DNA of 64,000 bases, taken from contig JAFXVZ010000037.1 in NCBI GenBank assembly GCA_017534535.1, positions 62,001 to 126,000 of the forward strand. Reading direction: 5' to 3'. A program made the position numbers and the translations under genes. This DNA comes from Bacteroidaceae bacterium. Its GTDB lineage: Bacteria; Bacteroidota; Bacteroidia; Bacteroidales; Bacteroidaceae. The notes below the pieces were generated by a model. That model saw nothing but the letters and a program-made list of their open reading frames with translations. It did no database searches and was not told the origin of the DNA. Of the stretch, positions 1-64,000 are shown one piece after another; position 1 is the stretch's first letter, and each line of letters begins with the position of its first letter.

Positions 1-792
1 CACCAGCGAGTTCATTCGGCAAATGCGACCAGGTGCCGACCAGAAACGATACCACATCCTGGTACACAGCGTCATGCAGAAGGAACCACCCACAAAGAGA
101 GCAGCAATGTAGTGCTTACGCTTCTGACGATGACACAGCAACTTGAGCACCGGAAAGTAAGGGAAGAGCTTTTCAATCTCCTTACCAATACGTTCCAAGA
201 GTTGGATGATATCATCTTCACCATCGGTAATTCCATTGGACATCAGCTGCTTGTGAGCCTCACGCACCAAAGCGTTATACTTGCGTCCAGTCACCTGTTT
301 GATGGCACGTTGCATATCACGTGAGGGTTGTAGGTCATTAATTTGCTCACTCTCACGCTTGAACTTACGCTTCTGGGCAGCATCCATGATTCCGTCCAGC
401 TCCCTGATGCCACGCTCAGCCACGATATCCCTTACCCAAGGCTGTTGCAACAATAAGGCACGAACTTGGTCGGTAGCACCGTCACAGAGAATCAGCAGGT
501 CACTGGCGAGCTTCAAAGCTGTTGTGTGTCGAGAGTTAATAGGAACTCCATTAGGAAGCAGTGCTTGGATGAAGTCCACCACAGGATAGCCAAAGGCCAT
601 CAGTTCTTTGGCATCAGAGTTCATCACGCTCTCAGCCAATTGCTTGGCTTCAGCAGATGCAGGGTTCATTACTTGGGCATCAGCAACGGATTCACCGTCA
701 AACTGGTGCCCCTTGTCAATTGGGTCGCTCTCCTCTTGGCGATACGACTCCAGAAACTTCTCATTGAAATTTAAATCTAAGTTTTTTTGCAT
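1..792 (-). CDS. N-terminal part of a large accessory protein paired with a VirE-N gene (possibly DUF3987-like)
   Basis: Open for 264 codons from ATG at 792 to the window edge, so the C-terminus is missing. The ATG overlaps the TAA of the upstream VirE-N gene by one base (TAATG), which implies translational coupling. The first 220 residues are charged and helical. Near the edge a hydrophobic stretch appears (YIAALFVGGSFCMTL), followed by aromatic and basic residues. In Bacteroidales mobile cassettes VirE-N genes are commonly followed by DUF3987 primase/helicase-like proteins, and the visible part fits the region ahead of their P-loop. The P-loop itself is outside the window, so the family assignment is inference; the gene itself is well supported. 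Confidence 0.6.
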   Translation of the reverse strand, partial: MQKNLDLNFNEKFLESYRQEESDPIDKGHQFDGESVADAQVMNPASAEAKQLAESVMNSDAKELMAFGYPVVDFIQALLPNGVPINSRHTTALKLASDLLILCDGATDQVRALLLQQPWVRDIVAERGIRELDGIMDAAQKRKFKRESEQINDLQPSRDMQRAIKQVTGRKYNALVREAHKQLMSNGITDGEDDIIQLLERIGKEIEKLFPYFPVLKLLCHRQKRKHYIAALFVGGSFCMTLCTRMWYRFWSAPGRICRMNSLV

Positions 793-1604
793 TAATAATT
801 GGTTTTTAAATTGTTAAATAATTTTTCTTCGTTAATAAAGTAGATGTCATTCATGCGAGGGGCATAGCTGATACGGCTGGCATCTACACAGCTGTTATCA
901 GTTACAGGCTTGCCTGTGGTGCCCTTCACACCCAAAAGACCTAACTCGCGAGCCAACTCAATCTGATTGTCGGCAATGTTGCCAATCTCAGGGCGAGCTT
1001 CACACACCAAACGCAACCCATAGCCAGAGGAAGTCTTGTGAGCCAAACACACCTCCCAGGGGAACTGTGATTTCAGCGTACGCTCATACACCTCACGAGG
1101 ATTCATCGGCAGATGGTCGGCATCAAACATGAAGAGTCCGCTCAACTCAAGGATGTTCTTCTGTATCCTCCGACGGAACATCACGGGTTTGCCATTTGCG
1201 TCCAGGATGGGATTTCCCACCTTATCTATTTTAGGGACGGCCTCGAACTCCCTAACGGCAAAGATGAAGCAGGGTAGTGACATCTTCAGCGAGTTTGTCC
1301 ACTGCAACAACTTCTTCTCTATAGGCAGTTCGGCAAACAGTGCACCCACCTTTGTTCGCTCTTCCTGCTTCTGGCAGAACTTGCGGAAGTCGGCATCGCT
1401 TGTCAAAGCATCTAATGACAATCCCCCTCCGATGGCTTTCTCCACCATCTGGCGGGTGTCAATCTTACGGTTCACCAAAGCACTTTGTGCAATGGATCTA
1501 AAGTCTGAGGCAGTGCACGGCAGGCACTCCCCCCAAAACTGATTCGCTTGATAGCAAAATCTGTGATTCCTCACACTGTTCATATTATCATACATCATAT
1601 TCAT
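792..1604 (-). CDS. VirE N-terminal domain (BT4734-like) protein
   Basis: A 270-residue protein with the features of the BT4734-like VirE-N domain found in Bacteroidales accessory cassettes. These are the GLFMFDADHLP strand with two acidic residues, the TSSGYGLRLVCE segment and a C-terminal DNSCVDASRISY motif. This layout resembles archaeo-eukaryotic primase domains, so a role in replication or priming of a mobile cassette is plausible but not shown. It is expressed with the downstream gene through a one-base overlap. A TATCTTTG promoter element lies only four bases before the first ATG. Either the message is almost leaderless or translation begins at a later Met: there are ATGs at 1598, 1595 and 1583. 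Confidence 0.75.
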   Translation of the reverse strand: MNMMYDNMNSVRNHRFCYQANQFWGECLPCTASDFRSIAQSALVNRKIDTRQMVEKAIGGGLSLDALTSDADFRKFCQKQEERTKVGALFAELPIEKKLLQWTNSLKMSLPCFIFAVREFEAVPKIDKVGNPILDANGKPVMFRRRIQKNILELSGLFMFDADHLPMNPREVYERTLKSQFPWEVCLAHKTSSGYGLRLVCEARPEIGNIADNQIELARELGLLGVKGTTGKPVTDNSCVDASRISYAPRMNDIYFINEEKLFNNLKTNY

Positions 1605-1608
1605 AGTG

Positions 1609-1616
1609 CAAAGATA
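1609..1616 (-). promoter_or_regulatory. -7 promoter element of the VirE-N gene
   Basis: TATCTTTG on the minus strand matches the Bacteroidetes -7 consensus TAnnTTTG. Its closeness to the annotated ATG suggests a very short leader or a downstream start. Confidence 0.6.
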
Positions 1617-1785
1617 GTAATAATATTAATAGGTATTGAAGATTGATACCTTTATTTAAGCAATTGTAAATCAGTTAAGTATATATAAGAACAGGTAGGG
1701 ACAGTTAGGCACAAAGCAGCGTGCCGTAACCGTATTTTTAGGTACAGTTAGGTACAAGGTGTTTTGGGGCAAAAAGAGGGGATTT

Positions 1786-2562
1786 TTACGAAGTGTAGTT
1801 TACTTTTCCGTTGTTGATTAGGTTGCGTGGGTTCTTCAAGAAGTGGGTTCTGTCGCGAAGAGGACCTGTTTTGAAGTCCTGATCATCTTGGGTGATGTTG
1901 TCAATGACGGTTAGCGTAAAGCGGTTCTTCACCGTGAGGGCAAAGGCATAGTAGTCGTTGGCATTCTCCATTTTCACTTTTTTCCATTCGTAAGGTTGTG
2001 AATCCATCAGGTTGTGGTCAACCCTGAACTTGAAGGGGTCTTGTTTGTCGGTTTCAACCCATCCGTTATGGAACTGCAGGTTCCACCATTGCAGGAATTT
2101 CTTCTTCGACCCTCGTTTGTCAGTAGGAATCCAGCGGAGGAAGACCAGAATCTTGTAGATGACAAATCGGCGTTTATCTTCAGATAGGGTAGTGGAGGTC
2201 AGAGTAGCTACAGCTTTCTTCACCTCATGGGCTTTGATTCTGTAGTCGAACACCTCATCCAGGCTGTTGTCGTATGGCTCATCTGGTTCATTCACCCTCG
2301 GACGGTTGTTTTCATCGGCGGCATGTTCAAAGTTGAGGGATTTAGGATAAGGGCTGGGGCTATGGACAAGTATCATCAAATCATGGCAGGTGTCATAGAG
2401 GACCATATCATTCGACTGGAAGGCATGATCCAGCAGATGGGTAATGATGTCTAAGGCATAATGCCGATTGGTCGGAGCATGAAACTTTGCCCGACTGACC
2501 AGGTCATCTATACGTTGTGTCTGACCCTCGAACTCTATCGTTGTCGTCTTATAGATAATCAC
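1786..2562 (-). CDS. Hypothetical accessory protein, 258 aa
   Basis: Not recognised. It is a soluble, charged protein with no signal peptide or membrane segment. The first 70 residues look helical, residues 75-100 are a proline- and acid-rich linker, and the C-terminal half is rich in Trp, Tyr, Lys and Asp (KKFLQWWNLQFHNGWVETD). Translation appears to begin at GTG at 2562, directly after the TAA of the upstream gene with no spacer, so the two are probably co-translated. It lies between an unknown protein and the VirE-N gene, so it is probably part of the same cassette. A separate promoter for the VirE-N gene follows it. Confidence 0.6.
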   Translation of the reverse strand: MIIYKTTTIEFEGQTQRIDDLVSRAKFHAPTNRHYALDIITHLLDHAFQSNDMVLYDTCHDLMILVHSPSPYPKSLNFEHAADENNRPRVNEPDEPYDNSLDEVFDYRIKAHEVKKAVATLTSTTLSEDKRRFVIYKILVFLRWIPTDKRGSKKKFLQWWNLQFHNGWVETDKQDPFKFRVDHNLMDSQPYEWKKVKMENANDYYAFALTVKNRFTLTVIDNITQDDQDFKTGPLRDRTHFLKNPRNLINNGKVNYTS

Positions 2563-3324
2563 TTAATAAGGTCGATAGCTAATATTAGTATTACTTTCTT
2601 TGTCATTCAAACGCTTGACAATGTCTTGATATGCCTCTATTTCAGTTGTATATTCAACCTTGAAGTAGTTAGCCCTTATATAGGAGAAAGCATGCGGAAT
2701 AATAAGTCTATATTCAAGCAATTGTTTTGAAAGACTTTGATATATCTCCTCATTGTCCACATTCACAGGATGAAACTCAGGACTTTTTATTGCTTCAACA
2801 TTGAGATATAATCCTGTAGATACGTCTGAGCAAAGAGGCCAAGAATCGGCATATCGTAAAAACATAGAAATATAAAGTTGGATTTTACTGCTAAGTTCCT
2901 CTGGGGGAAGAACTTTTATACCCAAATTGACAAGTTTCCAATAAATACCAATAGGAGGAGGGGTTTTGTAAAATCGAATCTCACATTCATGCTCCAGCAC
3001 TTCCAGAAAATCCTGCCAAGAGAGTGTGGCACCAGCCAAACACACACTTGTTACATCGCGTACCTCCACATTGTTCCACACAGCTCCCTCCAAAAAATGG
3101 TTAGACGAGAGCTGTTTGTCGGAAAGGCCTTTCCTGTTCTTGTCATCATAAGCGACCACAGGATGGCTGTGCGTCTCAATCTGATACCCATTCTCTTCCT
3201 CCGTTTCCTTCTGCGTGGTCACTATCAGCGTACCAATCTGCATAGCCACATCCTCGCCATACATGATGATCTGGTATGGCTGTTGCAGCGGCGCATAAGC
3301 TGTGCTAACAATCTTGTTTCCCAT
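2563..3324 (-). CDS. Hypothetical accessory protein, 253 aa, first gene of the cassette
   Basis: Not recognised. It begins MGNKIVSTAYAPLQQPYQII, followed by a short beta-rich segment (GEDVAMQIGTLIVT) and an acidic turn. The remainder is mixed helix and strand without transmembrane segments. It is the promoter-proximal gene of a minus-strand unit: a TATCTTTG element lies 28 bases upstream of the ATG, and a TTGCA-rich inverted-arm element (3389-3570) lies just beyond that. It ends in TAA immediately followed by the GTG of the next gene. Its position upstream of a VirE-N gene marks it as part of a mobile or accessory module; no function can be assigned. Confidence 0.65.
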   Translation of the reverse strand: MGNKIVSTAYAPLQQPYQIIMYGEDVAMQIGTLIVTTQKETEEENGYQIETHSHPVVAYDDKNRKGLSDKQLSSNHFLEGAVWNNVEVRDVTSVCLAGATLSWQDFLEVLEHECEIRFYKTPPPIGIYWKLVNLGIKVLPPEELSSKIQLYISMFLRYADSWPLCSDVSTGLYLNVEAIKSPEFHPVNVDNEEIYQSLSKQLLEYRLIIPHAFSYIRANYFKVEYTTEIEAYQDIVKRLNDKESNTNISYRPY

Positions 3325-3351
3325 ATAATTCAGGCTTTAACTTCGTTGTTG

Positions 3352-3359
3352 CAAAGATA
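3352..3359 (-). promoter_or_regulatory. -7 promoter element of the accessory cassette
   Basis: TATCTTTG on the minus strand fits TAnnTTTG and gives a leader of roughly 20-25 bases to the ATG at 3324. Confidence 0.6.
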
Positions 3360-3388
3360 GTGATTTTTGGGAGAACCCAAATGTTAAA

Positions 3389-3570
3389 ATATTGCAATAT
3401 TGCAAATTGCATTCATTTTTTTGAATCTGGGGAAGAGAAGAAAAAAGAATTATGTTAATAATTAGATAATATAAATAATTGATATATAAATACTTACTAT
3501 TATTTTTGTATCTTTCTTTACTTCACCCTCTCTTCCGAAAAAATGCATTTGAAATGCAATATTGCAATAT
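3389..3570. repeat. TTGCA-arm inverted-repeat element, left copy
   Basis: The left arm (3389-3414) holds three TTGCA motifs spaced 8 and 7 bases apart. The right arm (3551-3570) is its inverted counterpart and ends in the same ATATTGCAAT core. The centre is AT-rich and includes a TATTTTTG followed by a pyrimidine-rich CTTCACCC segment. A second element of the same plan lies at 58458-58665. Both sit upstream of minus-strand accessory genes. It could be an iteron-like binding region, a mobile non-coding element, or an operator. No function is known to me. Confidence 0.6.
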
Positions 3571-4118
3571 AGCGAGTCAATTGTTGTTTGGTGTTTTGTT
3601 AATATGTTGAATATTAGGAAGTTATGAATATCAAGAGGGAGGCAGGAGCAATCAGAAATGCCATTTCGATGCCCAAAACGCCCATTTTAGTGCTGAAAAC
3701 TGCCCTTTTTTGGCACTTTTTGACCCCCAAAATCCATTTTTGAACAGGAAAATGCAATGTTTTTCCCCAAAAACCGAAAAACACACCTCTCAAATTTCAT
3801 GAAAAAACCTTATTTTTTCCTCACCGATTTTGCGTTTTTCTGCAAAAACCCTCATTTTACCCCTCCAATTCTGCTTTTTCTCCCCGCTTCCTTGCTTTTC
3901 CCGCTCATCACCCCCAACTTTTCACCCCTCAAATTTTAGGGGGAATGGCATATCTCAGCTATAACAATCCACCACTTCAGTTCTTCCCCTATATATAGAT
4001 AAGGTGTAAGACGCTCTTCCTAGCAGGTTAGGGGGCAACGATAAGCAAGTTAAAGTAGGCTGAGAATAGTTCTCAATGGCAATGAAAACGGAGTTCGATG
4101 GCACGAAATAAAGATTCC
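3571..4118. other. Non-coding stretch with G-poor low-complexity tract
   Basis: No gene recognised. From about 3686 to 3940 the plus strand is strikingly poor in G, with recurring runs such as CCCATTTT, CCCCAAAA and CCATTTTT. The 60-codon open frame in it is low-complexity and not credible. From 3940 to 4118 no clear structure is seen apart from the approach to the promoter of the first lipoprotein gene. Confidence 0.5.
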
Positions 4119-4151
4119 TTTTGCAGAATTGTAAAAAACTATGTATATTTG
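4119..4151 (+). promoter_or_regulatory. Promoter of the first fimbrillin-like gene
   Basis: TTTTG at 4119-4123, a 20-base spacer and TATATTTG at 4144-4151 match the Bacteroidetes -33/-7 pattern. The other two paralogues have the same spacing. The leader is about 65 bases and contains GGAGG 9 bases before the ATG. Confidence 0.7.
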
Positions 4152-4223
4152 CAAATTGGAGTAGTCTATATTGACTGCATCAAGATTTAGAATGTAAAAA
4201 ATAAAGATTTGGAGGACTTCTAT

Positions 4224-5990
4224 ATGACTAAAAAGTACTTAGGATTTGCAGCAAGTTTGCTACTCTTGGCAGGTTGCTCAAACAACGATTTTACTGACAA
4301 CGGGACGAATAATGCTCCTGGAAGTCAGTTGAGAACCATCAGCACCATCAGTGCCACAATGGACAATGCCGACACCCGCTTATATATGAAAGAAAACCAA
4401 GTGTGGTGGAAAGGAAATGAATCTATCTATGTCTTCTCTGATTTAGAGGCAAGCGGTTGGAATGAGTATAAGTATTCAACTTCTAATCCAGATATGAGTG
4501 CGGTGTTCTCTGGTGACGAGATTTCCGGTACTGAATTCTACGCTTTACTTCCAGAACCATACGCCATTGAAGGGACAACAGTCACCGTCCCTTGGAAATA
4601 TGAGATTCTCTATGACAAGATGAATACTTATTGCAGTTTCCCGATATTTGCCAAGAGCCGAAACAACAATATGCTCTTCAAGCAATTAGGTGGTTTATTG
4701 CATCTCACCATCTATGGCGAAGGCATTCTGAAGACTTTGACACTGAAGGGCAATAACAATGAGGAGCTCTATAAATACTATGATCTGAACTACACAGACG
4801 ATGAATTACAGCTGACTCCAAACACTTATCTTGGATTGCCTATCTCTGATATTAGTCTGGTTGACCCACAAATATATACAGGTGCCCTGACTTTGTCTGA
4901 GAAAGAGCCGGTTGACATCTACTTCATATTACCTGCAGGCATGACCTTCGAGAATGGTTTCACGATAAGCGGAACGGCAGAGGTTGAAGAAGGTGGTGTT
5001 CCAACGATTAAACCTTTCGAACAGAAGACTACCAATTCCTTCACTGTAAGCAGAGCAGAAATGTCAAACTTCGCGCCATTCAGCACAACGGGAGTTATAC
5101 CAACTCCAGAGCCTGTGAACGGCTGGATATCTAATTTCTTTGACTTTTCAGGCACGGAAGCTGGTGCTTATTGTTATATTATCAATGGTAAAGTTGACTG
5201 GCAGTTTGCGTTCTTTGTCGATAATGAATCAGAGGAAGGCCCAAAAGATGTATTAGCAATAGAATTCTTTACGGATTATACAGGTGGTGCTCCTACCTTA
5301 TCTTGGCTTGAAGGGACAGATGTGCAAGATTTGGAGGCTTCAAGGTTCCATGGTCCCGATGGCAATATTTATAGAATAGGTGATTCAAGCGGATTCAAGG
5401 TTAAGAGAAATCCAGATGGCACTTGGTCTTTGTCTATTGAGAATGCAACAGTTTATAATAATAATGCACCTTCTGAGAAAATGGAAGGCATCTACCTTAA
5501 GTTTAGAGGTAAGTTGACGGGCAAAGTGCCAGAAACAGCCTGGACGATTAGTGGTGGCCTTAGCTTCGGTGGAAATGAAGCAAGTGTTTCTGCTGATGTA
5601 ACTTCTAGTAAAATCTATTGGAATTTCACTTTTGCTGATTTGGACGAAGACGATAATATGAAGAGAAATATGTTGTTGAGCTTTGAGACTCCGTATGAGG
5701 GTCAAACCCCGTCATTGTCAATGCTTGAGAATTTCGAGACAGCTGATTTTAGTTCAAACATGCATGATTTTACTAATGGAGGAGTTGCGTATTGGAGATC
5801 GGAAGGAGATAAAACTAAGCTTACAATTACCAAATCTGATGATGTGTGGACTATCAGTTACAATGGGATGGCTGTTGAGAATAATGACGGCCCTATCTCC
5901 AGCGGCGTTAACTTTAAGTATGAAGGTCAACTCACACTTCCTCCTCAACAGACTTGGAGCTTCTCTGGTGATGCAAGTATGGATGATTAA
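4224..5990 (+). CDS. Fimbrillin-like (Mfa/FimA-type N-domain) lipoprotein with two C-terminal beta modules
   Basis: A 588-residue secreted lipoprotein with signal peptide MTKKYLGFAASLLLLAGC and lipid-bearing Cys18. ATG 4224 is chosen because GGAGG precedes it and both paralogues start at the same point; an in-frame TTG at 4209 is less likely. Residues 30-285 have the pattern of Bacteroidales fimbrillin-like proteins: an ADTR motif, a VWW.GNESIYVFSD segment, ATF-like SGDE and a FYALLP strand. From about residue 300 there are two copies of a roughly 140-residue module. Each starts with an aromatic strand, contains GG/GQ-T/A-PTLS, a DG.W.LS strand and ends LKFRGKLTG or a close variant. It probably acts at the cell surface as an adhesin or pilus-related subunit (inference). 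It is monocistronic, with its own promoter and terminator. Confidence 0.75.
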   Translation: MTKKYLGFAASLLLLAGCSNNDFTDNGTNNAPGSQLRTISTISATMDNADTRLYMKENQVWWKGNESIYVFSDLEASGWNEYKYSTSNPDMSAVFSGDEISGTEFYALLPEPYAIEGTTVTVPWKYEILYDKMNTYCSFPIFAKSRNNNMLFKQLGGLLHLTIYGEGILKTLTLKGNNNEELYKYYDLNYTDDELQLTPNTYLGLPISDISLVDPQIYTGALTLSEKEPVDIYFILPAGMTFENGFTISGTAEVEEGGVPTIKPFEQKTTNSFTVSRAEMSNFAPFSTTGVIPTPEPVNGWISNFFDFSGTEAGAYCYIINGKVDWQFAFFVDNESEEGPKDVLAIEFFTDYTGGAPTLSWLEGTDVQDLEASRFHGPDGNIYRIGDSSGFKVKRNPDGTWSLSIENATVYNNNAPSEKMEGIYLKFRGKLTGKVPETAWTISGGLSFGGNEASVSADVTSSKIYWNFTFADLDEDDNMKRNMLLSFETPYEGQTPSLSMLENFETADFSSNMHDFTNGGVAYWRSEGDKTKLTITKSDDVWTISYNGMAVENNDGPISSGVNFKYEGQLTLPPQQTWSFSGDASMDD

Positions 5991-6021
5991 GTACTATAGC
6001 GATTTTTTTAGTGAAACATGT

Positions 6022-6060
6022 AAAGCTGCGTTCAATGTCACTGTTGGACGCAGCTTTTTT
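6022..6060 (+). terminator. Terminator of the first fimbrillin-like gene
   Basis: Inverted repeat AAAGCTGCGTTCAA / TTGGACGCAGCTTT (one G-T pair) followed by a run of T. Confidence 0.85.
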
Positions 6061-6080
6061 TTGTAAATAATAATCTTTTC

Positions 6081-6113
6081 TCTTGCTTTATCGCAAAATA
6101 CTTCATATATTTG
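6081..6113 (+). promoter_or_regulatory. Promoter of the second fimbrillin-like gene
   Basis: CTTG ending at 6085, a 20-base spacer and TATATTTG at 6106-6113. This is the same geometry as the promoters of the two neighbouring paralogues. Confidence 0.7.
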
Positions 6114-6184
6114 CAAGGTAGTATGATGTGTTTCTGCTACATGAAGGTTTGAAATTAATAATTAAACGATAGGAGGGCATTATC

Positions 6185-8338
6185 ATGACCAAAAAGTATT
6201 TAGGACTCGCTGCTGGTTTGCTGTTATTGGCAGGCTGTACGAACAACGATTTCATTGACAACGGGATCAGTCCTGAAGGTCAGAAGCGCACCATCAGCAC
6301 CATCAATGCTACGATAGACGGGGCTGATACGCGTGTGAATTTGGTGGATGGCAAGAAGCTGGTTTGGCTTGCCAGCGATCACATCAGCGTTTTCTCTGAT
6401 GATTCAGATGGTTGTACTACTCGCTTTGATATTACTGATGGCGTAGGTACTTCTGCTGCCACCTTCAAAGGTGTATCTGAGGTGACAGGAAGTGAGTTCT
6501 ATGCTATTTATCCAGGTACGGAATTAGAGATTGATCAGGTTAATAGTAAACTTTCTTTCTACTGGTTTTACGATGTTATCTTTAGTACTGACGCTGATCC
6601 GATGCAGCGGAGTATTCCTATGTTTGCTAAAGGTACCGGTTCAAACTTTGTGTTCCAAAAGCTCGCAGGATTGCTGCATTTCCGGGTAAAAGGTAAGGGT
6701 TCCTTGATTGAAATGAAATTGATAGATAACGCTGGAGAGAAATTCGGTGAATTTTTCACATTGGAATATGGCGGAACCAACCTGATTCTTAATCCTATGG
6801 ATGACAGTAATCTAAGATCTTTTATTACGGGTACCCCCAAACTTTACACCCCATTGTCTGATACAAAACCTGTAGATATCTATATCTCTTTACCTGCAAA
6901 TAAGACATTTGAGAAAGGTTTCTCTCTCGAACTGAAGTATTATGATGAAAACAAGGTAGAAAAGACTTATACCCATAAAACAGAAAAGGAATTTACCGTG
7001 AAGGCTGGCGAAGTAAGTACTTTCCCTACTATCAGCACTACTGGAGAAGTTATTGAACCGAGTGATAACCTCTGGACTTTGAGCCTCAATAATAAGTCAG
7101 GTGCATACGCAGAAGTCTCTTACAATTTCCCTCCAAGTGATTCAGGTGTTGTGAACTGGATTGTGAATTTCTATGATGCTGAGAATCCTGATGACCAAAC
7201 TTGCATGGTCCACATGGCATTCCCAGGCCTTCCTCATACGGGTGGCACTCCATCCCTGGATATGCTTGATGGTATGAGATTCTCAGGAGATGATTTCCAT
7301 GCAGCACTTTATGACTATTCGGGCAAAGAAGAAGTAGATTATAATATTTCTGACACTAAAGTTCATTTTGACAAGGACGGTGACATTTGGCATATCTACT
7401 TTGAAAGCGGAACAGCTAAAGTGTTGGGGGAAAGTACTATAATTGAAGGTATCGACTTCGATTACACAGGTACGTTGGAAGTAAGTTATCAGTCACTGAT
7501 TGATGATAAAGGTGAGGTTGTGACTTATTTGATACCAAACGGTGATGTTAATTATTCAAGTGATTGGGGTTCCTGGCATTTCAATCTCTATGATGAACAT
7601 GGAGAATATAACGTTTCATTCCTGATGAGTTCAGATGGTTTTACCAATCCTCAGGTTATTCCAACAGGCACCTTTACCGTAGATCTCTATGTGGATGACA
7701 TGGAGAATAAATACAGAAACAGTTCTGCTCCTGTGACTATTGAGAAAAATAGTGATGGAATTTACGCCATCAGCTTCTCTCATATTCGCATAGGAGATGA
7801 TGGAAGTCCTGAGCTTAATGATGTGTCGATGACTTGGACAGGTTATTTGGATAACCCCGATGAATTGAAAACTGGTGAATGGGAATGGTATTATGCACCT
7901 GATGGAGGTACCACTTTGACTGGTACATACGGCTATAAGGGTATAGATATTGTTAGGGGAGTCTCAATGGAAGATGGAGGAGGAGTGCATTACAAACTCA
8001 TCTTTACAGATTATGATATGAGCAAGGGGATGCCTGAAACATACAATGAAGTGAATATTACGTGGACAGAACCTTTTGCTGATTTTGTGCCTTCTTTCCC
8101 AAAGAATAAGACGGTAACTGGCTATATCATTCATGTCAATCAGGGTGGAGGATATGATCATCAGTACCAGGGAACAAATACCTCTGAGGCAGAACTGACG
8201 ATTAGCACTGCTTATGATGGAACGGTAACTATTTCTGCTCCAACTTTAATAATGAGTCCTGGCTATGGGCAAGAAGGACATGCATCTACGTTCAGCTTTA
8301 CGGGGAAATTGAATGATATGGGTGTTACTGACAACTAA
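6185..8338 (+). CDS. Fimbrillin-like lipoprotein with three C-terminal beta modules
   Basis: A 717-residue lipoprotein with signal MTKKYLGLAAGLLLLAGC and Cys18. The N-terminal domain (about 30-290) carries GADTR, LVWLASDHISVFSDD, ATFKG and FYAIYPG, the fimbrillin-like pattern. It is nearly identical over long stretches to the next gene. Identity collapses after the motif VKAGEVSTFP near residue 283. The C-terminal part has three modules, about 295-435, 436-560 and 561-717. The third resembles the second module of the following gene (YNEVNITWTEP versus FKEVVIIWEEE), so modules occupy different positions in paralogues. GGAGG lies about 10 bases upstream of the ATG. The predicted role is a surface-exposed adhesin-like protein; this is inference from the family. 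Confidence 0.75.
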   Translation: MTKKYLGLAAGLLLLAGCTNNDFIDNGISPEGQKRTISTINATIDGADTRVNLVDGKKLVWLASDHISVFSDDSDGCTTRFDITDGVGTSAATFKGVSEVTGSEFYAIYPGTELEIDQVNSKLSFYWFYDVIFSTDADPMQRSIPMFAKGTGSNFVFQKLAGLLHFRVKGKGSLIEMKLIDNAGEKFGEFFTLEYGGTNLILNPMDDSNLRSFITGTPKLYTPLSDTKPVDIYISLPANKTFEKGFSLELKYYDENKVEKTYTHKTEKEFTVKAGEVSTFPTISTTGEVIEPSDNLWTLSLNNKSGAYAEVSYNFPPSDSGVVNWIVNFYDAENPDDQTCMVHMAFPGLPHTGGTPSLDMLDGMRFSGDDFHAALYDYSGKEEVDYNISDTKVHFDKDGDIWHIYFESGTAKVLGESTIIEGIDFDYTGTLEVSYQSLIDDKGEVVTYLIPNGDVNYSSDWGSWHFNLYDEHGEYNVSFLMSSDGFTNPQVIPTGTFTVDLYVDDMENKYRNSSAPVTIEKNSDGIYAISFSHIRIGDDGSPELNDVSMTWTGYLDNPDELKTGEWEWYYAPDGGTTLTGTYGYKGIDIVRGVSMEDGGGVHYKLIFTDYDMSKGMPETYNEVNITWTEPFADFVPSFPKNKTVTGYIIHVNQGGGYDHQYQGTNTSEAELTISTAYDGTVTISAPTLIMSPGYGQEGHASTFSFTGKLNDMGVTDN

Positions 8339-8404
8339 CATCACGTTTATGCGGACTTTTTTTTGATTTCACATATAAGAAAGTGTTAATGAATTTTACT
8401 TGGG

Positions 8405-8442
8405 CTGCACTCAATAGTGATATTGGGTGCAGTTTTTTTTTT
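8405..8442 (+). terminator. Terminator of the second fimbrillin-like gene
   Basis: CTGCACTCAATA / TATTGGGTGCAG stem (with a G-T pair) followed by ten T residues. Confidence 0.85.
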
Positions 8443-8460
8443 GTAAAAAGTAAGATATTC

Positions 8461-8493
8461 TTTTGTTTTATTGTGAAAAACTTTGTAAGTTTG
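8461..8493 (+). promoter_or_regulatory. Promoter of the third fimbrillin-like gene
   Basis: TTTTG at 8461-8465, a 20-base spacer and TAAGTTTG at 8486-8493. Geometry and leader length match those of the two upstream paralogues. Confidence 0.7.
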
Positions 8494-8564
8494 CAAAATG
8501 GAGTGGTTTGTGTTGGCTGCTTCACAAATTAGTATGGGGAAATAAAGATTTGGAGGATTTCAAT

Positions 8565-10766
8565 ATGGCTAAAAAGTACTTAGGACTCGCAGCAGGTTTG
8601 CTGATGTTGGCAGGCTGCTCGAACAACGATTTTACTGACAATGGGATAGCCCCAGAAGGTCAGAAGCGCACAATCAGTACTGTCAGTGCCACAATAGAGG
8701 GTGCTGATACTCGTGTGGACTTGGTGGATGGCAAGAAGCTGGTTTGGCTTGCCAGCGATCACATCAGCGTTTTCTCTGATGATGAGGATAATGGCTGGAT
8801 TACTCGCTTTGACATCACTGATGGCATAGGTACTTCTACTGCTACCTTCAAAGGTGAATCTGAGGTGTCAGGTAGTGAGTTCTATGCTTTTTATCCTGGC
8901 ACGGAATTCAAGCTTAATCAGTCAGCGCAGACAGTTTATTTCTACTGGATTTACGATGTCATCTTTAGTAGTGACTTCTCTCCGATGCAGCGTAGTATTC
9001 CTATGTTTGCTAAAGGTACCGGTTCAAACTTTGTGTTCCAGAAGCTCGCAGGCTTGCTGCATTTCCAGGTTAAAGGTAAGGGTTCCCTAATTGAAGCGAA
9101 ATTGATAGATAACGCAGGAGAGAAATTCGGTGATTATTACACGTTGGAATATGGCGGAACCAACCTTGTCCTGAATCCTATGGATGGAAGTGCTCGTGAA
9201 GATTATATTATAGGTACTCCTAATGATACCCCATTGTCTGACACAGAACCTGTAGATATCTATTTCTCTTTGCCTGCAAATAAGACATTTGAGCAAGGTT
9301 TCTCTCTTGAGTTGAAATATTATGATGAAAACAAGGAAGAAAAGACTTATACCCATAAAACAGAAAAGGGATTTGCCGTTAAGGCTGGTGAAGTAAGTAC
9401 CTTCCCCGCATTAGTGCTGAGTAGTTCCGGTGGAGGGGTTGAACCTACTTATGGTTGGGAGTCTAACTTCTGCACCCTTTCTGGAAAGGAGGTAAGTGTT
9501 TCATACTACTTTAATTATGATAAAACTAAAATTTTCTGGGACTTCGTATTCCTTACTGAAGATAAAGCCGATCCTATTATTCTGGAATTCTGGAAGGATT
9601 ATAATGGAGGCACCCCAGATTTGTCATGGATTGATCCAACTAAGTATGATGACAGTATTTTGGAAACTTCCGATTTCAGGTTCCATGATTATGAGAATAA
9701 CTTGATTTATAGACCAAGTGATGCGAGTATTTTTACCATTATGAAGAACTCCGATGGCACATGGTCTTTGCGTCTGGAAGGTGTAAAACTTTATGAAAAT
9801 AATGGGGATGGTCCTGATCTTTCTGACATATACGTTAATTTTGATGGTTATTTCAACTATACTCCTCCACCAACATGGAACTTTACTGGTGCTGCTTGGA
9901 TGTCGGGTGCATATGCTACTATAGAGCGGGATATTGAGGAAGCCGGTGATTTTAGTCAATATGGAGCCGAGCATGGTCGTGACTTTGTGAGGTGGAGACT
10001 GAGATTCACGAATTTCCCATGGGGCAGCGGAAGTTCTATTCCTTCAGATTTCAAGGAAGTGGTAATCATTTGGGAAGAAGAGCATGACGGAGTCTTGCCG
10101 GCTTTCCCAACCGATGCTACGATAAATGAATTTTGGTTGGATATTATGTCACAAGGATATGATATTGGAGGTCAGTATGTGATGAATGACGATAATGCGC
10201 AACTGAGTATTCACCAGAATGATGATGGTGCTTATGAGATTTCCGTTAGTGACGGCATAAAGATGTATCCACTCGACTCAGATGTTGTTGCGGATTCGAA
10301 AGCATCCAACTTCTCTTTCAATGGTGTCTTGACTGAAAAGTATAAGGAAGACGAAGCTCCTCAGGGGGGGATCTACATTAACGATGGTGAAAATTCGGCA
10401 ATGCTGATTATTAATACCGCTTATTATTTCTACTCAGAGGATGGCATACATATTGTGTTTAAAGACATCCAAGTATCGAACAAAGAAATAAATAATATTG
10501 ATAACAGCTATCTATTGGAAGATATCAAGGATGCCGAAATCGTACTGGTTGAATATGGAGGGGATGTTTTCCCACCAGTAGGGACATATAAAAGTTACCT
10601 GCAACTAACAGATGGAGCAGGAAACCTTTTATGGAAAACCGATAAAGATCAAGACATGGAAATAACCAGTGAGGGAATTGAATTCTATCCTTCAATCAAG
10701 ACTCCAAATGGCAGATCGGGTAAACTTGATTTCGTCTGGAACGGGGCTATTGATTTGCAAGAATAA
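8565..10766 (+). CDS. Fimbrillin-like lipoprotein with shuffled C-terminal modules
   Basis: A 733-residue lipoprotein with signal MAKKYLGLAAGLLMLAGC and Cys18. ATG 8565 is preferred over upstream in-frame starts because GGAGG lies 9 bases before it and it aligns with both paralogues. The N-terminal domain (about 30-290) is nearly the same as in the preceding gene and contains the same LVWLASDHISVFSDD segment. Module 1 (about 297-445) resembles the first module of the first paralogue (GGTPDLSW versus GGAPTLSW). Module 2 (about 446-590) resembles the last module of the second paralogue. The final module (about 591-733) has no clear partner here. Loss of similarity right after the N-domain points to duplication followed by module exchange. 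It is monocistronic. Confidence 0.75.
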   Translation: MAKKYLGLAAGLLMLAGCSNNDFTDNGIAPEGQKRTISTVSATIEGADTRVDLVDGKKLVWLASDHISVFSDDEDNGWITRFDITDGIGTSTATFKGESEVSGSEFYAFYPGTEFKLNQSAQTVYFYWIYDVIFSSDFSPMQRSIPMFAKGTGSNFVFQKLAGLLHFQVKGKGSLIEAKLIDNAGEKFGDYYTLEYGGTNLVLNPMDGSAREDYIIGTPNDTPLSDTEPVDIYFSLPANKTFEQGFSLELKYYDENKEEKTYTHKTEKGFAVKAGEVSTFPALVLSSSGGGVEPTYGWESNFCTLSGKEVSVSYYFNYDKTKIFWDFVFLTEDKADPIILEFWKDYNGGTPDLSWIDPTKYDDSILETSDFRFHDYENNLIYRPSDASIFTIMKNSDGTWSLRLEGVKLYENNGDGPDLSDIYVNFDGYFNYTPPPTWNFTGAAWMSGAYATIERDIEEAGDFSQYGAEHGRDFVRWRLRFTNFPWGSGSSIPSDFKEVVIIWEEEHDGVLPAFPTDATINEFWLDIMSQGYDIGGQYVMNDDNAQLSIHQNDDGAYEISVSDGIKMYPLDSDVVADSKASNFSFNGVLTEKYKEDEAPQGGIYINDGENSAMLIINTAYYFYSEDGIHIVFKDIQVSNKEINNIDNSYLLEDIKDAEIVLVEYGGDVFPPVGTYKSYLQLTDGAGNLLWKTDKDQDMEITSEGIEFYPSIKTPNGRSGKLDFVWNGAIDLQE

Positions 10767-10809
10767 TTATTCAGCAGAGGCTGCCTCTGAAAACTGTAGT
10801 TTATAATTT

Positions 10810-10843
10810 GACTGCGGCAGTACTGAATGCCGCAGTCTTTTTT
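10810..10843 (+). terminator. Terminator of the third fimbrillin-like gene
   Basis: Perfect stem GACTGCGGCA / TGCCGCAGTC with an 8-base loop, followed by six T. Confidence 0.85.
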
Positions 10844-10951
10844 CATGCTATATTTCACCCATAATAAGTATTTTGCTCTTTGCGTAAATGATGCAGCAGA
10901 ATTAGGCAATCAATAATGAGATATGCAAATGAAAACAGTAATAATTGTTGC

Positions 10952-11299
10952 TTACCCCACAGGCTTCGTCTGCGAGTAGCCTTTGGCTTTCAGTAAGTCA
11001 AGGATGCGTTGCTTGAAATCGCCTTGGATGATGATTTCACCGTCTTTGGCGGTGCCACCCACACCACAGCTTCCTTTCAGTAGTTTGCCTAAGGCTTTCA
11101 AATCATCTTCTGTGCCGATGAAACCAGTAACTAAAGTAACTGTTTTGCCACCACGATTCTTGCGGTCAAGACTCACACGTAATTTCTGCTGTTGAGGGGG
11201 CAGGGTAGTGGCCTCTGGCTCCTCTGAAGTTTCATATTTGAAATTTGGATTCGTGGAATAAACCACATTCAGCCTGTCTTTCCAATCAGTATTCTTCAT
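10952..11299 (-). CDS. SUI1/eIF1-like translation factor (YciH family)
   Basis: A 115-residue protein whose C-terminal 75 residues match the SUI1 fold: LRVSLDRKNRGGKTVTLVTG, then a short helix, KGSCGVGGTAKDGEIIIQGD and a final helix with KGY. Bacterial YciH-type SUI1 proteins bind the ribosome and influence start-site fidelity, though their role in Bacteroidetes is little studied. The N-terminal 40 residues are a variable linker. It is monocistronic on the minus strand, with a TATTTTTG promoter element at 11319-11326, and is divergent from the FAH-family gene. Confidence 0.85.
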   Translation of the reverse strand: MKNTDWKDRLNVVYSTNPNFKYETSEEPEATTLPPQQQKLRVSLDRKNRGGKTVTLVTGFIGTEDDLKALGKLLKGSCGVGGTAKDGEIIIQGDFKQRILDLLKAKGYSQTKPVG

Positions 11300-11318
11300 A
11301 TAATTTCATTCTTTTCCG

Positions 11319-11369
11319 CAAAAATAGGCAAAAAGTTTGGGATGATGTCAATGAAAAGCAGTAAATTTG
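11319..11369. promoter_or_regulatory. Divergent promoters for the SUI1 and FAH genes
   Basis: TATTTTTG at 11319-11326 on the minus strand serves the SUI1 gene. TAAATTTG at 11362-11369 on the plus strand lies 21 bases before the FAH gene. Both match TAnnTTTG. Confidence 0.55.
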
Positions 11370-11389
11370 CGTTATAATTGGTATAGCGT

Positions 11390-12007
11390 ATGAAGATTAT
11401 TTGCATTGGCATGAATTACAGCCTCCATAAGGAGGAACTGGGACATACGGAGGCAACGCCAGAGCCCGTGATATTTATGAAGCCTGACTCTGCTATTTTG
11501 CGTGACGGCAAGCCTTTCTTTCTGCCTGACTTTTCGAAGAACCTGCAATATGAAACCGAGATAGTGGTGAGGATTAGCCGACTGGGCAAAAGAATCAGTC
11601 CGAAGTTTGTGCGTAGGTATTATGATGCAGTGACAGTGGGCATTGATTTCACTGCCAGGGATTTGCAGAGTAGGTTTCGGGCAGAGGGCCATCCTTGGGA
11701 GCTCAGCAAAGGTTTCGACGAAAGTGCTGTGATAGGTGAGTTTGTGCCATTGAGTGAGGTAGGAGGGGAGGTGCAGAACCTGCATTTCCACCTGAATATA
11801 GATGATAAGACTGTACAGCAGGGCTTTACGGGCGATATGCTTTTCACTGTGGATGAAATCATCTGCTATGTGAGTAAGTTTATGACACTGAAGATTGGTG
11901 ACTTGATTTATACGGGTACACCTGTTGGTGTAGGGCCTGTGTCTGTTGGCAATCATTTGCAGGGATATTTGGAAGACAAGAAACTTTTGGATTTTTTTGT
12001 GAGATAA
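11390..12007 (+). CDS. Fumarylacetoacetate hydrolase family protein (short form)
   Basis: A 205-residue single-domain FAH-family hydrolase. It shows KIICIGMNYSLHKEE at the N-terminus, EPVIFMKPDSA, the metal-binding YETEIVVRI segment (Glu-x-Glu), the GIDFTARDLQ motif and the C-terminal GDLIYTGTPVGVGPV. FAH proteins cleave C-C bonds in beta-diketo or oxaloacetate-like acids using Mg2+ or Mn2+; the substrate here cannot be deduced. Members of this short class are typical of Bacteroidetes. It is followed by family A heptamer repeats and ispF, and the three genes to the GH78 enzyme probably form one transcript. Confidence 0.85.
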   Translation: MKIICIGMNYSLHKEELGHTEATPEPVIFMKPDSAILRDGKPFFLPDFSKNLQYETEIVVRISRLGKRISPKFVRRYYDAVTVGIDFTARDLQSRFRAEGHPWELSKGFDESAVIGEFVPLSEVGGEVQNLHFHLNIDDKTVQQGFTGDMLFTVDEIICYVSKFMTLKIGDLIYTGTPVGVGPVSVGNHLQGYLEDKKLLDFFVR

Positions 12008-12036
12008 TGGTCAATCGTCAATTGTCAATTGTCAAT
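12006..12036. repeat. Family A heptamer repeat between the FAH gene and ispF
   Basis: Four consecutive 7-bp units of the form GTCAATN (GGTCAATC, GTCAATT, GTCAATT, GTCAATA) fill the gap. The same unit recurs at many other junctions and inside genes in this window. Confidence 0.8.
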
Positions 12037-12040
12037 AAAA

Positions 12041-12520
12041 ATGAAAGTAAGAGTTGGTTTTGGATATGATGTACACCAGTTAGTAGAAGGTCGAGATCTG
12101 TGGCTGGGTGGAGTAAAATTGCAGCATAGCAAAGGTTTGTTGGGGCACTCTGATGCCGATGTGCTCATACATGCCATTTGTGATGCCCTCTTGGGTGCTG
12201 CCAATATGCGAGACATTGGGTTCCATTTCCCTGATAACTCTGCTGATTATAAGGGTATTGACAGCAAGATTCTTCTGAAGAAAGTGGTTGAGCTCATAGC
12301 TACTAAGGGTTACAAGGTGGGTAATATCGATGCCACCGTGTGTGCTGAACGTCCTAAGCTGAATCCCCATATCCCAGAAATGCAACAGGTTTTGGCAGAT
12401 GTGATGGGGATAGATGCCGATGATGTTTCCATCAAAGCCACCACCACCGAGAAACTGGGTTTTACGGGTAGGGAAGAAGGTATATCTGCGTTTGCTACCG
12501 TATTGATAGAGAAAAATTAA
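12041..12520 (+). CDS. ispF: 2-C-methyl-D-erythritol 2,4-cyclodiphosphate synthase
   Basis: A 159-residue MEP-pathway enzyme that converts CDP-methylerythritol 2-phosphate to the cyclic diphosphate and CMP. Diagnostic features are FGYDVHQL with the zinc ligands Asp and His near the N-terminus, the GHSDADVLIHAICDALLGA motif, GDIGxHF-like DIGFHFPD, and the TTTEKLGFTGREEGI C-terminal motif. Length is normal. ATG 12041 is the true start; an in-frame TTG four codons upstream lies within the heptamer repeat. No RBS stronger than an A-rich leader is seen, as is usual in Bacteroidetes. Confidence 0.95.
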   Translation: MKVRVGFGYDVHQLVEGRDLWLGGVKLQHSKGLLGHSDADVLIHAICDALLGAANMRDIGFHFPDNSADYKGIDSKILLKKVVELIATKGYKVGNIDATVCAERPKLNPHIPEMQQVLADVMGIDADDVSIKATTTEKLGFTGREEGISAFATVLIEKN

Positions 12521-12533
12521 AAAGCAAAATACT

Positions 12534-15116
12534 ATGAAAAATTTGAAAACAAAAAGTATGCTTCTGGCTGTGGCTATGTTGTCGCTGACTGGATGCGTTA
12601 CAGAGACTCAGCAAGAGAGGTATAGCAAGGTTGATGCCTTAGAGACAGCGGCTTGGGATGCCTCACAGTGGATATCTGTTGCCGATGCTCCTGTGGTGCA
12701 GGGCGCTATTTATGAACCGGGCAATTGGCGTGCAGCTAATGGTACCAATTGGTTTGTATCTACTGTTAAGAACGACAAGAAAGTGGCGAGTGCCAAGTGG
12801 ATGACTACCGCTTTGGGTGTTTATGAACTCTATGTAAATGGTGAACCCGTGGGCGATGAGGTGTTGAAGCCAGGCTTTACCCATTACGCTAAGACCAAGC
12901 GTTCATTTACTTACGACATCACGCCAATGCTGAACAAGAAGGCTGATGCAGAAAACATTCTTTCTGTACAAGTTACTCCAGGTTGGTGGGGCGACAAAAT
13001 CATTACTCCTTCAGGTCATGACGGCATGATTGGCAAGAAGTGTGCTTTCAGAGGTGTGTTGCAGCTCACTTATTCCGATGGTTCTACTAAGCTATTTGGT
13101 TCAGATACAGAGAACTGGAAAGCAGGAATTGCAGGTCCTGTAAAGCATGCAGGCATCTTTGACGGTGAGGAATACGACGCTCGTGAGCCTCTTGGCTTCC
13201 TTGTGGCTGATCAGTTCAAGACCCCTGAGGTGAATACAGAATTTAGTGGAGAGATACTCCCTTCAGAAGGTGCAGAGATTTATCTCCGTCCTGATTTGGC
13301 GTTGAATCCTGTCAAGACATACGTTTGGAAGGATATTGAGAATGCGAAGGAAGAAGAATTTGGTAAGGTGGTGATTGCTCGTGAATATGCAGCAGGTGAG
13401 GAGATTACCCTGCAGGCAGGCGAGACTTTGGTGGTGGATTTCGGGCAGAATGCAGCTGCTGTACCTGCTTTTGAGTTCAAGGCTACATCTGGTACAACAC
13501 TCACTTGCCTTCCAGGTGAGTTGCTGAATGATGGGAATGGTGCCAAGAGTCGTGGTATGGATGGCCCTGAGGGTAGTGTGCATCGTGACAACCTCCGCAT
13601 TGCTACGGCTGGTGGTATGGTACTTTCTTATACCTTTGCTGAAAATCCAGACTTTGTATCATACTACCCACATTGTACCTTCTTCGGCTATCGCTTTGCA
13701 TCAATCACTGCAACTGATCAGGTAACAATCAAGTCGATACAATCCATCCCAGTGACCTCTATAGCAAAGAATTTGGAAACAGGTGTCATCACAACAGGTA
13801 ATGAGTCAATCAATAAGTTGATTTCCAATACCCTTTGGGGACAGCGCTCGAATTATCTTTCTGTACCTACTGATTGTCCTCAACGTAATGAGCGACTGGG
13901 TTGGACGGCAGATACACAGGTGTTTGCTGAAACTGGTACTTTCTTCGCCAATACTGACAGCTTCTTCCATAAATGGATGCGCGATATGCGTGACTCACAG
14001 AGTGAGACAGGCGGATTCCCAGGTGTGGCTCCTCTGGCTCAATATGGTGAGAATATGATGCGATTGGGTTGGGCAGATGCTGGTATCATTGTTCCTTGGA
14101 CGGTTTGGAAACAGTTTGGTGATACCCAGATTATTAACGAGAACTGGGAAGCAATGAACCGCTTTATGACTCATGTGAACGAAACACATTATGATCATAA
14201 GGCCTTGAGTGCCGAGAATGGCAATTATCAGTGGGCTGATTGGCTGAGCTACGAACCGCTGGAGAGTTGCAGTGGACGTGCTTTCACTCCTAAGGATGGT
14301 CCGTATCCAGATGCTATCAGCTACTGGAGTTACCTGGGTGCTTCTTACTGGCTCATTGATGCAGAGATGATGCGTGATATGGCGATAGCTACCAACCGTG
14401 ATGCTACTGTTTATCAGCGTATGGTGAATGATGCGAAGACATACATCAAGATTAATTTTTTGAAGCCAGATGGCACGTTCAAGGTGGCTATTCTGAATAC
14501 GATGCAGACCCCTGCTTTGTTCGCTTTGAAGAATCAATTGATTGAGGGCCCTGCTAAGGAGGCGATGATTGCTCGCCTGCGTCAGAACTTTGCGGAGCAT
14601 GATAATTGCCTGCAGACAGGTTTTTTAGGTACATCTATCTTGATGCAGACCCTGACTGACAACGGCATGGGTGACATCGCTTATGAGTTGCTCTTCCAGC
14701 GTAAGAACCCAAGTTGGCTTTATTCAGTAGATAATGGTGCTACCACCATTTGGGAGCGTTGGAACAGCTATATGATTGAAAGTGGTATGGGGCCTCAGGG
14801 TATGAACAGCTTCAATCACTATGCTTACGGAGCAGTATGTGCTTGGATTTGGGAAACAGCTGCTGGCATTGCTGCCGATCCTGCTAAGCCTGGTTTCAAG
14901 CACATCATTATGAAGCCAATGCCCGACAAGCGATTAGGTCATTTGGAGGCTAACTATCAGTCAGCAGCTGGCTTGATTCGCAGTGCTTGGAAGTATGAGG
15001 GTGATCAGTGGACTTGGGAGTTTACCATTCCTGAGGGAGCTACTGCTACCGTTACTCTGCCTGGTGAGACTGAATCAAAAGATTATGAGTCTGGTACTTA
15101 CACCGTAACGAAGTAA
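12534..15116 (+). CDS. GH78-family alpha-L-rhamnosidase, lipoprotein
   Basis: An 860-residue exported glycosidase with a lipoprotein signal (LLAVAMLSLTGC, Cys21). Its architecture is an N-terminal beta-sandwich with ALGVYELYVNGEPVGDEVL, the concanavalin-like middle domain, the catalytic (alpha/alpha)6 barrel and a C-terminal beta domain. The GH78 signature is clear: DCPQRNERLGWTADTQVFAE and later TTIWERWNSY, which supplies the acidic residues that position water at the anomeric carbon. It removes terminal L-rhamnose from plant glycans such as pectin or from flavonoid glycosides. No SusCD pair lies beside it. The next gene is a secreted subtilase 20 bases downstream. Confidence 0.9.
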   Translation: MKNLKTKSMLLAVAMLSLTGCVTETQQERYSKVDALETAAWDASQWISVADAPVVQGAIYEPGNWRAANGTNWFVSTVKNDKKVASAKWMTTALGVYELYVNGEPVGDEVLKPGFTHYAKTKRSFTYDITPMLNKKADAENILSVQVTPGWWGDKIITPSGHDGMIGKKCAFRGVLQLTYSDGSTKLFGSDTENWKAGIAGPVKHAGIFDGEEYDAREPLGFLVADQFKTPEVNTEFSGEILPSEGAEIYLRPDLALNPVKTYVWKDIENAKEEEFGKVVIAREYAAGEEITLQAGETLVVDFGQNAAAVPAFEFKATSGTTLTCLPGELLNDGNGAKSRGMDGPEGSVHRDNLRIATAGGMVLSYTFAENPDFVSYYPHCTFFGYRFASITATDQVTIKSIQSIPVTSIAKNLETGVITTGNESINKLISNTLWGQRSNYLSVPTDCPQRNERLGWTADTQVFAETGTFFANTDSFFHKWMRDMRDSQSETGGFPGVAPLAQYGENMMRLGWADAGIIVPWTVWKQFGDTQIINENWEAMNRFMTHVNETHYDHKALSAENGNYQWADWLSYEPLESCSGRAFTPKDGPYPDAISYWSYLGASYWLIDAEMMRDMAIATNRDATVYQRMVNDAKTYIKINFLKPDGTFKVAILNTMQTPALFALKNQLIEGPAKEAMIARLRQNFAEHDNCLQTGFLGTSILMQTLTDNGMGDIAYELLFQRKNPSWLYSVDNGATTIWERWNSYMIESGMGPQGMNSFNHYAYGAVCAWIWETAAGIAADPAKPGFKHIIMKPMPDKRLGHLEANYQSAAGLIRSAWKYEGDQWTWEFTIPEGATATVTLPGETESKDYESGTYTVTK

Positions 15117-15136
15117 TAAGGATATAAGACAACAAT

Positions 15137-16501
15137 ATGAGGAAATTCTTGATAGTATTTAGTTTGCTGGCATTTGTGGCAAGCATGGTAGTAAGTGCGC
15201 AGGATACTTTGCGCTATCACATTGATTTGAAAGACAAGGCGGCAACAAAGTTTTCTTTGAAGCACCCGGAAAAGTTCCTTTCTGCTAAAGCTTTGCAACG
15301 CAGACAGAAGCAAAACTTGCAAGTGGATTCCACTGACTTGCCTGTGCCTGAGGCTTATGTCAGGGCTATACAGCGTACGGGTGTAAAAGTTTTGGTTGCC
15401 AGCAAGTGGGAAAATTTCGTGACTGTATCTTGCAATGATACCAGTAAGATTGATCAGATACGTCAGTTTCCGTTTGTGAAGCAGGCGATAAAGGTGTGGG
15501 AAGCTCCTGAAGGACTCATCCCACCAGCTCGCAGAGATAGCATCATCGGTGAGCTGACAGAGAATCCAGATTCCATTTATGGCACGGGTTACGGTCAGAT
15601 TCATGTAAGCAATGCCGATAAGTTGCATGAGGCAGGCTTCAAGGGTCAGGGGATGACCATTGCCGTGATTGATGGAGGTTTCCATAATTTTGACCGCATT
15701 CCAGTCTTAGATAATGTGAAGGTGTTGGGCACCAAGGATTTTGTGAATCCTGAGGCGGATATCTTTGCAGAATCGAGCCACGGACTGAGTGTATTGTCGT
15801 GCATGGCCACTAACAAGCCAGGTGTGATGATTGGTACGGCACCAGAGGCGTCTTATTGGCTTTTACGCAGTGAGGACTCTGATTCTGAGTACCCTATTGA
15901 GCAGGACTATTGGGCTTCTGCTGTGGAGTTTGCTGACAGCGTGGGTGTGGATGTGATTAACACCTCGTTGGGGTATAATGAGTTTGATGACTTATCGATG
16001 AATTTCCAACTTAGGGACTTGGATGGCCGTAGGTCTGTGATTTCACGTGTGGCAGGCCGTTTGGCAGACAAGGGAATGATACTGGTGTGCAGTGCGGGTA
16101 ATTCTGGCAATAATGCATGGAAGAAGATTACACCTCCTGCTGATGCGGAGAATGTTCTGACAGTGGGAGCGATGGTGTTGAGTACTCGTGTTATTGCCCC
16201 ATTCTCATCTGTAGGCAATACACAGGATGGACGCATCAAGCCCGATGTGGTGGCTACAGGAGTGAGGGCTGACTTGATCAACTCGCATGGCAGTCAGGGC
16301 AAGGGCAACGGTACTTCATTTGCTTCACCTATCATGTGTGGTATGGTGGCTTGTTTGTGGCAAGCTTGTCCTACACTGACGGCTAAGGAGGTAATTGAAT
16401 TGGTTCGTCAGTCTGGCGACCGTGCTGAATATCCCGATAATATTTATGGATATGGTATTCCTGACATGTGGAAGGCTTACCAAAGCTATAAAAATCAATA
16501 A
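15137..16501 (+). CDS. Secreted S8 subtilisin-like serine protease
   Basis: A 454-residue subtilase with a cleavable signal peptide (IVFSLLAFVASMVVSAQ). A roughly 120-residue propeptide-like region is rich in Lys and Gln. The catalytic triad is present: Asp in IAVIDGGF, His in ESSHGLSVLS and Ser in GNGTSFASPIMCG. The oxyanion Asn is in CSAGNSGNN. This is the short Bacteroidetes type, without a type IX sorting domain at its C-terminus. The final codon is followed directly by the ATG of xseA, so the two are likely co-transcribed, although their functions are unrelated. Confidence 0.9.
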   Translation: MRKFLIVFSLLAFVASMVVSAQDTLRYHIDLKDKAATKFSLKHPEKFLSAKALQRRQKQNLQVDSTDLPVPEAYVRAIQRTGVKVLVASKWENFVTVSCNDTSKIDQIRQFPFVKQAIKVWEAPEGLIPPARRDSIIGELTENPDSIYGTGYGQIHVSNADKLHEAGFKGQGMTIAVIDGGFHNFDRIPVLDNVKVLGTKDFVNPEADIFAESSHGLSVLSCMATNKPGVMIGTAPEASYWLLRSEDSDSEYPIEQDYWASAVEFADSVGVDVINTSLGYNEFDDLSMNFQLRDLDGRRSVISRVAGRLADKGMILVCSAGNSGNNAWKKITPPADAENVLTVGAMVLSTRVIAPFSSVGNTQDGRIKPDVVATGVRADLINSHGSQGKGNGTSFASPIMCGMVACLWQACPTLTAKEVIELVRQSGDRAEYPDNIYGYGIPDMWKAYQSYKNQ

Positions 16502-17791
16502 ATGGAAGCAATCACTCTGTACGAGCTAAACTCTCTTGTGAAAGAGACACTTGAGTTGAGTTTACCTGATACCTATTGGGTACAGGCAGAACTCAGCGAG
16601 GTTCGTGTCAACAACGGCCATTGTTATGTGGAGTTCGTACAGAAGGATTGTCGGGGCAACGGACTAGTAGCGAAGGCGCGAGGCAACATTTGGCGGAATG
16701 TGTATTCGATACTCAAACCCACTTTCGAACGTGCCACAGGTCAGCTGTTTACGGCAGGCATCAAGGTGTTGGTGGAGGTAAATGTTACGTTTCACGAGCT
16801 GTATGGGTATGCACTGAATGTACTTGACATTGACCCTTCCTATACATTGGGTGATATGGCTCGCAAACGTCAGGAAATCTTGCGACAACTGCAAGAAGAA
16901 GGTGTGCTTGATCTAAACAAAGAACTTGAAATGCCCCTTTTACTCAAGCGCATAGCAGTCATCTCATCTGCTACAGCTGCAGGTTATGGTGACTTCTCCA
17001 ATCAGTTGGCTAATAACCAGGTAGGTTTTTATTTCCACACAGAACTATTCCCTGCCATTATGCAAGGCGATGGGGTAGAGCAGTCCATCTTGCAGGCATT
17101 GGATAGTATTTATGAGCGAGAGAGCGAGTTCGATGTGGTGGTCATCATCCGAGGCGGAGGAGCCACTTCTGACCTCACAGGCTTTGATACTTATCCATTG
17201 GCAGCTGCTGTGGCTCAATTCCCTTTGCCCATCATTACAGGTATTGGACATGAGCGTGACGATACCGTTTTGGATATGGTATCTCATACACGAGTAAAAA
17301 CTCCTACGGCTGCTGCAGAATACCTGATTGGCAGAATGCAGGATGCAGCAGATTTGTTGGTGGATTTGTCACAACGCCTCAATCAAGGTGCTGCTTATCT
17401 GCTGACTAGCCACAAAGAGCGTTTGTTGCGTTTGCAGGCTCGCATCCCTACTCATGCTATGCGGAGGGTAGCAGAAGGCAAGCTCTACCTGACGAACCTG
17501 CGACATCATATCTTGCAAGGTGCTATATTGCAAGTGGAACGCCAAATGCAGTGTTTGCCCAAGCTTCAGCCTTTGGTGCTTCAGGCCACGGCTCAGATAG
17601 AAAAACGACGTTTTCAACTGAAACTCATGGAGCAAAAAGTAACGGATGCCTCGCCAGACAAGCTCCTGGCTCGTGGTTATAGCATCACGCTGAAAAATGG
17701 TAAGGTGGTAAAAAATGCCGCCAAACTCCAGTCTGGTGATGAAATCGTAACCCGATTAAAACATGGTGAAACCATATCAATAGTCAAATAA
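16502..17791 (+). CDS. xseA: Exodeoxyribonuclease VII large subunit
   Basis: A 429-residue catalytic subunit of exonuclease VII, which degrades single-stranded DNA in both directions to short oligonucleotides. The N-terminal OB fold (about 1-110) has the TYWVQAELSEVR start and a GHCYVEFVQ strand. The central catalytic domain contains the family motifs AVISSATAAGYGDF, VVIIRGGGATSDLTGFD, and GIGHERDDTVLDMV followed by TPTAAAE. A coiled-coil arm and a C-terminal barrel segment (ARGYSITLKNGKVVK) complete the usual order. ATG begins on the base after the subtilase stop. The small subunit follows after a heptamer-repeat spacer. Confidence 0.95.
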   Translation: MEAITLYELNSLVKETLELSLPDTYWVQAELSEVRVNNGHCYVEFVQKDCRGNGLVAKARGNIWRNVYSILKPTFERATGQLFTAGIKVLVEVNVTFHELYGYALNVLDIDPSYTLGDMARKRQEILRQLQEEGVLDLNKELEMPLLLKRIAVISSATAAGYGDFSNQLANNQVGFYFHTELFPAIMQGDGVEQSILQALDSIYERESEFDVVVIIRGGGATSDLTGFDTYPLAAAVAQFPLPIITGIGHERDDTVLDMVSHTRVKTPTAAAEYLIGRMQDAADLLVDLSQRLNQGAAYLLTSHKERLLRLQARIPTHAMRRVAEGKLYLTNLRHHILQGAILQVERQMQCLPKLQPLVLQATAQIEKRRFQLKLMEQKVTDASPDKLLARGYSITLKNGKVVKNAAKLQSGDEIVTRLKHGETISIVK

Positions 17792-17828
17792 TTATTCATT
17801 ATTCATTGTTCATTATTCATTAATCATT
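17790..17828. repeat. Family B heptamer repeat between xseA and xseB
   Basis: Five 7-bp units of ATTATTC, ATTGTTC or ATTAATC type fill the spacer between xseA and xseB. Related CTTCATT-type units occur at 52116-52140, 52281-52308, 53499-53550 and 54812-54875. Confidence 0.75.
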
Positions 17829-18026
17829 ATGAAAACCGAATCCTACTCCCAAGCATTAGAGCGTTTGCAGAAGATTGTATCGCAAATAGACAGTGGTGAA
17901 CTGGAGATAGACCAATTGGCTGAAAAAATTAAAGAAGCCAACACCATAATAGCGTTTTGCAATGACAAACTGACTAGAGCAGACGAAGAAATTAAAAAAT
18001 TATCACAGGAAAGCAGTAATTCTTAA
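17829..18026 (+). CDS. xseB: Exodeoxyribonuclease VII small subunit
   Basis: A 65-residue helical protein with the XseB pattern: SYSQALERLQKIVSQIDSGE, LEIDQLAEKIKEA and a second helix with CNDKLTRADEEIKKL. Several copies wrap around the coiled-coil arm of XseA and are needed for regulated exonuclease VII activity. Length and position directly after xseA are as expected. Confidence 0.93.
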   Translation: MKTESYSQALERLQKIVSQIDSGELEIDQLAEKIKEANTIIAFCNDKLTRADEEIKKLSQESSNS

Positions 18027-18036
18027 TATTATTTGC

Positions 18037-18044
18037 TAATTTTG
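18037..18044 (+). promoter_or_regulatory. -7 promoter element of ilvE
   Basis: TAATTTTG matches TAnnTTTG and gives a leader of about 38 bases. No good -33 TTG is seen at the usual distance. Confidence 0.45.
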
Positions 18045-18087
18045 CAACCAATTATTGCAAATGAAAAGTAATTAAATAGTATTAGAT

Positions 18088-19107
18088 ATGAACGAGATTG
18101 ATTGGAAGAATTTGTCTTTTGGTTATATGAAGACAGACTACAACGTGAGAATGTACTACCGTAACGGTAAGTGGGGTGAACTGGAAGTTTGCAGCGAGGA
18201 AACAATCCCTATGCATATGGCAGCAACCTGTCTGCACTATGGCCAGGAAGCTTTTGAAGGTTTGAAGGCTTATCGTGGTAAGGATGGTAAGATTCGCATC
18301 TTCCGTCCTGAAGAGAATGCTGCTCGTCTTCAGGCTACCTGCGACGGCATCTTGATGCCCAAGATCACTACCGAACAGTTTGTGAATGCCGTTAAGAAAG
18401 TGGTAAAGCTGAATGAGCGCTTCCTGCCTCCGTGTGAGAGTGGTGCTACATTGTATATCCGTCCATTGCTGGTGGGCATCAGTGCTCAGGTGGGTGTACA
18501 TCCTGCATCTGAATATCTGTTTGTGATTTTCGTGACCCCAGTCGGTCCTTATTTCAAGGGTGGCTTCTCAACGAACCCATATGTAATCATTCGTGAACAC
18601 GACCGTTCTGCCCCACTGGGTACAGGTATCTATAAGGTAGGTGGTAATTATGCTGCCAGCTTGGTAGCCAACAAGAAGGCTCATGACTTGGGTTATAGCT
18701 GCGAGTTCTACCTCGATGCTAAGGAGAAGAAGTATATGGATGAGTGCGGTGCCGCTAATTTCTTCGGTATCAAGGACAATACCTATATCACCCCTAAATC
18801 CACTTCTATCTTGCCATCTATAACCAACAAGAGTTTGATGCAGTTGGCTGAAGACTTAGGCTTGAAAGTAGAGCGTCGTCAGATTCCTGAAGAAGAGTTG
18901 TCAACCTTCGAGGAGGCTGGCGCTTGTGGTACAGCCGCTGTGATCAGTCCAATTTCTTATATCGATGACCTTGACACCAAGGAGCGTTACACGTTCAGCG
19001 AGGATGGAAAGCCAGGTCCTATCTCAACCAAGCTGTACAATAAGTTGCGTGGTATTCAGTATGGCGATGAGCCAGATGTTCACGGATGGGTAACTGTACT
19101 CGACTGA
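18088..19107 (+). CDS. ilvE: Branched-chain amino acid aminotransferase
   Basis: A 339-residue fold-type IV PLP aminotransferase that exchanges amino groups between Leu, Ile or Val and 2-oxoglutarate. It shows the [33 protein letters not shown] segment of the family, the catalytic Lys in [10 protein letters not shown], and the [10 protein letters not shown] and [14 protein letters not shown] motifs that bind PLP phosphate and substrate carboxylate. Length is typical of the class II (eukaryote-like) BCAT group. It is followed one base later by trmB, so they share a transcript. Confidence 0.95.
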
Positions 19108-19108
19108 G

Positions 19109-19867
19109 ATGAGCAAAGGGAAACTGCAGAAATTCGCCGATATGGAAAGCTATCCTCATGTTTTCCAATATCCTTATTCGGTTGCGGAGGATCATCCGTT
19201 TGATATGAAAGGGAAATGGAATGAGGTTTTTTTTCATAACGACAATCCCATTATACTGGAGTTGGGATGCGGGCGGGCTGAATATACTTTAGGTCTGGCG
19301 CGTCTCAATCCACAGTGCAATTATATTGCAGTAGATATCAAGGGTGCCCGTATGTGGACTGGTGCCAAGCAGTCGTTGCAGGAGGGATTGAAGAATGTGG
19401 CTTTTCTGCGGACCAATATCGAGATTATCGACCACTTCTTTGCTCCTGGCGAAGTAAGTGAGATTTGGCTTACGTTCCCTGATCCGCAAATGAAGAAAGT
19501 AACCAAGCGACTCACCTCCACCGATTTCCTGATGCGATACCGTCGTTTCATGAAAGATAGGGGGGTGATTCATCTCAAGACCGACAGCAATTTTATGTTT
19601 ACCTACACCCGTTTGTTGGTGGAGCTGAATATGTTGCCACTCAAGGAAATGACCAACGACCTCTATCATTCAGGCTTGGTGGATGATGTTTTGGCAATTC
19701 GTACATATTACGAGCAGCAATGGCTGGATCGAGGAATCACTATCAAATACATCGGCTTTGAATTGCCACAAAAAGGTGACCTCCAAGAGCCTGATGTAGA
19801 GATAGAATTAGATGATTATCGAAGCTATAACCGTAGTAAGCGTAGCTCGCTTGAAAAAGCAAAATAG
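19109..19867 (+). CDS. trmB: tRNA (guanine-N7-)-methyltransferase
   Basis: A 252-residue SAM-dependent enzyme that methylates N7 of G46 in the tRNA variable loop. It has the SAM-binding [15 protein letters not shown] motif, [13 protein letters not shown], the catalytic segment [13 protein letters not shown] and the [14 protein letters not shown] strand. ATG lies one base after the ilvE stop. The stop precedes the mrp ATG by two bases, so ilvE-trmB-mrp form a tight operon ending at the strong terminator at 20976-21001. Confidence 0.95.
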
Positions 19868-19869
19868 AA

Positions 19870-20970
19870 ATGACTTTATATCCTAACCTTATTAAAGACG
19901 CCCTCAAGACTGTTCGCTACCCAGGTACGGGTAAGAACTTAGTTGAGGCCGAGATGATAGCCGATAACATCCGTATTGACGGAATGTCGGTAAGTTTCTC
20001 CATCATCTTTGAGAAACACACTGACCCCTTCAAGGCTTCTATACTGAAAGCAGCTGAAACAGCTATCCATACCTATGTATCACCTGAGGTACAGGTAAAC
20101 ATTGGTGTTGAGAGTAGACAGGCTCCACGTCCTGAAGTGGGCAAGCTGCTTCCACAGGTTAAAAATATAATAGGTGTATCATCTGGCAAGGGTGGTGTGG
20201 GCAAGAGCACTGTTGCCGCAAATCTGGCAGTGGCTTTATCCAGAATGGGTTTTCGTGTAGGCCTTCTTGATGCCGATATCTTTGGCCCTTCCATTCCAAA
20301 GATGTTTCAAGTGGAGAATACCCAAGTGTTCTCTATTCATAAAGAGGGTAGGGATTTGATTCTCCCTGTAGATAAATATGGTGTCAAGTTGTTGTCGATA
20401 GGCTTTTTTGTTGATCCCGACCAAGCTACCCTGTGGCGAGGAGGTATGGCGAGCAATGCCTTGAAGCAGCTCATTGGCGATGCTGACTGGGGAGAACTTG
20501 ACTACTTTATCATCGACCTTCCTCCTGGTACAAGCGATATCCATCTCACCATCGTGCAGACTATCGCCCTTACGGGTGCTATCGTGGTGAGTACTCCACA
20601 AGAGGTGGCATTGGCAGATGCACGCAAAGGTATTAATATGTTTACCAACGATAAGGTTAATGTACCCATTTTGGGTTTGGTGGAGAATATGGCTTGGTTT
20701 ACTCCTGCAGAACTACCTGCGAACAAGTATTATTTATTTGGCAAGGAAGGTGTGAAGCGTTTGGCAGAGCAGATGAATGTACCGCTTCTAGGTCAGATTC
20801 CGCTTGTGCAGAGCATTTGTGAGAGTGGTGATGTTGGTGAGCCAGCTGCCTTGCATATCGATACCATTACAGGACGTGCTTTTATGCAGCTTGCTGCCTC
20901 CGTTGTCCGTCAGGTTGACAAACGTAACCTTGAACAAGCACCCACCAAAATAGTGGAAATGCATACATAA
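19870..20970 (+). CDS. Mrp/NBP35-family iron-sulfur carrier ATPase
   Basis: A 366-residue protein with an N-terminal MIP18/DUF59 domain (about 1-85) and a MinD-like P-loop ATPase domain. That domain has GVSSGKGGVGKSTVAANLAVAL (deviant Walker A), LLDADIFGPSIPKMF, DYFIIDLPPGTSDIH and STPQEVALADARKG. Such proteins carry and transfer Fe-S clusters. The Cys-x-x-Cys pair that binds the bridging cluster in ApbC/NBP35 is not visible: the corresponding stretch reads VENMAWFTPAELPANKYYLFG with no Cys. Either cluster binding differs or the role has shifted. It is the last gene of the ilvE-trmB operon. Confidence 0.85.
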   Translation: MTLYPNLIKDALKTVRYPGTGKNLVEAEMIADNIRIDGMSVSFSIIFEKHTDPFKASILKAAETAIHTYVSPEVQVNIGVESRQAPRPEVGKLLPQVKNIIGVSSGKGGVGKSTVAANLAVALSRMGFRVGLLDADIFGPSIPKMFQVENTQVFSIHKEGRDLILPVDKYGVKLLSIGFFVDPDQATLWRGGMASNALKQLIGDADWGELDYFIIDLPPGTSDIHLTIVQTIALTGAIVVSTPQEVALADARKGINMFTNDKVNVPILGLVENMAWFTPAELPANKYYLFGKEGVKRLAEQMNVPLLGQIPLVQSICESGDVGEPAALHIDTITGRAFMQLAASVVRQVDKRNLEQAPTKIVEMHT

Positions 20971-20975
20971 ACAAT

Positions 20976-21001
20976 TAAGCCCCGATTTTTTTCGGGGCTT
21001 A
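20976..21001. terminator. Bidirectional terminator between mrp and the coiled-coil gene
   Basis: Perfect palindromic stem TAAGCCCCGA / TCGGGGCTTA around a T6 loop. It serves the plus-strand mrp operon and the convergent minus-strand gene. Confidence 0.85.
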
Positions 21002-21018
21002 ATAATAATCTGACTATC

Positions 21019-21894
21019 TTATTTACTCAATAAGAATGTACCTTGGCCAATTAGGTTGCCATCAGCAAATACATCTACTCGATAATTGCCTGCATAAAGC
21101 ACCTCGTTGACATCCCAATATACCGTAACATCTTGCTGCTCACCCGTGTATTCAATATACTTTTTGATAGAGTATGGCAACTGGCGATTCTCAAAAGCAA
21201 AAGTATCATTGCGATCCTTGGTCAGGATATCATTATCCGGTTTGGTGATACGTACATAAATGGTCTTCTCACCAGCTTGTGCTGTAATATTGCGGGCAAT
21301 GCTGAAACTGATGCGCAACTTCTGGATATCCTTTACTTTCTTAGCCTCCTTTCCACGCTTGTTCTGTGGGAAGAGATAAATATTGGTAGCATCCAGCTGA
21401 GCAGCCAAAGTTACCTGCTTTGTTAGAGTCTTGCGCTCCTCACTTAGTGAACTTACCTGACGGGTGGCCTGCTCATATTTCTCAGTCACCTCGGCAATCT
21501 GCACACGCTGCTGCTCTGTTAGGCGATTCAGTGAGTCAATCTGGTTCACATAGCCCACCATCACTTGACGCAGAGTAGCCAATTCATTCTTCAGTCGGCG
21601 TATCTCCGTGGCATTTGTACTCTTCACGGTACGTAACTCTTCCAGCAAGCGTTGAGTCTTGAGCTGTTCCTGTTCCAGCAGCTGTGCCAGTGAGTCGTTT
21701 GCCACTGTCATTTTCAGTTCGTCGTATTGCTGCGAGAAGTTTGTGTATTCATTTTCCAAATCCTCCTTTTCCAGGCGGAATTCCTCAATCATTTCGCGGT
21801 TAGCCTGCTTCTCCATAAAGAGCAGATAGGTGATGCCCACCAAAGCTGCTAACAGCAGAGCTCCCACAATACCAATTAATGTTCCTTTCTTCAT
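21019..21894 (-). CDS. Membrane-anchored coiled-coil protein of unknown function
   Basis: A 291-residue protein with one N-terminal transmembrane helix (TLIGIVGALLLAALVGITYLLF). A long coiled coil runs from about residue 30 to 165, rich in Glu, Gln and Leu heptads. The C-terminal part (about 170-291) is a beta-rich domain with AEKTIYVRITKPD-like strands and ends in GTFLLSK. The coiled coil and C-terminal domain most likely face the periplasm. Proteins of this plan are conserved in Bacteroidetes without a known job; an envelope-organising role is a guess. A TATCTTTG promoter lies at 21924-21931. Confidence 0.7.
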   Translation of the reverse strand: MKKGTLIGIVGALLLAALVGITYLLFMEKQANREMIEEFRLEKEDLENEYTNFSQQYDELKMTVANDSLAQLLEQEQLKTQRLLEELRTVKSTNATEIRRLKNELATLRQVMVGYVNQIDSLNRLTEQQRVQIAEVTEKYEQATRQVSSLSEERKTLTKQVTLAAQLDATNIYLFPQNKRGKEAKKVKDIQKLRISFSIARNITAQAGEKTIYVRITKPDNDILTKDRNDTFAFENRQLPYSIKKYIEYTGEQQDVTVYWDVNEVLYAGNYRVDVFADGNLIGQGTFLLSK

Positions 21895-21923
21895 AATTTC
21901 AATCGTTTAATGGATTCAAGGGG

Positions 21924-21931
21924 CAAAGATA
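21924..21931 (-). promoter_or_regulatory. -7 promoter element of the coiled-coil membrane protein gene
   Basis: TATCTTTG on the minus strand fits the Bacteroidetes -7 consensus, about 30 bases before the ATG. Confidence 0.6.
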
Positions 21932-21948
21932 AACAAAAGAATTGAAAA

Positions 21949-21979
21949 AAAAAAAAGCTGCGTCGAAATGACGCAGCTT
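21949..21979 (-). terminator. Terminator of mdh
   Basis: On the minus strand a perfect stem AAGCTGCGTC / GACGCAGCTT with a 5-base loop is followed by a long T run. It lies 30 bases past the mdh stop. Confidence 0.85.
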
Positions 21980-22010
21980 CTAAGATGTTTTAACTAAACC
22001 CCACTAAATT

Positions 22011-22997
22011 TTAGAGGTTTGGATTCTCCTTGCCCCACTCAGCAATAGGAGGAATGATGTCTAGAGTTACCAACTCATCACGCATCTTCTGCAGGTGTTC
22101 GTAAGAAGCGTTCAATGCAGCCATTTCCTCTTCAGTCCCCTCAGGCTTGGTGTAGTGAACACCATCCTTGTCGATAACGGTAGGCATAGCCATCATTACG
22201 TTTTCATAGCCAAAAGCTTTTACAAAGCAGCCAGCAGGCCAAGTGAAAGGCTCACCACCCATAGCGCCTTCAATCATCTTCACAGCCTGATATGCAGGGC
22301 TCTGGAATGAAGAACGACCACGCAGCTTGATGATGTTGCTACCACCTTGGGTAGTCATATGCTTAATCTCTGCCCAACGCTCAGCTGACAGATTTTTTTC
22401 GCTCAAAGGCTTGCCATCAATCAGTGCCTTGCTGGCAAATACAGCCATCTGCTCGCCATGGCCACCATAGGTGTAAGCATTTGTCACTTTGTCCTGCTTT
22501 ACACCGAATTCCAATGCCAACTGCTGTTGCAAGCGAGTGCTATCCAAAGCTGCCAAAGAGGTCAGCTGATTTGGCTTCAGACCAGAGTGAATCAGAGCTG
22601 TCAGTGCAGTTACATCTGCAGGGTTGAAGATTACTACGACATGTTTAACATCTGGGCAGTATTTCTTGATGTTCTCACCGAAGTCAGCTGCAATTTGGCA
22701 GTTGCCCTTAAGCAAGTCTTCACGAGTCATACCCTCCTTACGAGGAGCACCACCAGATGAAATAATGTACTTAGCACCTGTGAAGGCCTCTGCTGCATCA
22801 ACCGTATAAGAAAGGTTTGCACCTGGGAATGCACAATGACACATCTCATCGTAAACACCATGAACACCTGGCTCATAGATATCATACATACAAATGTTTG
22901 GAGTCAGTCCGAGCATGAGTACACTCTGCACCATGTTGGAGCCAATCATACCGCCAGCACCAACAATGACCAATTTTTCGTCAGTTAAGAACTTCAT
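22011..22997 (-). CDS. mdh: Malate dehydrogenase
   Basis: A 328-residue LDH/MDH-family enzyme that interconverts malate and oxaloacetate. It shows the nucleotide-binding LVIVGAGGMIGSNMVQ, an acidic residue after beta-2 (CMYDIYE) favouring NAD+, IISSGGAPRKEGMTREDLL with the substrate Arg, VVIFNPADVTALTA, and the catalytic His in TYGGHGEQM. The start codon has an A/T-rich upstream and no strong RBS. In Bacteroidales this enzyme belongs to the reductive branch leading to succinate. It is monocistronic, with its own terminator. Confidence 0.92.
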   Translation of the reverse strand: MKFLTDEKLVIVGAGGMIGSNMVQSVLMLGLTPNICMYDIYEPGVHGVYDEMCHCAFPGANLSYTVDAAEAFTGAKYIISSGGAPRKEGMTREDLLKGNCQIAADFGENIKKYCPDVKHVVVIFNPADVTALTALIHSGLKPNQLTSLAALDSTRLQQQLALEFGVKQDKVTNAYTYGGHGEQMAVFASKALIDGKPLSEKNLSAERWAEIKHMTTQGGSNIIKLRGRSSFQSPAYQAVKMIEGAMGGEPFTWPAGCFVKAFGYENVMMAMPTVIDKDGVHYTKPEGTEEEMAALNASYEHLQKMRDELVTLDIIPPIAEWGKENPNL

Positions 22998-23121
22998 AAT
23001 TATAAGTTTTTTTTAAAGTTAAAAATAATCGTTTTCCAAGTCAGATGCAAATATATTAAATATTTATGAACTTTCAAGCAGTTAGTCATACATATTTAAT
23101 AAAAATTACACATCTATGGGT

Positions 23122-23988
23122 TTATCGGGCATCAGCACCCCACATCATCTTACTGCGTAGGGTGTTGAAGTAGTGATGGTCAAACCTTTTAACAAGCTTT
23201 ACCTGGTGGGGAGCACGGCTGATTCGGATACGTGTGTCCTCTGTACACGACTCACTGCGTCCATCCACGGAAATCAGGAAGTTATGACTCCTGCTACCAA
23301 CCTCTAGGGTAATCTCCCAATCATCGCGCACCACTAGGGGACGACAGTTCAGGCTATGTGGTGCCACTGGGGTAATCACCATCGTCTTACTCTGAGGGGC
23401 GATTACAGGCCCCCCAACACTCAGCGAGTAGCCTGTAGAACCTGTGGGTGTGGCAATAATCAGTCCGTCAGCTTGGTAAGTGTTCAGCTCTTCGCGATTG
23501 ATGGAAGCCTTGATGCTAATCATTGAAGAACTGTCGTGTTTCAACACAGCCACCTCATTCAGGGCATAAGGATAAATGTTTAGGGGATTGGATGTGGTGA
23601 GTTGCAGCACAGCACGCTCCTCTATCTTATAATGGTTGGCATAAATTTCATCCAGTGTTACGTCCATCTCTTCAGGCGAGATGTCTGCCAAGAACCCCAA
23701 TCGGCCAGTGTTGATACCCAAGATGGGGATGTTCCTGTTGCCCACCAAGCTGGCTGCTTTCAAAAATGTACCATCGCCACCCAAGCTAATCATCATGTCG
23801 GACCTAAAGTCATGACCGTCAAAAATTTCAGCATCTGGTACATCCATGTGCAACTCCTGTTGCAGATACTCCATATAAGAATGTTCGATGGTGAACTTTG
23901 CCTTATGTTGGCGAAGCAAGTCGAAGAGTTGTTCAATATGAGCTGACTTCTCTTTCTGTTGTTTTTTTCCGATGATTGCAAACTTCAT
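23122..23988 (-). CDS. nadK: NAD kinase
   Basis: A 288-residue enzyme that phosphorylates NAD to NADP. It shows the [14 protein letters not shown] motif (Asp and GG loop), [13 protein letters not shown], the [14 protein letters not shown] segment, and [15 protein letters not shown] that closes the active site. ATG at 23988 is chosen because MKFAIIGKK is the normal N-terminus; a longer frame upstream runs into the promoter. The TACCTTTG element at 24016-24023 fits this start. It is divergent from radA. Confidence 0.93.
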
Positions 23989-24015
23989 AATCCAAATCTT
24001 TAAACCAAGATTATG

Positions 24016-24063
24016 CAAAGGTAAGAAAAAATTTTGAACTTAGGAATAAAATCCGTTACTTTG
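24016..24063. promoter_or_regulatory. Divergent promoters for nadK and radA
   Basis: TACCTTTG (minus, 24016-24023) serves nadK. TTTTG at 24032-24036, a 19-base spacer and TTACTTTG at 24056-24063 on the plus strand serve radA. Confidence 0.6.
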
Positions 24064-24089
24064 TAATTTCAATAAAGGAAAAGAAAGAG

Positions 24090-25499
24090 ATGGCAAAAGA
24101 TAAAACGGCATACGTATGTTCTAACTGTGGATATGACTCACCCAAATGGTTGGGCAAGTGCCCGTCTTGCGGACAGTGGAATACGTTTCAGGAGATAGTG
24201 ATACACAAGGATTCGCCTGCAAAGACTGCATCTGCCAGCATGGCGATGGATACCTCACATAGCAACAAGCCTGTGTGCCTGCATGATATAGATGCTTCAG
24301 CTGAGCCTCGTATCGATATGCACGATGTAGAACTGAATCGGGTATTGGGTGGGGGCTTAGTCAAGGGTTCCTTGGTGCTGATAGGTGGTGAGCCTGGCAT
24401 TGGTAAAAGTACTCTCGTGATGCAAACTGTCCTACAGATGCCTGAAAAGCGAATACTATATGTAAGTGGAGAGGAGAGTCAAAGGCAATTAAAACTTAGG
24501 GCAGATAGATTAGGGAGTCGAGATAGTCATTTGTCAATTGTTGATCGTCAATCAGATAAAGATTGTCTCATCCTTTGCGAAACTAACCTCGAGCATATCT
24601 TCAAGCACATCAAGGAAGTACAACCTGAAATTGTCATCATAGACTCTGTACAGACTATTTACACCGAGTTAGTTGATTCCTCACCAGGCAGTATCACCCA
24701 AGTGAGAGAGTGTGCAGCTTCTATCCTGCGATTTGCCAAAGAGAGTCATACGGCCGTTATCCTGATTGGTCACATCAACAAAGAAGGTACCATTGCAGGA
24801 CCTAAAATACTGGAACACATTGTAGATACTGTATTGCAGTTTGAGGGCGACCAACATTATATGTACCGCATCCTGCGAAGTAACAAGAATCGTTTTGGCA
24901 GTACGGATGAGTTGGGTATCTACGAGATGCGTCAAGATGGCTTACGTCAGGTGAGCAACCCTTCTGAATTGTTGTTGAATCAGGAACATGAGGGTATGAG
25001 TGGCATTGCCATTGCTGGTGCCATTGAGGGTATTCGTCCTTTCTTAATAGAGGTACAAGCGTTGGTGAGCAGTGCGGTATATGGATATCCACAACGTTCT
25101 GCCACAGGCTTCGACTTACGGCGCATGAACATGCTTTTGGCAGTGCTAGAGAAGCGAGTGGGCTTCAAACTGGCACAAAAGGATGTATTTTTGAACATTG
25201 CAGGAGGCTTGCGGGTGAACGATACAGCCATTGACTTGGCAGTGATTAGTGCCATACTCTCGAGCAATATGGATGCTGCCATTGAGTCTGGTGTCTGCAT
25301 GGCAGGCGAAATCGGACTCTCAGGCGAGATTCGACCTGTGAGTCGTATTATGCAACGTATCACTGAAGCACAGAAACTGGGCTTCAAGCGTTTCCTAATA
25401 CCTAAGTATAACCTGAAAGGCATTGATACTAGCAAGTTGGATATCGAGTTGGTGCCAGTGAGAAAGGTAGAAGAAGCCTTTAGAATACTTTTCGGATGA
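24090..25499 (+). CDS. radA: DNA repair protein RadA, with a heptamer-encoded insert
   Basis: A 469-residue RecA-like branch-migration helicase that processes recombination intermediates. The order is an N-terminal zinc finger (CSNCGYDSPKWLGKCPSCGQ), a Walker A GGEPGIGKST, Walker B IVIIDSVQ, the RadA-specific KNRFGSTDELG motif and a C-terminal Lon-like domain (VNDTAIDLAVISAI). Family A heptamers at 24525-24553 encode LSIVDRQS around residues 146-155. They lie between the LRADRLG helix and the TNLEHIF helix, a loop that is variable in the family, so function is probably kept. The stop lies at the start of an inverted family A array. Confidence 0.93.
   Translation: MAKDKTAYVCSNCGYDSPKWLGKCPSCGQWNTFQEIVIHKDSPAKTASASMAMDTSHSNKPVCLHDIDASAEPRIDMHDVELNRVLGGGLVKGSLVLIGGEPGIGKSTLVMQTVLQMPEKRILYVSGEESQRQLKLRADRLGSRDSHLSIVDRQSDKDCLILCETNLEHIFKHIKEVQPEIVIIDSVQTIYTELVDSSPGSITQVRECAASILRFAKESHTAVILIGHINKEGTIAGPKILEHIVDTVLQFEGDQHYMYRILRSNKNRFGSTDELGIYEMRQDGLRQVSNPSELLLNQEHEGMSGIAIAGAIEGIRPFLIEVQALVSSAVYGYPQRSATGFDLRRMNMLLAVLEKRVGFKLAQKDVFLNIAGGLRVNDTAIDLAVISAILSSNMDAAIESGVCMAGEIGLSGEIRPVSRIMQRITEAQKLGFKRFLIPKYNLKGIDTSKLDIELVPVRKVEEAFRILFG
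24525..24553. repeat. Family A heptamer repeat inside radA
   Basis: Units TTGTCAATTG, TTGATC and GTCAATC, partly decayed, are translated in frame within radA. The orientation is the stop-free one. Confidence 0.65.
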
Positions 25500-25529
25500 T
25501 TGACGATTGACGATTGACGATTGACCATT
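25497..25529. repeat. Family A heptamer repeat between radA and the FAD protein gene
   Basis: Four units of GATTGAC, the reverse complement of GTCAATC. In this orientation every reading frame meets TGA, and the radA stop is next to the array. Confidence 0.8.
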
Positions 25530-27083
25530 ATGATTACAGAATATCAAATAAGGGTATTACCAGAGGTTGCTTCAAGCAATGAAGCCATCAAACGCTATCT
25601 GTTTGAGGAGAAAGGTTTGAGTGGCATCAACGCTATTAGGATATTGAAGCGAAGCATTGATGCCCGCCAGCGTACCATCTTCGTCAACCTCACCGTGCGT
25701 GCCTATGTGAACGAAGAGCCAGAACAACTCGCTTATACTCCTATTCTATATAATAGTGTGGAGGGCAAACCTCAGGTAATTGTGGTAGGTGCAGGTCCCG
25801 GAGGCCTTTTTGCTGCCTTGCGACTCATCGAACTGGGTTTGCGTCCCATTGTGATAGAGCGAGGTAAGGATGTGCACCAACGTAAATTGGACATTGCCAA
25901 TATCTCTCGTCAGCAAGCCGTTGACCCTGAGTCGAATTATAGCTTTGGCGAGGGTGGGGCAGGTGCCTACTCTGATGGCAAGCTCTATACACGCAGTAAG
26001 AAGCGTGGCAATGTGGAGAAGATCCTCAACGTGTTTTGCCAGCATGGTGCATCTACTGACATCCTAGTAGATGCCCATCCCCACATAGGTACCGATAAGC
26101 TACCTCAGGTGATAGAGAATATGCGTAACACCATCATCCGTTGTGGGGGCGAAGTGCATTTTCAGACCCGCATGGATGCCATCAATATTCAACGTAATCA
26201 GGTGGTGGGCATCTATACCAATACGGGTGAGGAGTTCAGGGGCCCTGTAATTTTGGCAACAGGTCATTCTGCTCGTGATGTCTATGCCTGGCTCTATGAG
26301 AATGGGGTGGAGATTGAGGCAAAAGGTATTGCTGTAGGTGTCAGATTGGAACATCCTTCGCGTCGCATTGATCAGATACAGTATCATCGAGGCGAGGGTA
26401 GGGGCAAGTATCTCCCTGCGGCTGAGTATAGTTTCGTAACCCAAGTGAGGGGCAGGGGGGTGTATAGTTTCTGTATGTGTCCTGGTGGAATCGTGGTGCC
26501 TGCAGCTACTGGATCCGAGCAGATTGTGGTGAATGGAATGAGTCCTAGCCATCGCAATACGGCTTGGAGCAACAGCGGTATGGTGGTAGAGCTTCGTCCA
26601 GAGGATGTGGAAACCATCGATGCTGGAAACCCCTTGAAGATGATGCAATACCAAGCTGACTTGGAGCGTCTGTGCTGGATGCAGGGCAACTACAAGCAGA
26701 CGGCTCCTGCACAGAGAATGGCTGATTTCGTGAATGGACAATTGGGTGGCTCATTGCCTGAGAGTAGCTATGCCCCAGGCCTAATACCGTCGCCTCTCCA
26801 CTTCTGGATGCCTCCATTCATTGCTGATCGTCTTCGTGATGGCTTCCGGCATTTTGGTAAACAGAGTCATGGCTTCCTTACCAACGAGGCAATTGTTATT
26901 GGTGTGGAAACCCGTACCTCTGCTCCTGTGCGCATTTTGCGTGATAATGATTCTCTACAACATGTACGCGTGCAGGGTCTCTTCCCTTGTGGCGAGGGTG
27001 CAGGCTATGCTGGCGGCATTGTTTCTGCTGCTGTGGACGGTGAGCGTTGTGCAGAAGCTTGCTTTGATTATATTGACAATTGA
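25530..27083 (+). CDS. FAD-dependent oxidoreductase of the COG2509 type
   Basis: A 517-residue flavoprotein. An N-terminal substrate-like domain (about 1-85) precedes the dinucleotide-binding VIVVGAGPGGLFAALRLIELG. Then come ERGKDVHQRK, FGEGGAGAYSDGKLYTRSK, the VILATGHSARDVY strand, MCPGGIVVPA and a C-terminal GEGAGYAGGIVSAAVDGERCAEA that contacts FAD. The family is widespread and often called an uncharacterised FAD-dependent dehydrogenase; the substrate is unknown. ATG 25530 follows a heptamer array. The last codons and the stop (DYIDN, TGA) are themselves formed by the next heptamer array, so the C-terminus is set by the repeat. Confidence 0.88.
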   Translation: MITEYQIRVLPEVASSNEAIKRYLFEEKGLSGINAIRILKRSIDARQRTIFVNLTVRAYVNEEPEQLAYTPILYNSVEGKPQVIVVGAGPGGLFAALRLIELGLRPIVIERGKDVHQRKLDIANISRQQAVDPESNYSFGEGGAGAYSDGKLYTRSKKRGNVEKILNVFCQHGASTDILVDAHPHIGTDKLPQVIENMRNTIIRCGGEVHFQTRMDAINIQRNQVVGIYTNTGEEFRGPVILATGHSARDVYAWLYENGVEIEAKGIAVGVRLEHPSRRIDQIQYHRGEGRGKYLPAAEYSFVTQVRGRGVYSFCMCPGGIVVPAATGSEQIVVNGMSPSHRNTAWSNSGMVVELRPEDVETIDAGNPLKMMQYQADLERLCWMQGNYKQTAPAQRMADFVNGQLGGSLPESSYAPGLIPSPLHFWMPPFIADRLRDGFRHFGKQSHGFLTNEAIVIGVETRTSAPVRILRDNDSLQHVRVQGLFPCGEGAGYAGGIVSAAVDGERCAEACFDYIDN

Positions 27084-27102
27084 CAATTGACGATTGACAA
27101 TT
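27071..27102. repeat. Family A heptamer repeat at the end of the FAD protein gene
   Basis: Four units ATTGACA/ATTGACG in the stop-bearing orientation. They overlap the final codons and stop of the upstream gene and end just before the next ATG. Confidence 0.8.
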
Positions 27103-27711
27103 ATGGAAAAAGAAATAGCAATCATAGACAATAATTCATTGGCGAGGCTTGGACTGCAGAGCCTCCTTGAAGAAATCATCCCAGATTTCACCATCCGGAC
27201 CTTTGGGTCCTTTGCTGAGCTGATGGCCGATACCCCTGATATGTTTGTGCATTACTTCGTTTCAACACAGATCTACTTGGAACATACCACCTTCTTTCTC
27301 CAAAAGAAAAACCAGACAGTGGTATTGTGCAATGCTGAAACCCAGGCGCAACTCTCTGGCGTATTGTCCCTCAACATCAATCAAGACGAGCAACACTTGG
27401 TCAAGTCCATCTTGTTGTTGCATCAGCATGGACATCGCAAAGGGCACCCGCACAGTCTCCCTACTGGTATGCATCCTGCCATACATCCCCAGATGCCTTT
27501 ACAAAACGATTTAACCAAACGTGAGATAGAAGTACTGAGCCTTGTAGCTCGTGGCTTTATCAACAAAGAGATAGCCAACAAACTCAATATTAGTCTCACT
27601 ACAGTTATTACCCATCGCAAGAACATCACTGAGAAATTAGGCATTAAGTCGGTTTCTGGCCTTACCATCTATGCCGTCATGCGAGGTTACGTCGAAGCCG
27701 ATTCTATCTAA
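27103..27711 (+). CDS. LuxR/NarL-type transcriptional regulator with a degenerate receiver
   Basis: A 202-residue regulator. Residues 1-115 look like a receiver domain (EIAIIDNNSLARLGLQSLLEE). The usual phospho-acceptor Asp at the end of beta-3 is not evident: the segment reads PDMFVHYFVST. Residues 135-200 form a GerE-type helix-turn-helix with LTKREIEVLSLVARGFINKEIANKLNISLTTVITHRKNI, a strong match. A His-rich linker (HQHGHRKGHPHSL) joins the domains. It probably binds DNA without a cognate kinase. Heptamers separate it from the FAD gene. The region downstream carries a 22-bp repeat array of operator-like dyads that it might recognise, which is speculation. Confidence 0.8.
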   Translation: MEKEIAIIDNNSLARLGLQSLLEEIIPDFTIRTFGSFAELMADTPDMFVHYFVSTQIYLEHTTFFLQKKNQTVVLCNAETQAQLSGVLSLNINQDEQHLVKSILLLHQHGHRKGHPHSLPTGMHPAIHPQMPLQNDLTKREIEVLSLVARGFINKEIANKLNISLTTVITHRKNITEKLGIKSVSGLTIYAVMRGYVEADSI

Positions 27712-27936
27712 ATCATCACAAATGGGGATTGCATACCTCCCACATTTCCCTTTACTTTGCAAAGAGATTAGGTTTTAAGTATTTTAATTGTTCATAGCAT
27801 GGCAATGCGGGCAGATGCCTTAAGAAAAAGGCGTCTGTCCGCATTACTTGTAGTTGTCTTCAATGTGTCAGTTTGGCTATTCTCAACTGCATTGCGAATG
27901 ATGATATGTAATTGAGTGATATTCAACATTAGTTGA
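27712..27936. other. Non-coding region with a 15-bp hairpin and a copied gene end
   Basis: 27788-27819 repeats almost exactly the last bases of the zinc-ribbon gene at 30523 (AATTGTTCATAGCATGGCAA and what follows). At 27812-27848 GCGGGCAGATGCCTT pairs with AAGGCGTCTGTCCGC across a short loop; the two mismatches are G-T pairs, so an RNA stem would be unbroken. No T run follows on either strand. No open frame is credible. Confidence 0.55.
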
Positions 27937-28134
27937 GTCCGCTTGAGTCTAATAGCATCGGACTGGCAGTCAGATACGTACTGACTGTCGGTCAGATATA
28001 TACTGACTACTGGTCAGACACCAACAGACTCTCGGTCTTATACCATCAGACCAGTGAGCTTATGGCTTCTGACCAACGGGCATATGCCACCAGATCAGAA
28101 GACATACCATATAGGACAGCCACAGGAATTGTAT
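27937..28134. repeat. Nine-unit 22-bp tandem repeat array with CTGAC/GTCAG dyads
   Basis: Units starting at 27937, 27959, 27981, 28003, 28025, 28047, 28069, 28091 and 28113 keep an exact 22-bp period without indels. The clearest units are CTGACTGTCGGTCAGATAT and CTGACTACTGGTCAGACAC. Each contains a CTGAC-N5-GTCAG dyad, followed by an AT-rich TATA/CATA segment. Outer units are progressively diverged. The array lies just past the 3' end of the AAA+ gene. It lacks the unique spacers of a CRISPR. Confidence 0.7.
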
Positions 28135-28249
28135 ACATGATACATTTATACATCATATTGCTTGCTTGAAGCTTGCATATAGCTTGCATGTACTTGCCTA
28201 CTCCTTTACAACACCTTGAGTACAAAATGAGCAGTTCCAACTGTGTTTT
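28135..28249. other. Spacer between the 22-bp array and the AAA+ gene end
   Basis: It contains TGCTTGCTTGAAGCTTGCATATAGCTTGCATGTACTTGCC, with four spaced copies of CTTGC, and no gene. A terminator for the ATPase gene is not obvious. Confidence 0.4.
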
Positions 28250-29833
28250 TTAGAATCTGATATCTTCTATTCTGATTTCAGTTAGCATACCTTTTGTGAG
28301 GTTCTGTTCCTTTGCCAAACGGTTAGCCTGAGTTTGCACTACACGTTCAAACAAATTTCTGACATAGCGGGCATTACCGAAATCCTTGGGTTTATTAGCC
28401 ACCACCTGAATCAACTCATTTCTTACATAATTCTTCACTTCTTCAGTCATTGTATATTCGTGCTTATCGGCAATAGAGAAGAAAATCTCTGATAACTCCT
28501 CTGCTGAATAATCAGGGAAAAAGATATAACGATTGAAACGGCTACGCAAGCCAGGATTGGAGTTAATAAACTCCTCCATTTCCACTGTGTAACCAGCTAA
28601 GATAACAATAAGTCTATCCCTATCATCCTCCATACGTTTCAGTAAGGTTGAGATGGCTTCCTGTCCAAAATCCTCCCCTTTGGCAATCAGTGAGTAAGCT
28701 TCATCAATGAATAGCACTCCATCCAAAGCTTTGTCAATGATGCGATTGGTCTTAACTGCAGTCTGACCCACATATTCAGCCACCAGGCCTGAACGGTCAG
28801 TCTCTACCAAATGCCCCTTTTTTAAGATTCCTTTGTCTCTAAAGATACCTGCCAATATCCTTGCTACAGTAGTCTTACCTGTACCTGGATTGCCAGTAAA
28901 CACACAATGATAGCTGACTTCTGGCATTGACAACCCCATTTCCTTACGTTTTTGGCGAACAGTGATAAAGTTTGAAAGTGTCTTTACTTCATCCTTAACA
29001 GATTGCAAACCTATTAGTTTTTCAAGTTCTTCTTCTGGGATGGCAGAAGCTGTATCTCGCTCTGCTCTCTCTGGTCTTTGTGTATTTAAAGCAAGCATCT
29101 TATCTAACCAGACTTGTTCCTTGGGTGTCACTACTCCATCAACCTTGGCGATAGCTGTTATAAGGCTGTAAAAATATAATCGGTAATCATTCAAAATGTC
29201 ATTACTCTCATCGTAAGTCAAAAGCAGAGCAGACAACCCCAATTCGTCATCACCTTCTATGGAGAACCTAATTCCACTGTCAACAAATCCATAATAAATT
29301 TCACTAACGTGCCTCATAATATCAGATTTATTGGTTTCATTCATTGATTTAGAAAACAATTCATAATCTTCGAAACCCGATATATCATTTATGACTCCAA
29401 GAACAAGAGCCAAACATTGCTCATCTTTAAAAGCTTTTAAGAATGTTATCTTATGGCCCATTTCCTCATAGCATCGTTTCAAGTCTTGTACAAATATACT
29501 CTTCAAAGTGAACAAGAAATAATCCTGATTTGCCATTCTGCTGCCACCTGCATTGACTGAATCGTCATTTATCCCATTATAAACATTTTGATTGTTGCAA
29601 ATCCTTTTCAGCAAATCATACAAAAGGATACTCGTCCTTCTGACTTCAATGAATTGTTCTTTCGTAATGACGGGCAGATAACGAGAGTTTTTAAGTGGAA
29701 TATGGTCCCCATGATTATCTTTATGATTACTTATCGACTCATCCTTAACCATTTGGTCAGCTTTATCAGCAGCTAGGGCATACAAAATTGCACACCCCAC
29801 CAATGTACATATTACAATAATCAATGTCGCCAT
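28250..29833 (-). CDS. CbbX/CfxQ-like AAA+ ATPase with an N-terminal membrane anchor
   Basis: A 527-residue protein. Residues 3-22 form a transmembrane helix (LIIVICTLVGCAILYALAA). Residues about 30-260 are helical and include YFYSLITAIAKVDGVVTPKE, which resembles TerB-like metal-binding domains. The AAA+ module (about 275-520) has Walker A FTGNPGTGKTTVARIL, the pore-loop-like VGQTAVKT, Walker B GVLFIDEAYSL, an arginine finger in NPGLRSRFNRYIFFPDY, and the GNARYVRNLFERVV sensor. CbbX/SpoVK-type ATPases remodel partner proteins. GGAGG at the end of the upstream nuclease gene, 9 bases before the ATG, acts as its RBS, so the pair is translationally linked. A role in defence or stress is possible but not proven. 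Confidence 0.85.
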   Translation of the reverse strand: MATLIIVICTLVGCAILYALAADKADQMVKDESISNHKDNHGDHIPLKNSRYLPVITKEQFIEVRRTSILLYDLLKRICNNQNVYNGINDDSVNAGGSRMANQDYFLFTLKSIFVQDLKRCYEEMGHKITFLKAFKDEQCLALVLGVINDISGFEDYELFSKSMNETNKSDIMRHVSEIYYGFVDSGIRFSIEGDDELGLSALLLTYDESNDILNDYRLYFYSLITAIAKVDGVVTPKEQVWLDKMLALNTQRPERAERDTASAIPEEELEKLIGLQSVKDEVKTLSNFITVRQKRKEMGLSMPEVSYHCVFTGNPGTGKTTVARILAGIFRDKGILKKGHLVETDRSGLVAEYVGQTAVKTNRIIDKALDGVLFIDEAYSLIAKGEDFGQEAISTLLKRMEDDRDRLIVILAGYTVEMEEFINSNPGLRSRFNRYIFFPDYSAEELSEIFFSIADKHEYTMTEEVKNYVRNELIQVVANKPKDFGNARYVRNLFERVVQTQANRLAKEQNLTKGMLTEIRIEDIRF

Positions 29834-29837
29834 GTTA

Positions 29838-30341
29838 TTATCCTCCCATTATTATTTCACGCTCTTCTACTGTCAACTCATAAAGGTCAAATACACGCTG
29901 GTCAACGGCATTGTCAATGTAGAGTCGCAGTTTCTCGAAATTGGGTATCACCACCAGTCTTGTACCAATATGCTGACTCTTATAACCGAAAGCTTGTGCT
30001 TCTATTTTAGTTAAATCGGTGGTTTTGTGGTCTTTCAGCTCAACCACACCAATCACCTTGCCATCCAACAAAATAGCTCCATCGGCTTTTTTGGCATTTG
30101 TCTCGTTCTTCTGCTCGGTAATGAGGTTGTAGCCAGGTGAAGGATTGAGAGTATAGCCCAGAATCTTAACGAACAGCTCTCTGAGAAAACCTTCCTGAAA
30201 CTGCTCCTCCTTGCTTTGTAGGATATTGGCTTGAATGTTTTTGTCAAGAAAATATAGTTGGTACTTCTGCCAAGCTTCCGCTACCACATCATCAGGCAGG
30301 AGAGCCAGGTATTTTTTCACTATGGTCTTTTGAAACAACAT
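29838..30341 (-). CDS. Stand-alone type I/IIG restriction-enzyme N-terminal nuclease domain
   Basis: A 167-residue protein whose whole length matches the N-terminal PD-(D/E)XK region of Bacteroidetes type IIG restriction-methylases and HsdR-N-like domains. It shows EEQFQEGFLRELFVKILGYT, NLITEQKNETNAKKADGAIL (catalytic Asp), GVVELK (Glu-x-Lys) and KIEAQAFGYKSQH (Gln of motif IV). The usual 900-residue methylase and specificity parts are missing. It ends cleanly with a stop and supplies the GGAGG of the AAA+ gene, so this may be a functional short form rather than debris. It has its own promoter (TATATTTG, 30360-30367). Confidence 0.8.
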   Translation of the reverse strand: MLFQKTIVKKYLALLPDDVVAEAWQKYQLYFLDKNIQANILQSKEEQFQEGFLRELFVKILGYTLNPSPGYNLITEQKNETNAKKADGAILLDGKVIGVVELKDHKTTDLTKIEAQAFGYKSQHIGTRLVVIPNFEKLRLYIDNAVDQRVFDLYELTVEEREIIMGG

Positions 30342-30359
30342 AACTTTCGGTTTTTAGGG

Positions 30360-30367
30360 CAAATATA
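30360..30367 (-). promoter_or_regulatory. -7 promoter element of the nuclease-ATPase operon
   Basis: TATATTTG on the minus strand fits the consensus, about 18 bases before the ATG. No clear -33 element is seen at the standard spacing. Confidence 0.6.
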
Positions 30368-30522
30368 GTGGATTTTTGGCAAAAACATATATATATACAT
30401 CGAAGTATTTTGAGGGAATGCATAAAAATAGGGTGGAGCAAGGTATATGCAAATGATTTATAAGGCATAGTGGTAATGTGCAGAGAGTGTTAATATGTGA
30501 TGATTTTTTTTGTGAAGTTTTT

Positions 30523-31485
30523 TTAATTGTTCATAGCATGGCAATGCGGGCATTCTCCTTTTTCACGGAGCTTATGACCGCATTGTCCGCATGTGTAGGG
30601 GTAGCGGAGAGTGCGGAGCCAGAGGCGACGGAGGAAAGCTATGGCGAAAAGGGCAAGGAAGAAGTAGCCGATGTAGAGGTGGGTGGTGAGCATGAAGAAT
30701 AGGTAGCAAAAGACACAACCTGCCATTAAGCCCACGAGGTAGTAGAGAATGCTCCATCCTGAGAGATGACGGAAGATTTCACTCACGGCACTGATGGTGG
30801 CTATGATGATGAGCCATAGGCAACCAATGAATAGGGTGAGTATCCAAGGTAACTTGAAGGGCGAGAAGGTGGGGTTGTAGTAGAAGGTTTCCCACGTGTC
30901 GGGTGTGAAGAGTTGCATACTCTCATAAAGGGTGGCACTACAGGATACTACCAGGCAGAGGAAGAGAGGATAAAGACTGTCGATGTCATTGAACCAAACA
31001 AGTTTGAAGGGTTGTTGCTGGTAGTCGCGTATCAGGAAGAATGCGATAAAAATGGCCAGCATGAAGGCAGAAACTGCCTTGTTGGTGCCACTGAACAGGT
31101 GGATGGCTTGTGAGATGCTATCTACTGGCACGAACTTTTGCTTGAGGTCGATTTCATGTACCCAGCCTTGCACACCATCAGAATGAGCCAATTTTACCCA
31201 GATGCTATCAACCACGTCGGCAGTGTCTTTACGCACCTCTGCTACAACAACATGGTCACCTTTGTATATCATATTGTTACAGTTCTGCAAAGGCAAACAG
31301 GCGAGGTTTAGTGAGTCTGCCTCCAACTCAAGGTTAATGCCATAGGCGTAGTGGCGTTCATAGAGCATGGTTAGGGAGTCACGCACATCCCGATCAAGCT
31401 CTTCATTCTCTAACAAAGCCTGATAGGGATAGTGGCAACTTGCCAAGCACAGCAAACTCATCAATATGTAAACCAACTTCTTCAA
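30523..31485 (-). CDS. Lipoprotein-like SH3-domain, multi-pass membrane and zinc-ribbon protein
   Basis: About 320 residues. The N-terminus KKLVYILMSLLCLASC is a lipoprotein-type signal. A TTG at 31485 that overlaps the TGA of the U32 gene (TTGA) is the likely start; in-frame TTG 31512 and ATG 31461 are alternatives. Residues 60-125 form an SH3-like domain (GDHVVVAEV, SIWVKLAHSDGVQGWVHE). Four or five transmembrane helices follow (about 140-290). The tail is a zinc ribbon, CGQCGHKLREKGECPHCHA. An outer-face SH3 with a cytoplasmic zinc ribbon suggests a sensor or envelope role; none is known. Its last 30 bases are copied at 27788. Confidence 0.7.
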   Translation of the reverse strand: MKKLVYILMSLLCLASCHYPYQALLENEELDRDVRDSLTMLYERHYAYGINLELEADSLNLACLPLQNCNNMIYKGDHVVVAEVRKDTADVVDSIWVKLAHSDGVQGWVHEIDLKQKFVPVDSISQAIHLFSGTNKAVSAFMLAIFIAFFLIRDYQQQPFKLVWFNDIDSLYPLFLCLVVSCSATLYESMQLFTPDTWETFYYNPTFSPFKLPWILTLFIGCLWLIIIATISAVSEIFRHLSGWSILYYLVGLMAGCVFCYLFFMLTTHLYIGYFFLALFAIAFLRRLWLRTLRYPYTCGQCGHKLREKGECPHCHAMNN

Positions 31486-33314
31486 TTGCTTAATACTACC
31501 TTCATCTGACAATCTTTACAATCAAATACTAACTTAAATATTTTGCCATCGAGGCTTTGGAGGTAATACGGTTCGCGATAAGGCGACTTGCCCTGTTGTT
31601 TGGTAGGGCACCAGCCCATGGCGAATCTCAGACAATGTTTGCAGAACATCACGGTGGCATCATCCACAGGAGACTTCTCGAAAGCATCGTCGATTTGTTT
31701 TACCCCATGCCCTGCATAAAATGCCTTGGCCTCAGCATTCATCACATTGCCTAAGTAGGTGAGGCTTTGTTGCAAATAGGGATGCTTTGTAGGCTTCCAT
31801 ACCGCAATTTCTTGATGATAATTGATGCGACGAAGACGAGTAAGTTCCTCAATGACCAATCTCCTCCATTCACTTAACAAAGACGAAGGAATGAAATAAT
31901 TGTTGACCGTTGACCATTGATCGTTAACCGTTGAGTAAGGAGTATTACCTAGTTTACTTAACTGTCTTGCAATGTTCTCCTGTTGAGGTTTCTCGGCAAG
32001 CTGCTTTTCGCAGGGGAAGATAAGTGTGGCCTCGTTGCCATCTTCATCACGAGCACTTAAAGCAAAGCCCATAGGAGTTTCGTACAAATTCCATGTAATG
32101 GCTATCTTACGTTCCGCACTGCGTTTCGCCAATGTCTGTTCAAATTGTTGGTCGAGGTTACGATAGAGGGGGGTGCGAGGTGTCAGTCCTGGCACTCTGG
32201 CTTGCAGGAAGAGTTTGTTTTGTTCCACACGATTCACACGGAACCCCTGTAAATGACCCTCATTATCCAGAAAACAAAGTCCATCGCCATTATTGAAAGG
32301 TTTTACCCCTGCCACCGTAATCATATTACCACGCACCTCTTTAACACGTCCCATCTCTTCCCCCATCGCCTTGGGAGTGTTGAATTGGGCAATGTCGCCC
32401 TTTCTACCCTCTAAGAAATAATGCGTGAAGCCACGATTGAAGCTCTTGCTCAAATCTGGTGTAAAGGTAAAAGTAGAGGTGCCAGAGGAGGTCTTTTTAT
32501 ATTCTGATTTACGTCTAAAAATGGAATCCAAACGTTGACGATAAGCAGCTGTGACGTTCTTGACATATCCCACATCTTTCAGTCTGCCTTCTATTTTGAA
32601 TGAGGTTACACCTGCGTCCATCAACTCCTCCAACAAATCAAGTTGGTTCATGTCTTTCAGTGAAAGCAAATGCTTTTCATGCATAATCTCCTTACCATTG
32701 GCATCCACTAGGTTAAAAGGAAGTCTGCAAAACTGAGCACATTCCCCTCTATTGGCACTACGCCCAAAGCAAGCCTGAGAGGCATAGCACTGACCACTGA
32801 AACTTACGCACAAAGCTCCATGCACGAACACTTCCAATGCCACATCGGGACAAGTCTCATGGATGTGTCTGATTTCTTCCACAGTTAGTTCGCGAGCTAA
32901 GACCACCTGCCTGAAACCAGCATCTGCTAGGAAGCGCACCTTCTCGGGGGTACGGTTGTCCATCTGCGTACTTGCATGCAGCGGGATAGGAGGGAGATTG
33001 AGACGAATGATGCCCATATCCTGCACGATAAGGGCATCGACATGCATGCGATAGAGTTGCCAAATCAGTTGCTCTGTTTCTTCCAATTCCTCATCCTTGA
33101 GAATGGTATTTACCGTCACATAGATGCGGACATTGAACAAATGGGCATATTCAACCAACTTGGCAATGTCCTCCAGTGAGTTGCCTGCAGCAGCTCTTGC
33201 CCCAAACTTAGGAGCACCGATATAGACTGCATCAGCACCATGGTCGATGGCAGCTAATCCACACTCTAGATTCTTAGCAGGTGATAGTAGCTCTATGTTA
33301 GTGGATTGTCTCAA
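31482..33314 (-). CDS. Peptidase U32-family protein (RlhA-like), with a heptamer-encoded insert
   Basis: A 610-residue protein with the U32 core: IELLSPAKNLECGLAAIDHGADAVYIG, LHASTQMDNRTPE, EVFVHGALCVSFSGQCYASQ and the Cys cluster CFGRSANRGECAQFCRLP, plus SLKDMNQLDLLEELMDAGV. A C-terminal extension carries FCKHCLRFAMGWCPTKQ. U32 proteins of this kind (RlhA, TrhP) hydroxylate 23S rRNA or tRNA in E. coli, and this length resembles RlhA. Family A heptamers at 31899-31935 encode YSTVNDQWSTVN near residue 462, inside a variable linker. Translation probably starts at TTG 33314, overlapping the end of metA by 17 bases. Confidence 0.85.
   Translation of the reverse strand: MRQSTNIELLSPAKNLECGLAAIDHGADAVYIGAPKFGARAAAGNSLEDIAKLVEYAHLFNVRIYVTVNTILKDEELEETEQLIWQLYRMHVDALIVQDMGIIRLNLPPIPLHASTQMDNRTPEKVRFLADAGFRQVVLARELTVEEIRHIHETCPDVALEVFVHGALCVSFSGQCYASQACFGRSANRGECAQFCRLPFNLVDANGKEIMHEKHLLSLKDMNQLDLLEELMDAGVTSFKIEGRLKDVGYVKNVTAAYRQRLDSIFRRKSEYKKTSSGTSTFTFTPDLSKSFNRGFTHYFLEGRKGDIAQFNTPKAMGEEMGRVKEVRGNMITVAGVKPFNNGDGLCFLDNEGHLQGFRVNRVEQNKLFLQARVPGLTPRTPLYRNLDQQFEQTLAKRSAERKIAITWNLYETPMGFALSARDEDGNEATLIFPCEKQLAEKPQQENIARQLSKLGNTPYSTVNDQWSTVNNYFIPSSLLSEWRRLVIEELTRLRRINYHQEIAVWKPTKHPYLQQSLTYLGNVMNAEAKAFYAGHGVKQIDDAFEKSPVDDATVMFCKHCLRFAMGWCPTKQQGKSPYREPYYLQSLDGKIFKLVFDCKDCQMKVVLSN
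31899..31935. repeat. Family A heptamer repeat inside the U32 peptidase gene
   Basis: Partly decayed GTTGACC/ATTGATC/GTTAACC units. On the coding (minus) strand they read in the stop-free orientation and are translated. Confidence 0.65.
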
Positions 33315-34215
33315 TATCGTAAGGAGTTTCCTGATAAACGTAATAATTCAACCAGTTGGTGAACAGTAAGTTGGCATGAGCACGCCAACGTACGATTACA
33401 CCCTGCTCAGGGTCATCATTCTTGTAATAGTTAACAGGCATCTGGATGGGCAGACCCTTACTGAGGTCACGCCTATACTCCGTATCGAGGGTCATAGGCG
33501 AGTATTCCGAATGGCCTGTCACAAAAAATTCCCTGCCTTCACGAGCCATCACCAGGTGAACACCAGACACCTCCGATTCAGAAAGGATAGTCAGCTCTGG
33601 TACCTTCAGGACATCTTCCTTGCGAATTTCCGTATGACGGCTATGAGGTACGAAGAAATGATCGTCGAAGCCACGGAAGATTGGACAGAAGGGCTCTAGC
33701 ATCTTATGTTCGAAGATTCCAAACATCTTATTGTCGAGTGGATACTTAGGCACGCCATAAAAATGATACAGGCCAGCCTGTGCAGCCCAACATATATATA
33801 AAGTGGAGGTGACGTGGGTGTGAGCCCAGTCGAAGATCTCCGTAATTTCATCCCAGTAGGTAACATCTTCGTACTCAAACTGCTCCACTGGAGCACCTGT
33901 GATAATCATGCCATCGTATTTGTGGTTACGCATCAACTCAAAATCGGTGTAGAATGTACGCATGTGTTCTACAGGCGTATTCTTCGATGTGTGACTCTTT
34001 ATCTTCATCAACGACAGCTCAATCTGCAAGGGTGAATTGGAGAGCAGACGAATCAAGTCGGTTTCTGTGGTGATTTTCAAGGGCATTAGGTTCAGCACGA
34101 CAATACGTAAGGGACGGATGTCCTGCGAGCCAGCCCTGAGGTCGTCCATCACAAAGATGTTCTCTTTCTTCAGCAGATCAACTGCTGGTAACGTCTTGGG
34201 AATATTAAGTGGCAT
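33298..34215 (-). CDS. metA: Homoserine O-acyltransferase (MetA-type)
   Basis: A 305-residue methionine-pathway enzyme that acylates homoserine with succinyl- or acetyl-CoA. It shows MPLNIPKTLPAVDLLKKENI, IRPLRIVVLNLMPLKI, TETDLIRLLSNSPLQIE, GMIITGAPVEQFEYEDVTYWDE, the catalytic Cys in YICWAAQAGLYHFYG, HSRHTEIR and SEYSPMTLDTEY. The residue that sets succinyl versus acetyl preference cannot be judged by eye. It has a TAACTTTG promoter at 34239-34246 and overlaps the U32 gene at its 3' end. Confidence 0.93.
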   Translation of the reverse strand: MPLNIPKTLPAVDLLKKENIFVMDDLRAGSQDIRPLRIVVLNLMPLKITTETDLIRLLSNSPLQIELSLMKIKSHTSKNTPVEHMRTFYTDFELMRNHKYDGMIITGAPVEQFEYEDVTYWDEITEIFDWAHTHVTSTLYICWAAQAGLYHFYGVPKYPLDNKMFGIFEHKMLEPFCPIFRGFDDHFFVPHSRHTEIRKEDVLKVPELTILSESEVSGVHLVMAREGREFFVTGHSEYSPMTLDTEYRRDLSKGLPIQMPVNYYKNDDPEQGVIVRWRAHANLLFTNWLNYYVYQETPYDIETIH

Positions 34216-34238
34216 AATTCATTTGCTTTAATTGGGTG

Positions 34239-34275
34239 CAAAGTTAGTTATTATAAATATTATTTCTTACCTTTG
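34239..34275. promoter_or_regulatory. Divergent promoters for metA and the TSCPD gene
   Basis: TAACTTTG on the minus strand (34239-34246) serves metA and TACCTTTG on the plus strand (34268-34275) serves the TSCPD gene. Confidence 0.6.
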
Positions 34276-34304
34276 CGGCAGAAAAATTAATAAAACAACT
34301 GATT

Positions 34305-34550
34305 ATGGCTTCATATGTTTACACTCCCGAGGGCGTATGCTCTCAATTGATTGAATTTGACATTGAGGATGGCAAGCTCCACAACCTGCGATTTACCAAT
34401 GGTTGTCCTGGTAACCTAAAGGCTATCTCCAAGTTATTGGAGGGTGCCGATGCCCGTTGGGCAGCTGACACATTGCGGGGCAACACTTGTGGTAATAAGC
34501 CCACGTCTTGCGCTGATCAACTGGCGCAAGCCATCGAGCAGGCTTTGTGA
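34305..34550 (+). CDS. TSCPD-domain protein (TIGR03905 type)
   Basis: An 81-residue protein made entirely of a TSCPD domain, like the C-terminal zinc-binding part of class II ribonucleotide reductases. It shows TPEGVCSQLIEFDIEDGKL, FTNGCPGNLKAISKLLEG and LRGNTCGNKPTSCADQLAQAI with four Cys placed to bind metal. The stand-alone form is frequent in anaerobes and of unknown function. It is convergent with susD, whose stop lies 4 bases away; there is no room for separate terminators. Confidence 0.88.
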   Translation: MASYVYTPEGVCSQLIEFDIEDGKLHNLRFTNGCPGNLKAISKLLEGADARWAADTLRGNTCGNKPTSCADQLAQAIEQAL

Positions 34551-34553
34551 TTG

Positions 34554-36173
34554 TCAATTATAGCCGTAGTTCTGCTTCATATTCTGGTTCAGCGTAAGCA
34601 CATCACCCGGGATGGGGAAGACCGTGGTAAAGCCATTGTCTTCATTCGGCATCTGAGGGCGACTGGAGTATGCTCTGGTGAACTGACCGAAGCGGATAAG
34701 GTCTTGGCGTCGCCAGCCTTCCCAAGCTAACTCCAGCTGCCTCTCTGCAAGGATGTTTTCTAGTGTAGCTTTGCGATAGCCCATACCAGATCGCGAACGC
34801 ACGGCATTCAGTTCCATATCTCCATTTTCACCGTTACGAACCTTTGCCTCACTTATCATAAGCAGCACGTCTGCATAGCGGAACAACACGATATCATTGT
34901 TCATTAGCTTGCCGTCTTTGGTGGAGGTGTAATCCACAGCATATTTCTTCATCCTGGCACCAGCTAATGCCTCATATTCATCACCAGACAAATCCAGTTT
35001 AACAGCTTCCGGGTGGTACTCTAGTACCTGTCCGTTCTGCATGATGATGGGGTTGCCATGGTCATCTGTTATTAAGTTCCAATAGTATGTTTGGTCGAAG
35101 CGGTTGTCTGTATCTTCAGTGTTATAACCAAATGTGGCCAGCGCCTCCAATGTGGCACTGGACCCATTCTCCCCACTCATGCCATACACGCCGGCGTGAC
35201 GGTAGTGGTAAGAACGGAAGAGGTTCTGCATCTGATTGGCATATTTGCTGGGGTCCATGGGGATAGTAAAGATGTTTTCCACAGAATTCTCGTTATGAAC
35301 GGCAAAACAGTCACTCATGATTGGCTCGAGTTCATAGCCCCAAGATGCAATATTATTGCAATAAGCCATACATGCTTCCCATGCATTCAACTGTATACCA
35401 TCCACGTCAATCAGGATGTCTTTCCCGGATGGTCTGCTGCCGTCTGTCCAATTCTCGTCGTTATAGATTTCAGCGTTCAGACAGATCTTCGCTAAGAGGA
35501 AGTCCACTACTGGACATGTCATGCGTCCATAATAGTTGTTCAGTTCGTTGCTTCGAACGATAGGCAATATGCTGTGTGCGTATTGCAACTCCTTCATTAC
35601 GAACTTATATACTTCTGGTCGCGAGCTTTGATTAACCTCACTCATAGGTGTGGATGAGGAGAGCACCAAAGGCACTCTTCCAAACATGTCCATCAGGTAA
35701 TAATAATACATAGCTCTCAAGGCACGTACTTCTGCTTTATATCCAGTTAGCTCATTAGGGCTAAGAAGCGAAGCATGGCCATCGAGAGTCTCCAAAGAAC
35801 GATTACAGAAGGCGATGACCTTATACAGATACTTCCATGTATCATTCAGTGCACCTGTTCCTGCATCCCAGTCGTGCAGGAAAATTTCCTGCCAGAAGCC
35901 ACCATCGTACCAGTCACCTCCTCGGGTGGGGATGATGGCCTCGTCTGTGGTGAAGGTGTTGAAGTCATATACCCCTCGGTAGGTACCTTGAAGGCCTTGG
36001 CTCTGGGTATTGCCACCTATGTGATTATAGAGTGTGGCTACGGTATTCAGATAAAGTGAGGTGGCATCTTGGTATGCTAACTCTTCCACTTTCTGGTCCT
36101 TGGGTTCTTCGTCGAGGAAGGAGTTGCATGACGCCATCGCTATCGCTGTTAATATGATGTAAATCTTTTTCAT
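34554..36173 (-). CDS. SusD/RagB-family outer-membrane nutrient-binding lipoprotein
   Basis: A 539-residue surface lipoprotein with signal MKKIYIILTAIAMASC and Cys16. ATG 36173 is chosen because it gives this canonical signal. SusD proteins form the lid of a SusC transporter and bind glycan or peptide. It shows SFLDEEPKDQ, TPR-like helices, LRAMYYYYLMDMFGRVPLV near 140, the C-terminal RYADVLLMISEAKVRNG with AVRSRSGM, and ILAERQLELAWEGWRRQDLIRFG. It lies 12 bases after the susC stop, so the pair is co-transcribed. The substrate is not evident; the nearest hydrolase is GH16, separated by an M13 peptidase gene. Confidence 0.92.
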   Translation of the reverse strand: MKKIYIILTAIAMASCNSFLDEEPKDQKVEELAYQDATSLYLNTVATLYNHIGGNTQSQGLQGTYRGVYDFNTFTTDEAIIPTRGGDWYDGGFWQEIFLHDWDAGTGALNDTWKYLYKVIAFCNRSLETLDGHASLLSPNELTGYKAEVRALRAMYYYYLMDMFGRVPLVLSSSTPMSEVNQSSRPEVYKFVMKELQYAHSILPIVRSNELNNYYGRMTCPVVDFLLAKICLNAEIYNDENWTDGSRPSGKDILIDVDGIQLNAWEACMAYCNNIASWGYELEPIMSDCFAVHNENSVENIFTIPMDPSKYANQMQNLFRSYHYRHAGVYGMSGENGSSATLEALATFGYNTEDTDNRFDQTYYWNLITDDHGNPIIMQNGQVLEYHPEAVKLDLSGDEYEALAGARMKKYAVDYTSTKDGKLMNNDIVLFRYADVLLMISEAKVRNGENGDMELNAVRSRSGMGYRKATLENILAERQLELAWEGWRRQDLIRFGQFTRAYSSRPQMPNEDNGFTTVFPIPGDVLTLNQNMKQNYGYN

Positions 36174-36185
36174 GTTGGTAATCAA

Positions 36186-38888
36186 TTATAATTGTATGCT
36201 TACCCCAAGTGAATATGAACGGTACACTGGGTAAGTGCGCTTATCATCTAATCCCAATGTGTTGCCTACCACATTGCTGTTGATCATAGGGGTAAGTCCG
36301 GAATAACCGGTGATGGTTGCCAGGTTGTTTACACATAATGACAATCGCAGGTTACGCACGAACTTTGCCTTGCCCAATGGTACATTCCATCCAATGGTTA
36401 GATAATCGAAGTTCAGGTAGTCCCCACGTTCCAGCCAGTAGTCGGTAACCGTTTGGTCGCCGATATGTTTCTTTGGTGCTTCTGGCATCACGTTGTAATA
36501 AGGCAACGAGTTTATGTTCATGTAAGTGAGGGCGGTGCCATTGAAAATCTTGTGGCCAAAGGCACCGTTCACTTGAAGGGATATGTCGAAATTCTTATAG
36601 CGGAAACTGAAGTTTGAGCCTATCAACACCTTTGGTGTAGCCTGTCCTGCAAAATAGCGGTCGGTTGCCACATCCTTTACCCCATCGCCGTTCAAGTCGG
36701 CTATCTCATAACGATAAGTACCGTCAGATTGAGGTACCAGTCCTGTGCAATGAGGAATAAAGAACACACCCAACGGTTGTCCTACGGCTTGATAGACAAT
36801 ATCATTATAGCCTCCGTGAAAACCTGCACCATTGATTGTGCCGATGGCTGCCATCGAAGGGGCTGTGAGGTATTCGTCGCCAAACTTACCACTCAGTGAC
36901 AGCAATTTGTTCTGCTGGAAGGCGATGTTCACATTTGCATTGAAATCGATGTCACGTTGTTGGATAAGTGAAGCCCCAATACCAATCTCCAAACCACTGT
37001 TTTTCATCGACCCGATGTTGGCAAGCAGCTTGTCGTAAGGGTAGGGAGGCACGGTTACATTATACATATATAACATGTCGGAGGTCTTGGAATGGTAGTA
37101 GTCGGCTGTTACCACCAGTCTGTTATTCCAGAACCCCAGGTCGAGACCCATGTTAAACGTATGCTTTACCTCCCACTTCAAATCTGGGTTGGCATTGCGG
37201 ATGATGCCTAAGGTCACCGTGGATGAACCGTTGACTGGTACCACACCATTAGGTTTTACCAATTCCAGGGAGTTGTAACTGTCAATAGCTCCCAGGTTAC
37301 CGCTTAAGCCATACCCCATACGCAACTTCAGGTTGTTTACAATAGGTTTGATGGATTGCATAAATGGCTCATCGCTGATAACCCATGCACTGGATACTGA
37401 GGGGAAGAAACCCCAGCGATGGTTACGACCCACCTTGCTCGAGGCATCGGCACGCATATTGAGGGTCAGTGAGTAACGCTCCAAGTAGTTGTAGTTCACG
37501 CGTCCCATGAAGGAAGTCATGCGTGGATCTTCATACATTGATGATGTGCCCTCCCACAATCGTTCCGCTCCTGCCTGTAGGTTGTGATAGCCATAATCGT
37601 TGGTAGAGAGGTTCGATGATGAAGTGTGAAACTCTTTGAGGGTGGTTTTCTGCACCTCACCCAATCCCAGCAGATCAATGTGATGCTTGCCGAAGTTGCG
37701 TTCGTAGCTCACCAGGAGGTTACCTAATAAATCTTCCATCTTGGTCTCACCTCTGTATATCTGTCCGTGGCTCCATACATATACGGGCATAAACTGCGAC
37801 CGATTTACCACATTATAGGAATAAGAGCCGAAAGCTGCAATCGAGAGGCCGTGCCCCAAATCGTATGAAGCCTTCAAATGGGTGTTGAAGTGGGCATTGT
37901 CGTCGTGGTCAAGGATGTCGAGCAATGACTGGGGATGGTTAATTTGAGAGGCATCGCCGTACTGACTCCAACTCCCATCAGCGTTACGTCCCGTCTTGAA
38001 GGTGGGGTTGAACGAGGCTGATGAATAAAATAGTTTCTGACTGTCAAAGATATATTTGTTCTTTTGGAATGAACCGAACATGCCCAGGTCAACTGTCAGG
38101 TGATTATCAAATCCCTTTTGAGTCACGTCAATCTTAGCCGTGAAATTTCTGTTGCCAATACGCTGAATCACCGTATTATGGTCTAAGAAGCCCAATGAAG
38201 TACGAAAAGATGATTGCTCAGTACCACCACCAAAAGCCACATGGTGTCGATGTACGGAGCCCGTGCGGGTGATGGTGTTAGGGAAATCCGTGTTGAATCC
38301 GTTATCCACGATGCTCATGCCCATGTTTTGCGTTACGTTTCTATACCTTGTGGCATCCAGCATCTGGATATTCTTGTAGATACTTTCAAAACCCACGTTG
38401 CCATCATAACTGATATGGAAGTTGCCTGCCTGTCCTTTTTTGGTGGCCACTTCAATCACACCTGATGCTCCTCGACTACCGTATTGTGCAGTTTCAGAAG
38501 CGTCTTTTAGTATTGTGAAACTCTCAATGTCACCAGGATAGATGTTGCTCAGGGTGGTCAGGTCGCTCTGTACCCCGTCAATGATGACTAATGGGTCGTT
38601 ACCACCTGTCAGTGAGGTGGTACCCCTTACACGTACTGAGCTCAACATAGCAGAAGTATTAGTACCTGTAGATATGCTCACACCAGCAGCTTGTCCGCTT
38701 AAAGCGTCCAGCGAGTTTGTAATAAGACCTTTGTTCATACGGTCTTCCCCCACTTTCTCCACACTACCGCTCATGGTCTTGAGATTGCCTTTGGCATAGC
38801 CCACACTCAAAGTGTCGGTGTGTTGTATCTGTGCAGAAACAGATGTCGCTATGCCTAATAGTAATAATGTATAAATAAATCTTTGCAT
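36186..38888 (-). CDS. SusC/RagA-family TonB-linked outer-membrane transporter (short N-terminus)
   Basis: A 900-residue TonB-dependent transporter with signal peptide FIYTLLLLGIATSVSAQ. The TonB-box-like DTLSVGYAKG is followed by the plug domain (DALSGQAAGVSISTGT, SVRVRGTTSL, PLVIIDGVQ, ESFTILKDASETAQYGSRGASGVIEV). A 22-strand barrel follows, ending in a YPVYRSYSLGVSIQL-type strand. The N-terminal carboxypeptidase-regulatory-like domain found in most SusC proteins is absent. The start codon lies in a perfect 10-bp inverted repeat that could hide it in the mRNA. It is first in the operon with susD. Confidence 0.92.
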   Translation of the reverse strand: MQRFIYTLLLLGIATSVSAQIQHTDTLSVGYAKGNLKTMSGSVEKVGEDRMNKGLITNSLDALSGQAAGVSISTGTNTSAMLSSVRVRGTTSLTGGNDPLVIIDGVQSDLTTLSNIYPGDIESFTILKDASETAQYGSRGASGVIEVATKKGQAGNFHISYDGNVGFESIYKNIQMLDATRYRNVTQNMGMSIVDNGFNTDFPNTITRTGSVHRHHVAFGGGTEQSSFRTSLGFLDHNTVIQRIGNRNFTAKIDVTQKGFDNHLTVDLGMFGSFQKNKYIFDSQKLFYSSASFNPTFKTGRNADGSWSQYGDASQINHPQSLLDILDHDDNAHFNTHLKASYDLGHGLSIAAFGSYSYNVVNRSQFMPVYVWSHGQIYRGETKMEDLLGNLLVSYERNFGKHHIDLLGLGEVQKTTLKEFHTSSSNLSTNDYGYHNLQAGAERLWEGTSSMYEDPRMTSFMGRVNYNYLERYSLTLNMRADASSKVGRNHRWGFFPSVSSAWVISDEPFMQSIKPIVNNLKLRMGYGLSGNLGAIDSYNSLELVKPNGVVPVNGSSTVTLGIIRNANPDLKWEVKHTFNMGLDLGFWNNRLVVTADYYHSKTSDMLYMYNVTVPPYPYDKLLANIGSMKNSGLEIGIGASLIQQRDIDFNANVNIAFQQNKLLSLSGKFGDEYLTAPSMAAIGTINGAGFHGGYNDIVYQAVGQPLGVFFIPHCTGLVPQSDGTYRYEIADLNGDGVKDVATDRYFAGQATPKVLIGSNFSFRYKNFDISLQVNGAFGHKIFNGTALTYMNINSLPYYNVMPEAPKKHIGDQTVTDYWLERGDYLNFDYLTIGWNVPLGKAKFVRNLRLSLCVNNLATITGYSGLTPMINSNVVGNTLGLDDKRTYPVYRSYSLGVSIQL

Positions 38889-38915
38889 AGTTAATTCTTT
38901 AGCTATGCAAAGTTA
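38881..38915 (-). promoter_or_regulatory. susC promoter with a start-codon-spanning inverted repeat
   Basis: CTTTGCATAG (38881-38890) and CTATGCAAAG (38903-38912) are a perfect inverted repeat. On the minus strand the distal arm overlaps the -7 element TAACTTTG (38908-38915) and the proximal arm contains the ATG (38886-38888). It may be an operator or an mRNA hairpin that controls translation. Confidence 0.6.
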
Positions 38916-39034
38916 CGGAAAATCGAGGGCAGAACAAAATAAGCTTGCTTATTTTTTTGCCGAGATGGAGTAACTTATCCAAAGGTATTTAAATTCGAGG
39001 GAAAAGCAAAGAAGGTCAAAAAAACTTATTCAAT

Positions 39035-39064
39035 AATAAAGGCTGCAAAAATGCAGCCTTTATT
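39035..39064 (-). terminator. Terminator of the M13 peptidase gene
   Basis: Perfect 13-bp stem AATAAAGGCTGCA / TGCAGCCTTTATT with an A4 loop. It lies beyond a REP-like element that abuts the stop codon of the gene. Confidence 0.75.
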
Positions 39065-39073
39065 ATATCATTT

Positions 39074-39139
39074 GTCACTTTTTGGAACAGCGAGAGCAAA
39101 GCCAATGCCGAGTCGTGACAAAATTGGAGCGAAGCTCAA
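39074..39139. repeat. REP-like element, copy 1 (internal stem deleted)
   Basis: It begins TCACTTTTTGGAACAGCGAG and ends with GGAGCGAAGCTCAA. It matches copies at 50852-50938 and 52174-52283 but lacks their internal stem-loop. It touches the stop codon of the M13 gene. Confidence 0.75.
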
Positions 39140-41170
39140 TTACCAAACGTCGGCACGCTTCTCCTTTGGAATAAACATAGGATCAGCTTCGGTGATGTTA
39201 AATGCCTCATACCAAGCATCAATCTGAGGCAGAGCACCGTTCACACGCCAACGACCCAGAGAGTGAGAGTCGGTCTTGGTGCGACGCAGGATTTCCTGAT
39301 CGGTAATATTGTTAGCCCAAACACCTGCAAAGGCCAGGAAGAAACGCTGGTCGGCAGTAAAGCCATCCTTGTCAGGCAGTGGGTTGTCCTTGGTTGCATT
39401 CTTGTAAGCAGTGTAAGCAATCTTCAGACCACCATGATCGCCGATGTTTTCACCCAGTGTGAGGGCGCCATTACCATAAACACCAGGAGCTACCTCGATG
39501 CCAGAGAAGAAATCTACCAAAACTTGTGCACGTTTCTTGAAGTTCTCATTATCTTGCTCGTCCCACCAGCCAGACATATTGCCGTCCTTGTCGAACTGAC
39601 GACCAGAGTCATCAAAGCCGTGACTCATCTCATGACCGATTACCACGCCAATACCTCCATAGTTGAAAGCATCGTCAGCATTCATGTCGAAGAAAGGAGG
39701 CTGCAGAATACCAGCTGGGAAGCAAATCTCGTTAGTAGTTGAACTATAGTAAGCATTTACAGTCTGCGGAGTCATGTGCCACTCTGTTGGGTCAACAGGC
39801 TTGCCAAACTTGTCGATTTGCTCCTGGTATCTCCAAAGGCGAGCTACCTTGCTGTTCTCATAATATGACAGTTGTGGGTCAACGGTCAGGGCTGAATAGT
39901 CCTTCCATTCATCAGGATAACCAATCTTCACACGGAAGGAAGCCAGCTTAGCCAATGCTTTTTCCTTGGTAGCATCGCTCATCCAGGTAAGGGCCTTGAT
40001 GCGCTCAGCCAGAGCATCCTGCTCGCTCTTCACCAGCTGCTGCATACGAGCCTTTGCCTCGGGTGGGAAGAATTTCTCTACATAGAGCTGACCCAGTACC
40101 TCGCCCAGAGAACCCTCGGTAGCACGCAAAGCACGCTTCCAACGAGGCTCCTGCTGCTGAACACCAGCCATCACGCGACTGTTGAAGTCGAAACTCTCAG
40201 TAACGAAAGCATCGCTCAGTGTGTTGGCAGCCGATGAAATCTGTTTCCACTGCAAGTAAAGGATCTGCTTGTCAACTGGCAGTTTGTCAATCAACTTCAT
40301 GGCAGCTGTAATAGCCTCTGGCTGACCAACAATCATTTCTTTTACCTCACCCTTGATGCCCATGATGTCGAATATCTTCTGGAAAGGAATAGAAGGATAC
40401 ATCTTCTTCACCTCGTCGATGGTCATCTTGTTATAGTTAGCTTCTGGATCACGCATCTTCACGCGGTCACGGAAGTTGTTTGCCAACTCATTCTCCACAT
40501 CCATCACAACGTCGCGAGCCTTTTGTGCTTCTTTCTCGCTGAAACCAGCCAACTTAAACATGTTCACGATGTGCTGCTTGAAAGCCTCACGGATGCGAAC
40601 AGTATTAGCATCGTTTTCTTTGTAATAGTCAACCTGACCCAAAGAAAGGCTACCCTGACGCAGGCTCATGATGTGAGCCTTAGAATTTTTGGCATCGGTG
40701 CCTACACCTAATCCATAATAAGCGCTTACACCACGCTTGTTCAGCTTAGCCAACAGCTCATAAACATCTTTCTTGTTTTTCAGGGCAGCAATCTCAGCCA
40801 TATCGGCCTTGATAGGATTAGCACCCTCGGCGTTCAGACGAGCGCTATCCATTACCAATGTGAACATATCACCTACCTTCTGCTCGTTGGTGCCATTCGC
40901 ATGCTGCGTCTTTGCCAAATCCTGCACCATAGTACTCAATGCCTCAGATGCACGCTCTGACAGCATATCGAACGTAGCGAAGCGAGCCTTGTCACCAGGA
41001 AGTGGATGCAATTTCTGCCAACCGCCATTCACGAACTGATAGAAATCTGTACCAGGCTTCTGAGTCTGGTCCATGTACTCCAGATGAAGACCTGATGTCT
41101 GTTGTGGAGCCTGATTGCAGGCTACCAATGCCAAACCTGCAAACATTGTTAAAAGATACTTTGCTTTCAT
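39140..41170 (-). CDS. M13-family zinc metallopeptidase (PepO-like), lipoprotein
   Basis: A 676-residue neprilysin-type endopeptidase with lipoprotein signal YLLTMFAGLALVAC (Cys18). The N-terminal M13 domain starts with PGTDFYQFVNGGWQKLHPLPGD. The catalytic domain has VNAYYSSTTNEICFPAGILQPPFF, the zinc motif HEMSHGFD, the third ligand in GENIGDHGG and DSHSLGRWRVNGALPQID, and ends RADVW. M13 enzymes cleave oligopeptides of up to about 40 residues. A TAATTTTG element at 41232-41239 is its likely promoter. A CGCC/GGCG hairpin lies in the leader. Confidence 0.93.
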   Translation of the reverse strand: MKAKYLLTMFAGLALVACNQAPQQTSGLHLEYMDQTQKPGTDFYQFVNGGWQKLHPLPGDKARFATFDMLSERASEALSTMVQDLAKTQHANGTNEQKVGDMFTLVMDSARLNAEGANPIKADMAEIAALKNKKDVYELLAKLNKRGVSAYYGLGVGTDAKNSKAHIMSLRQGSLSLGQVDYYKENDANTVRIREAFKQHIVNMFKLAGFSEKEAQKARDVVMDVENELANNFRDRVKMRDPEANYNKMTIDEVKKMYPSIPFQKIFDIMGIKGEVKEMIVGQPEAITAAMKLIDKLPVDKQILYLQWKQISSAANTLSDAFVTESFDFNSRVMAGVQQQEPRWKRALRATEGSLGEVLGQLYVEKFFPPEAKARMQQLVKSEQDALAERIKALTWMSDATKEKALAKLASFRVKIGYPDEWKDYSALTVDPQLSYYENSKVARLWRYQEQIDKFGKPVDPTEWHMTPQTVNAYYSSTTNEICFPAGILQPPFFDMNADDAFNYGGIGVVIGHEMSHGFDDSGRQFDKDGNMSGWWDEQDNENFKKRAQVLVDFFSGIEVAPGVYGNGALTLGENIGDHGGLKIAYTAYKNATKDNPLPDKDGFTADQRFFLAFAGVWANNITDQEILRRTKTDSHSLGRWRVNGALPQIDAWYEAFNITEADPMFIPKEKRADVW

Positions 41171-41231
41171 TAAAATAACATTTTAAGTTTTTAAAAGCGC
41201 CTATCGGCGATAATTATTCATAATTTAGGTG

Positions 41232-41239
41232 CAAAATTA
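41232..41239 (-). promoter_or_regulatory. -7 promoter element of the M13 peptidase gene
   Basis: TAATTTTG on the minus strand matches TAnnTTTG, about 55 bases before the ATG. Confidence 0.5.
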
Positions 41240-41306
41240 TTCAATATTTTAATAAGTTGGTTAAAATTGAGATTAATTTTGTATAATTTCCACACAAAGC
41301 GTGCTT

Positions 41307-42122
41307 TTATTTCTGGAAAACTCTGATATAGTCCACTTTCATGGTTATAGGCAGTGCACTTTCGTCAACACCTTCCATACCACCCCAGTCGCCACCCCAA
41401 GCCAGGTTCAGGATAGGATAGAAGGCATAGTGGAATGGCCACTCGTCCTGACTCTCACCCATCTCAGCCTTGGTAGCAGCCAACTGCACCTTTCCATCCA
41501 CAAAGGTAGTGATACTCTCTGGGGTCCACTCGCAAGCATAAACGTGCCAGCCCTCTTCTGCCTTGTCAATGTCTAAGTGGTGCGTCTTCTGCGTACCTTT
41601 TACATGATTGTAAGCACCTGTGTGCAAAGATGATGATACATCATTAGGCACAACGCCCACCTCTTCCATAATATCTATCTCACCACATTTAGGCCAACGA
41701 TATTCGCTCTTAACTGGCATCATCCAAAAAGCTGGCCACGTGCCTTTTCCCTTAGGCAACATGATGCGAGCCTCGAAGTAGCCATACTCCCATCCAGTAT
41801 TTCTGTGGGCATAAACACGGCCTGAGTAGATTTTTCCATCAGATCCCTTGAAGCAATGAATCAGCAGATTTCCATCCTTAATTTCCGTCACTCGTTTGCC
41901 GTCTGCTTCGCCGTCACGATAGTTTTGCAGCTCGTTGTTCACCCAGTGGTCATCCTTTACCTCATGCGTCCATTCGTCACTCAAGGTTGCACCCTCATTA
42001 AATTCATCATGCCACACTAACTTATATCCTTCTGGTGCCACAATGTCTTCTTCACTCACTTGTTTGCTTCCACAAGCTGCCATAAGCAATCCTGCCAAGC
42101 CCAAAAACAAAACCTTCTTCAT
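41307..42122 (-). CDS. GH16-family glycoside hydrolase, lipoprotein (likely beta-glucanase/laminarinase)
   Basis: A 271-residue lipoprotein (VLFLGLAGLLMAAC, Cys16) with a jelly-roll GH16 catalytic domain. It shows LVWHDEFNEG, NNELQNYRDG, the GYFEARIMLPKGKGTWPAFWMM segment, catalytic GEIDIMEEVG (Glu-x-Asp-x-x-Glu) and HVYACEWTPESITTFVDG. The EIDIMEE form with the beta-bulge Met is typical of beta-1,3-glucanases and lichenases. ATG 42122 gives the proper signal peptide. Heptamers lie between it and the DUF362 gene upstream, which may share its transcript. Confidence 0.9.
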   Translation of the reverse strand: MKKVLFLGLAGLLMAACGSKQVSEEDIVAPEGYKLVWHDEFNEGATLSDEWTHEVKDDHWVNNELQNYRDGEADGKRVTEIKDGNLLIHCFKGSDGKIYSGRVYAHRNTGWEYGYFEARIMLPKGKGTWPAFWMMPVKSEYRWPKCGEIDIMEEVGVVPNDVSSSLHTGAYNHVKGTQKTHHLDIDKAEEGWHVYACEWTPESITTFVDGKVQLAATKAEMGESQDEWPFHYAFYPILNLAWGGDWGGMEGVDESALPITMKVDYIRVFQK

Positions 42123-42123
42123 A

Positions 42124-42155
42124 ATTATCAATGGTCAATTATCAATCGTCAATAA
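42124..42155. repeat. Family A heptamer repeat between the DUF362 and GH16 genes
   Basis: Four GTCAATN/ATCAATN units. On the minus strand they read ATTGAC/ATTGAT, and the DUF362 stop lies in the array. Confidence 0.7.
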
Positions 42156-43147
42156 GTAAACGGTTTCAGTCCTTGCACAGCCTCTTTCACCGTCATCCTT
42201 CTGCCTCCATTGTCAAGGTCAATCAGCACATATTTATTATTACCCATACCCAGTTCCTTCATATAAGAAAGCTGACGCAATCCGTGACGGGAAACAATAC
42301 GTTCCACCAGTGCATTATGCTCCTCCTCCTTCATGGCAAACACAATGTCGATGCAAGCCTGGTCTATGGCCAAAATGTCCGTAGAAGACAAAATTCCCAC
42401 GTTAGGTGTCACCACAGGCTCAGCTGCCAAACCCTCACAATCACAAGAAACCGACATATTCCTCATTACATTCACATACGTCACGTTCTTACCGAAGAAA
42501 TCGATGGTAGCTTTCGTGGATTCACTGATGCGTTCCATCAACTCTTCCATCACGATATCCCACTGGTCGGGTTGTCCAGGAGTTGTGTGAATCCACGCCT
42601 TACCGATGCGACCATCTGCACATCCGATTCCGATGTTCTTGTTGCTGCCACCGAAACCACCAGCTACATGACCTTTGAAGTGTGTTAGAGCCACCATAGA
42701 GTCATAGTTGGTCATATTCACGCCCACTGACATGTTCTTGAACCACTTGCCACCCTTTACAGGCAACAGGGCAGTGCCTTCCTCATCCATGATGTCCACA
42801 TAAGCAAAATTCCATCCGTTAACCTCCAAGGTCTCGCGATGCTTCTCTGTGGTGTAGCGGTCACCTTCGTAATACGTGTTTGTCTCGATGATGTGAGCCT
42901 TAGGCAAATCCTTCTTCATCAACGCCTTCACCCATTCTCGAGGAATGATATTCGGACCGTTCTGCTCGCCAGTATGCAACTTCACACCCACCTTTCCCTG
43001 AATGTTTCCATTCACCTGCTCGTAAGCCTTAATCAGACCCTCGGCAGAAAGATCGCGGGTGAAATACACGATGGACTCATTGCCCATCCTTTCTTCGTAT
43101 GGCACATAAATGTCGCCATTAATTCCTGGTTTTACGTCATTACTCAT
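42149..43147 (-). CDS. DUF362-domain protein
   Basis: A 332-residue protein of the DUF362 family. It shows VGVKLHTGEQNGPNIIPREWVKAL, KAHIIETNTYYEGDRYTTEKH, VGVNMTNYDSMVALTHFKGHVAGGFGGSNKNIGIGC and CEGLAAEPVVTPNVGILSSTDILAIDQACID. The family often accompanies ferredoxin domains; here no ferredoxin CxxCxxC cluster is present, only a few scattered Cys. Function is unknown. The C-terminus (LKPFTY) and stop merge with a heptamer array. ATG 43147 is preferred to a TTG two codons upstream. Confidence 0.85.
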   Translation of the reverse strand: MSNDVKPGINGDIYVPYEERMGNESIVYFTRDLSAEGLIKAYEQVNGNIQGKVGVKLHTGEQNGPNIIPREWVKALMKKDLPKAHIIETNTYYEGDRYTTEKHRETLEVNGWNFAYVDIMDEEGTALLPVKGGKWFKNMSVGVNMTNYDSMVALTHFKGHVAGGFGGSNKNIGIGCADGRIGKAWIHTTPGQPDQWDIVMEELMERISESTKATIDFFGKNVTYVNVMRNMSVSCDCEGLAAEPVVTPNVGILSSTDILAIDQACIDIVFAMKEEEHNALVERIVSRHGLRQLSYMKELGMGNNKYVLIDLDNGGRRMTVKEAVQGLKPFTY

Positions 43148-43215
43148 AGTCAAAAACTTTTAATCTTTTACATATATTTCGTGGTAAAGATACGGATTAT
43201 TTTTGATAAAACCAT

Positions 43216-43223
43216 TATCTTTG
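43216..43223 (+). promoter_or_regulatory. -7 promoter element of the CobW-family gene
   Basis: TATCTTTG fits the consensus, 20 bases before the ATG. Confidence 0.6.
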
Positions 43224-43243
43224 CATACTAAAACTTGTAAAAC

Positions 43244-44509
43244 ATGGAAATTAAACTGAAAACTGAAGTACCTTTGCTATTGCTCACGGGTTATCTGGGC
43301 AGTGGCAAGACCACATTGCTGAATCGCATATTAAGTAATGAACATGGCATCAAGTTTGCCGTGATAGTGAACGACATAGGTGAAGTGAACATCGATGCCG
43401 ACCTCATTGAGAAAGGGGGCATTGTGGGGCAGAAAGACGATAGCTTGGTGGCTCTGCAGAATGGCTGTATCTGTTGTACCCTGAAGATGGATTTGGTACA
43501 GCAGCTGAGTGATATCATGCGAATGCGTCGATTCGATTATATCGTTATTGAGGCGAGTGGTATCTGCGAACCTGGTCCTATCGCCCAGACCATCTGCTCG
43601 ATGGATCAGATTTATCCGCCTTATGCAGGCATTGGCAAAGTCCGTTTGGATTGTATCGTCACAGTGGTGGATGCCTTGCGTATGAAGGATGAATTTGGTG
43701 GAGGCCTCTACTTGTTGAACAATGAGATAGCCGAGGAGGATATCGAGAACCTGGTGATTCAGCAGATAGAGTTTTGCAACATCGTGTTGCTCAACAAGGC
43801 AAGTGAGGTGAGCGAGGCAGAATTACAACGCCTGACAGAAATCGTGAAGGCCCTGCAACCGCAGGCAGAGATTATCCCTTGCGATTATGGAAATGTTGAG
43901 CTGGACAAGATTCTCAATACCTATATGTTTGATTTCGATAAGGTTGCTACTTCTGCTCGTTGGATTAGTGAGGTGGAAGCTGAGTATCATGATGATGATC
44001 ACGATGATCATGAGCACCACCATCATCACGAAGATGGTGATGAAGAAGAGCAAGAATCGTTAATTGTCAATGGTCAATCGTCAATTGTCAATGGTCATCA
44101 CCACCACCATCACCACCACGATGATGAGGGCGAGGCTGAAGAATATGGCATTGGCACATATGTCTATTATCGTCGCCAGGCTTTGGATATGTCACGATTC
44201 GATGAGTTTGTGGCTCGTCATTGGCCCAAGAGTGTGATTCGTGCCAAAGGCCTCTGCTATTTCGACGACCAACGTGACATCTGTTATGTGTTCGAGCAGG
44301 CAGGTAAACAAGTATCGCTTCGCAATGCAGGTCAGTGGTATGCCACTATGTCTAAAGAGGAGTTAGCTGATTTGATGGAGCGTGAGCCAGGTGTGCGTCG
44401 CGATTGGGATGAGCAATATGGCGACCGAATGCAGAAGTTGGTTTTCATAGGTCAGCACCTCGATAAGGAAGCCATTGCCAGGGAGCTTGATAAATGCTTG
44501 GTTGAGTAA
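43244..44509 (+). CDS. CobW/COG0523 GTPase metallochaperone with a split His-rich loop
   Basis: A 421-residue G3E GTPase. P-loop GYLGSGKT is at 16-23, IVNDIGEVNID is the switch region, CICC at 75-78 is the metal motif, IEASGICEPGPIAQT follows, and LLNKASEV is the base-recognition motif. The C-terminal CobW domain begins near residue 305. Between them (about 247-300) is a His/Asp/Glu-rich metal-binding loop. It is split in two by family A heptamers that encode LIVNGQSSIVNG between two His runs. COG0523 proteins deliver zinc or other metals to client enzymes. Its partner is unclear. The next gene follows 11 bases later. Confidence 0.9.
   Translation: MEIKLKTEVPLLLLTGYLGSGKTTLLNRILSNEHGIKFAVIVNDIGEVNIDADLIEKGGIVGQKDDSLVALQNGCICCTLKMDLVQQLSDIMRMRRFDYIVIEASGICEPGPIAQTICSMDQIYPPYAGIGKVRLDCIVTVVDALRMKDEFGGGLYLLNNEIAEEDIENLVIQQIEFCNIVLLNKASEVSEAELQRLTEIVKALQPQAEIIPCDYGNVELDKILNTYMFDFDKVATSARWISEVEAEYHDDDHDDHEHHHHHEDGDEEEQESLIVNGQSSIVNGHHHHHHHHDDEGEAEEYGIGTYVYYRRQALDMSRFDEFVARHWPKSVIRAKGLCYFDDQRDICYVFEQAGKQVSLRNAGQWYATMSKEELADLMEREPGVRRDWDEQYGDRMQKLVFIGQHLDKEAIARELDKCLVE
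44058..44098. repeat. Family A heptamer repeat inside the CobW gene
   Basis: Five near-perfect units (TTAATTG, TCAATGG and onward, GTCAATN register), translated in frame between two His-rich tracts. Confidence 0.85.
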
Positions 44510-44520
44510 TACATAATACT

Positions 44521-45789
44521 ATGGAAAGAAGAAATTTTATCAAAGGCTTGGCATCAGTAGGATTGACAACCTTGTTACCTGCAGGCGCATTTAGTTCTGC
44601 ATTGGTATCTTGCATGTCTGAAAATCAAATAGAAGACTATGACTTTGATAAAGTCATCGACCGCACTGGTACATGGAGTATCAAATACGGCAGAGCCACC
44701 AATGGCGAGATTCCCATGTGGATAGCTGATATGGACTTTGCCACCGATCCTTTTGTCAAAGCTGCTCTCTCGGCGCGCCTCGACCGTGATGTTATGGGCT
44801 ACACCACCACCCCCCCCGAGTTTATCGATGCCATCGCCCTATGGATGGAACAATATCATGGCTATCAGGTTGACCGAGAGTGGATAAACTATGCTCCAGG
44901 AGTGATTACTGCCATGAATCAGGCTTATCTGGCATTTACCAATCCCGGTGATAAAATCATTGTGCAGCCACCAGTATATGACCATTTCAAGCTGTATATT
45001 GAACGCTTGGGACGCGTTGCTGTTGACAATCCCATGATTTTGGAGAATGGTCAGTATCACATGGATTTCGATGGTTTGGAGCAGATGATTGATGATAAGA
45101 CCAAGATGCTGGTGTTGTGCAACCCTAACAATCCTTGTGGCATTCATTGGAATCGTGAAACGCTGGTTCAGTTGGCAGATATATGTGAGCGTCATGGCAT
45201 TATCGTCATTTCAGATGAGATTCACAGCGACCTTACCCTTTATGGTGTTCGGCATTTGCCATTCTGCAGCGTGAGCGAGGCAGCTGCTAAGGTTGGTATG
45301 ATTTTCTCTGGTCCAACTAAATCATTCAACCTGGCAGGTCTTACAGGCACTGCTTTTTGCATCATTCCCGATCAGACCAAGCGCGAGAAGTATGTCTCCT
45401 GGCTAAAAAACAGCAAGTTGGAAGAGCCTTCCATTCCTACACTCTTGGCAGTCATTGCCGCCTATCGCAATGATACCCGTTGGATTGAAGCCCTAAAGCA
45501 TTACATCGAGGGCAACATCGAAAGGGTAGTGGAGTTCTTCTCTACGCATCAATTGGGTATGACTCCCCATCGCCCCAGCACCTCCTTCCTCGTTTGGATT
45601 GATTGTCGCAATTTGGGATTGCCTCAAGACCAACTGATGGCTCGCTTCAAAGATAAAGCCAAGGTTATCCTTAGCAATGGTGCTGGCTATGGACCAGGAG
45701 GCGAAGGCTTCGTCCGAATGAATATAGGATGTCCTCGTGCCACCCTCAACCAGGCATTGGAAAGGATTGAAAAAGAGTTTAAAGCCTAA
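44521..45789 (+). CDS. Exported PatB/MalY-type PLP-dependent aminotransferase
   Basis: A 422-residue fold-type I PLP enzyme of the cystathionine beta-lyase (MalY/PatB) group. It shows RTGTWSIKYGR, PMWIADMDFATDPFV, DVMGYTTTPPEF, YAPGVITAMNQAYLAFTNPGD, LVLCNPNNPCGIHW, ISDEIHSDLTLYG and catalytic Lys in FSGPTKSFNLAGL. It starts MERRNFIKGLASVG, a twin-arginine-like motif, followed by a hydrophobic stretch and a possible lipobox (SALVSC). That is odd for an enzyme that is normally cytoplasmic. It may act on C-S bonds outside the cytoplasm. It is probably co-transcribed with the CobW gene. Confidence 0.85.
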   Translation: MERRNFIKGLASVGLTTLLPAGAFSSALVSCMSENQIEDYDFDKVIDRTGTWSIKYGRATNGEIPMWIADMDFATDPFVKAALSARLDRDVMGYTTTPPEFIDAIALWMEQYHGYQVDREWINYAPGVITAMNQAYLAFTNPGDKIIVQPPVYDHFKLYIERLGRVAVDNPMILENGQYHMDFDGLEQMIDDKTKMLVLCNPNNPCGIHWNRETLVQLADICERHGIIVISDEIHSDLTLYGVRHLPFCSVSEAAAKVGMIFSGPTKSFNLAGLTGTAFCIIPDQTKREKYVSWLKNSKLEEPSIPTLLAVIAAYRNDTRWIEALKHYIEGNIERVVEFFSTHQLGMTPHRPSTSFLVWIDCRNLGLPQDQLMARFKDKAKVILSNGAGYGPGGEGFVRMNIGCPRATLNQALERIEKEFKA

Positions 45790-45863
45790 TGCGGGTTGAC
45801 TCTCTTATCTGCTATCGTAAACTCTCATATTGCCTACCCCTCATCAGAATACCTCCTATCCCT

Positions 45864-45927
45864 CGTCGCAATATCTCGCGTAGGGGTATAGGAGATATTC
45901 CTTTCACCCATAGGAGATATTGCGACG
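45864..45927. repeat. 14-bp inverted repeat between PatB-like and serine hydrolase genes
   Basis: CGTCGCAATATCTC (45864-45877) and GAGATATTGCGACG (45914-45927) are perfectly inverted. Between them a further direct copy of TATAGGAGATATT is present. It lies between convergent genes and has no T run, so a simple terminator is unlikely. Confidence 0.6.
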
Positions 45928-45978
45928 TTCCATAGCAAAGCCTCCGACGAATGATGGCAAGTATTGAGGTGAAGCACA

Positions 45979-47469
45979 TCAAATAGTTCCTGTAAATTGT
46001 GGCACGTCAGGCTCATAGTTTTTGTGGACAGTGATGCTGACTTTGTCACCTTGGAAGGTGAGGGTTAGGTCAAGAGCACTGATCCAGTTAACGTATTGCA
46101 AGTTGAGATGCAGGGTGTTAGAGGAATTCCAAGCATAGCTGGCAGCTACAGCAAAGTCGCCTTCGATGCCCTTGAACTTCTGCTGGGCATTCATGGAATA
46201 AGGTGGACGAGCTGGAGTCCAGGTGGTAAGCCACTGGCGGTAACCTGCAGAAAGTTCACTGCGGATGCCTTGGGCATCTGTGATGGTAATGGTGAGCTGC
46301 TTGTCGCCTTGAGTGAAGCTGATGTCACGCCAACCGAATTGATTATCAGAGAGCTTGAAGGTTTTGCCAACTAAATTCTTAGTGAAGCTGCTCTTTGCCT
46401 TGCCACTTGGAGTGGGGTAACGATAGCTTTGCAGCTTTTTCTGCAATACCTGAGAGCCCTTGTCAGCCATCAAGGCACCTGGCTGAACCGCTGAGGCGAG
46501 TACCTGTGATACTACCCAAGGATTGGGGGAGCTGCTGCATTGGGTAATGACCACCACCATGTCTTGCTTAGGCATCACCACGATGTATTGACCGAATCGT
46601 CCATCGGCACGGAAAGCACCATCCTTCGATGCTTCCCACATCTGATAGCCGTAACCTCTTCCATCACCCGTATCGATGTGGGTATGCATCATCTGATTTA
46701 CCCATGCTTCGGAAATCAGTTGCTTGCCATTCCATTGGCCTTTCTGCAAAAGGAGTTGTCCCATCTTGGCGAGGCTTTCAGGTTGGATGAAGAGTCCCCA
46801 TCCACCAGTAGTGATGCCTTCCGGACTCTCTTCCCATGACACCTTCTCTATATGTAAGTCTTTGAAAATCTTTTCTTGTAGGTAGGCAAAGACTGTCTTG
46901 CCTGTCACTTGTTGCACAATGGCACTGAGCAGGTAAGTGCAGAGGGAATCATATTTGAATTGCTTGCCTGGGGTGCTTACTGGTTTGGCAAGCAAAGGCT
47001 GAAGCCAATGGGTATTCTCTGCTCGCAGGTTGCCATCAGGATTGATGCCTGATGCCATAATGAGAAGGTCGTGGATGGTCATAGCTGCCAATTCGGGAGT
47101 GACTTCTGCCGGTAGTTTTCCAGGGAAAAAGGTAGCTACACGATCGGTCACCCTGAGAAGGTTGGCATCTACCGCCAAACCTACAGCTGCACTAACGAAA
47201 GTCTTGGAGCAAGAATACTGCGTGTGTTGGTACTCGGCTTTGAAAGGTTCAGGATAAACTTCTGCGATAACCTTGCCGTGACGCAACATCATTACACTAT
47301 GGATATCAGTCTGTGGAATCGCAAACAGGGAGTCAAGCAGGGCTGATACAGTTGATGAAGGTACACCCTGGCGTTCAGGGGTGGAACGAGGCAGGTCGTT
47401 CACTTGTGCACATACGTTACTGGCAAGCAGTAAAAGAGCCAGTATGGAGTTGATAAATTGTTTCTTCAT
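45979..47469 (-). CDS. Secreted beta-lactamase-family serine hydrolase
   Basis: A 496-residue protein with signal peptide FINSILALLLLASNVCAQ. The serine hydrolase domain (about 30-350) shows the Ser-x-x-Lys motif SCSKTFVSAAVG, a Tyr-x-x motif in YDSLCTYLLSAIV and the GITTGGWGLFIQPESLAKMGQLLL segment, as in class C beta-lactamase/esterase relatives. The C-terminal 120 residues form a lipocalin-like beta domain often seen in this family. The substrate is unknown (ester, amide or peptide). ATG 47469 is the start; the frame stays open further upstream only by running antisense through hisG. Confidence 0.88.
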   Translation of the reverse strand: MKKQFINSILALLLLASNVCAQVNDLPRSTPERQGVPSSTVSALLDSLFAIPQTDIHSVMMLRHGKVIAEVYPEPFKAEYQHTQYSCSKTFVSAAVGLAVDANLLRVTDRVATFFPGKLPAEVTPELAAMTIHDLLIMASGINPDGNLRAENTHWLQPLLAKPVSTPGKQFKYDSLCTYLLSAIVQQVTGKTVFAYLQEKIFKDLHIEKVSWEESPEGITTGGWGLFIQPESLAKMGQLLLQKGQWNGKQLISEAWVNQMMHTHIDTGDGRGYGYQMWEASKDGAFRADGRFGQYIVVMPKQDMVVVITQCSSSPNPWVVSQVLASAVQPGALMADKGSQVLQKKLQSYRYPTPSGKAKSSFTKNLVGKTFKLSDNQFGWRDISFTQGDKQLTITITDAQGIRSELSAGYRQWLTTWTPARPPYSMNAQQKFKGIEGDFAVAASYAWNSSNTLHLNLQYVNWISALDLTLTFQGDKVSITVHKNYEPDVPQFTGTI

Positions 47470-47540
47470 GGTCGTAATATTTGATTTTTGATGCGAATAT
47501 AAGCAGTTTTTCTCGTAAAACATCATAAAATGGGGTAAAT

Positions 47541-47573
47541 TTTTGGGATTTTGTTTCAAACAGCGTAATTTTG
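47541..47573 (+). promoter_or_regulatory. Promoter of the his operon
   Basis: TTTTG at 47541-47545, a 20-base spacer and TAATTTTG at 47566-47573 match the Bacteroidetes pattern, 26 bases before hisG. Confidence 0.7.
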
Positions 47574-47599
47574 CAGTTTTGAAATTACAATCTTGAACG

Positions 47600-48451
47600 A
47601 TGTTAAGAATAGCAGTACAATCTAAAGGTCGTCTGTATGACGAAACGATGTCTTTCCTGGCGGAATCAGACATCAAGTTGAATTTAATGAAACGAACACT
47701 TTTGGTGCAGTCGAGCAATTTCCCCCTGGAGGTGCTTTTCCTGCGCGACGATGATATTCCCCAGACGGTAGCCAGTGGTGTGGCAGATATAGGTATTGTG
47801 GGGGAGAACGAGTTTATGGAACGCGACGAAGACGCTGATATCGTGAAGCGATTGGGTTTCAGCAAATGCCGTTTGTCATTGGCGGTTCCCAAGAGTGTGG
47901 ATTACCAAGGTGTGCAGTGGTTCGAGGGTAAGAAAATAGCTACCAGCTATCCTGTGATTCTGCGTAAGTTCTTGGAAGAAAAGGGTGTGCAAGCCGATAT
48001 TCATGTGATTACGGGCTCTGTGGAGATTAGTCCGGGCATCGGCTTGGCTGATGCGATATTCGATATTGTGAGCTCTGGCTCTACGCTGGTGAGCAATCAC
48101 CTGAAAGAGGTGGAGGTGGTGATGCAGAGCGAGGCTCTGCTGATAGGCAACCGAAATATCTCTGAGGAGAAACGTGCCGTACTGGATGAGTTGTTGTTCC
48201 GCATTGATGCAGTGAGGGCAGCTGAGGATAAGAAATATGTGCTGATGAATGCACCAAAGGAGAAGTTGGAAGAGATTATTGCTGTGTTGCCAGGTATTAA
48301 GAGTCCAACGGTGATGCCATTGGCTGAGGAGGGTTGGTGCTCTGTGCATACAGTACTTGACCAGAAGCGTTTTTGGGAGATTATCGGTAAGCTGAAGGAG
48401 CTTGGTGCTCAGGGAATACTGGTGATCCCGATAGAGAAGATGATTGTGTGA
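47600..48451 (+). CDS. hisG: ATP phosphoribosyltransferase (long form)
   Basis: A 283-residue enzyme for the first step of histidine synthesis, joining ATP and PRPP. It shows LRIAVQSKGRLYDETMSFL, DIGIVGENEF, KIATSYPVILRKFLEEKG and the PRPP loop ADAIFDIVSSGSTLVSN. The C-terminal regulatory domain (about 215-283) marks the long, homohexameric form that is inhibited by histidine and does not need HisZ. It is the first gene of the his operon; family A-like units lie between it and hisDC. Confidence 0.95.
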   Translation: MLRIAVQSKGRLYDETMSFLAESDIKLNLMKRTLLVQSSNFPLEVLFLRDDDIPQTVASGVADIGIVGENEFMERDEDADIVKRLGFSKCRLSLAVPKSVDYQGVQWFEGKKIATSYPVILRKFLEEKGVQADIHVITGSVEISPGIGLADAIFDIVSSGSTLVSNHLKEVEVVMQSEALLIGNRNISEEKRAVLDELLFRIDAVRAAEDKKYVLMNAPKEKLEEIIAVLPGIKSPTVMPLAEEGWCSVHTVLDQKRFWEIIGKLKELGAQGILVIPIEKMIV

Positions 48452-48455
48452 AGAT

Positions 48456-48490
48456 TTACAATTTACGATTGACAATTTAAGATTGACTAT
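48456..48490. repeat. Decayed family A heptamers between hisG and hisDC
   Basis: Units resembling ACAATTT, ACGATTGACAATTT and AGATTGAC fill the spacer in the stop-bearing orientation. Confidence 0.55.
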
Positions 48491-48502
48491 TTGATAGATA
48501 AG

Positions 48503-50845
48503 ATGATAATAATAAATAATCCGGAAAGAAAGGAATGGAGTGAGTTGCTGAGGAGACCCATGATGGATACTGGGCGACTGCATGATAAGGTTCGTGGCAT
48601 CCTGGATGATGTGAAAGCAAATGGGGATGAAGCTGTACTGAAGTATGAGGAAACCTTTGACCATGTGCAGCTGACAAGCCTTGCTGTGACGGAGGCTGAG
48701 ATGGAGGAGGCTGAAGGACTGGTATCAGAGGAGCTGAAAGCTGCCATCAAGCTGGCAAAAGAGAATATCGCCAAGTTCCATCAGGCACAGCGCTTTGCTG
48801 GCATTCAGGTGGAGACACAACCTGGGGTGTGCTGTTGGCAGGAGTCGGTGGCCATTGAAAAGGTGGGTCTCTATATCCCAGGCGGTACGGCTCCGTTGTT
48901 CTCAACGGTGTTGATGCTGGCTGTCCCTGCTCAGATAGCTGGTTGTAAAGAGATTGTGCTATGTACCCCTCCTGCTCGAAATGGCAAGGTGCATCCTGCC
49001 GTTCTGTTTGCTGCCCATACAGCTGGCGTGAATCATATATATAGGATAGGTGGTGTCCAAGCTATTGGTTCTATGGCCTATGGTACAGAAACCGTACCTC
49101 AGGTGTATAAAATATTCGGTCCAGGTAATCAATATGTTACAGCAGCCAAGCAGTTGGTGAGCATGGGAGATGTGGCGATAGATATGCCAGCTGGTCCGTC
49201 TGAAGTGTTGGTATTGGCTGATGAGACAGCTAATCCTGTGTTTGTGGCTGCCGACTTGCTGAGTCAGGCTGAGCATGGGGTGGATAGTCAGGCGATGTTG
49301 GTGACAACCTCTACTGAGTTGCAACAAGCTGTGAAAGAGGAAGTAGAGCGTCAGTTAAAGGCTCTGCCTCGCCAGGAGATTGCGGAAAAGTCATTGGCAA
49401 ATAGCAAACTGATTGTAGTACCTACTATGGATGAAGCCATTGAGATGACTAACGAGTATGCACCAGAGCATCTGATTATTCAGACTAAAGACTATCGTGA
49501 GGTGGCGAAACGCATTGTCAATGCTGGCTCTGTGTTCTTGGGGCATTATGCATGTGAAAGTGCTGGTGACTATGCCTCTGGTACCAATCATACCTTGCCT
49601 ACCAATGGTTATGCGAAGGCGTATAATGGTGTGAACCTCGATAGCTTCTGCCGTAAGATTACCTATCAGGAACTTACGGCTCAAGGTATTGGCCATATTG
49701 GCCCTGCTATTGAAGTGATGGCTGAGAATGAGCAGCTGGATGCACATAAGAATGCTGTAAGCGTGAGACTGATTGACAATCGTCAATCGTCAATTGTCAA
49801 TTGTCAGCGCTCAATCAACAATCTGGTTCGCCCCAACATTCTATCCCTCGCCCCTTACTCTTGCGCCCGCAATGAATATAGTGGGGTAGATGCCAGTGTG
49901 TTCCTCGATGCCAATGAGAATCCGTATAATGGACCAATCAATAGATATCCTGATCCGTTGCAGACAGAGTTGAAGCACGAGATTGCAAAGGTTAAGGGCG
50001 TGTCAGAAGACCGTATATTCTGTGGAAATGGCAGTGATGAGGCCATCGACCTGGTATATCGCATCTTCTGTAATCCAGGAATGGACAATGCTGTGGCGAT
50101 AGATCCAAGCTATGGCATGTATCAGGTGTGTGCCGACATCAATGATGTGGCATATCGCAAGGTACAACTTGATACCAATTATCAGTTCCATGCTGATGAT
50201 TTGTTGAAAGCTGCAGATAATCATACAAAATTGATGTTTATTTGTACACCGAATAATCCTACGGGCAATGACATGAGTCATGCAGAGGTGGAGAAGCTGT
50301 TGCAAAACTTCTGGGGCATTGTGGTGGTGGATGAGGCCTATATTGACTTCTCCGAACAGCCATCTTTTACCAAATTGTTGGATAAGTACCCTAACTTGAT
50401 TGTTTTGCAGACCTTCTCGAAAGCTTGGGGCTGTGCAGCCATTCGTTGTGGTATGGCGTTTGCCTCGCCTGAGATTATCGGACTGTTCAACAAGGTGAAG
50501 TATCCGTATAATGTGAACATGCTCACGCAACGTCATGCATTGGAGGCTCTGCGCAATGCCCAGCAGACCAAGGAATGGGTGAAAATCTTGAAAGAAGAGC
50601 GTACTCGCCTGATGCAGCTTTTTGCTGAGTTATCATTGACGGAGCAGGTATTCCCATCGGATTCCAATTTCTTCCTGGCTCGCGTGACGGATGCGAATGC
50701 CATTTATAAGTACTTGGTGAGTGAGGGCATCATTGTGAGAAATCGCAATAGTGTGACACTGTGTGGCAATTGCCTGCGTATTACGATTGGTACGCCTGAA
50801 GAAAATGATACACTGATTAAAGCACTGAAAAGATGGAAGAGTTGA
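48503..50845 (+). CDS. hisDC: Histidinol dehydrogenase - histidinol-phosphate aminotransferase fusion
   Basis: A single 780-residue frame. Residues 1-422 are His[23 protein letters not shown], the [16 protein letters not shown] and LLSQAEHG segments, and EHLIIQ with the catalytic Glu-His. Residues about 440-780 are His[62 protein letters not shown] and catalytic Lys in QTFSKAWG. The two are joined by family A heptamers (49771-49815) that encode [17 protein letters not shown] and remove the usual hisD stop. No ATG lies in the linker, so a bifunctional protein for the last, oxidative step and the transamination step is expected. ATG 48503 is preferred to a TTG four codons upstream. Confidence 0.88.
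49771..49815. repeat. Family A heptamer repeat forming the HisD-HisC linker
   Basis: An inverted unit (ATTGACAATC) is followed by about four GTCAATN units, all translated. Confidence 0.8.
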
Positions 50846-52095
50846 ATAATAATGGTCACTTTTTGGAGCAGCGAGGGCAGAGCGATGCTTGCATCGGCTA
50901 TGCCGAGTCGCGACAAAATAGGAGCGAAGCTCACTTGTCAATCGTCAATGGTCAATCGTCAATGGTCAATCGTCAACGACTGCTCTTTATTGACAGAGAC
51001 GGCACATTGGTGCTTGAACCACCTGTGGATTATCAGCTGGATGCGTTCGAGAAGCTACACTTCTATCCAAAAGTGATGAAGAACTTAGGCTTTATCCGCA
51101 GCAAGCTTGACTTCTGCTTCGTGATGGTGACCAACCAAGACGGCTTAGGTACCAGTTCGTTTCCGTCAGAGACATTCTGGCCTGTACATAACTTTGTGAT
51201 GCAGACGTTGGAAGGGGAGGGCATTGTTTTCGATGAGGTATGCATTGACCCATCGATGCCAGAGGAACACTCTCCCAACCGCAAACCTCGCACTGGGATG
51301 CTCAAGCATTATATGAATAATGAGCAGTATGATTTGGCACACAGCTATGTGATTGGTGACAGACCTACTGATGTTGAGTTGGCTAAGAACTTAGGTTGTA
51401 AGGCCATTCTGCTGCAACCAGATATGTCTTGTTTGGAGACAAAACCCGAACTGAAGGATGTCTGCGCCCTTGTTACAGATGATTGGGACAAAGTGGCTGA
51501 GTTCCTGTTTGCAGGGGAACGCCAGGCGGAGGTAAGGCGCACCACCAAAGAGACGGATATCCGTGTGTCAGTAAACTTGGATGGGCATGGGGATTGTGTC
51601 ATCAATACAGGCTTAGGCTTCTTCGACCACATGCTGGAGCAGATTGGCAAACATGGAGGCATTGACTTGACCATTGATGTCAAGGGTGACCTTTATGTAG
51701 ATGAGCATCACACCATTGAAGATACAGCATTGGCATTGGGCGAGTGTCTGTATCAGGCCTTAGGCAGCAAGCGAGGCATTGAACGCTATGGCTATTGTTT
51801 GCCGATGGACGATTGCCTATGTCAGGTTTGTCTTGACTTTGGCGGCAGACCTTGGTTGGTGTGGGATGCTGAATTCAAGCGTGAGAAGATAGGGGAGATG
51901 CCAACAGAGATGTTCCTGCATTTCTTCAAGTCATTGAGTGATGCAGCTAAGATGAATCTGAATATCAAAGCAGAAGGTCAGAATGAACATCATAAGATTG
52001 AAGGAATCTTCAAGGCGTTTGCCCGTGCTATGAAAATGGCGATAAAACGAGATATCTATCACTACGAGCTTCCCTCCTCAAAAGGAACGTTATAA
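50833..52095 (+). CDS. hisB: Bifunctional histidinol-phosphatase/imidazoleglycerol-phosphate dehydratase
   Basis: Residues 48-215 form a HAD phosphatase domain: [15 protein letters not shown] with the nucleophile Asp, VTNQDGLGT, and [15 protein letters not shown]. Residues 235-420 form the IGP dehydratase domain with the manganese motifs [29 protein letters not shown] and [17 protein letters not shown]. The first 47 residues, starting at ATG 50833 inside hisC, are encoded wholly by a REP-like element and family A heptamers. ATG 50962, within a heptamer, would give the compact start [14 protein letters not shown] and is an equally plausible initiation site. It is the last gene before the terminator at 52098-52119. 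Confidence 0.92.
50852..50938. repeat. REP-like element, copy 2, inside the hisB reading frame
   Basis: It runs from TCACTTTTTGGAGCAGCGAG to GGAGCGAAGCTCACTTG. Its internal stem is CGATGC-TT-GCATCG. It is read through in frame if hisB starts at 50833. Confidence 0.8.
50935..50977. repeat. Family A heptamer repeat at the start of hisB
   Basis: Six GTCAATC/GTCAATG units in the stop-free orientation, containing two possible ATG starts (one in frame at 50962). Confidence 0.85.
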
Positions 52096-52097
52096 AA

Positions 52098-52120
52098 AAG
52101 GCTGCAGAAATGCAGCCTTC
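52098..52120 (+). terminator. Terminator of the his operon
   Basis: Stem AAGGCTGCA / TGCAGCCTT with a GAAA loop three bases past the hisB stop. The T run is weak and merges into a family B heptamer array. Confidence 0.75.
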
Positions 52121-52140
52121 ATTGTTCATTGTTCATTGTT
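52116..52140. repeat. Family B heptamer repeat after the his operon
   Basis: Three TTCATTG units directly after the terminator stem. Confidence 0.75.
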
Positions 52141-52173
52141 ATGCTTCGCATCAATTTTAGATAAATCACTCAC

Positions 52174-52283
52174 GTTCGGGATAGACCAAGCAAGCTTGGC
52201 TCTCCTCTCGCTTAATCATGATTTTGTCGCGACTCGGCATAGCTCAAGCAAGCTTGGCTCTGCCCTCGCTGCTCCAAAAAGTC
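52174..52283. repeat. REP-like element, copy 3 (inverted, with a second partial unit)
   Basis: The reverse complement starts GACTTTTTGGAGCAGCGAG and contains the stem CAAGC-TT-GCTTG. After GTCGCGACAAAATC a second partial unit repeats the stem as CCAAGC-TT-GCTTGG. It abuts the family B array at the sdaA stop. Confidence 0.8.
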
Positions 52284-52308
52284 ATTCTTCATTCTTCATT
52301 CTTCATTA
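52281..52308. repeat. Family B heptamer repeat at the sdaA stop
   Basis: On the minus strand, AATGAAG units encode the last residues MKNEE and supply the TGA of sdaA. Confidence 0.8.
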
Positions 52309-53503
52309 ATTTCGCCAACCCTCCCTCGCTGGTTTCTTTGTAGAGAGAAGGCAGGTCATGGCCGGTTTTGTTCATCACATCTACCACACGGTCGAAGGAA
52401 ACACGGTGGTGTCCATCGGTAAAGGTGGCATAGATGTTGGCATCCAAAGCACGGGCAGCAGCGTAAGCATTACGCTCGATGCAAGGAATCTGCACCAAGC
52501 CACAAACAGGGTCGCAAGTCATGCCCAAGTGATGCTCCAATCCCATTTCAGCTGCATATTCAATCTGATAAGGACTGCCTCCAAAGAGTTGGCAAGCAGC
52601 AGCTGATGCCATAGCACAGGCTACACCCACCTCACCTTGACAACCCACATCGGCACCTGATATAGAAGCGTTTTCCTTGACGATATTACCAATCAGTCCG
52701 GCAGTTGCCAAAGCTCGCAAGATGCGTGTATCGCTAAAATCATGCGTCAGATGCAGGGAGTAGAGCACGGCTGGCAATACACCGCAACTACCACAGGTAG
52801 GTGCAGTAACAATCATACCACCAGAGGCGTTTTCCTCGCTCACAGCCAAGGCGTATGCAAACACCATACCCCTGGAACGCAGGGTACCCTGATAGCCCTT
52901 TGCCCTCAGATAGTAAGTGATGGCCTTGCGTCGCAGGTTCAGCGGACCAGGCAACACACCCTCGGCCTCAAGGCCTCGTTCAATGGCAGCTTTCATCACT
53001 GTCCACACCTCTTGCAGGTAGTCCCAGATATCGGTGTCCTCGTACTTGGCTACATATTCCCAGTAGCTTCTGCCTGTTCGCTCGCACCATTCCAGGATGT
53101 CTGTCATGCTGGTCATAGGGTAAATGTCGCCGATATCGTTCATCCCTACAGGACCTTCCTCTGTTTCAAGTGCTCCACCTCCCACACTATACACCGTCCA
53201 GTCTTCCGTAACGTGCTCATCCTTATCGATTGCCTTGAAATTCATGCCATTGGGATGGAAGGGTAGAAAGACCTTTGGTTGCCAGACAATCTGAACAGGA
53301 GCTACAGGCTCCAACTCTTCCATGATGGCTACATCGGTCAAGTGTCCCTTGCCAGTGGCCGCTAAGCTGCCATAGAGGGTCACCTTGAAGCGGAAGGCAT
53401 CAGGATGGCGCTCCTTAAATAGTTGGGAGGCTTGCTTGGGGCCCATAGTATGACTACTTGAAGGCCCCACGCCAATTCTGTATATTTCCTTTATACTCTT
53501 CAT
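52289..53503 (-). CDS. sdaA: L-serine ammonia-lyase (iron-sulfur type)
   Basis: A 404-residue single-chain L-serine dehydratase that turns serine into pyruvate and ammonia. It shows KEIYRIGVGPSSSHTMGPKQA, YGSLAATGKGHLTDVAIMEEL and the C-terminal catalytic domain with GGMIVTAPTCGSCGVLPAVLYSL, GADVGCQGEVGVACAMASAAACQLFGG and TCDPVCGLVQIPCIERNA. The Cys residues are placed to hold the 4Fe-4S cluster. Both its ends are made of family B heptamers: ATG lies in an AATGAAG unit and the last five residues come from the next array. Confidence 0.93.
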   Translation of the reverse strand: MKSIKEIYRIGVGPSSSHTMGPKQASQLFKERHPDAFRFKVTLYGSLAATGKGHLTDVAIMEELEPVAPVQIVWQPKVFLPFHPNGMNFKAIDKDEHVTEDWTVYSVGGGALETEEGPVGMNDIGDIYPMTSMTDILEWCERTGRSYWEYVAKYEDTDIWDYLQEVWTVMKAAIERGLEAEGVLPGPLNLRRKAITYYLRAKGYQGTLRSRGMVFAYALAVSEENASGGMIVTAPTCGSCGVLPAVLYSLHLTHDFSDTRILRALATAGLIGNIVKENASISGADVGCQGEVGVACAMASAAACQLFGGSPYQIEYAAEMGLEHHLGMTCDPVCGLVQIPCIERNAYAAARALDANIYATFTDGHHRVSFDRVVDVMNKTGHDLPSLYKETSEGGLAKLMKNEE

Positions 53504-53550
53504 TCTTCACTCTTCACTCTTTATTCTTCATTCTTCATTCTTCCTGTTTC
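53499..53550. repeat. Family B heptamer repeat between the membrane protein gene and sdaA
   Basis: On the minus strand seven AATGAAG/AGTGAAG-type units span the junction. They supply the TGA of the upstream gene and the ATG of sdaA. Confidence 0.85.
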
Positions 53551-54818
53551 CTGTATAATTGTAATGAAGTCGTTTGTTTGTTGCCTGAAGGAGTCGTTTC
53601 CTCAAATGTCCACACCATCGTGTTGCCGCTCTTGTCAAACGAGACAACATGATCAGCCTTCATCTCCTGATGCCTGAATCGCTCCAGGAAGTCTTTCCTC
53701 GCCATTTCTTTTCTGATTTCCAGGCTGTCTTTCATACGTTCCAAAGCTGACTGTGGGAAACTGCTCGTGTCAAAGTCAAAGGAAAGCATTTCTGCGTTAT
53801 TGAAATCGACGTAAGATGTCAGTAAGTTGCCTTCCAGTTCCCACTGCCCTTTCGTGAGGATGGTCGTTGGGATCAAAAGCAAGACCTCTTTCTGCTCCAC
53901 TGCGAGTAGAAGCTGCGCCTGAAGTTCTATGCCCCAAGTCCTTTCGAAGGTGTTGTCCGCATGGTACACGATGGTATCCTTGTTCACCAGCCATGTGCCA
54001 ATAATCAAATCGGCTAAATCCTGCTGTGAAACATGCTCCGAATTTTGCTTGATATATTTTTCTATATCCTCGTCGGTAATGTCCATCAGCAGTTTGTTCT
54101 CGCGGTTCAGCCTTTCCAGCTTAGAAACAGCATTCTGATAGGCATTTTTTCGGGTAAAATAACGCTTGATATAGAGCGTTGTCAATTTATGTGCGAAAAC
54201 CTGCTTCATCACTTGTCGCCGGGCTTCGGGGAGCAGAACGCCGTCGTAATCGATGGCGGTTGAGTGCAACTCGTACAGAAAGTCCTCGTATGCATCCTTG
54301 CCGATCGGACGGCGGAACATGGGAGCATCCTCCATCACTTTCATTAGCGAGCGGCGCACGTAGTAGCATGACTGCACATTGTCGTAGAACTGGTTGTTCC
54401 CCAGGTTCATGCGGGTATCGATACCGCTGTTGAAGGCGTTCTCCTTTGTGTCGGCTGTCCATTCCTTCACCACCGTAGGATCGTCGTACAGATACTTGAA
54501 CGCCATATCCAGTGTGTCCATTGGTAGCAAGTCGATCAGTTCCTGATGGGTAGATACATACATGGTCACTCTGAACAGACTGTCCTCCAGTTGTATCTCG
54601 TCCTTGAGTCCTTGCGTAATCTCATCGATGTCGCACACCGCCATGATGGCCGTCTCGCGTTGAGCAGCCCGCTGATGGGCGTCCTCCACCTTGTCGTTCA
54701 CGAAGAAGGTCAACCCCACACCGATAGCAGTACCGACGATGGTTAGCAGCAGTTCCTTGAGCCATCCCTTTCCTGTCAGATTGCGCCCGAACTTAGGCAA
54801 TTTGAATTTCACGTTCAT
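53535..54818 (-). CDS. Single-pass membrane protein of unknown function (DUF6090-like)
   Basis: A 427-residue protein. A transmembrane helix near residues 20-42 (LKELLLTIVGTAIGVGLTFFV) follows a short basic N-terminus. It resembles small membrane proteins of Bacteroidetes in which this helix is followed by a helical soluble domain. Here residues 45-270 are helical and rich in charged residues. Residues 285-427 look like a lipocalin-like or META-like beta domain (DLIIGTWLVNKDTIVYHADNTFERTW, then repeated strands). Function is unknown. Its start codon lies in a family B unit (AATGAAC) and its end in another. Confidence 0.7.
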   Translation of the reverse strand: MNVKFKLPKFGRNLTGKGWLKELLLTIVGTAIGVGLTFFVNDKVEDAHQRAAQRETAIMAVCDIDEITQGLKDEIQLEDSLFRVTMYVSTHQELIDLLPMDTLDMAFKYLYDDPTVVKEWTADTKENAFNSGIDTRMNLGNNQFYDNVQSCYYVRRSLMKVMEDAPMFRRPIGKDAYEDFLYELHSTAIDYDGVLLPEARRQVMKQVFAHKLTTLYIKRYFTRKNAYQNAVSKLERLNRENKLLMDITDEDIEKYIKQNSEHVSQQDLADLIIGTWLVNKDTIVYHADNTFERTWGIELQAQLLLAVEQKEVLLLIPTTILTKGQWELEGNLLTSYVDFNNAEMLSFDFDTSSFPQSALERMKDSLEIRKEMARKDFLERFRHQEMKADHVVSFDKSGNTMVWTFEETTPSGNKQTTSLQLYRKQEE

Positions 54819-54875
54819 TCTTCATTCTTTTCTGTTCATTGTTCACTGTTCATTCTTCATTCTTTACTGTTCATT
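54812..54875. repeat. Family B heptamer repeat between the S46 peptidase and membrane protein genes
   Basis: On the minus strand the units AATGAAC, AGTGAAC and AATGAAG run from the S46 stop to the next ATG, with one interruption (AGAAAAG). They encode the last residues (NEQ) of the peptidase. Confidence 0.85.
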
Positions 54876-57020
54876 GATACTCATCTCATTAATCAGTCTT
54901 TGCGCTCCACCCAACTTGTCAATCACGAACAGCACATAGCGGATATCCACAGCGATGCAACGCTGCAGGTTATCATCGAAATTGATGTCACCACTCAGTG
55001 ATTCCCAGTTGCCGTCGAAAGCAATGCCAATCAACTCACCGTTGTCATTCATCACAGGGCTACCAGAGTTACCGCCAGTAATATCGTTGGTAGTCAGGAA
55101 GCAAGCTGGCAATGAACCATCCTTCATAGCATAACGGCCAAAGTCACGCTTCTCCAACAGCTCCTTCAGCTTAGCAGGCACCACGAACTCAGGATCGTCA
55201 GGATTCTCTTTCTGCAACACACCATCGCCAGTAGTATAATACTTGTAGTGCACACCATCCTTAGGGTCGTATGACTTCACATTGCCATAAGTAAGACGCA
55301 TGGTGAAGTTAGCATCAGGATAGGATGGGGTAGGCAGCTTCATCTCGTTCAGACCACGGATAAAAGCCTTGTGCAGCAGAGACAAATCCTCTGTTGATGA
55401 ATAAGCCGCAGCGGCATTCATTATGCAATCCATAATAGAACGTGTGTTGGCCAGCGATGGATCCTTGTCGATAGCCTTGACGGTAGGCTTTTTCAGGAAC
55501 TTATTCAGGTTTGCTTCGTTGGCGAAAATGGAATTGTTATAGATATTATCTACGTAAGCATCCACATTACCCTTGAAATCACGTTGGATGGTCTGGTAGA
55601 AGCTGGGCAGCTCACTGTTGCTGAGCGCCTTGTTCAGTCCTGGAATCATGGCCTTTGCCACCAGGCGATCCACCTCGTGGTCATAGTTCTTGTTGTGGAT
55701 TTGTGCAAATGCCTGGCGCAGTTCCTCTTTGGCTTCTTCTATTCCTGCATTATCCTTGTTCTTGATGGCTTCCTTCATCTTATCCATCATCTCCACAGGC
55801 GTTCTGAATTCGATGGCGCTGTAGAACTCGCTCAGGTAGTCCACCCAGCGTGATGCAGGCATGGACTCTGCAATAATGTTATTGATTTTGTCAACCACAC
55901 CTTCGTATTCAGGCTTGCCTTGTGCGAAAGCCTTGAACTGCTTCTCTATTTCAGCCTTGGTTTCCAGTACCTTGTTGTCGATAATGGCCTGGTTCATACC
56001 AATGGAATTCTTCCAGTAGTTGCTGCTGCCTGCAAACTTGCTGGCATACTGGATGCGGGTCTTGTCACTCTTCGCCATCGCCTCACGCAACACATCCAGG
56101 CGGATGGTACGCATATCGATGCGAGACTGGTTGGTGGTGTACATACGCTCAGTCACCTCTGACTCAGTGAGGTAACGACTGGTACTGCCAGGGAAGCCCA
56201 AAATCATGGCATAGTCGCCTTCGTTCAGGCCCTTGATGGAAATCTTCAGGTACTTAGGCGTCTTCAGCGGCACGTTGTCGGGAGAATAGTCGGCTGGCTC
56301 ACCATTTTGGTCGGCATAAATGCGGAAAACGGAGAAATCACAAGTGTGACGAGGCCACATCCAGTTGTCCGTTTCACCGCCAAACTTACCAATGCTTGAT
56401 GGAGGAGCTGCCACCATGCGCACATCATTGTAAACTTTGTAATAGATGAGGTAGAACTTGTTGCCTGCATAGAATGGCAGTGCCTGTGCCACAATACCAG
56501 GCTTGCCGTTCAGGTCGCTCTTCTCAAGCTCTTCTTGCGCCAACTTATTCAGGTAAGCACGTGTCATCGAGTTGATTTCAGTTACCACACCACTCTTGAT
56601 TTGCTCATTCACCAGGTCGGTGATATCCACCATGCGATGTACAAAGCGGAAAGAGAGGCGCTGGTTAGGTAGTTCATCTGCCAAGGTCTCAGCCCAGAAA
56701 CCATCTGTAAGGTAGTCGTGCTCCACAGAGCTATGTGACTGGATGGCACCATAGCCACAGTGGTGGTTGGTCAGAACCAGTCCGTTGGGAGAGATTATCT
56801 CGCCCGTGCAACCACCTCCAAAGATGCCCACAGCATCCTTGAGGGATACGCCATCAGGGTTGTAAATGTCAGAGGCATCAAGTTTTAACCCCTGTTTCTT
56901 CATCATATCAATACTGTTTTGCTGCTGCATGAGCTGCAATAACCACATACCTTCATCGGCTTTCGCACCCCCAACAAGGACCGTTGCCAATGCTACAATA
57001 ATTAAGACTTTGACTTTCAT
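54864..57020 (-). CDS. S46-family dipeptidyl-peptidase (DPP7/DPP11 type)
   Basis: A 718-residue secreted exopeptidase with signal [17 protein letters not shown]. The mature N-terminus DEGMWLL is the part that binds the substrate amino group in this family. The chymotrypsin-like triad is visible: His in [16 protein letters not shown], Asp upstream of the helical insert, and Ser in [18 protein letters not shown]46 enzymes release dipeptides from oligopeptides and feed asaccharolytic growth. The S1 Gly/Arg residue that separates DPP7 from DPP11 lies near [11 protein letters not shown] and is not judged here. The promoter is TATCTTTG at 57046-57053. Confidence 0.93.
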
Positions 57021-57045
57021 ATTCTAAAGATGTTTAAAATTTCAG

Positions 57046-57084
57046 CAAAGATAGTACTTTATATTGAATAAAACAATATATTTG
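57046..57084. promoter_or_regulatory. Divergent promoters for the S46 peptidase and DUF4369 genes
   Basis: TATCTTTG on the minus strand (57046-57053) serves the S46 gene. TATATTTG on the plus strand (57077-57084) serves the DUF4369 gene. Confidence 0.6.
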
Positions 57085-57115
57085 CCATCGACATCAACAT
57101 AAACATACGGTGGTT

Positions 57116-57886
57116 ATGATAAAAAAGACGTTAAGTCAGTTATTTTTAGGGGTTTCACTGGTGGCTGCATTTGCTTCATGCAGCAGTGCCTATCAGATAG
57201 CCGGAAAGTCGGACATCAATAGCCTTGATGGCAAGAAGCTGTATCTCAAGACATTGTCAGAGAGCGGCTGGATGCCTGTTGACTCTGCTTCCGTGGAGCA
57301 TGGTCTGTTCTCTATGGAAGGCGTGTCAGATTCCACCATCATGGTGTCACTCTACATGGATGACGAGAACATTATGCCACTGATCCTGGAGAACGGCTTC
57401 ATCCAAGTGTCCATCACCACGGGTGAGACTCGCGCCTCGGGTACACCACTGAACAATGCCCTTTATAATTTCTTCGACCGCCGTAATGACTTGGTGCAGC
57501 AGATGGATAACCTCGACCATCGTGAGGCGCAACTGGTAATGAATGGTGCCAACATCGACGAGGTGCATGCACAGATGGAGCGTGAGAGTGAAGACTTGAC
57601 GCGCAGAATGAATGACTACATCATTTCCTTCATCAAGGACAATTATAACAATGTACTGGGTCCCAGTGTATTTATGATGATGTGTGGCTCCATGCCTTAT
57701 CCTATGATGACAGATCAGGTGGAGGATATCATGCGTAGTGCCCCGACTATTTTCAAGCAGCACCCCCTGGTACAGGAGTTCATCTCCAAGGCACAGGAAA
57801 ACATGAAACTGATGGAAGAGCATCAACGCCTCCAGCAGAATATTGCCGAGAAAGAACGTGCCGGCATCAATGCTGCCAATCAGTAA
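57116..57886 (+). CDS. DUF4369-domain lipoprotein
   Basis: A 256-residue lipoprotein (LSQLFLGVSLVAAFASC, Cys22). Residues 30-120 match DUF4369, the N-terminal domain of many Bacteroidetes AhpC/TSA-type disulfide reductases: GKKLYLKTLSESGWMPVDSASVEHGLFSMEG. The thioredoxin domain that usually follows is absent. Instead residues 125-256 are helical and rich in Gln, Met and Glu. It probably acts in the periplasm; its role without a thioredoxin partner is unknown. ATG 57116 is chosen over a GTG two codons upstream because it gives a basic MIKKT start. Confidence 0.82.
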   Translation: MIKKTLSQLFLGVSLVAAFASCSSAYQIAGKSDINSLDGKKLYLKTLSESGWMPVDSASVEHGLFSMEGVSDSTIMVSLYMDDENIMPLILENGFIQVSITTGETRASGTPLNNALYNFFDRRNDLVQQMDNLDHREAQLVMNGANIDEVHAQMERESEDLTRRMNDYIISFIKDNYNNVLGPSVFMMMCGSMPYPMMTDQVEDIMRSAPTIFKQHPLVQEFISKAQENMKLMEEHQRLQQNIAEKERAGINAANQ

Positions 57887-57914
57887 TCAACCTTCATTTA
57901 GAATGCCGTTGCCT

Positions 57915-58091
57915 TTATCGGTTTGTGCATGATGTTGCTATCGTGCCACCGTATTCTGGTATGGAGACCTGCTTTGCAGGCTGAGGGTCTTCTGGACATA
58001 CACCTCTGATAAAGTACTTGCCATTGGCGCTGGCGATGTTGTTCTTGTTCTTGCGCAGGTTGATGCCCAACGCGGTTTCCTGTGTTGACAT
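57915..58091 (-). CDS. Short HU-like DNA-binding protein remnant
   Basis: A 58-codon frame, MSTQETALGINLRKNKNNIA then SANGKYFIRGV, that resembles the N-terminal beta arm of the divergent HU-family proteins found beside VirE-N cassettes in Bacteroidales. The rest of that fold (helices and DNA-binding arms) is missing: the frame ends soon after at TAA. It is either a truncated gene or a very short relic. It has a promoter-like TATCTTTG far upstream (58243-58250) and a long leader that holds a dyad and a REP-like element. The match is by eye and should be treated as tentative. Confidence 0.45.
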   Translation of the reverse strand: MSTQETALGINLRKNKNNIASANGKYFIRGVCPEDPQPAKQVSIPEYGGTIATSCTNR

Positions 58092-58457
58092 ACTCTGTAA
58101 GTTTTTAAGTTAAACAAATGGGTTGATGTAGTGAGATCTCATGACTGCAATTGTTGTGCAAGGAGAATGCAGAGCTGAGCCCGCTCGAGCTATGCTGAGC
58201 CGCAGCCAACAATCGCACCTTGCAATTCCTAATTGCAAGTGCAAAGATAATAAAAATTTTGATATGTTTCACAAAATGGCAAAAATATTTTTCGACTTTT
58301 TTTTGAAATGTTAAAAATTTAATTTTCATCCGCTCCAACTAAACTGCCAGTCTTATCCGACAAAATGAGCCATCCGCTTCGTGCAGATGGTTTATCGGCT
58401 CATTTTGATTATAAAAGACAAAGTGAAAGAGGGCATTCGGGGCGCTCGCTAACCAGT
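58092..58457. other. Non-coding leader region with REP-like copy, dyad, promoter and hairpin
   Basis: It contains a diverged REP-like element (58169-58213, stem GAGC-CC-GCTC) and the perfect dyad CTTGCAATT-CCT-AATTGCAAG (58219-58239). Next is the minus-strand -7 element TATCTTTG (58243-58250). An 11-bp inverted repeat CAAAATGAGCC / GGCTCATTTTG (58361-58371 and 58397-58407) has an inner CCATC/GATGG pair. No gene is seen. Confidence 0.6.
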
Positions 58458-58665
58458 GTTGCATTGTTGCATGTTGCATTGTTGCATTTGCATTTTCAAT
58501 TTTTCATTTCATCAAATAGATAATTTGTTTCTATATATTTATATTAATAATATTATTAATATTATTAATATAAATATATAGAGGTTGAAACACCTATTTT
58601 TGCCACCTCTTTTCACCCCTCAAACAAAAAAACGAAATGCAACAATGCAACAATGCAACAAATTG
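58458..58665. repeat. TTGCA-arm inverted-repeat element, right copy, with a perfect 49-bp palindrome
   Basis: The left arm (58458-58496) has five TTGCA-type motifs at 7/8-base spacing. The right arm (58634-58665) carries three TGCAACAA units in inverted orientation. In the centre, 58532-58580 is a perfect palindrome of 24-bp arms around one base, made only of A and T. Beside it TATTTTTG and CTTTTCACCCCTC match the left copy (TATTTTTG, CTTCACCCTCTC). This is the same plan as 3389-3570. Confidence 0.7.
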
Positions 58666-58744
58666 AAAAAGTTAATGATATTTCCTGCTTATCTCAAAAA
58701 TGATTCATTGTCTTTGTTGCATATTCATGTCTTTTCCTGATGTG

Positions 58745-58810
58745 GTTGACAACCGTTTTACTGAACAAGTTGACACTTTACTGGAATCGTTGACACCTTT
58801 ACTGAAATCA
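58745..58810. repeat. Three tandem GTTGACA...TTTACTG repeats
   Basis: Units begin at 58745, 58769 and 58789 (24, 20 and about 21 bases). Each has GTTGACA followed by TTTACTG(A/G)A. They lie upstream of the truncated XRE gene. Confidence 0.65.
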
Positions 58811-58976
58811 TAAACTAAAACGAATCTCAAATTGGGAAACGAATTATTGTTGAAAAATAGGGTAACCTACATCATTGTACTTTTTCTGACTAAAGCTATA
58901 TGATTTTTTTCTGTGTTATGCTGACTCGAATAGGCAAAATGCATTATCAGAAATTATTTTTTAAGTTAATTATTGC

Positions 58977-59033
58977 ATGAAACAGGAATACAGCATTGAA
59001 CTCATAGAAGAGTATGATTATGAAGAGGAGTAG
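58977..59033 (+). CDS. 18-residue acidic small open frame ahead of the XRE gene
   Basis: It encodes MKQEYSIELIEEYDYEEE and stops at TAG, whose G is the first base of the GTG that opens the XRE frame (TAGTG). It could be a coupling leader peptide or the left-over N-terminus of a broken antitoxin gene. Confidence 0.3.
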   Translation: MKQEYSIELIEEYDYEEE

Positions 59034-59221
59034 TGTTTTTGGAGGAAAGGTGTTCAAGAGTCAATCGTCAAAATCGCAAGACAGTTTCGTTGTCTTTTCG
59101 TATTGTTGATCGTATTCACGAGGTCTTACAGGCAAAAGGTCTTAAGCAGAAAGATCTGGCACAGAAACTCGGTAAGAGCGAGGCAGAGGTTAGTAGATGG
59201 ATGCGTGGCACCGGCGAATAA
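59033..59221 (+). pseudogene. Truncated XRE-family helix-turn-helix regulator (antitoxin-like)
   Basis: A 62-codon frame that opens at GTG and contains a good Cro/CI-type HTH: VDRIHEVLQAKGLKQKDLAQKLGKSEAEVSRWMRGT. Related HigA-type antitoxins continue with an Asn-Phe-Thr segment and a closing helix. Here the protein stops three residues after the recognition helix, right at the dnaJ terminator. The start is weak (GTG, no ATG in frame before it). Family A-like bases (GTCAATCGTC, 59059 on) occur in its N-terminal part. No toxin gene is adjacent. It is most likely a decaying antitoxin or regulator. Confidence 0.6.
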
Positions 59222-59224
59222 CAA

Positions 59225-59248
59225 AAAAGGCTGCAGCTGCAGCCTTTT
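59225..59248. terminator. Terminator of dnaJ
   Basis: AAAAGGCTGCAGCTGCAGCCTTTT is a 24-bp perfect palindrome next to the dnaJ stop. It can act on both strands. Confidence 0.8.
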
Positions 59249-59251
59249 AAC

Positions 59252-60427
59252 TCAATCAAACATACTCTTGAACTTCTTGAAGATTCTTTCTTTTACTGAA
59301 CTTGAAGGACGGAAGTTGTCGCTGTCCTGCATCTGCTCCATCGCCTTCTTCTCGTCACGACTCAAAGTCTCAGGGATATAGACACTGACGTTCACCAAGA
59401 GGTCACCTGTGCCATAACCGTTGACATCAGGCAGACCCTTGCCACGCAGTCGCAATACCTTGCCGGGTTGTGTGCCAGGCTCAATCTTCACCTTTACCTT
59501 GTTGTCCACCGTAGGAATCTCTACGGTGCCACCCAAGGTAGCTGTAGGAACGCTCAGCAGGAGGTTATATACCAAATCGTTCTCATCACGAATCAGTTCC
59601 TTGTCCTTCTCTTCCTCCACCACGATGAGCAGGTCGCCAGGAATACCGTTATGCTTGCCGGCATTACCCTTGCCACTCATGGAGAGCTGCATGCCCTCAG
59701 CTACACCTGCTGGAATCTTTACGGTTACGGTCTCTTCCCCCATCACGATGCCGTCGCCACTGCAGTGGGTACACTTGTTCTTGATGACATGACCTTCGCC
59801 GCCGCAAGTAGGGCAGGTGGTCTGTGTCTGCATCGTACCCAAGATGGTCTGCTGGGTACGGATCACCGTACCACGACCCTTACAAGTAGGACAGGTCTCT
59901 GTGCCACCATTGCCCTCGGCACCACTACCATGACAATGCGGACAAGCCACATATTTCTTCAGTTTGAACTTCTTCTCAACACCCGTAGAAATCTCCTTCA
60001 GGTTGAGCTTGACACGCACACGAAGGTCGGAGCCACGGAACTTGCGCTGCTGGCCACCGCCACTGCTACTGCCTCCGAAGCCACTGAAGCCTCCGAAACC
60101 ACCACGACCACCGAAGATATCACCAAACATGCTGAAGATATCATCCATAGACATGCCGCCTCCGAAGCCACCTCCGAACGGACCACCGTTGCCTGCTGCA
60201 CCACTCACACCAGCTTTGCCAAACTGGTCGTAACGCTGGCGCTTGTCAGGATCAGAAAGCACGCTATAGGCCTCTGCAGCCTCCTTGAACTTCTCCTCAG
60301 CCTCTTTGTTGCCAGGATTACGGTCAGGATGATACTGGATGGCCTTTTTCTTGTAGGCTTTCTTGATCTCGTCAGCTGACGCGGTCTTCTCAACACCTAA
60401 TATCTCGTAGTAACTTTTTTCTTCCAT
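59252..60427 (-). CDS. dnaJ: Chaperone protein DnaJ
   Basis: A 391-residue type I J-protein that stimulates DnaK ATPase. The J domain has the HPD motif ([13 protein letters not shown]). A Gly/Phe-rich region (about 75-130) follows. The zinc-finger domain has four CxxCxGxG repeats ([35 protein letters not shown]). The C-terminal substrate-binding domains include [19 protein letters not shown] and [19 protein letters not shown]. Order and length are standard. It lies 15 bases after grpE in one operon. Confidence 0.96.
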
Positions 60428-60442
60428 CTGTTTAGTCTGTTT

Positions 60443-61108
60443 TTATTTGCCCACCACAACTTTCGCATGGCGTATTACCTTGTCGTTCAACATATAGCCA
60501 GTTTCCACGCAATCCAGGATCTTGCCCTTCAACTCTTCGGTAGGAGCATCGATGATGGCAATGGCATCGTGGAAATCGGTATCCAGTTCCTTTTCCTTCG
60601 TCTCGATGGCCTTTACGCCATTTTGACCGAGAATCTGAACAAATTTGTTGTAGATTAATGCCACACCCTCTTTCACGGCATCCACATCGGTGGCCTTCTG
60701 CATGGTAGTCAACGCCCTCTCCATATCATCAATCACAGGCAGAATGGCCTTGAAAGCCTTCTCACCACCATTGAGAATCAGTTCAGCCTTCTCTTTCATC
60801 GTGCGCTTGCGGTAGTTGTCAAACTCTGCAGAGAGACGCAGGTATTTGTCCTTCATCTCCTCTTGTTCTGCCTGTAGTTTCTCCACTTCAGCTTGCAGTT
60901 TCTCTTCAGGAGTCAGCTCTTTTTCAGGTTCTTTAGCCTCATTCTGAGGCTCGCCCTCTACAGGCTGTTCTTCCTCAGTAGCAGGCTGTTCAACGTTCTT
61001 CTCAACAGTTTCCTCCTCCACATTCTTCATCTCTTCCACTTTCTTTTCTTCTGAGTTCATATCGATTTTTTGCTTTTTATTCTGTTTTAGGTTAAATCTC
61101 CGTTTCAT
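60443..61108 (-). CDS. grpE: Nucleotide exchange factor GrpE
   Basis: A 221-residue co-chaperone that releases ADP from DnaK. The N-terminal 80 residues are acidic and disordered (Glu, Pro and Lys rich). A long helix carries DKYLRLSAEFDNYRKRTMKEK, followed by the beta domain with FLPVIDDME-like AILPVIDDMERAL, and the C-terminal VIRHAKVVVG. ATG 61108 is used because AGGAGG lies 8 bases upstream, a strong RBS; ATG 61060 (MNSEEKK) is the alternative. It is the first gene of the grpE-dnaJ operon. Confidence 0.94.
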   Translation of the reverse strand: MKRRFNLKQNKKQKIDMNSEEKKVEEMKNVEEETVEKNVEQPATEEEQPVEGEPQNEAKEPEKELTPEEKLQAEVEKLQAEQEEMKDKYLRLSAEFDNYRKRTMKEKAELILNGGEKAFKAILPVIDDMERALTTMQKATDVDAVKEGVALIYNKFVQILGQNGVKAIETKEKELDTDFHDAIAIIDAPTEELKGKILDCVETGYMLNDKVIRHAKVVVGK

Positions 61109-61196
61109 ATTTCCATCCTCCTGTTTTTGTTAGCGTTGTAATAAAGTCACTTGTCAGTCAGCAAATAGCTTGCCAAAGCCGAATTATGCCACACTG

Positions 61197-62624
61197 TCAG
61201 CTATTTTTGCGGTACCAGTGGCAGAACCATCCCGTAGCGACAACTACTGCCACTGCGCCACAGATATAGGCGATGTTCTTGTCTAAGCCGAACGCAATAG
61301 GCGACAATATGAGGAACGACACCGTTACTACCGTCATGAACATAGCCGGTATCAGTGTGATATAGAAAAATTTACGCTGTTTTACTAAATATACTGTTTC
61401 TGTCCACAGCACGATGGTAGCCAGCGACTGGTTGGCCCATCCGAAATAGTTCCAGATAACGTTGAAGCCATTCTCGTCGGCAATGTTGAACCACAACAGA
61501 CCAAGGGCAATCAGGAACAGCGGAATGCAAATCATGAAACGGTTGATAATCTTTTGTTGGCTCAGGTGCACGAACTCCGAGATGATCAGTCGCGCACTGC
61601 GGAAAGCTGTATCACCACTGGTGATGGGAGCAGCTACCACACCCAACAGGGCCAAGATTCCACCCAAAGTACCCAACCATCCTTCAGACACCAGTGTCAC
61701 CACCTGGGGAGGAGCCGACTTGAGCGAAGCACCCAGCGCTTCTGCAGCACCACCATAGAAGAAATAGGATGAAACAGCTGCCCAAATCAGAGCGACCACA
61801 CCTTCGGCAATCATGGCACCATAGAAGATGGGGCGTCCTTGCTTCTCATGCTGCATACAACGCGCCATCAATGGGCTTTGGGTAGCATGGAAACCACTCA
61901 GTGCACCACAGGCAATGGTGATGAACAAGCACGGGAAGATAGGTCCTGCCGATGGTTTCATATTATCCAGTCCGTCCCACACCTCAGGGATGTTGGGCAT
62001 ATCCTTGATGAGTACCACGGAAAGGGCTACTGCCATGAACATCAGTGAGAAAGCAAACAAAGGATAGATGCGGCCAATGATTTTGTCGATAGGCAACATC
62101 GTGGCGATGATGTAATAGAAGAAGATGATGAGACACCAAATCATCACCATCTGTGTGCCACCACCCATCTTGTCGCCCAAGATCATGGCAGGGCTATATA
62201 CGAACACAGTGCCCACCATGAGCAGCAGGAACACCGAGAACACCAGCATGATTTTCTTGGCTGTGCCACCTAAGTATTTGCCTACCAGCTCAGGCACTCC
62301 CACACCATCATGACGGACGGAGAGCATGCCACAGAGGTAGTCGTGCACAGCACCAGCAAAGATGCATCCAAACACGATCCATAAGTAAGATGATGGACCA
62401 AACTGGGCACCCATGATGGCACCGAAGATAGGACCAGTGCCGGCAATGTTGAGAAACTGAATCATAAACACTTTCCAGCCAGGCAGTGGGATATAGTCCA
62501 CACCATCAGCATGAGAATAGGCAGGGGTAGGGCGATTGTCGGGAGCAAATAGCTTTTCCACAAACTTTCCATACACCAAATAACCGATCAATAATGCCAC
62601 TAAGGCAATAAAAAACGATACCAT
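61197..62624 (-). CDS. cstA: CstA-family carbon starvation/peptide or pyruvate transporter
   Basis: A 475-residue integral membrane protein with about 12 to 13 helices. It shows KVFMIQFLNIAGTGPIFGAIMGAQFGP, LWIVFGCIFAGAVHDYLCGMLSVRHDG, FVYSPAMILGDKMGG and ALSGFHATQSPLMARCM, all characteristic of CstA. The E. coli homologues CstA and BtsT take up pyruvate, and CstA also affects peptide use. This is the short form found in anaerobes. A minus-strand TAACTTTG at 62653-62660 is its promoter. It is divergent from the CPBP gene. Confidence 0.9.
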   Translation of the reverse strand: MVSFFIALVALLIGYLVYGKFVEKLFAPDNRPTPAYSHADGVDYIPLPGWKVFMIQFLNIAGTGPIFGAIMGAQFGPSSYLWIVFGCIFAGAVHDYLCGMLSVRHDGVGVPELVGKYLGGTAKKIMLVFSVFLLLMVGTVFVYSPAMILGDKMGGGTQMVMIWCLIIFFYYIIATMLPIDKIIGRIYPLFAFSLMFMAVALSVVLIKDMPNIPEVWDGLDNMKPSAGPIFPCLFITIACGALSGFHATQSPLMARCMQHEKQGRPIFYGAMIAEGVVALIWAAVSSYFFYGGAAEALGASLKSAPPQVVTLVSEGWLGTLGGILALLGVVAAPITSGDTAFRSARLIISEFVHLSQQKIINRFMICIPLFLIALGLLWFNIADENGFNVIWNYFGWANQSLATIVLWTETVYLVKQRKFFYITLIPAMFMTVVTVSFLILSPIAFGLDKNIAYICGAVAVVVATGWFCHWYRKNS

Positions 62625-62652
62625 ATTATTTTTTGATTTACGAATTTAGGTG

Positions 62653-62677
62653 CAAAGTTAAAGATTTATTATCTTTG
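62653..62677. promoter_or_regulatory. Divergent promoters for cstA and the CPBP gene
   Basis: TAACTTTG on the minus strand (62653-62660) and TATCTTTG on the plus strand (62670-62677), both matching TAnnTTTG. Confidence 0.6.
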
Positions 62678-62700
62678 TACCCAAAATATAGCGAAAGATT

Positions 62701-63630
62701 ATGAAGAAATATCTTATTTTATTAGCTAAGCTCATCGTTTTTGCACTTGGAGCTGCCTTTTTTATGGTGGTTTTGATGGTTCCATTCGCCTTATCAGGAT
62801 GGGTAGATGTGAACAACCCCGAGCGATGGGCCATATTGGTCCTCGAAGTCATCCAGCTGATATCTGTATTACTTCCAGCCTGGCTCATTATCCACTATTG
62901 GGATGAGGTGCCATTTGTCACCAATATGGGCTTCTGCCTGCGGGGCAGGGGCAAGGATTTGCTCTGTGGCTTGGGCGTAGCAGCTGCCATCTATGCCATT
63001 GGCTATATCGTATCCCTCATTGCTGGGTGGATTCGCATCGATGGTGTGCATTTCGACCCCTCTTACCTGATATTGCAGTTTGTGTTCTACATCATGGTGG
63101 CCGTAATGGAGGAGTCCATGATGCGAGGCTTCGTGCTTGGCCACATGCTCGATACAGGCATGAATAAGTTCCTGGCACTTGTCGTCTCTGCCTTCCTTTT
63201 TGCTTGTCTGCATCTGGGCAATCCTGGTATGACCCACTTCTCGCTGTTCAACCTTACGTTGGCAGGCATCCTGCTCGGCGTGGCCTATATCTATACCCGC
63301 AACCTGTGGTTCCCCATCAGCTTGCACTTGTTCTGGAACTTCATCCAAGGACCCATCTTGGGCTATGACGTGAGTGGCATAGGCGAGGAGGACACCCTGT
63401 TGAAGCTGAATATCTCCGACAATACACTGATGAACGGAGGCGACTTCGGCTTCGAGGCTTCTTTGCCTTGCACCATCCTGATGATAATAGCCACAGGCCT
63501 GATTATCTATTATTTTGAAACCAAAAAAGTGAAATATGAAGAAGCAACTGTTGTTTTGGATGAGTCTGCTAATGATGACATCCTGTATGACCTCGGGGGA
63601 GACGAAGACGGTGGAACTGAGAGTAATTGA
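62701..63630 (+). CDS. CPBP-family intramembrane metalloprotease (CAAX/Abi type)
   Basis: A 309-residue multi-pass membrane protein. The CPBP motifs are present: EESMMRGFVLGHM (Glu-Glu and Arg), FACLHLGNPG (first His) and ISLHLFWNFIQG (second His and Asn). Related proteins process prenylated proteins or bacteriocin-linked peptides, but the substrate is unknown here. The C-terminal 30 residues form an acidic cytoplasmic-type tail (DESANDDILYDLGGDEDGG). The DNA that encodes this tail is read in another frame as the signal peptide of the next gene, a 95-base overlap. Confidence 0.87.
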   Translation: MKKYLILLAKLIVFALGAAFFMVVLMVPFALSGWVDVNNPERWAILVLEVIQLISVLLPAWLIIHYWDEVPFVTNMGFCLRGRGKDLLCGLGVAAAIYAIGYIVSLIAGWIRIDGVHFDPSYLILQFVFYIMVAVMEESMMRGFVLGHMLDTGMNKFLALVVSAFLFACLHLGNPGMTHFSLFNLTLAGILLGVAYIYTRNLWFPISLHLFWNFIQGPILGYDVSGIGEEDTLLKLNISDNTLMNGGDFGFEASLPCTILMIIATGLIIYYFETKKVKYEEATVVLDESANDDILYDLGGDEDGGTESN

Positions 63631-64000
63631 AACCAGTGATGTGCATGGTAGTTTCTACCCCTACGACTTTATCAACCGCAAGGATGTAAAGGGTAGCCTG
63701 GCACGAGTGCATACCTATGTAGAAGGCCTTCGTCAGCAGTATGGCGACAACGTGTTGCTGTTCGACAACGGCGATATCCTGCAAGGACAACCCTCCGCCT
63801 ATTACTACAACTATATCGACCAGCAGTCGCGCCATCTGGCAGGCGAGATGCTGAGCTTCATGGGCTTTGATGCAGGCAATATGGGCAACCACGATGTGGA
63901 GGTGAGCCGTCCTGTGTTCGACCGTTGGGCCAACGATTGCGACTTCCCCATATTGGGAGCCAATATCATAGAGACAGCCACCGGGAAGCCCCATTTCAAG
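63536..64000 (+). CDS. 5'-nucleotidase/metallophosphoesterase family lipoprotein, 3' end beyond the window
   Basis: Open to the right edge (155 codons seen). It begins MKKQLLFWMSLLMMTSC, a lipoprotein signal with Cys17. The metallophosphatase motifs follow: ETSDVHGSFYPYD, LLFDNGDILQGQP and MGNHDVEVSR, as in the UshA/5'-nucleotidase family that releases phosphate from nucleotides or 2',3'-cyclic nucleotides at the cell surface. ATG 63536 lies inside the upstream CPBP gene in a different frame. The overlap is long for this genome, but the signal peptide is convincing. Confidence 0.85.
   Translation, partial: MKKQLLFWMSLLMMTSCMTSGETKTVELRVIETSDVHGSFYPYDFINRKDVKGSLARVHTYVEGLRQQYGDNVLLFDNGDILQGQPSAYYYNYIDQQSRHLAGEMLSFMGFDAGNMGNHDVEVSRPVFDRWANDCDFPILGANIIETATGKPHFK

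Follow-up and report, generated by a model that had tools for sequence, protein, structure and literature searches.

The window, meaning the whole 64-kb stretch of DNA that was analysed (C5:62001-126000 of a draft genome that is 89% complete, hereafter the home genome), carries short arrays of the heptamer GTCAATN both between and inside genes (Table 1). Eleven such sites had been named in a first-pass annotation. Recognisable arrays lie at ten of them, and the eleventh, at 59059, has two units and is marginal. The array finder returned arrays of four to six units at 12010-12036, 25499-25525, 27072-27098, 44059-44092, 49775-49801 and 50937-50977. The first of these directly follows the stop codon of the FAA_hydrolase-family gene (TAA within TAATG), and the array at 42123..42153 consists of three overlapping unit pairs with one mismatch in each. 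A second family, TTCATTN, is also present in the window, at 17791, 52118, 52282, 53497 and 54808.

Table 1. Heptamer arrays and a nested palindromic element in the window (coordinates of the window).
Feature	Position	Strand	Context
GTCAATN array, 4 units, open	12010..12036	+	between FAA_hydrolase-family and YgbB (IspF) family genes
TTCATTN array, open	17791..17829	+	spacer
Degenerate array, open	24526..24553	+	length-variable loop of radA; G042 has clean units at these codons
Stop-oriented array	25498..25529	-	fills the spacer from radA to the FAD-protein gene
Stop-oriented array	27072..27102	-	provides the stop of the FAD-protein gene; occupies the spacer up to the LuxR-family gene
Degenerate units of GTCAAC/GTCAAT type, open	31902..31934	-	variable stretch of U32-family gene (- strand)
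Degenerate array, stop-oriented relative to flanking genes	42123..42153	+	DUF362 and glycosyl hydrolase 16 family genes (- strand)
Array, open	44055..44097	+	His-rich linker between two Pfam domains of CobW-family protein
Degenerate stop-oriented units	48451..48492	-	hisG-hisDC spacer
Array, open	49771..49806	+	linker of fused HisD-HisC protein
Small palindromic dispersed element GGAGCAGCGAG...GCCGAGTCG	50857..50936 (ends approximate)	+	adjoins the HisB array, same reading frame
6-unit array, open	50937..50977	+	N-terminal tail of HisB
TTCATTN array, stop orientation	53497..53543	+	between two - strand genes
TTCATTN array, stop orientation	54808..54876	+	spacer of two - strand genes
Two units only (GTCAATCGTCAAA), marginal	59060..59072	+	

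The existence of a GTCAATN tandem family, as first proposed, is borne out far above chance. The two-unit pattern GTCAATNGTCAAT, allowing one mismatch, matches 27 times in the window (mean 0.49 and maximum 3 in 100 shuffles), and a scan of the home genome (2.7 Mb; 2,706,220 bases) found 266 perfect three-unit places, against none for the reversed pattern. The same count is 153 in genome G041 and 325 in G042 versus 2, 3 and 4 in G043, G044 and G045; the burst lies in one clade, that of the home genome, G041 and G042. The nearest HisD sequences in named genomes belong to a Bacteroidaceae MAG from yak omasum (locus L009, in G041; 89%) and to Bacteroidales RUG12887 (L010, in G042; 88%), and loci L011-L013 represent G043, G044 and G045. 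The cyanobacterial origin that the heptamers at first suggested was rejected, these nearest relatives being Bacteroidaceae/Bacteroidales MAGs, several of them with rumen or omasum in their names. Three-unit places occur in 5 of 41 relatives searched, the home genome included, with 24 places in G006; this set contains G008, whose match places coincide with those of G044, and the two are probably one genome. Across a sample of the phylum GTCAATN was detected in 18 of 395 genomes (home genome included; next highest count 14), and within the family TTCATTN was detected in 85 of 399 (highest count among the matches listed, 213), a patchy phylogenetic spread for both. Two contigs of the home genome (C1 and C12) and one of G042 (C17) terminate inside heptamer arrays or a few bases past them. 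The arrays probably break the assembly, so that their true number is underestimated. Within some arrays the direction flips at a palindrome such as ATTGACAATTGTCAAT, where both orientations abut (L001:1501-1538; window 49771-49790).

Each burst genome favours few hexamers. A strict census of hexamer-plus-base arrays gave 44 GTCAATN, 20 TTCATTN and 6 others in the stretches of the home genome (64/70 in two families), 38 GTCAATN, 15 TTCAATN and 9 others in G041 (53/62 in two families), and GTCAATN in 25 of 27 arrays of G042, figures that lean towards GTCAATN, as stretches were picked for such arrays in 20/20 cases for G041, 9/14 for G042 and 8/20 for the home genome; the remaining 12 home stretches come from C5 and C6, where they are near-contiguous, and ortholog hits supplied the remaining 5 of G042. 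The commonest family of G006 is TCCATTN (5/15 arrays), with no majority family, and that of G047 is CTAAACN (3/5). This last family, CTAAACN/GTTTAGN, was seen at L015:1036-1096 and L139:3321-3370. The plant telomere heptamer is TTTAGGG, and the GTTTAGN units equal to it are probably a coincidence within the hexamer-plus-base pattern. Ordinary replication slippage, acting alone on chance seeds, should expand many hexamers, against which stands this concentration in one or two families per burst genome.

The units themselves follow a simple rule. Among 459 interior units of arrays with at least four units, agreement with the hexamer at each of positions 1-6 is 89.5-100%, and position 7 reads T 99, C 148, G 168 and A 44 times, with a like pattern in 51 TTCATTN units; this count is biased, as units were accepted with up to one hexamer mismatch, and the fair test is a column-neutral period-7 finder. 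With that finder, 73 of 115 arrays of the three burst genomes have at least three deviations, and the top column of each array accounts for 275 of their 498 deviations (174 expected, maximum 193 in 1000 runs). In the other genomes 11 of 30 arrays qualify and the top column takes 31 of 55 deviations (21.6 expected, maximum 29 in 5000 runs). Neighbouring units agree at base 7 in 182 of 474 pairs, compared with 137 in pooled and 192 in within-array shuffles. Shuffling within genomes, for arrays outside genes, yields z values of 3.0 for the home genome, 2.5 for G041 and -0.3 for G042. The free bases thus have a mild preference within arrays and lack a clear order, and the z values of two of the three genomes indicate that some copying of base 7 happens. 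The reading adopted here is that six bases are fixed when a unit is made, the other being left largely open. Hypermutation of base 7, or selection for the hexamer as a putative binding site, would be alternatives to this reading.

Plain slippage is consistent with a period that stays at 7 while the sequence varies, with a relative whose radA has a single unit where others have arrays, and, for two genomes of the three, with some resemblance between the free bases of adjacent units; heptamers are also the commonest long simple repeat class in most genomes studied (Mrazek 2007, as quoted in the passages of PMC4679880 considered here). The concentration of deviations in one column per array speaks against slippage alone, which is on balance unlikely. 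The hexamer-plus-free-base rule argues against it and against block transposition, in which a transposase would spread either a mobile element of very small size or the ends of the nested palindromic element. For such an element speak the copies, which number in the hundreds and are dispersed in each of three sister species. However, in none of the three genomes do arrays share strings of three to five free bases more often than shuffles do, and similar flanks are few in this comparison of one genome per species, which bears on MITEs and insertion sequences with terminal inverted repeats and target-site duplications: 16 pairs among 122 arrays, of which 9 owe their likeness to the palindromic element, 4 to other heptamers and 3 to other sequence. 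On both grounds the arrays do not look like block copies.

The palindromic element GGAGCAGCGAG...GCCGAGTCG is 65-70 nt long, includes a closing GCGAAGC hairpin, and is nested in many heptamer arrays. Further copies lie in the window at 39084 and 52275, and at L096:18615, L100:938 and L203:3723. The stretches of the home genome hold 11 copies, those of G041 7, G042 5, G006 2 and G045 3, and none were found in the stretches of G046, G047, G043, G001, G044 and G015. Inspected by eye, the closing hairpin varies by paired changes (GAGCGAAGCTC, ATGCGAAGCAT, GGCGAAGCC). Within genes the element lies on the gene's strand and inside the open frame, as in HisB, MetH and an NtrC-like gene (cut short) of the home genome and in LtaS of G042. 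This nesting, in frame inside genes, could favour block transposition. Against this, the element often sits within the local heptamer, whichever that is, including the other heptamers of G006 and G045. In G042 another dispersed palindromic repeat, CTCCCTCC...GGGGGAGAG, was observed at about 2500-2560 and 3890-4060 of L010 and in L151; it occupies the spacers of hisG-hisD and radA-FAD and also the HisD-HisC linker, where it keeps the reading frame and adjoins a GTCAATN array.

Two candidates for a trans-acting enzyme were considered among 11 genomes. A Y1 transposase domain is present in four (G006, G041, G042, with 24, 153 and 325 three-unit places, and G046), which fits spread by a transposase, but it has no match in the home genome with its 266 places (a draft assembly, in which absence is weak evidence). 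The Pfam family RVT_1 is found in two (G001 and G044) and was not matched in the home genome, G041 or G042, again drafts in which absence weighs little. Neither enzyme tracks the burst cleanly. Block transposition is judged an unlikely origin.

Orientation was tabulated on genes called by a simple codon-usage script in 439,100 bases of the home genome, 377,848 of G041 and 149,574 of G042 (about 967 kb), many of these stretches having been chosen for containing GTCAATN arrays. The 122 GTCAATN arrays of at least three units comprise 29 in called genes, 68 in spacers between co-directional genes, 16 between convergent and 1 between divergent genes, and 8 at stretch ends. The first-pass annotation had stated that in-gene arrays always run in the open orientation. 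The translations confirm this for every case in the window, and across the home genome and the two sister species the tabulation gave 28 open arrays and 1 in the stop orientation, rather than equal numbers. Its related statement, that the array is open in all frames one way, is correct while N is not A; where N is A, CAATAG contains TAG. Units with A at this position make up 4 of 144 in gene-internal arrays versus 55 of 452 elsewhere.

The sole stop-oriented array inside a gene (L183:10932-10979, G041) has seven units and lies in a phosphoglycerate mutase gene (Pfam); the two units whose TGA would fall in frame read TCA and TTA. Similarly, the U32 gene of G041 (L163) contains stop-oriented units in a shorter form, with an in-frame TTA. 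In co-directional spacers the stop orientation prevails (44 versus 24; p 0.02), an excess that may be a matter of classification only, open arrays near gene ends being absorbed into ORFs. Once genes and co-directional spacers are pooled, 52 arrays are open and 45 are stop-oriented (p 0.54), and before the reading frame acts no direction bias relative to transcription is detectable. Because of this pooled balance, and because stop-oriented in-gene arrays survive with their TGAs replaced, orientation is attributed to selection against stops acting on orientation-blind arrays. On the same evidence the earlier idea that the array is a code for making linkers or gene ends is not supported. TTCATTN arrays of the home genome are absent from genes (0/27, versus 13/47 for GTCAATN; p 0.003), and those in co-directional spacers are split 11 to 11 by orientation.

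Among the 44 stop-oriented arrays in co-directional spacers, 23 contain the stop codon of the upstream gene, at offsets -5, -12 or -19 and every time as the TGA of a unit. In a further 8 of the 44 the upstream stop stands at offset 2, immediately ahead of the first unit and in register with it (2 TGA, 6 TAA), and the six TAA codons may be old stop codons with an array growing right behind them. TGA terminates 31 of the 44 upstream genes versus 261 of 778 called genes. The FAD-protein stop codon, which the first-pass annotation gave as formed by the array, is indeed an array TGA. For 15 of the 31 in-register cases another genome offered an ortholog with 56% identity or more, the remaining 16 being without one among the compared loci, and protein lengths differed by no more than 6 residues in all 15; in one of these, L177, a glycine-rich tail makes up the final 40 residues and fails to align with the ortholog. 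Where orthologs allow comparison, the arrays therefore sit on gene ends without shortening genes. The left-end motif TAATN (35/122 arrays) was considered as an insertion target and rejected, as the examples inspected were an upstream TAA stop or a downstream ATTATG start.

A selected translation device would also place arrays at these sites: lying in the stop orientation between operon genes, it would end all three frames and restart the ribosome at the next start. The stop excess in co-directional spacers, the 31 of 44 arrays with the upstream stop inside or in register before them, and the 17 of 44 that finish within 21 nt of the called downstream start are in line with this, and translational regulation is proposed for TAACTGA repeats upstream of starts in the relevant passages of MacGregor (PMC4679880). 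Yet the bias vanishes when in-gene arrays are counted, the second family is evenly divided in co-directional spacers, several of the same spacers lack arrays in sister species, and 16 of 122 arrays lie between convergent genes. Such a device is accordingly judged very unlikely, and the arrays need no assumed cell function.

Inside genes the arrays occupy variable linkers or loops, as Pfam stretches and ortholog alignments indicate. The scan covered 16 gene-internal arrays (13 home-genome arrays from the array finder, radA and U32 of the window, and the phosphoglycerate mutase of G041) and took the best stretch per Pfam family. Eleven arrays lie outside the listed stretches, in CobW, HisD-HisC, HisB, an ABC protein, an LtaS-like sulfatase (two), MetH (two), an NtrC-like regulator, DsbD and an outer-membrane efflux protein. 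Five lie within one, namely a third LtaS array and those in a glycosyltransferase, phosphoglycerate mutase, radA (AAA domain) and U32 (DUF3656). Relatives were compared for MetH (13), DsbD (12) and LtaS (8), and radA and U32 were also aligned; the places that hold arrays vary in length anyway, and sister species carry arrays of other length or none. With the 28:1 ratio in genes and the stops supplied at gene ends, this agrees with the first-pass statement that arrays become linkers and gene ends.

The same places differ between sister species, each represented by one genome. At the radA codons of the home array, G042 (L151) has four clean GTCAATN units, and the radA of L153 has a single GTCAATC. 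Relatives hold related or other heptamers at the U32 place, G006 (L170) having AATGGAN with the palindromic element inside. The spacer between the FAD-protein and LuxR-family genes contains ATTGACN in the home genome, AATGAAN in G042 and AATGGAN in G006, and no array in G041, G043, G044 and G045, and the hisG-hisDC spacer of L011 and L013 is 18 bp without an array. HisD and HisC share a single open frame of 783-848 codons in L009-L015, whether the array is present or absent, and occupy two frames in L016, L017 and L019. Formation of the hisD-hisC fusion by the array was ruled out, since the genes are fused without it in L011-L015.

The explanation that is probably correct is that the arrays are lineage-specific, fast-turnover heptameric short tandem repeats that arise in either direction and are sorted by purifying selection. 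Each unit consists of a fixed hexamer (GTCAAT, or TTCATT in the second family) and one free base. Arrays would grow where extra DNA is tolerated, in compact operon spacers, at gene ends and in variable protein linkers or loops, as the comparison with relatives bears out. Growth in either direction would be followed by purifying selection. A stop-oriented array with at least three intact units, ending every frame, would survive at gene ends, often becoming the stop codon, and inside a gene would do so only after losing its in-frame TGAs; an open-oriented array would survive as a linker or tail, as observed. More tentatively, and with somewhat less than even confidence, single units already present may have grown locally into arrays, through a genome-specific 7-nt process whose copying is faithful for six bases and poor for the seventh. 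Counting against this explanation, plain slippage should copy base 7, yet neighbours agree there in only the fraction of pairs given above. A generator that chooses few hexamers per genome would need a specific factor, and none was found among the Y1 and RVT_1 profile matches of 11 draft genomes; in G006, moreover, the leading family accounts for no more than 5 of 15 arrays. A further reading is unit-by-unit, sequence-specific synthesis: somewhat like telomerase, the process would write a fixed hexamer and a largely untemplated seventh base at gene junctions under weak constraint, a trans-acting template or protein setting the hexamer and changing between sister species. This is improbable, and its writer would be of another kind, because RVT_1 is unmatched in the three burst genomes (drafts).

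The arrays bear on how heptamer repeats arise and spread. Burst sisters stand beside near relatives with 2-4 places, and a given linker or spacer can be compared in a version that has an array and one that lacks it. That a fixed hexamer is followed by a free base gives a sharp hint of what generates the repeats, and the arrays show a route by which non-coding repeats become linkers and gene ends of conserved enzymes. A search of open-licence PMC papers (subscription papers lying outside it) returned no paper for four GTCAAT/ATTGAC array strings and none on GTCAATN or TTCATTN units.

Several known repeats are comparable. The cyanobacterial STRR heptamer arrays, reportedly described by Mazel in 1990 and Elhai in 2008, are said to have small structured repeats embedded in them; they are alike in their heptamer arrays and nested small repeats, and differ in unit and phylum. 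The nearest documented system is the TAACTGA direct repeat of marine Beggiatoaceae, Cyanobacteria and some Bacteroidetes (five among the hosts; MacGregor, 2015; PMC4679880). In the passages of that paper used here, forward repeats give stops in all frames and reverse repeats an open seven-residue cycle; the repeats overlap upstream stop codons in 13 cases, with reverse repeats inside ORFs, and have a strain-specific spread, the mechanism of origin being left open. Heptamer repeats with these positional rules are, on the strength of those passages, already known, and the present arrays share 7-nt units repeated head to tail at numerous sites within a genome, a mostly noncoding location (29 of 122 are gene-internal), one-way stops, overlap with stop codons and patchy spread. 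They differ in the unit, GTCAATN or TTCATTN with a free seventh base instead of TAACTGA with all seven bases fixed, in lying in linkers and loops of conserved enzymes, in hexamers that differ between sister species, and in the nested palindromic element. Rickettsia palindromic elements, of about 150 bp, are found in frame in unrelated conserved genes (Ogata, 2000, as cited in the part of PMC10969869 used here). Short repeats in frame within conserved genes are common to both, whereas a palindrome of about 150 bp with conserved ends is absent here, and the nested element of 65-70 nt resembles those elements more than the arrays do. The free seventh base, the hexamer switch at one site and the occupation of linkers in many conserved enzymes do not appear in the passages of PMC4679880 considered. 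New here are the fixed hexamer with a free base, hexamers that differ between sisters, evidence that lends no support to block copying, and the nested palindromic element.
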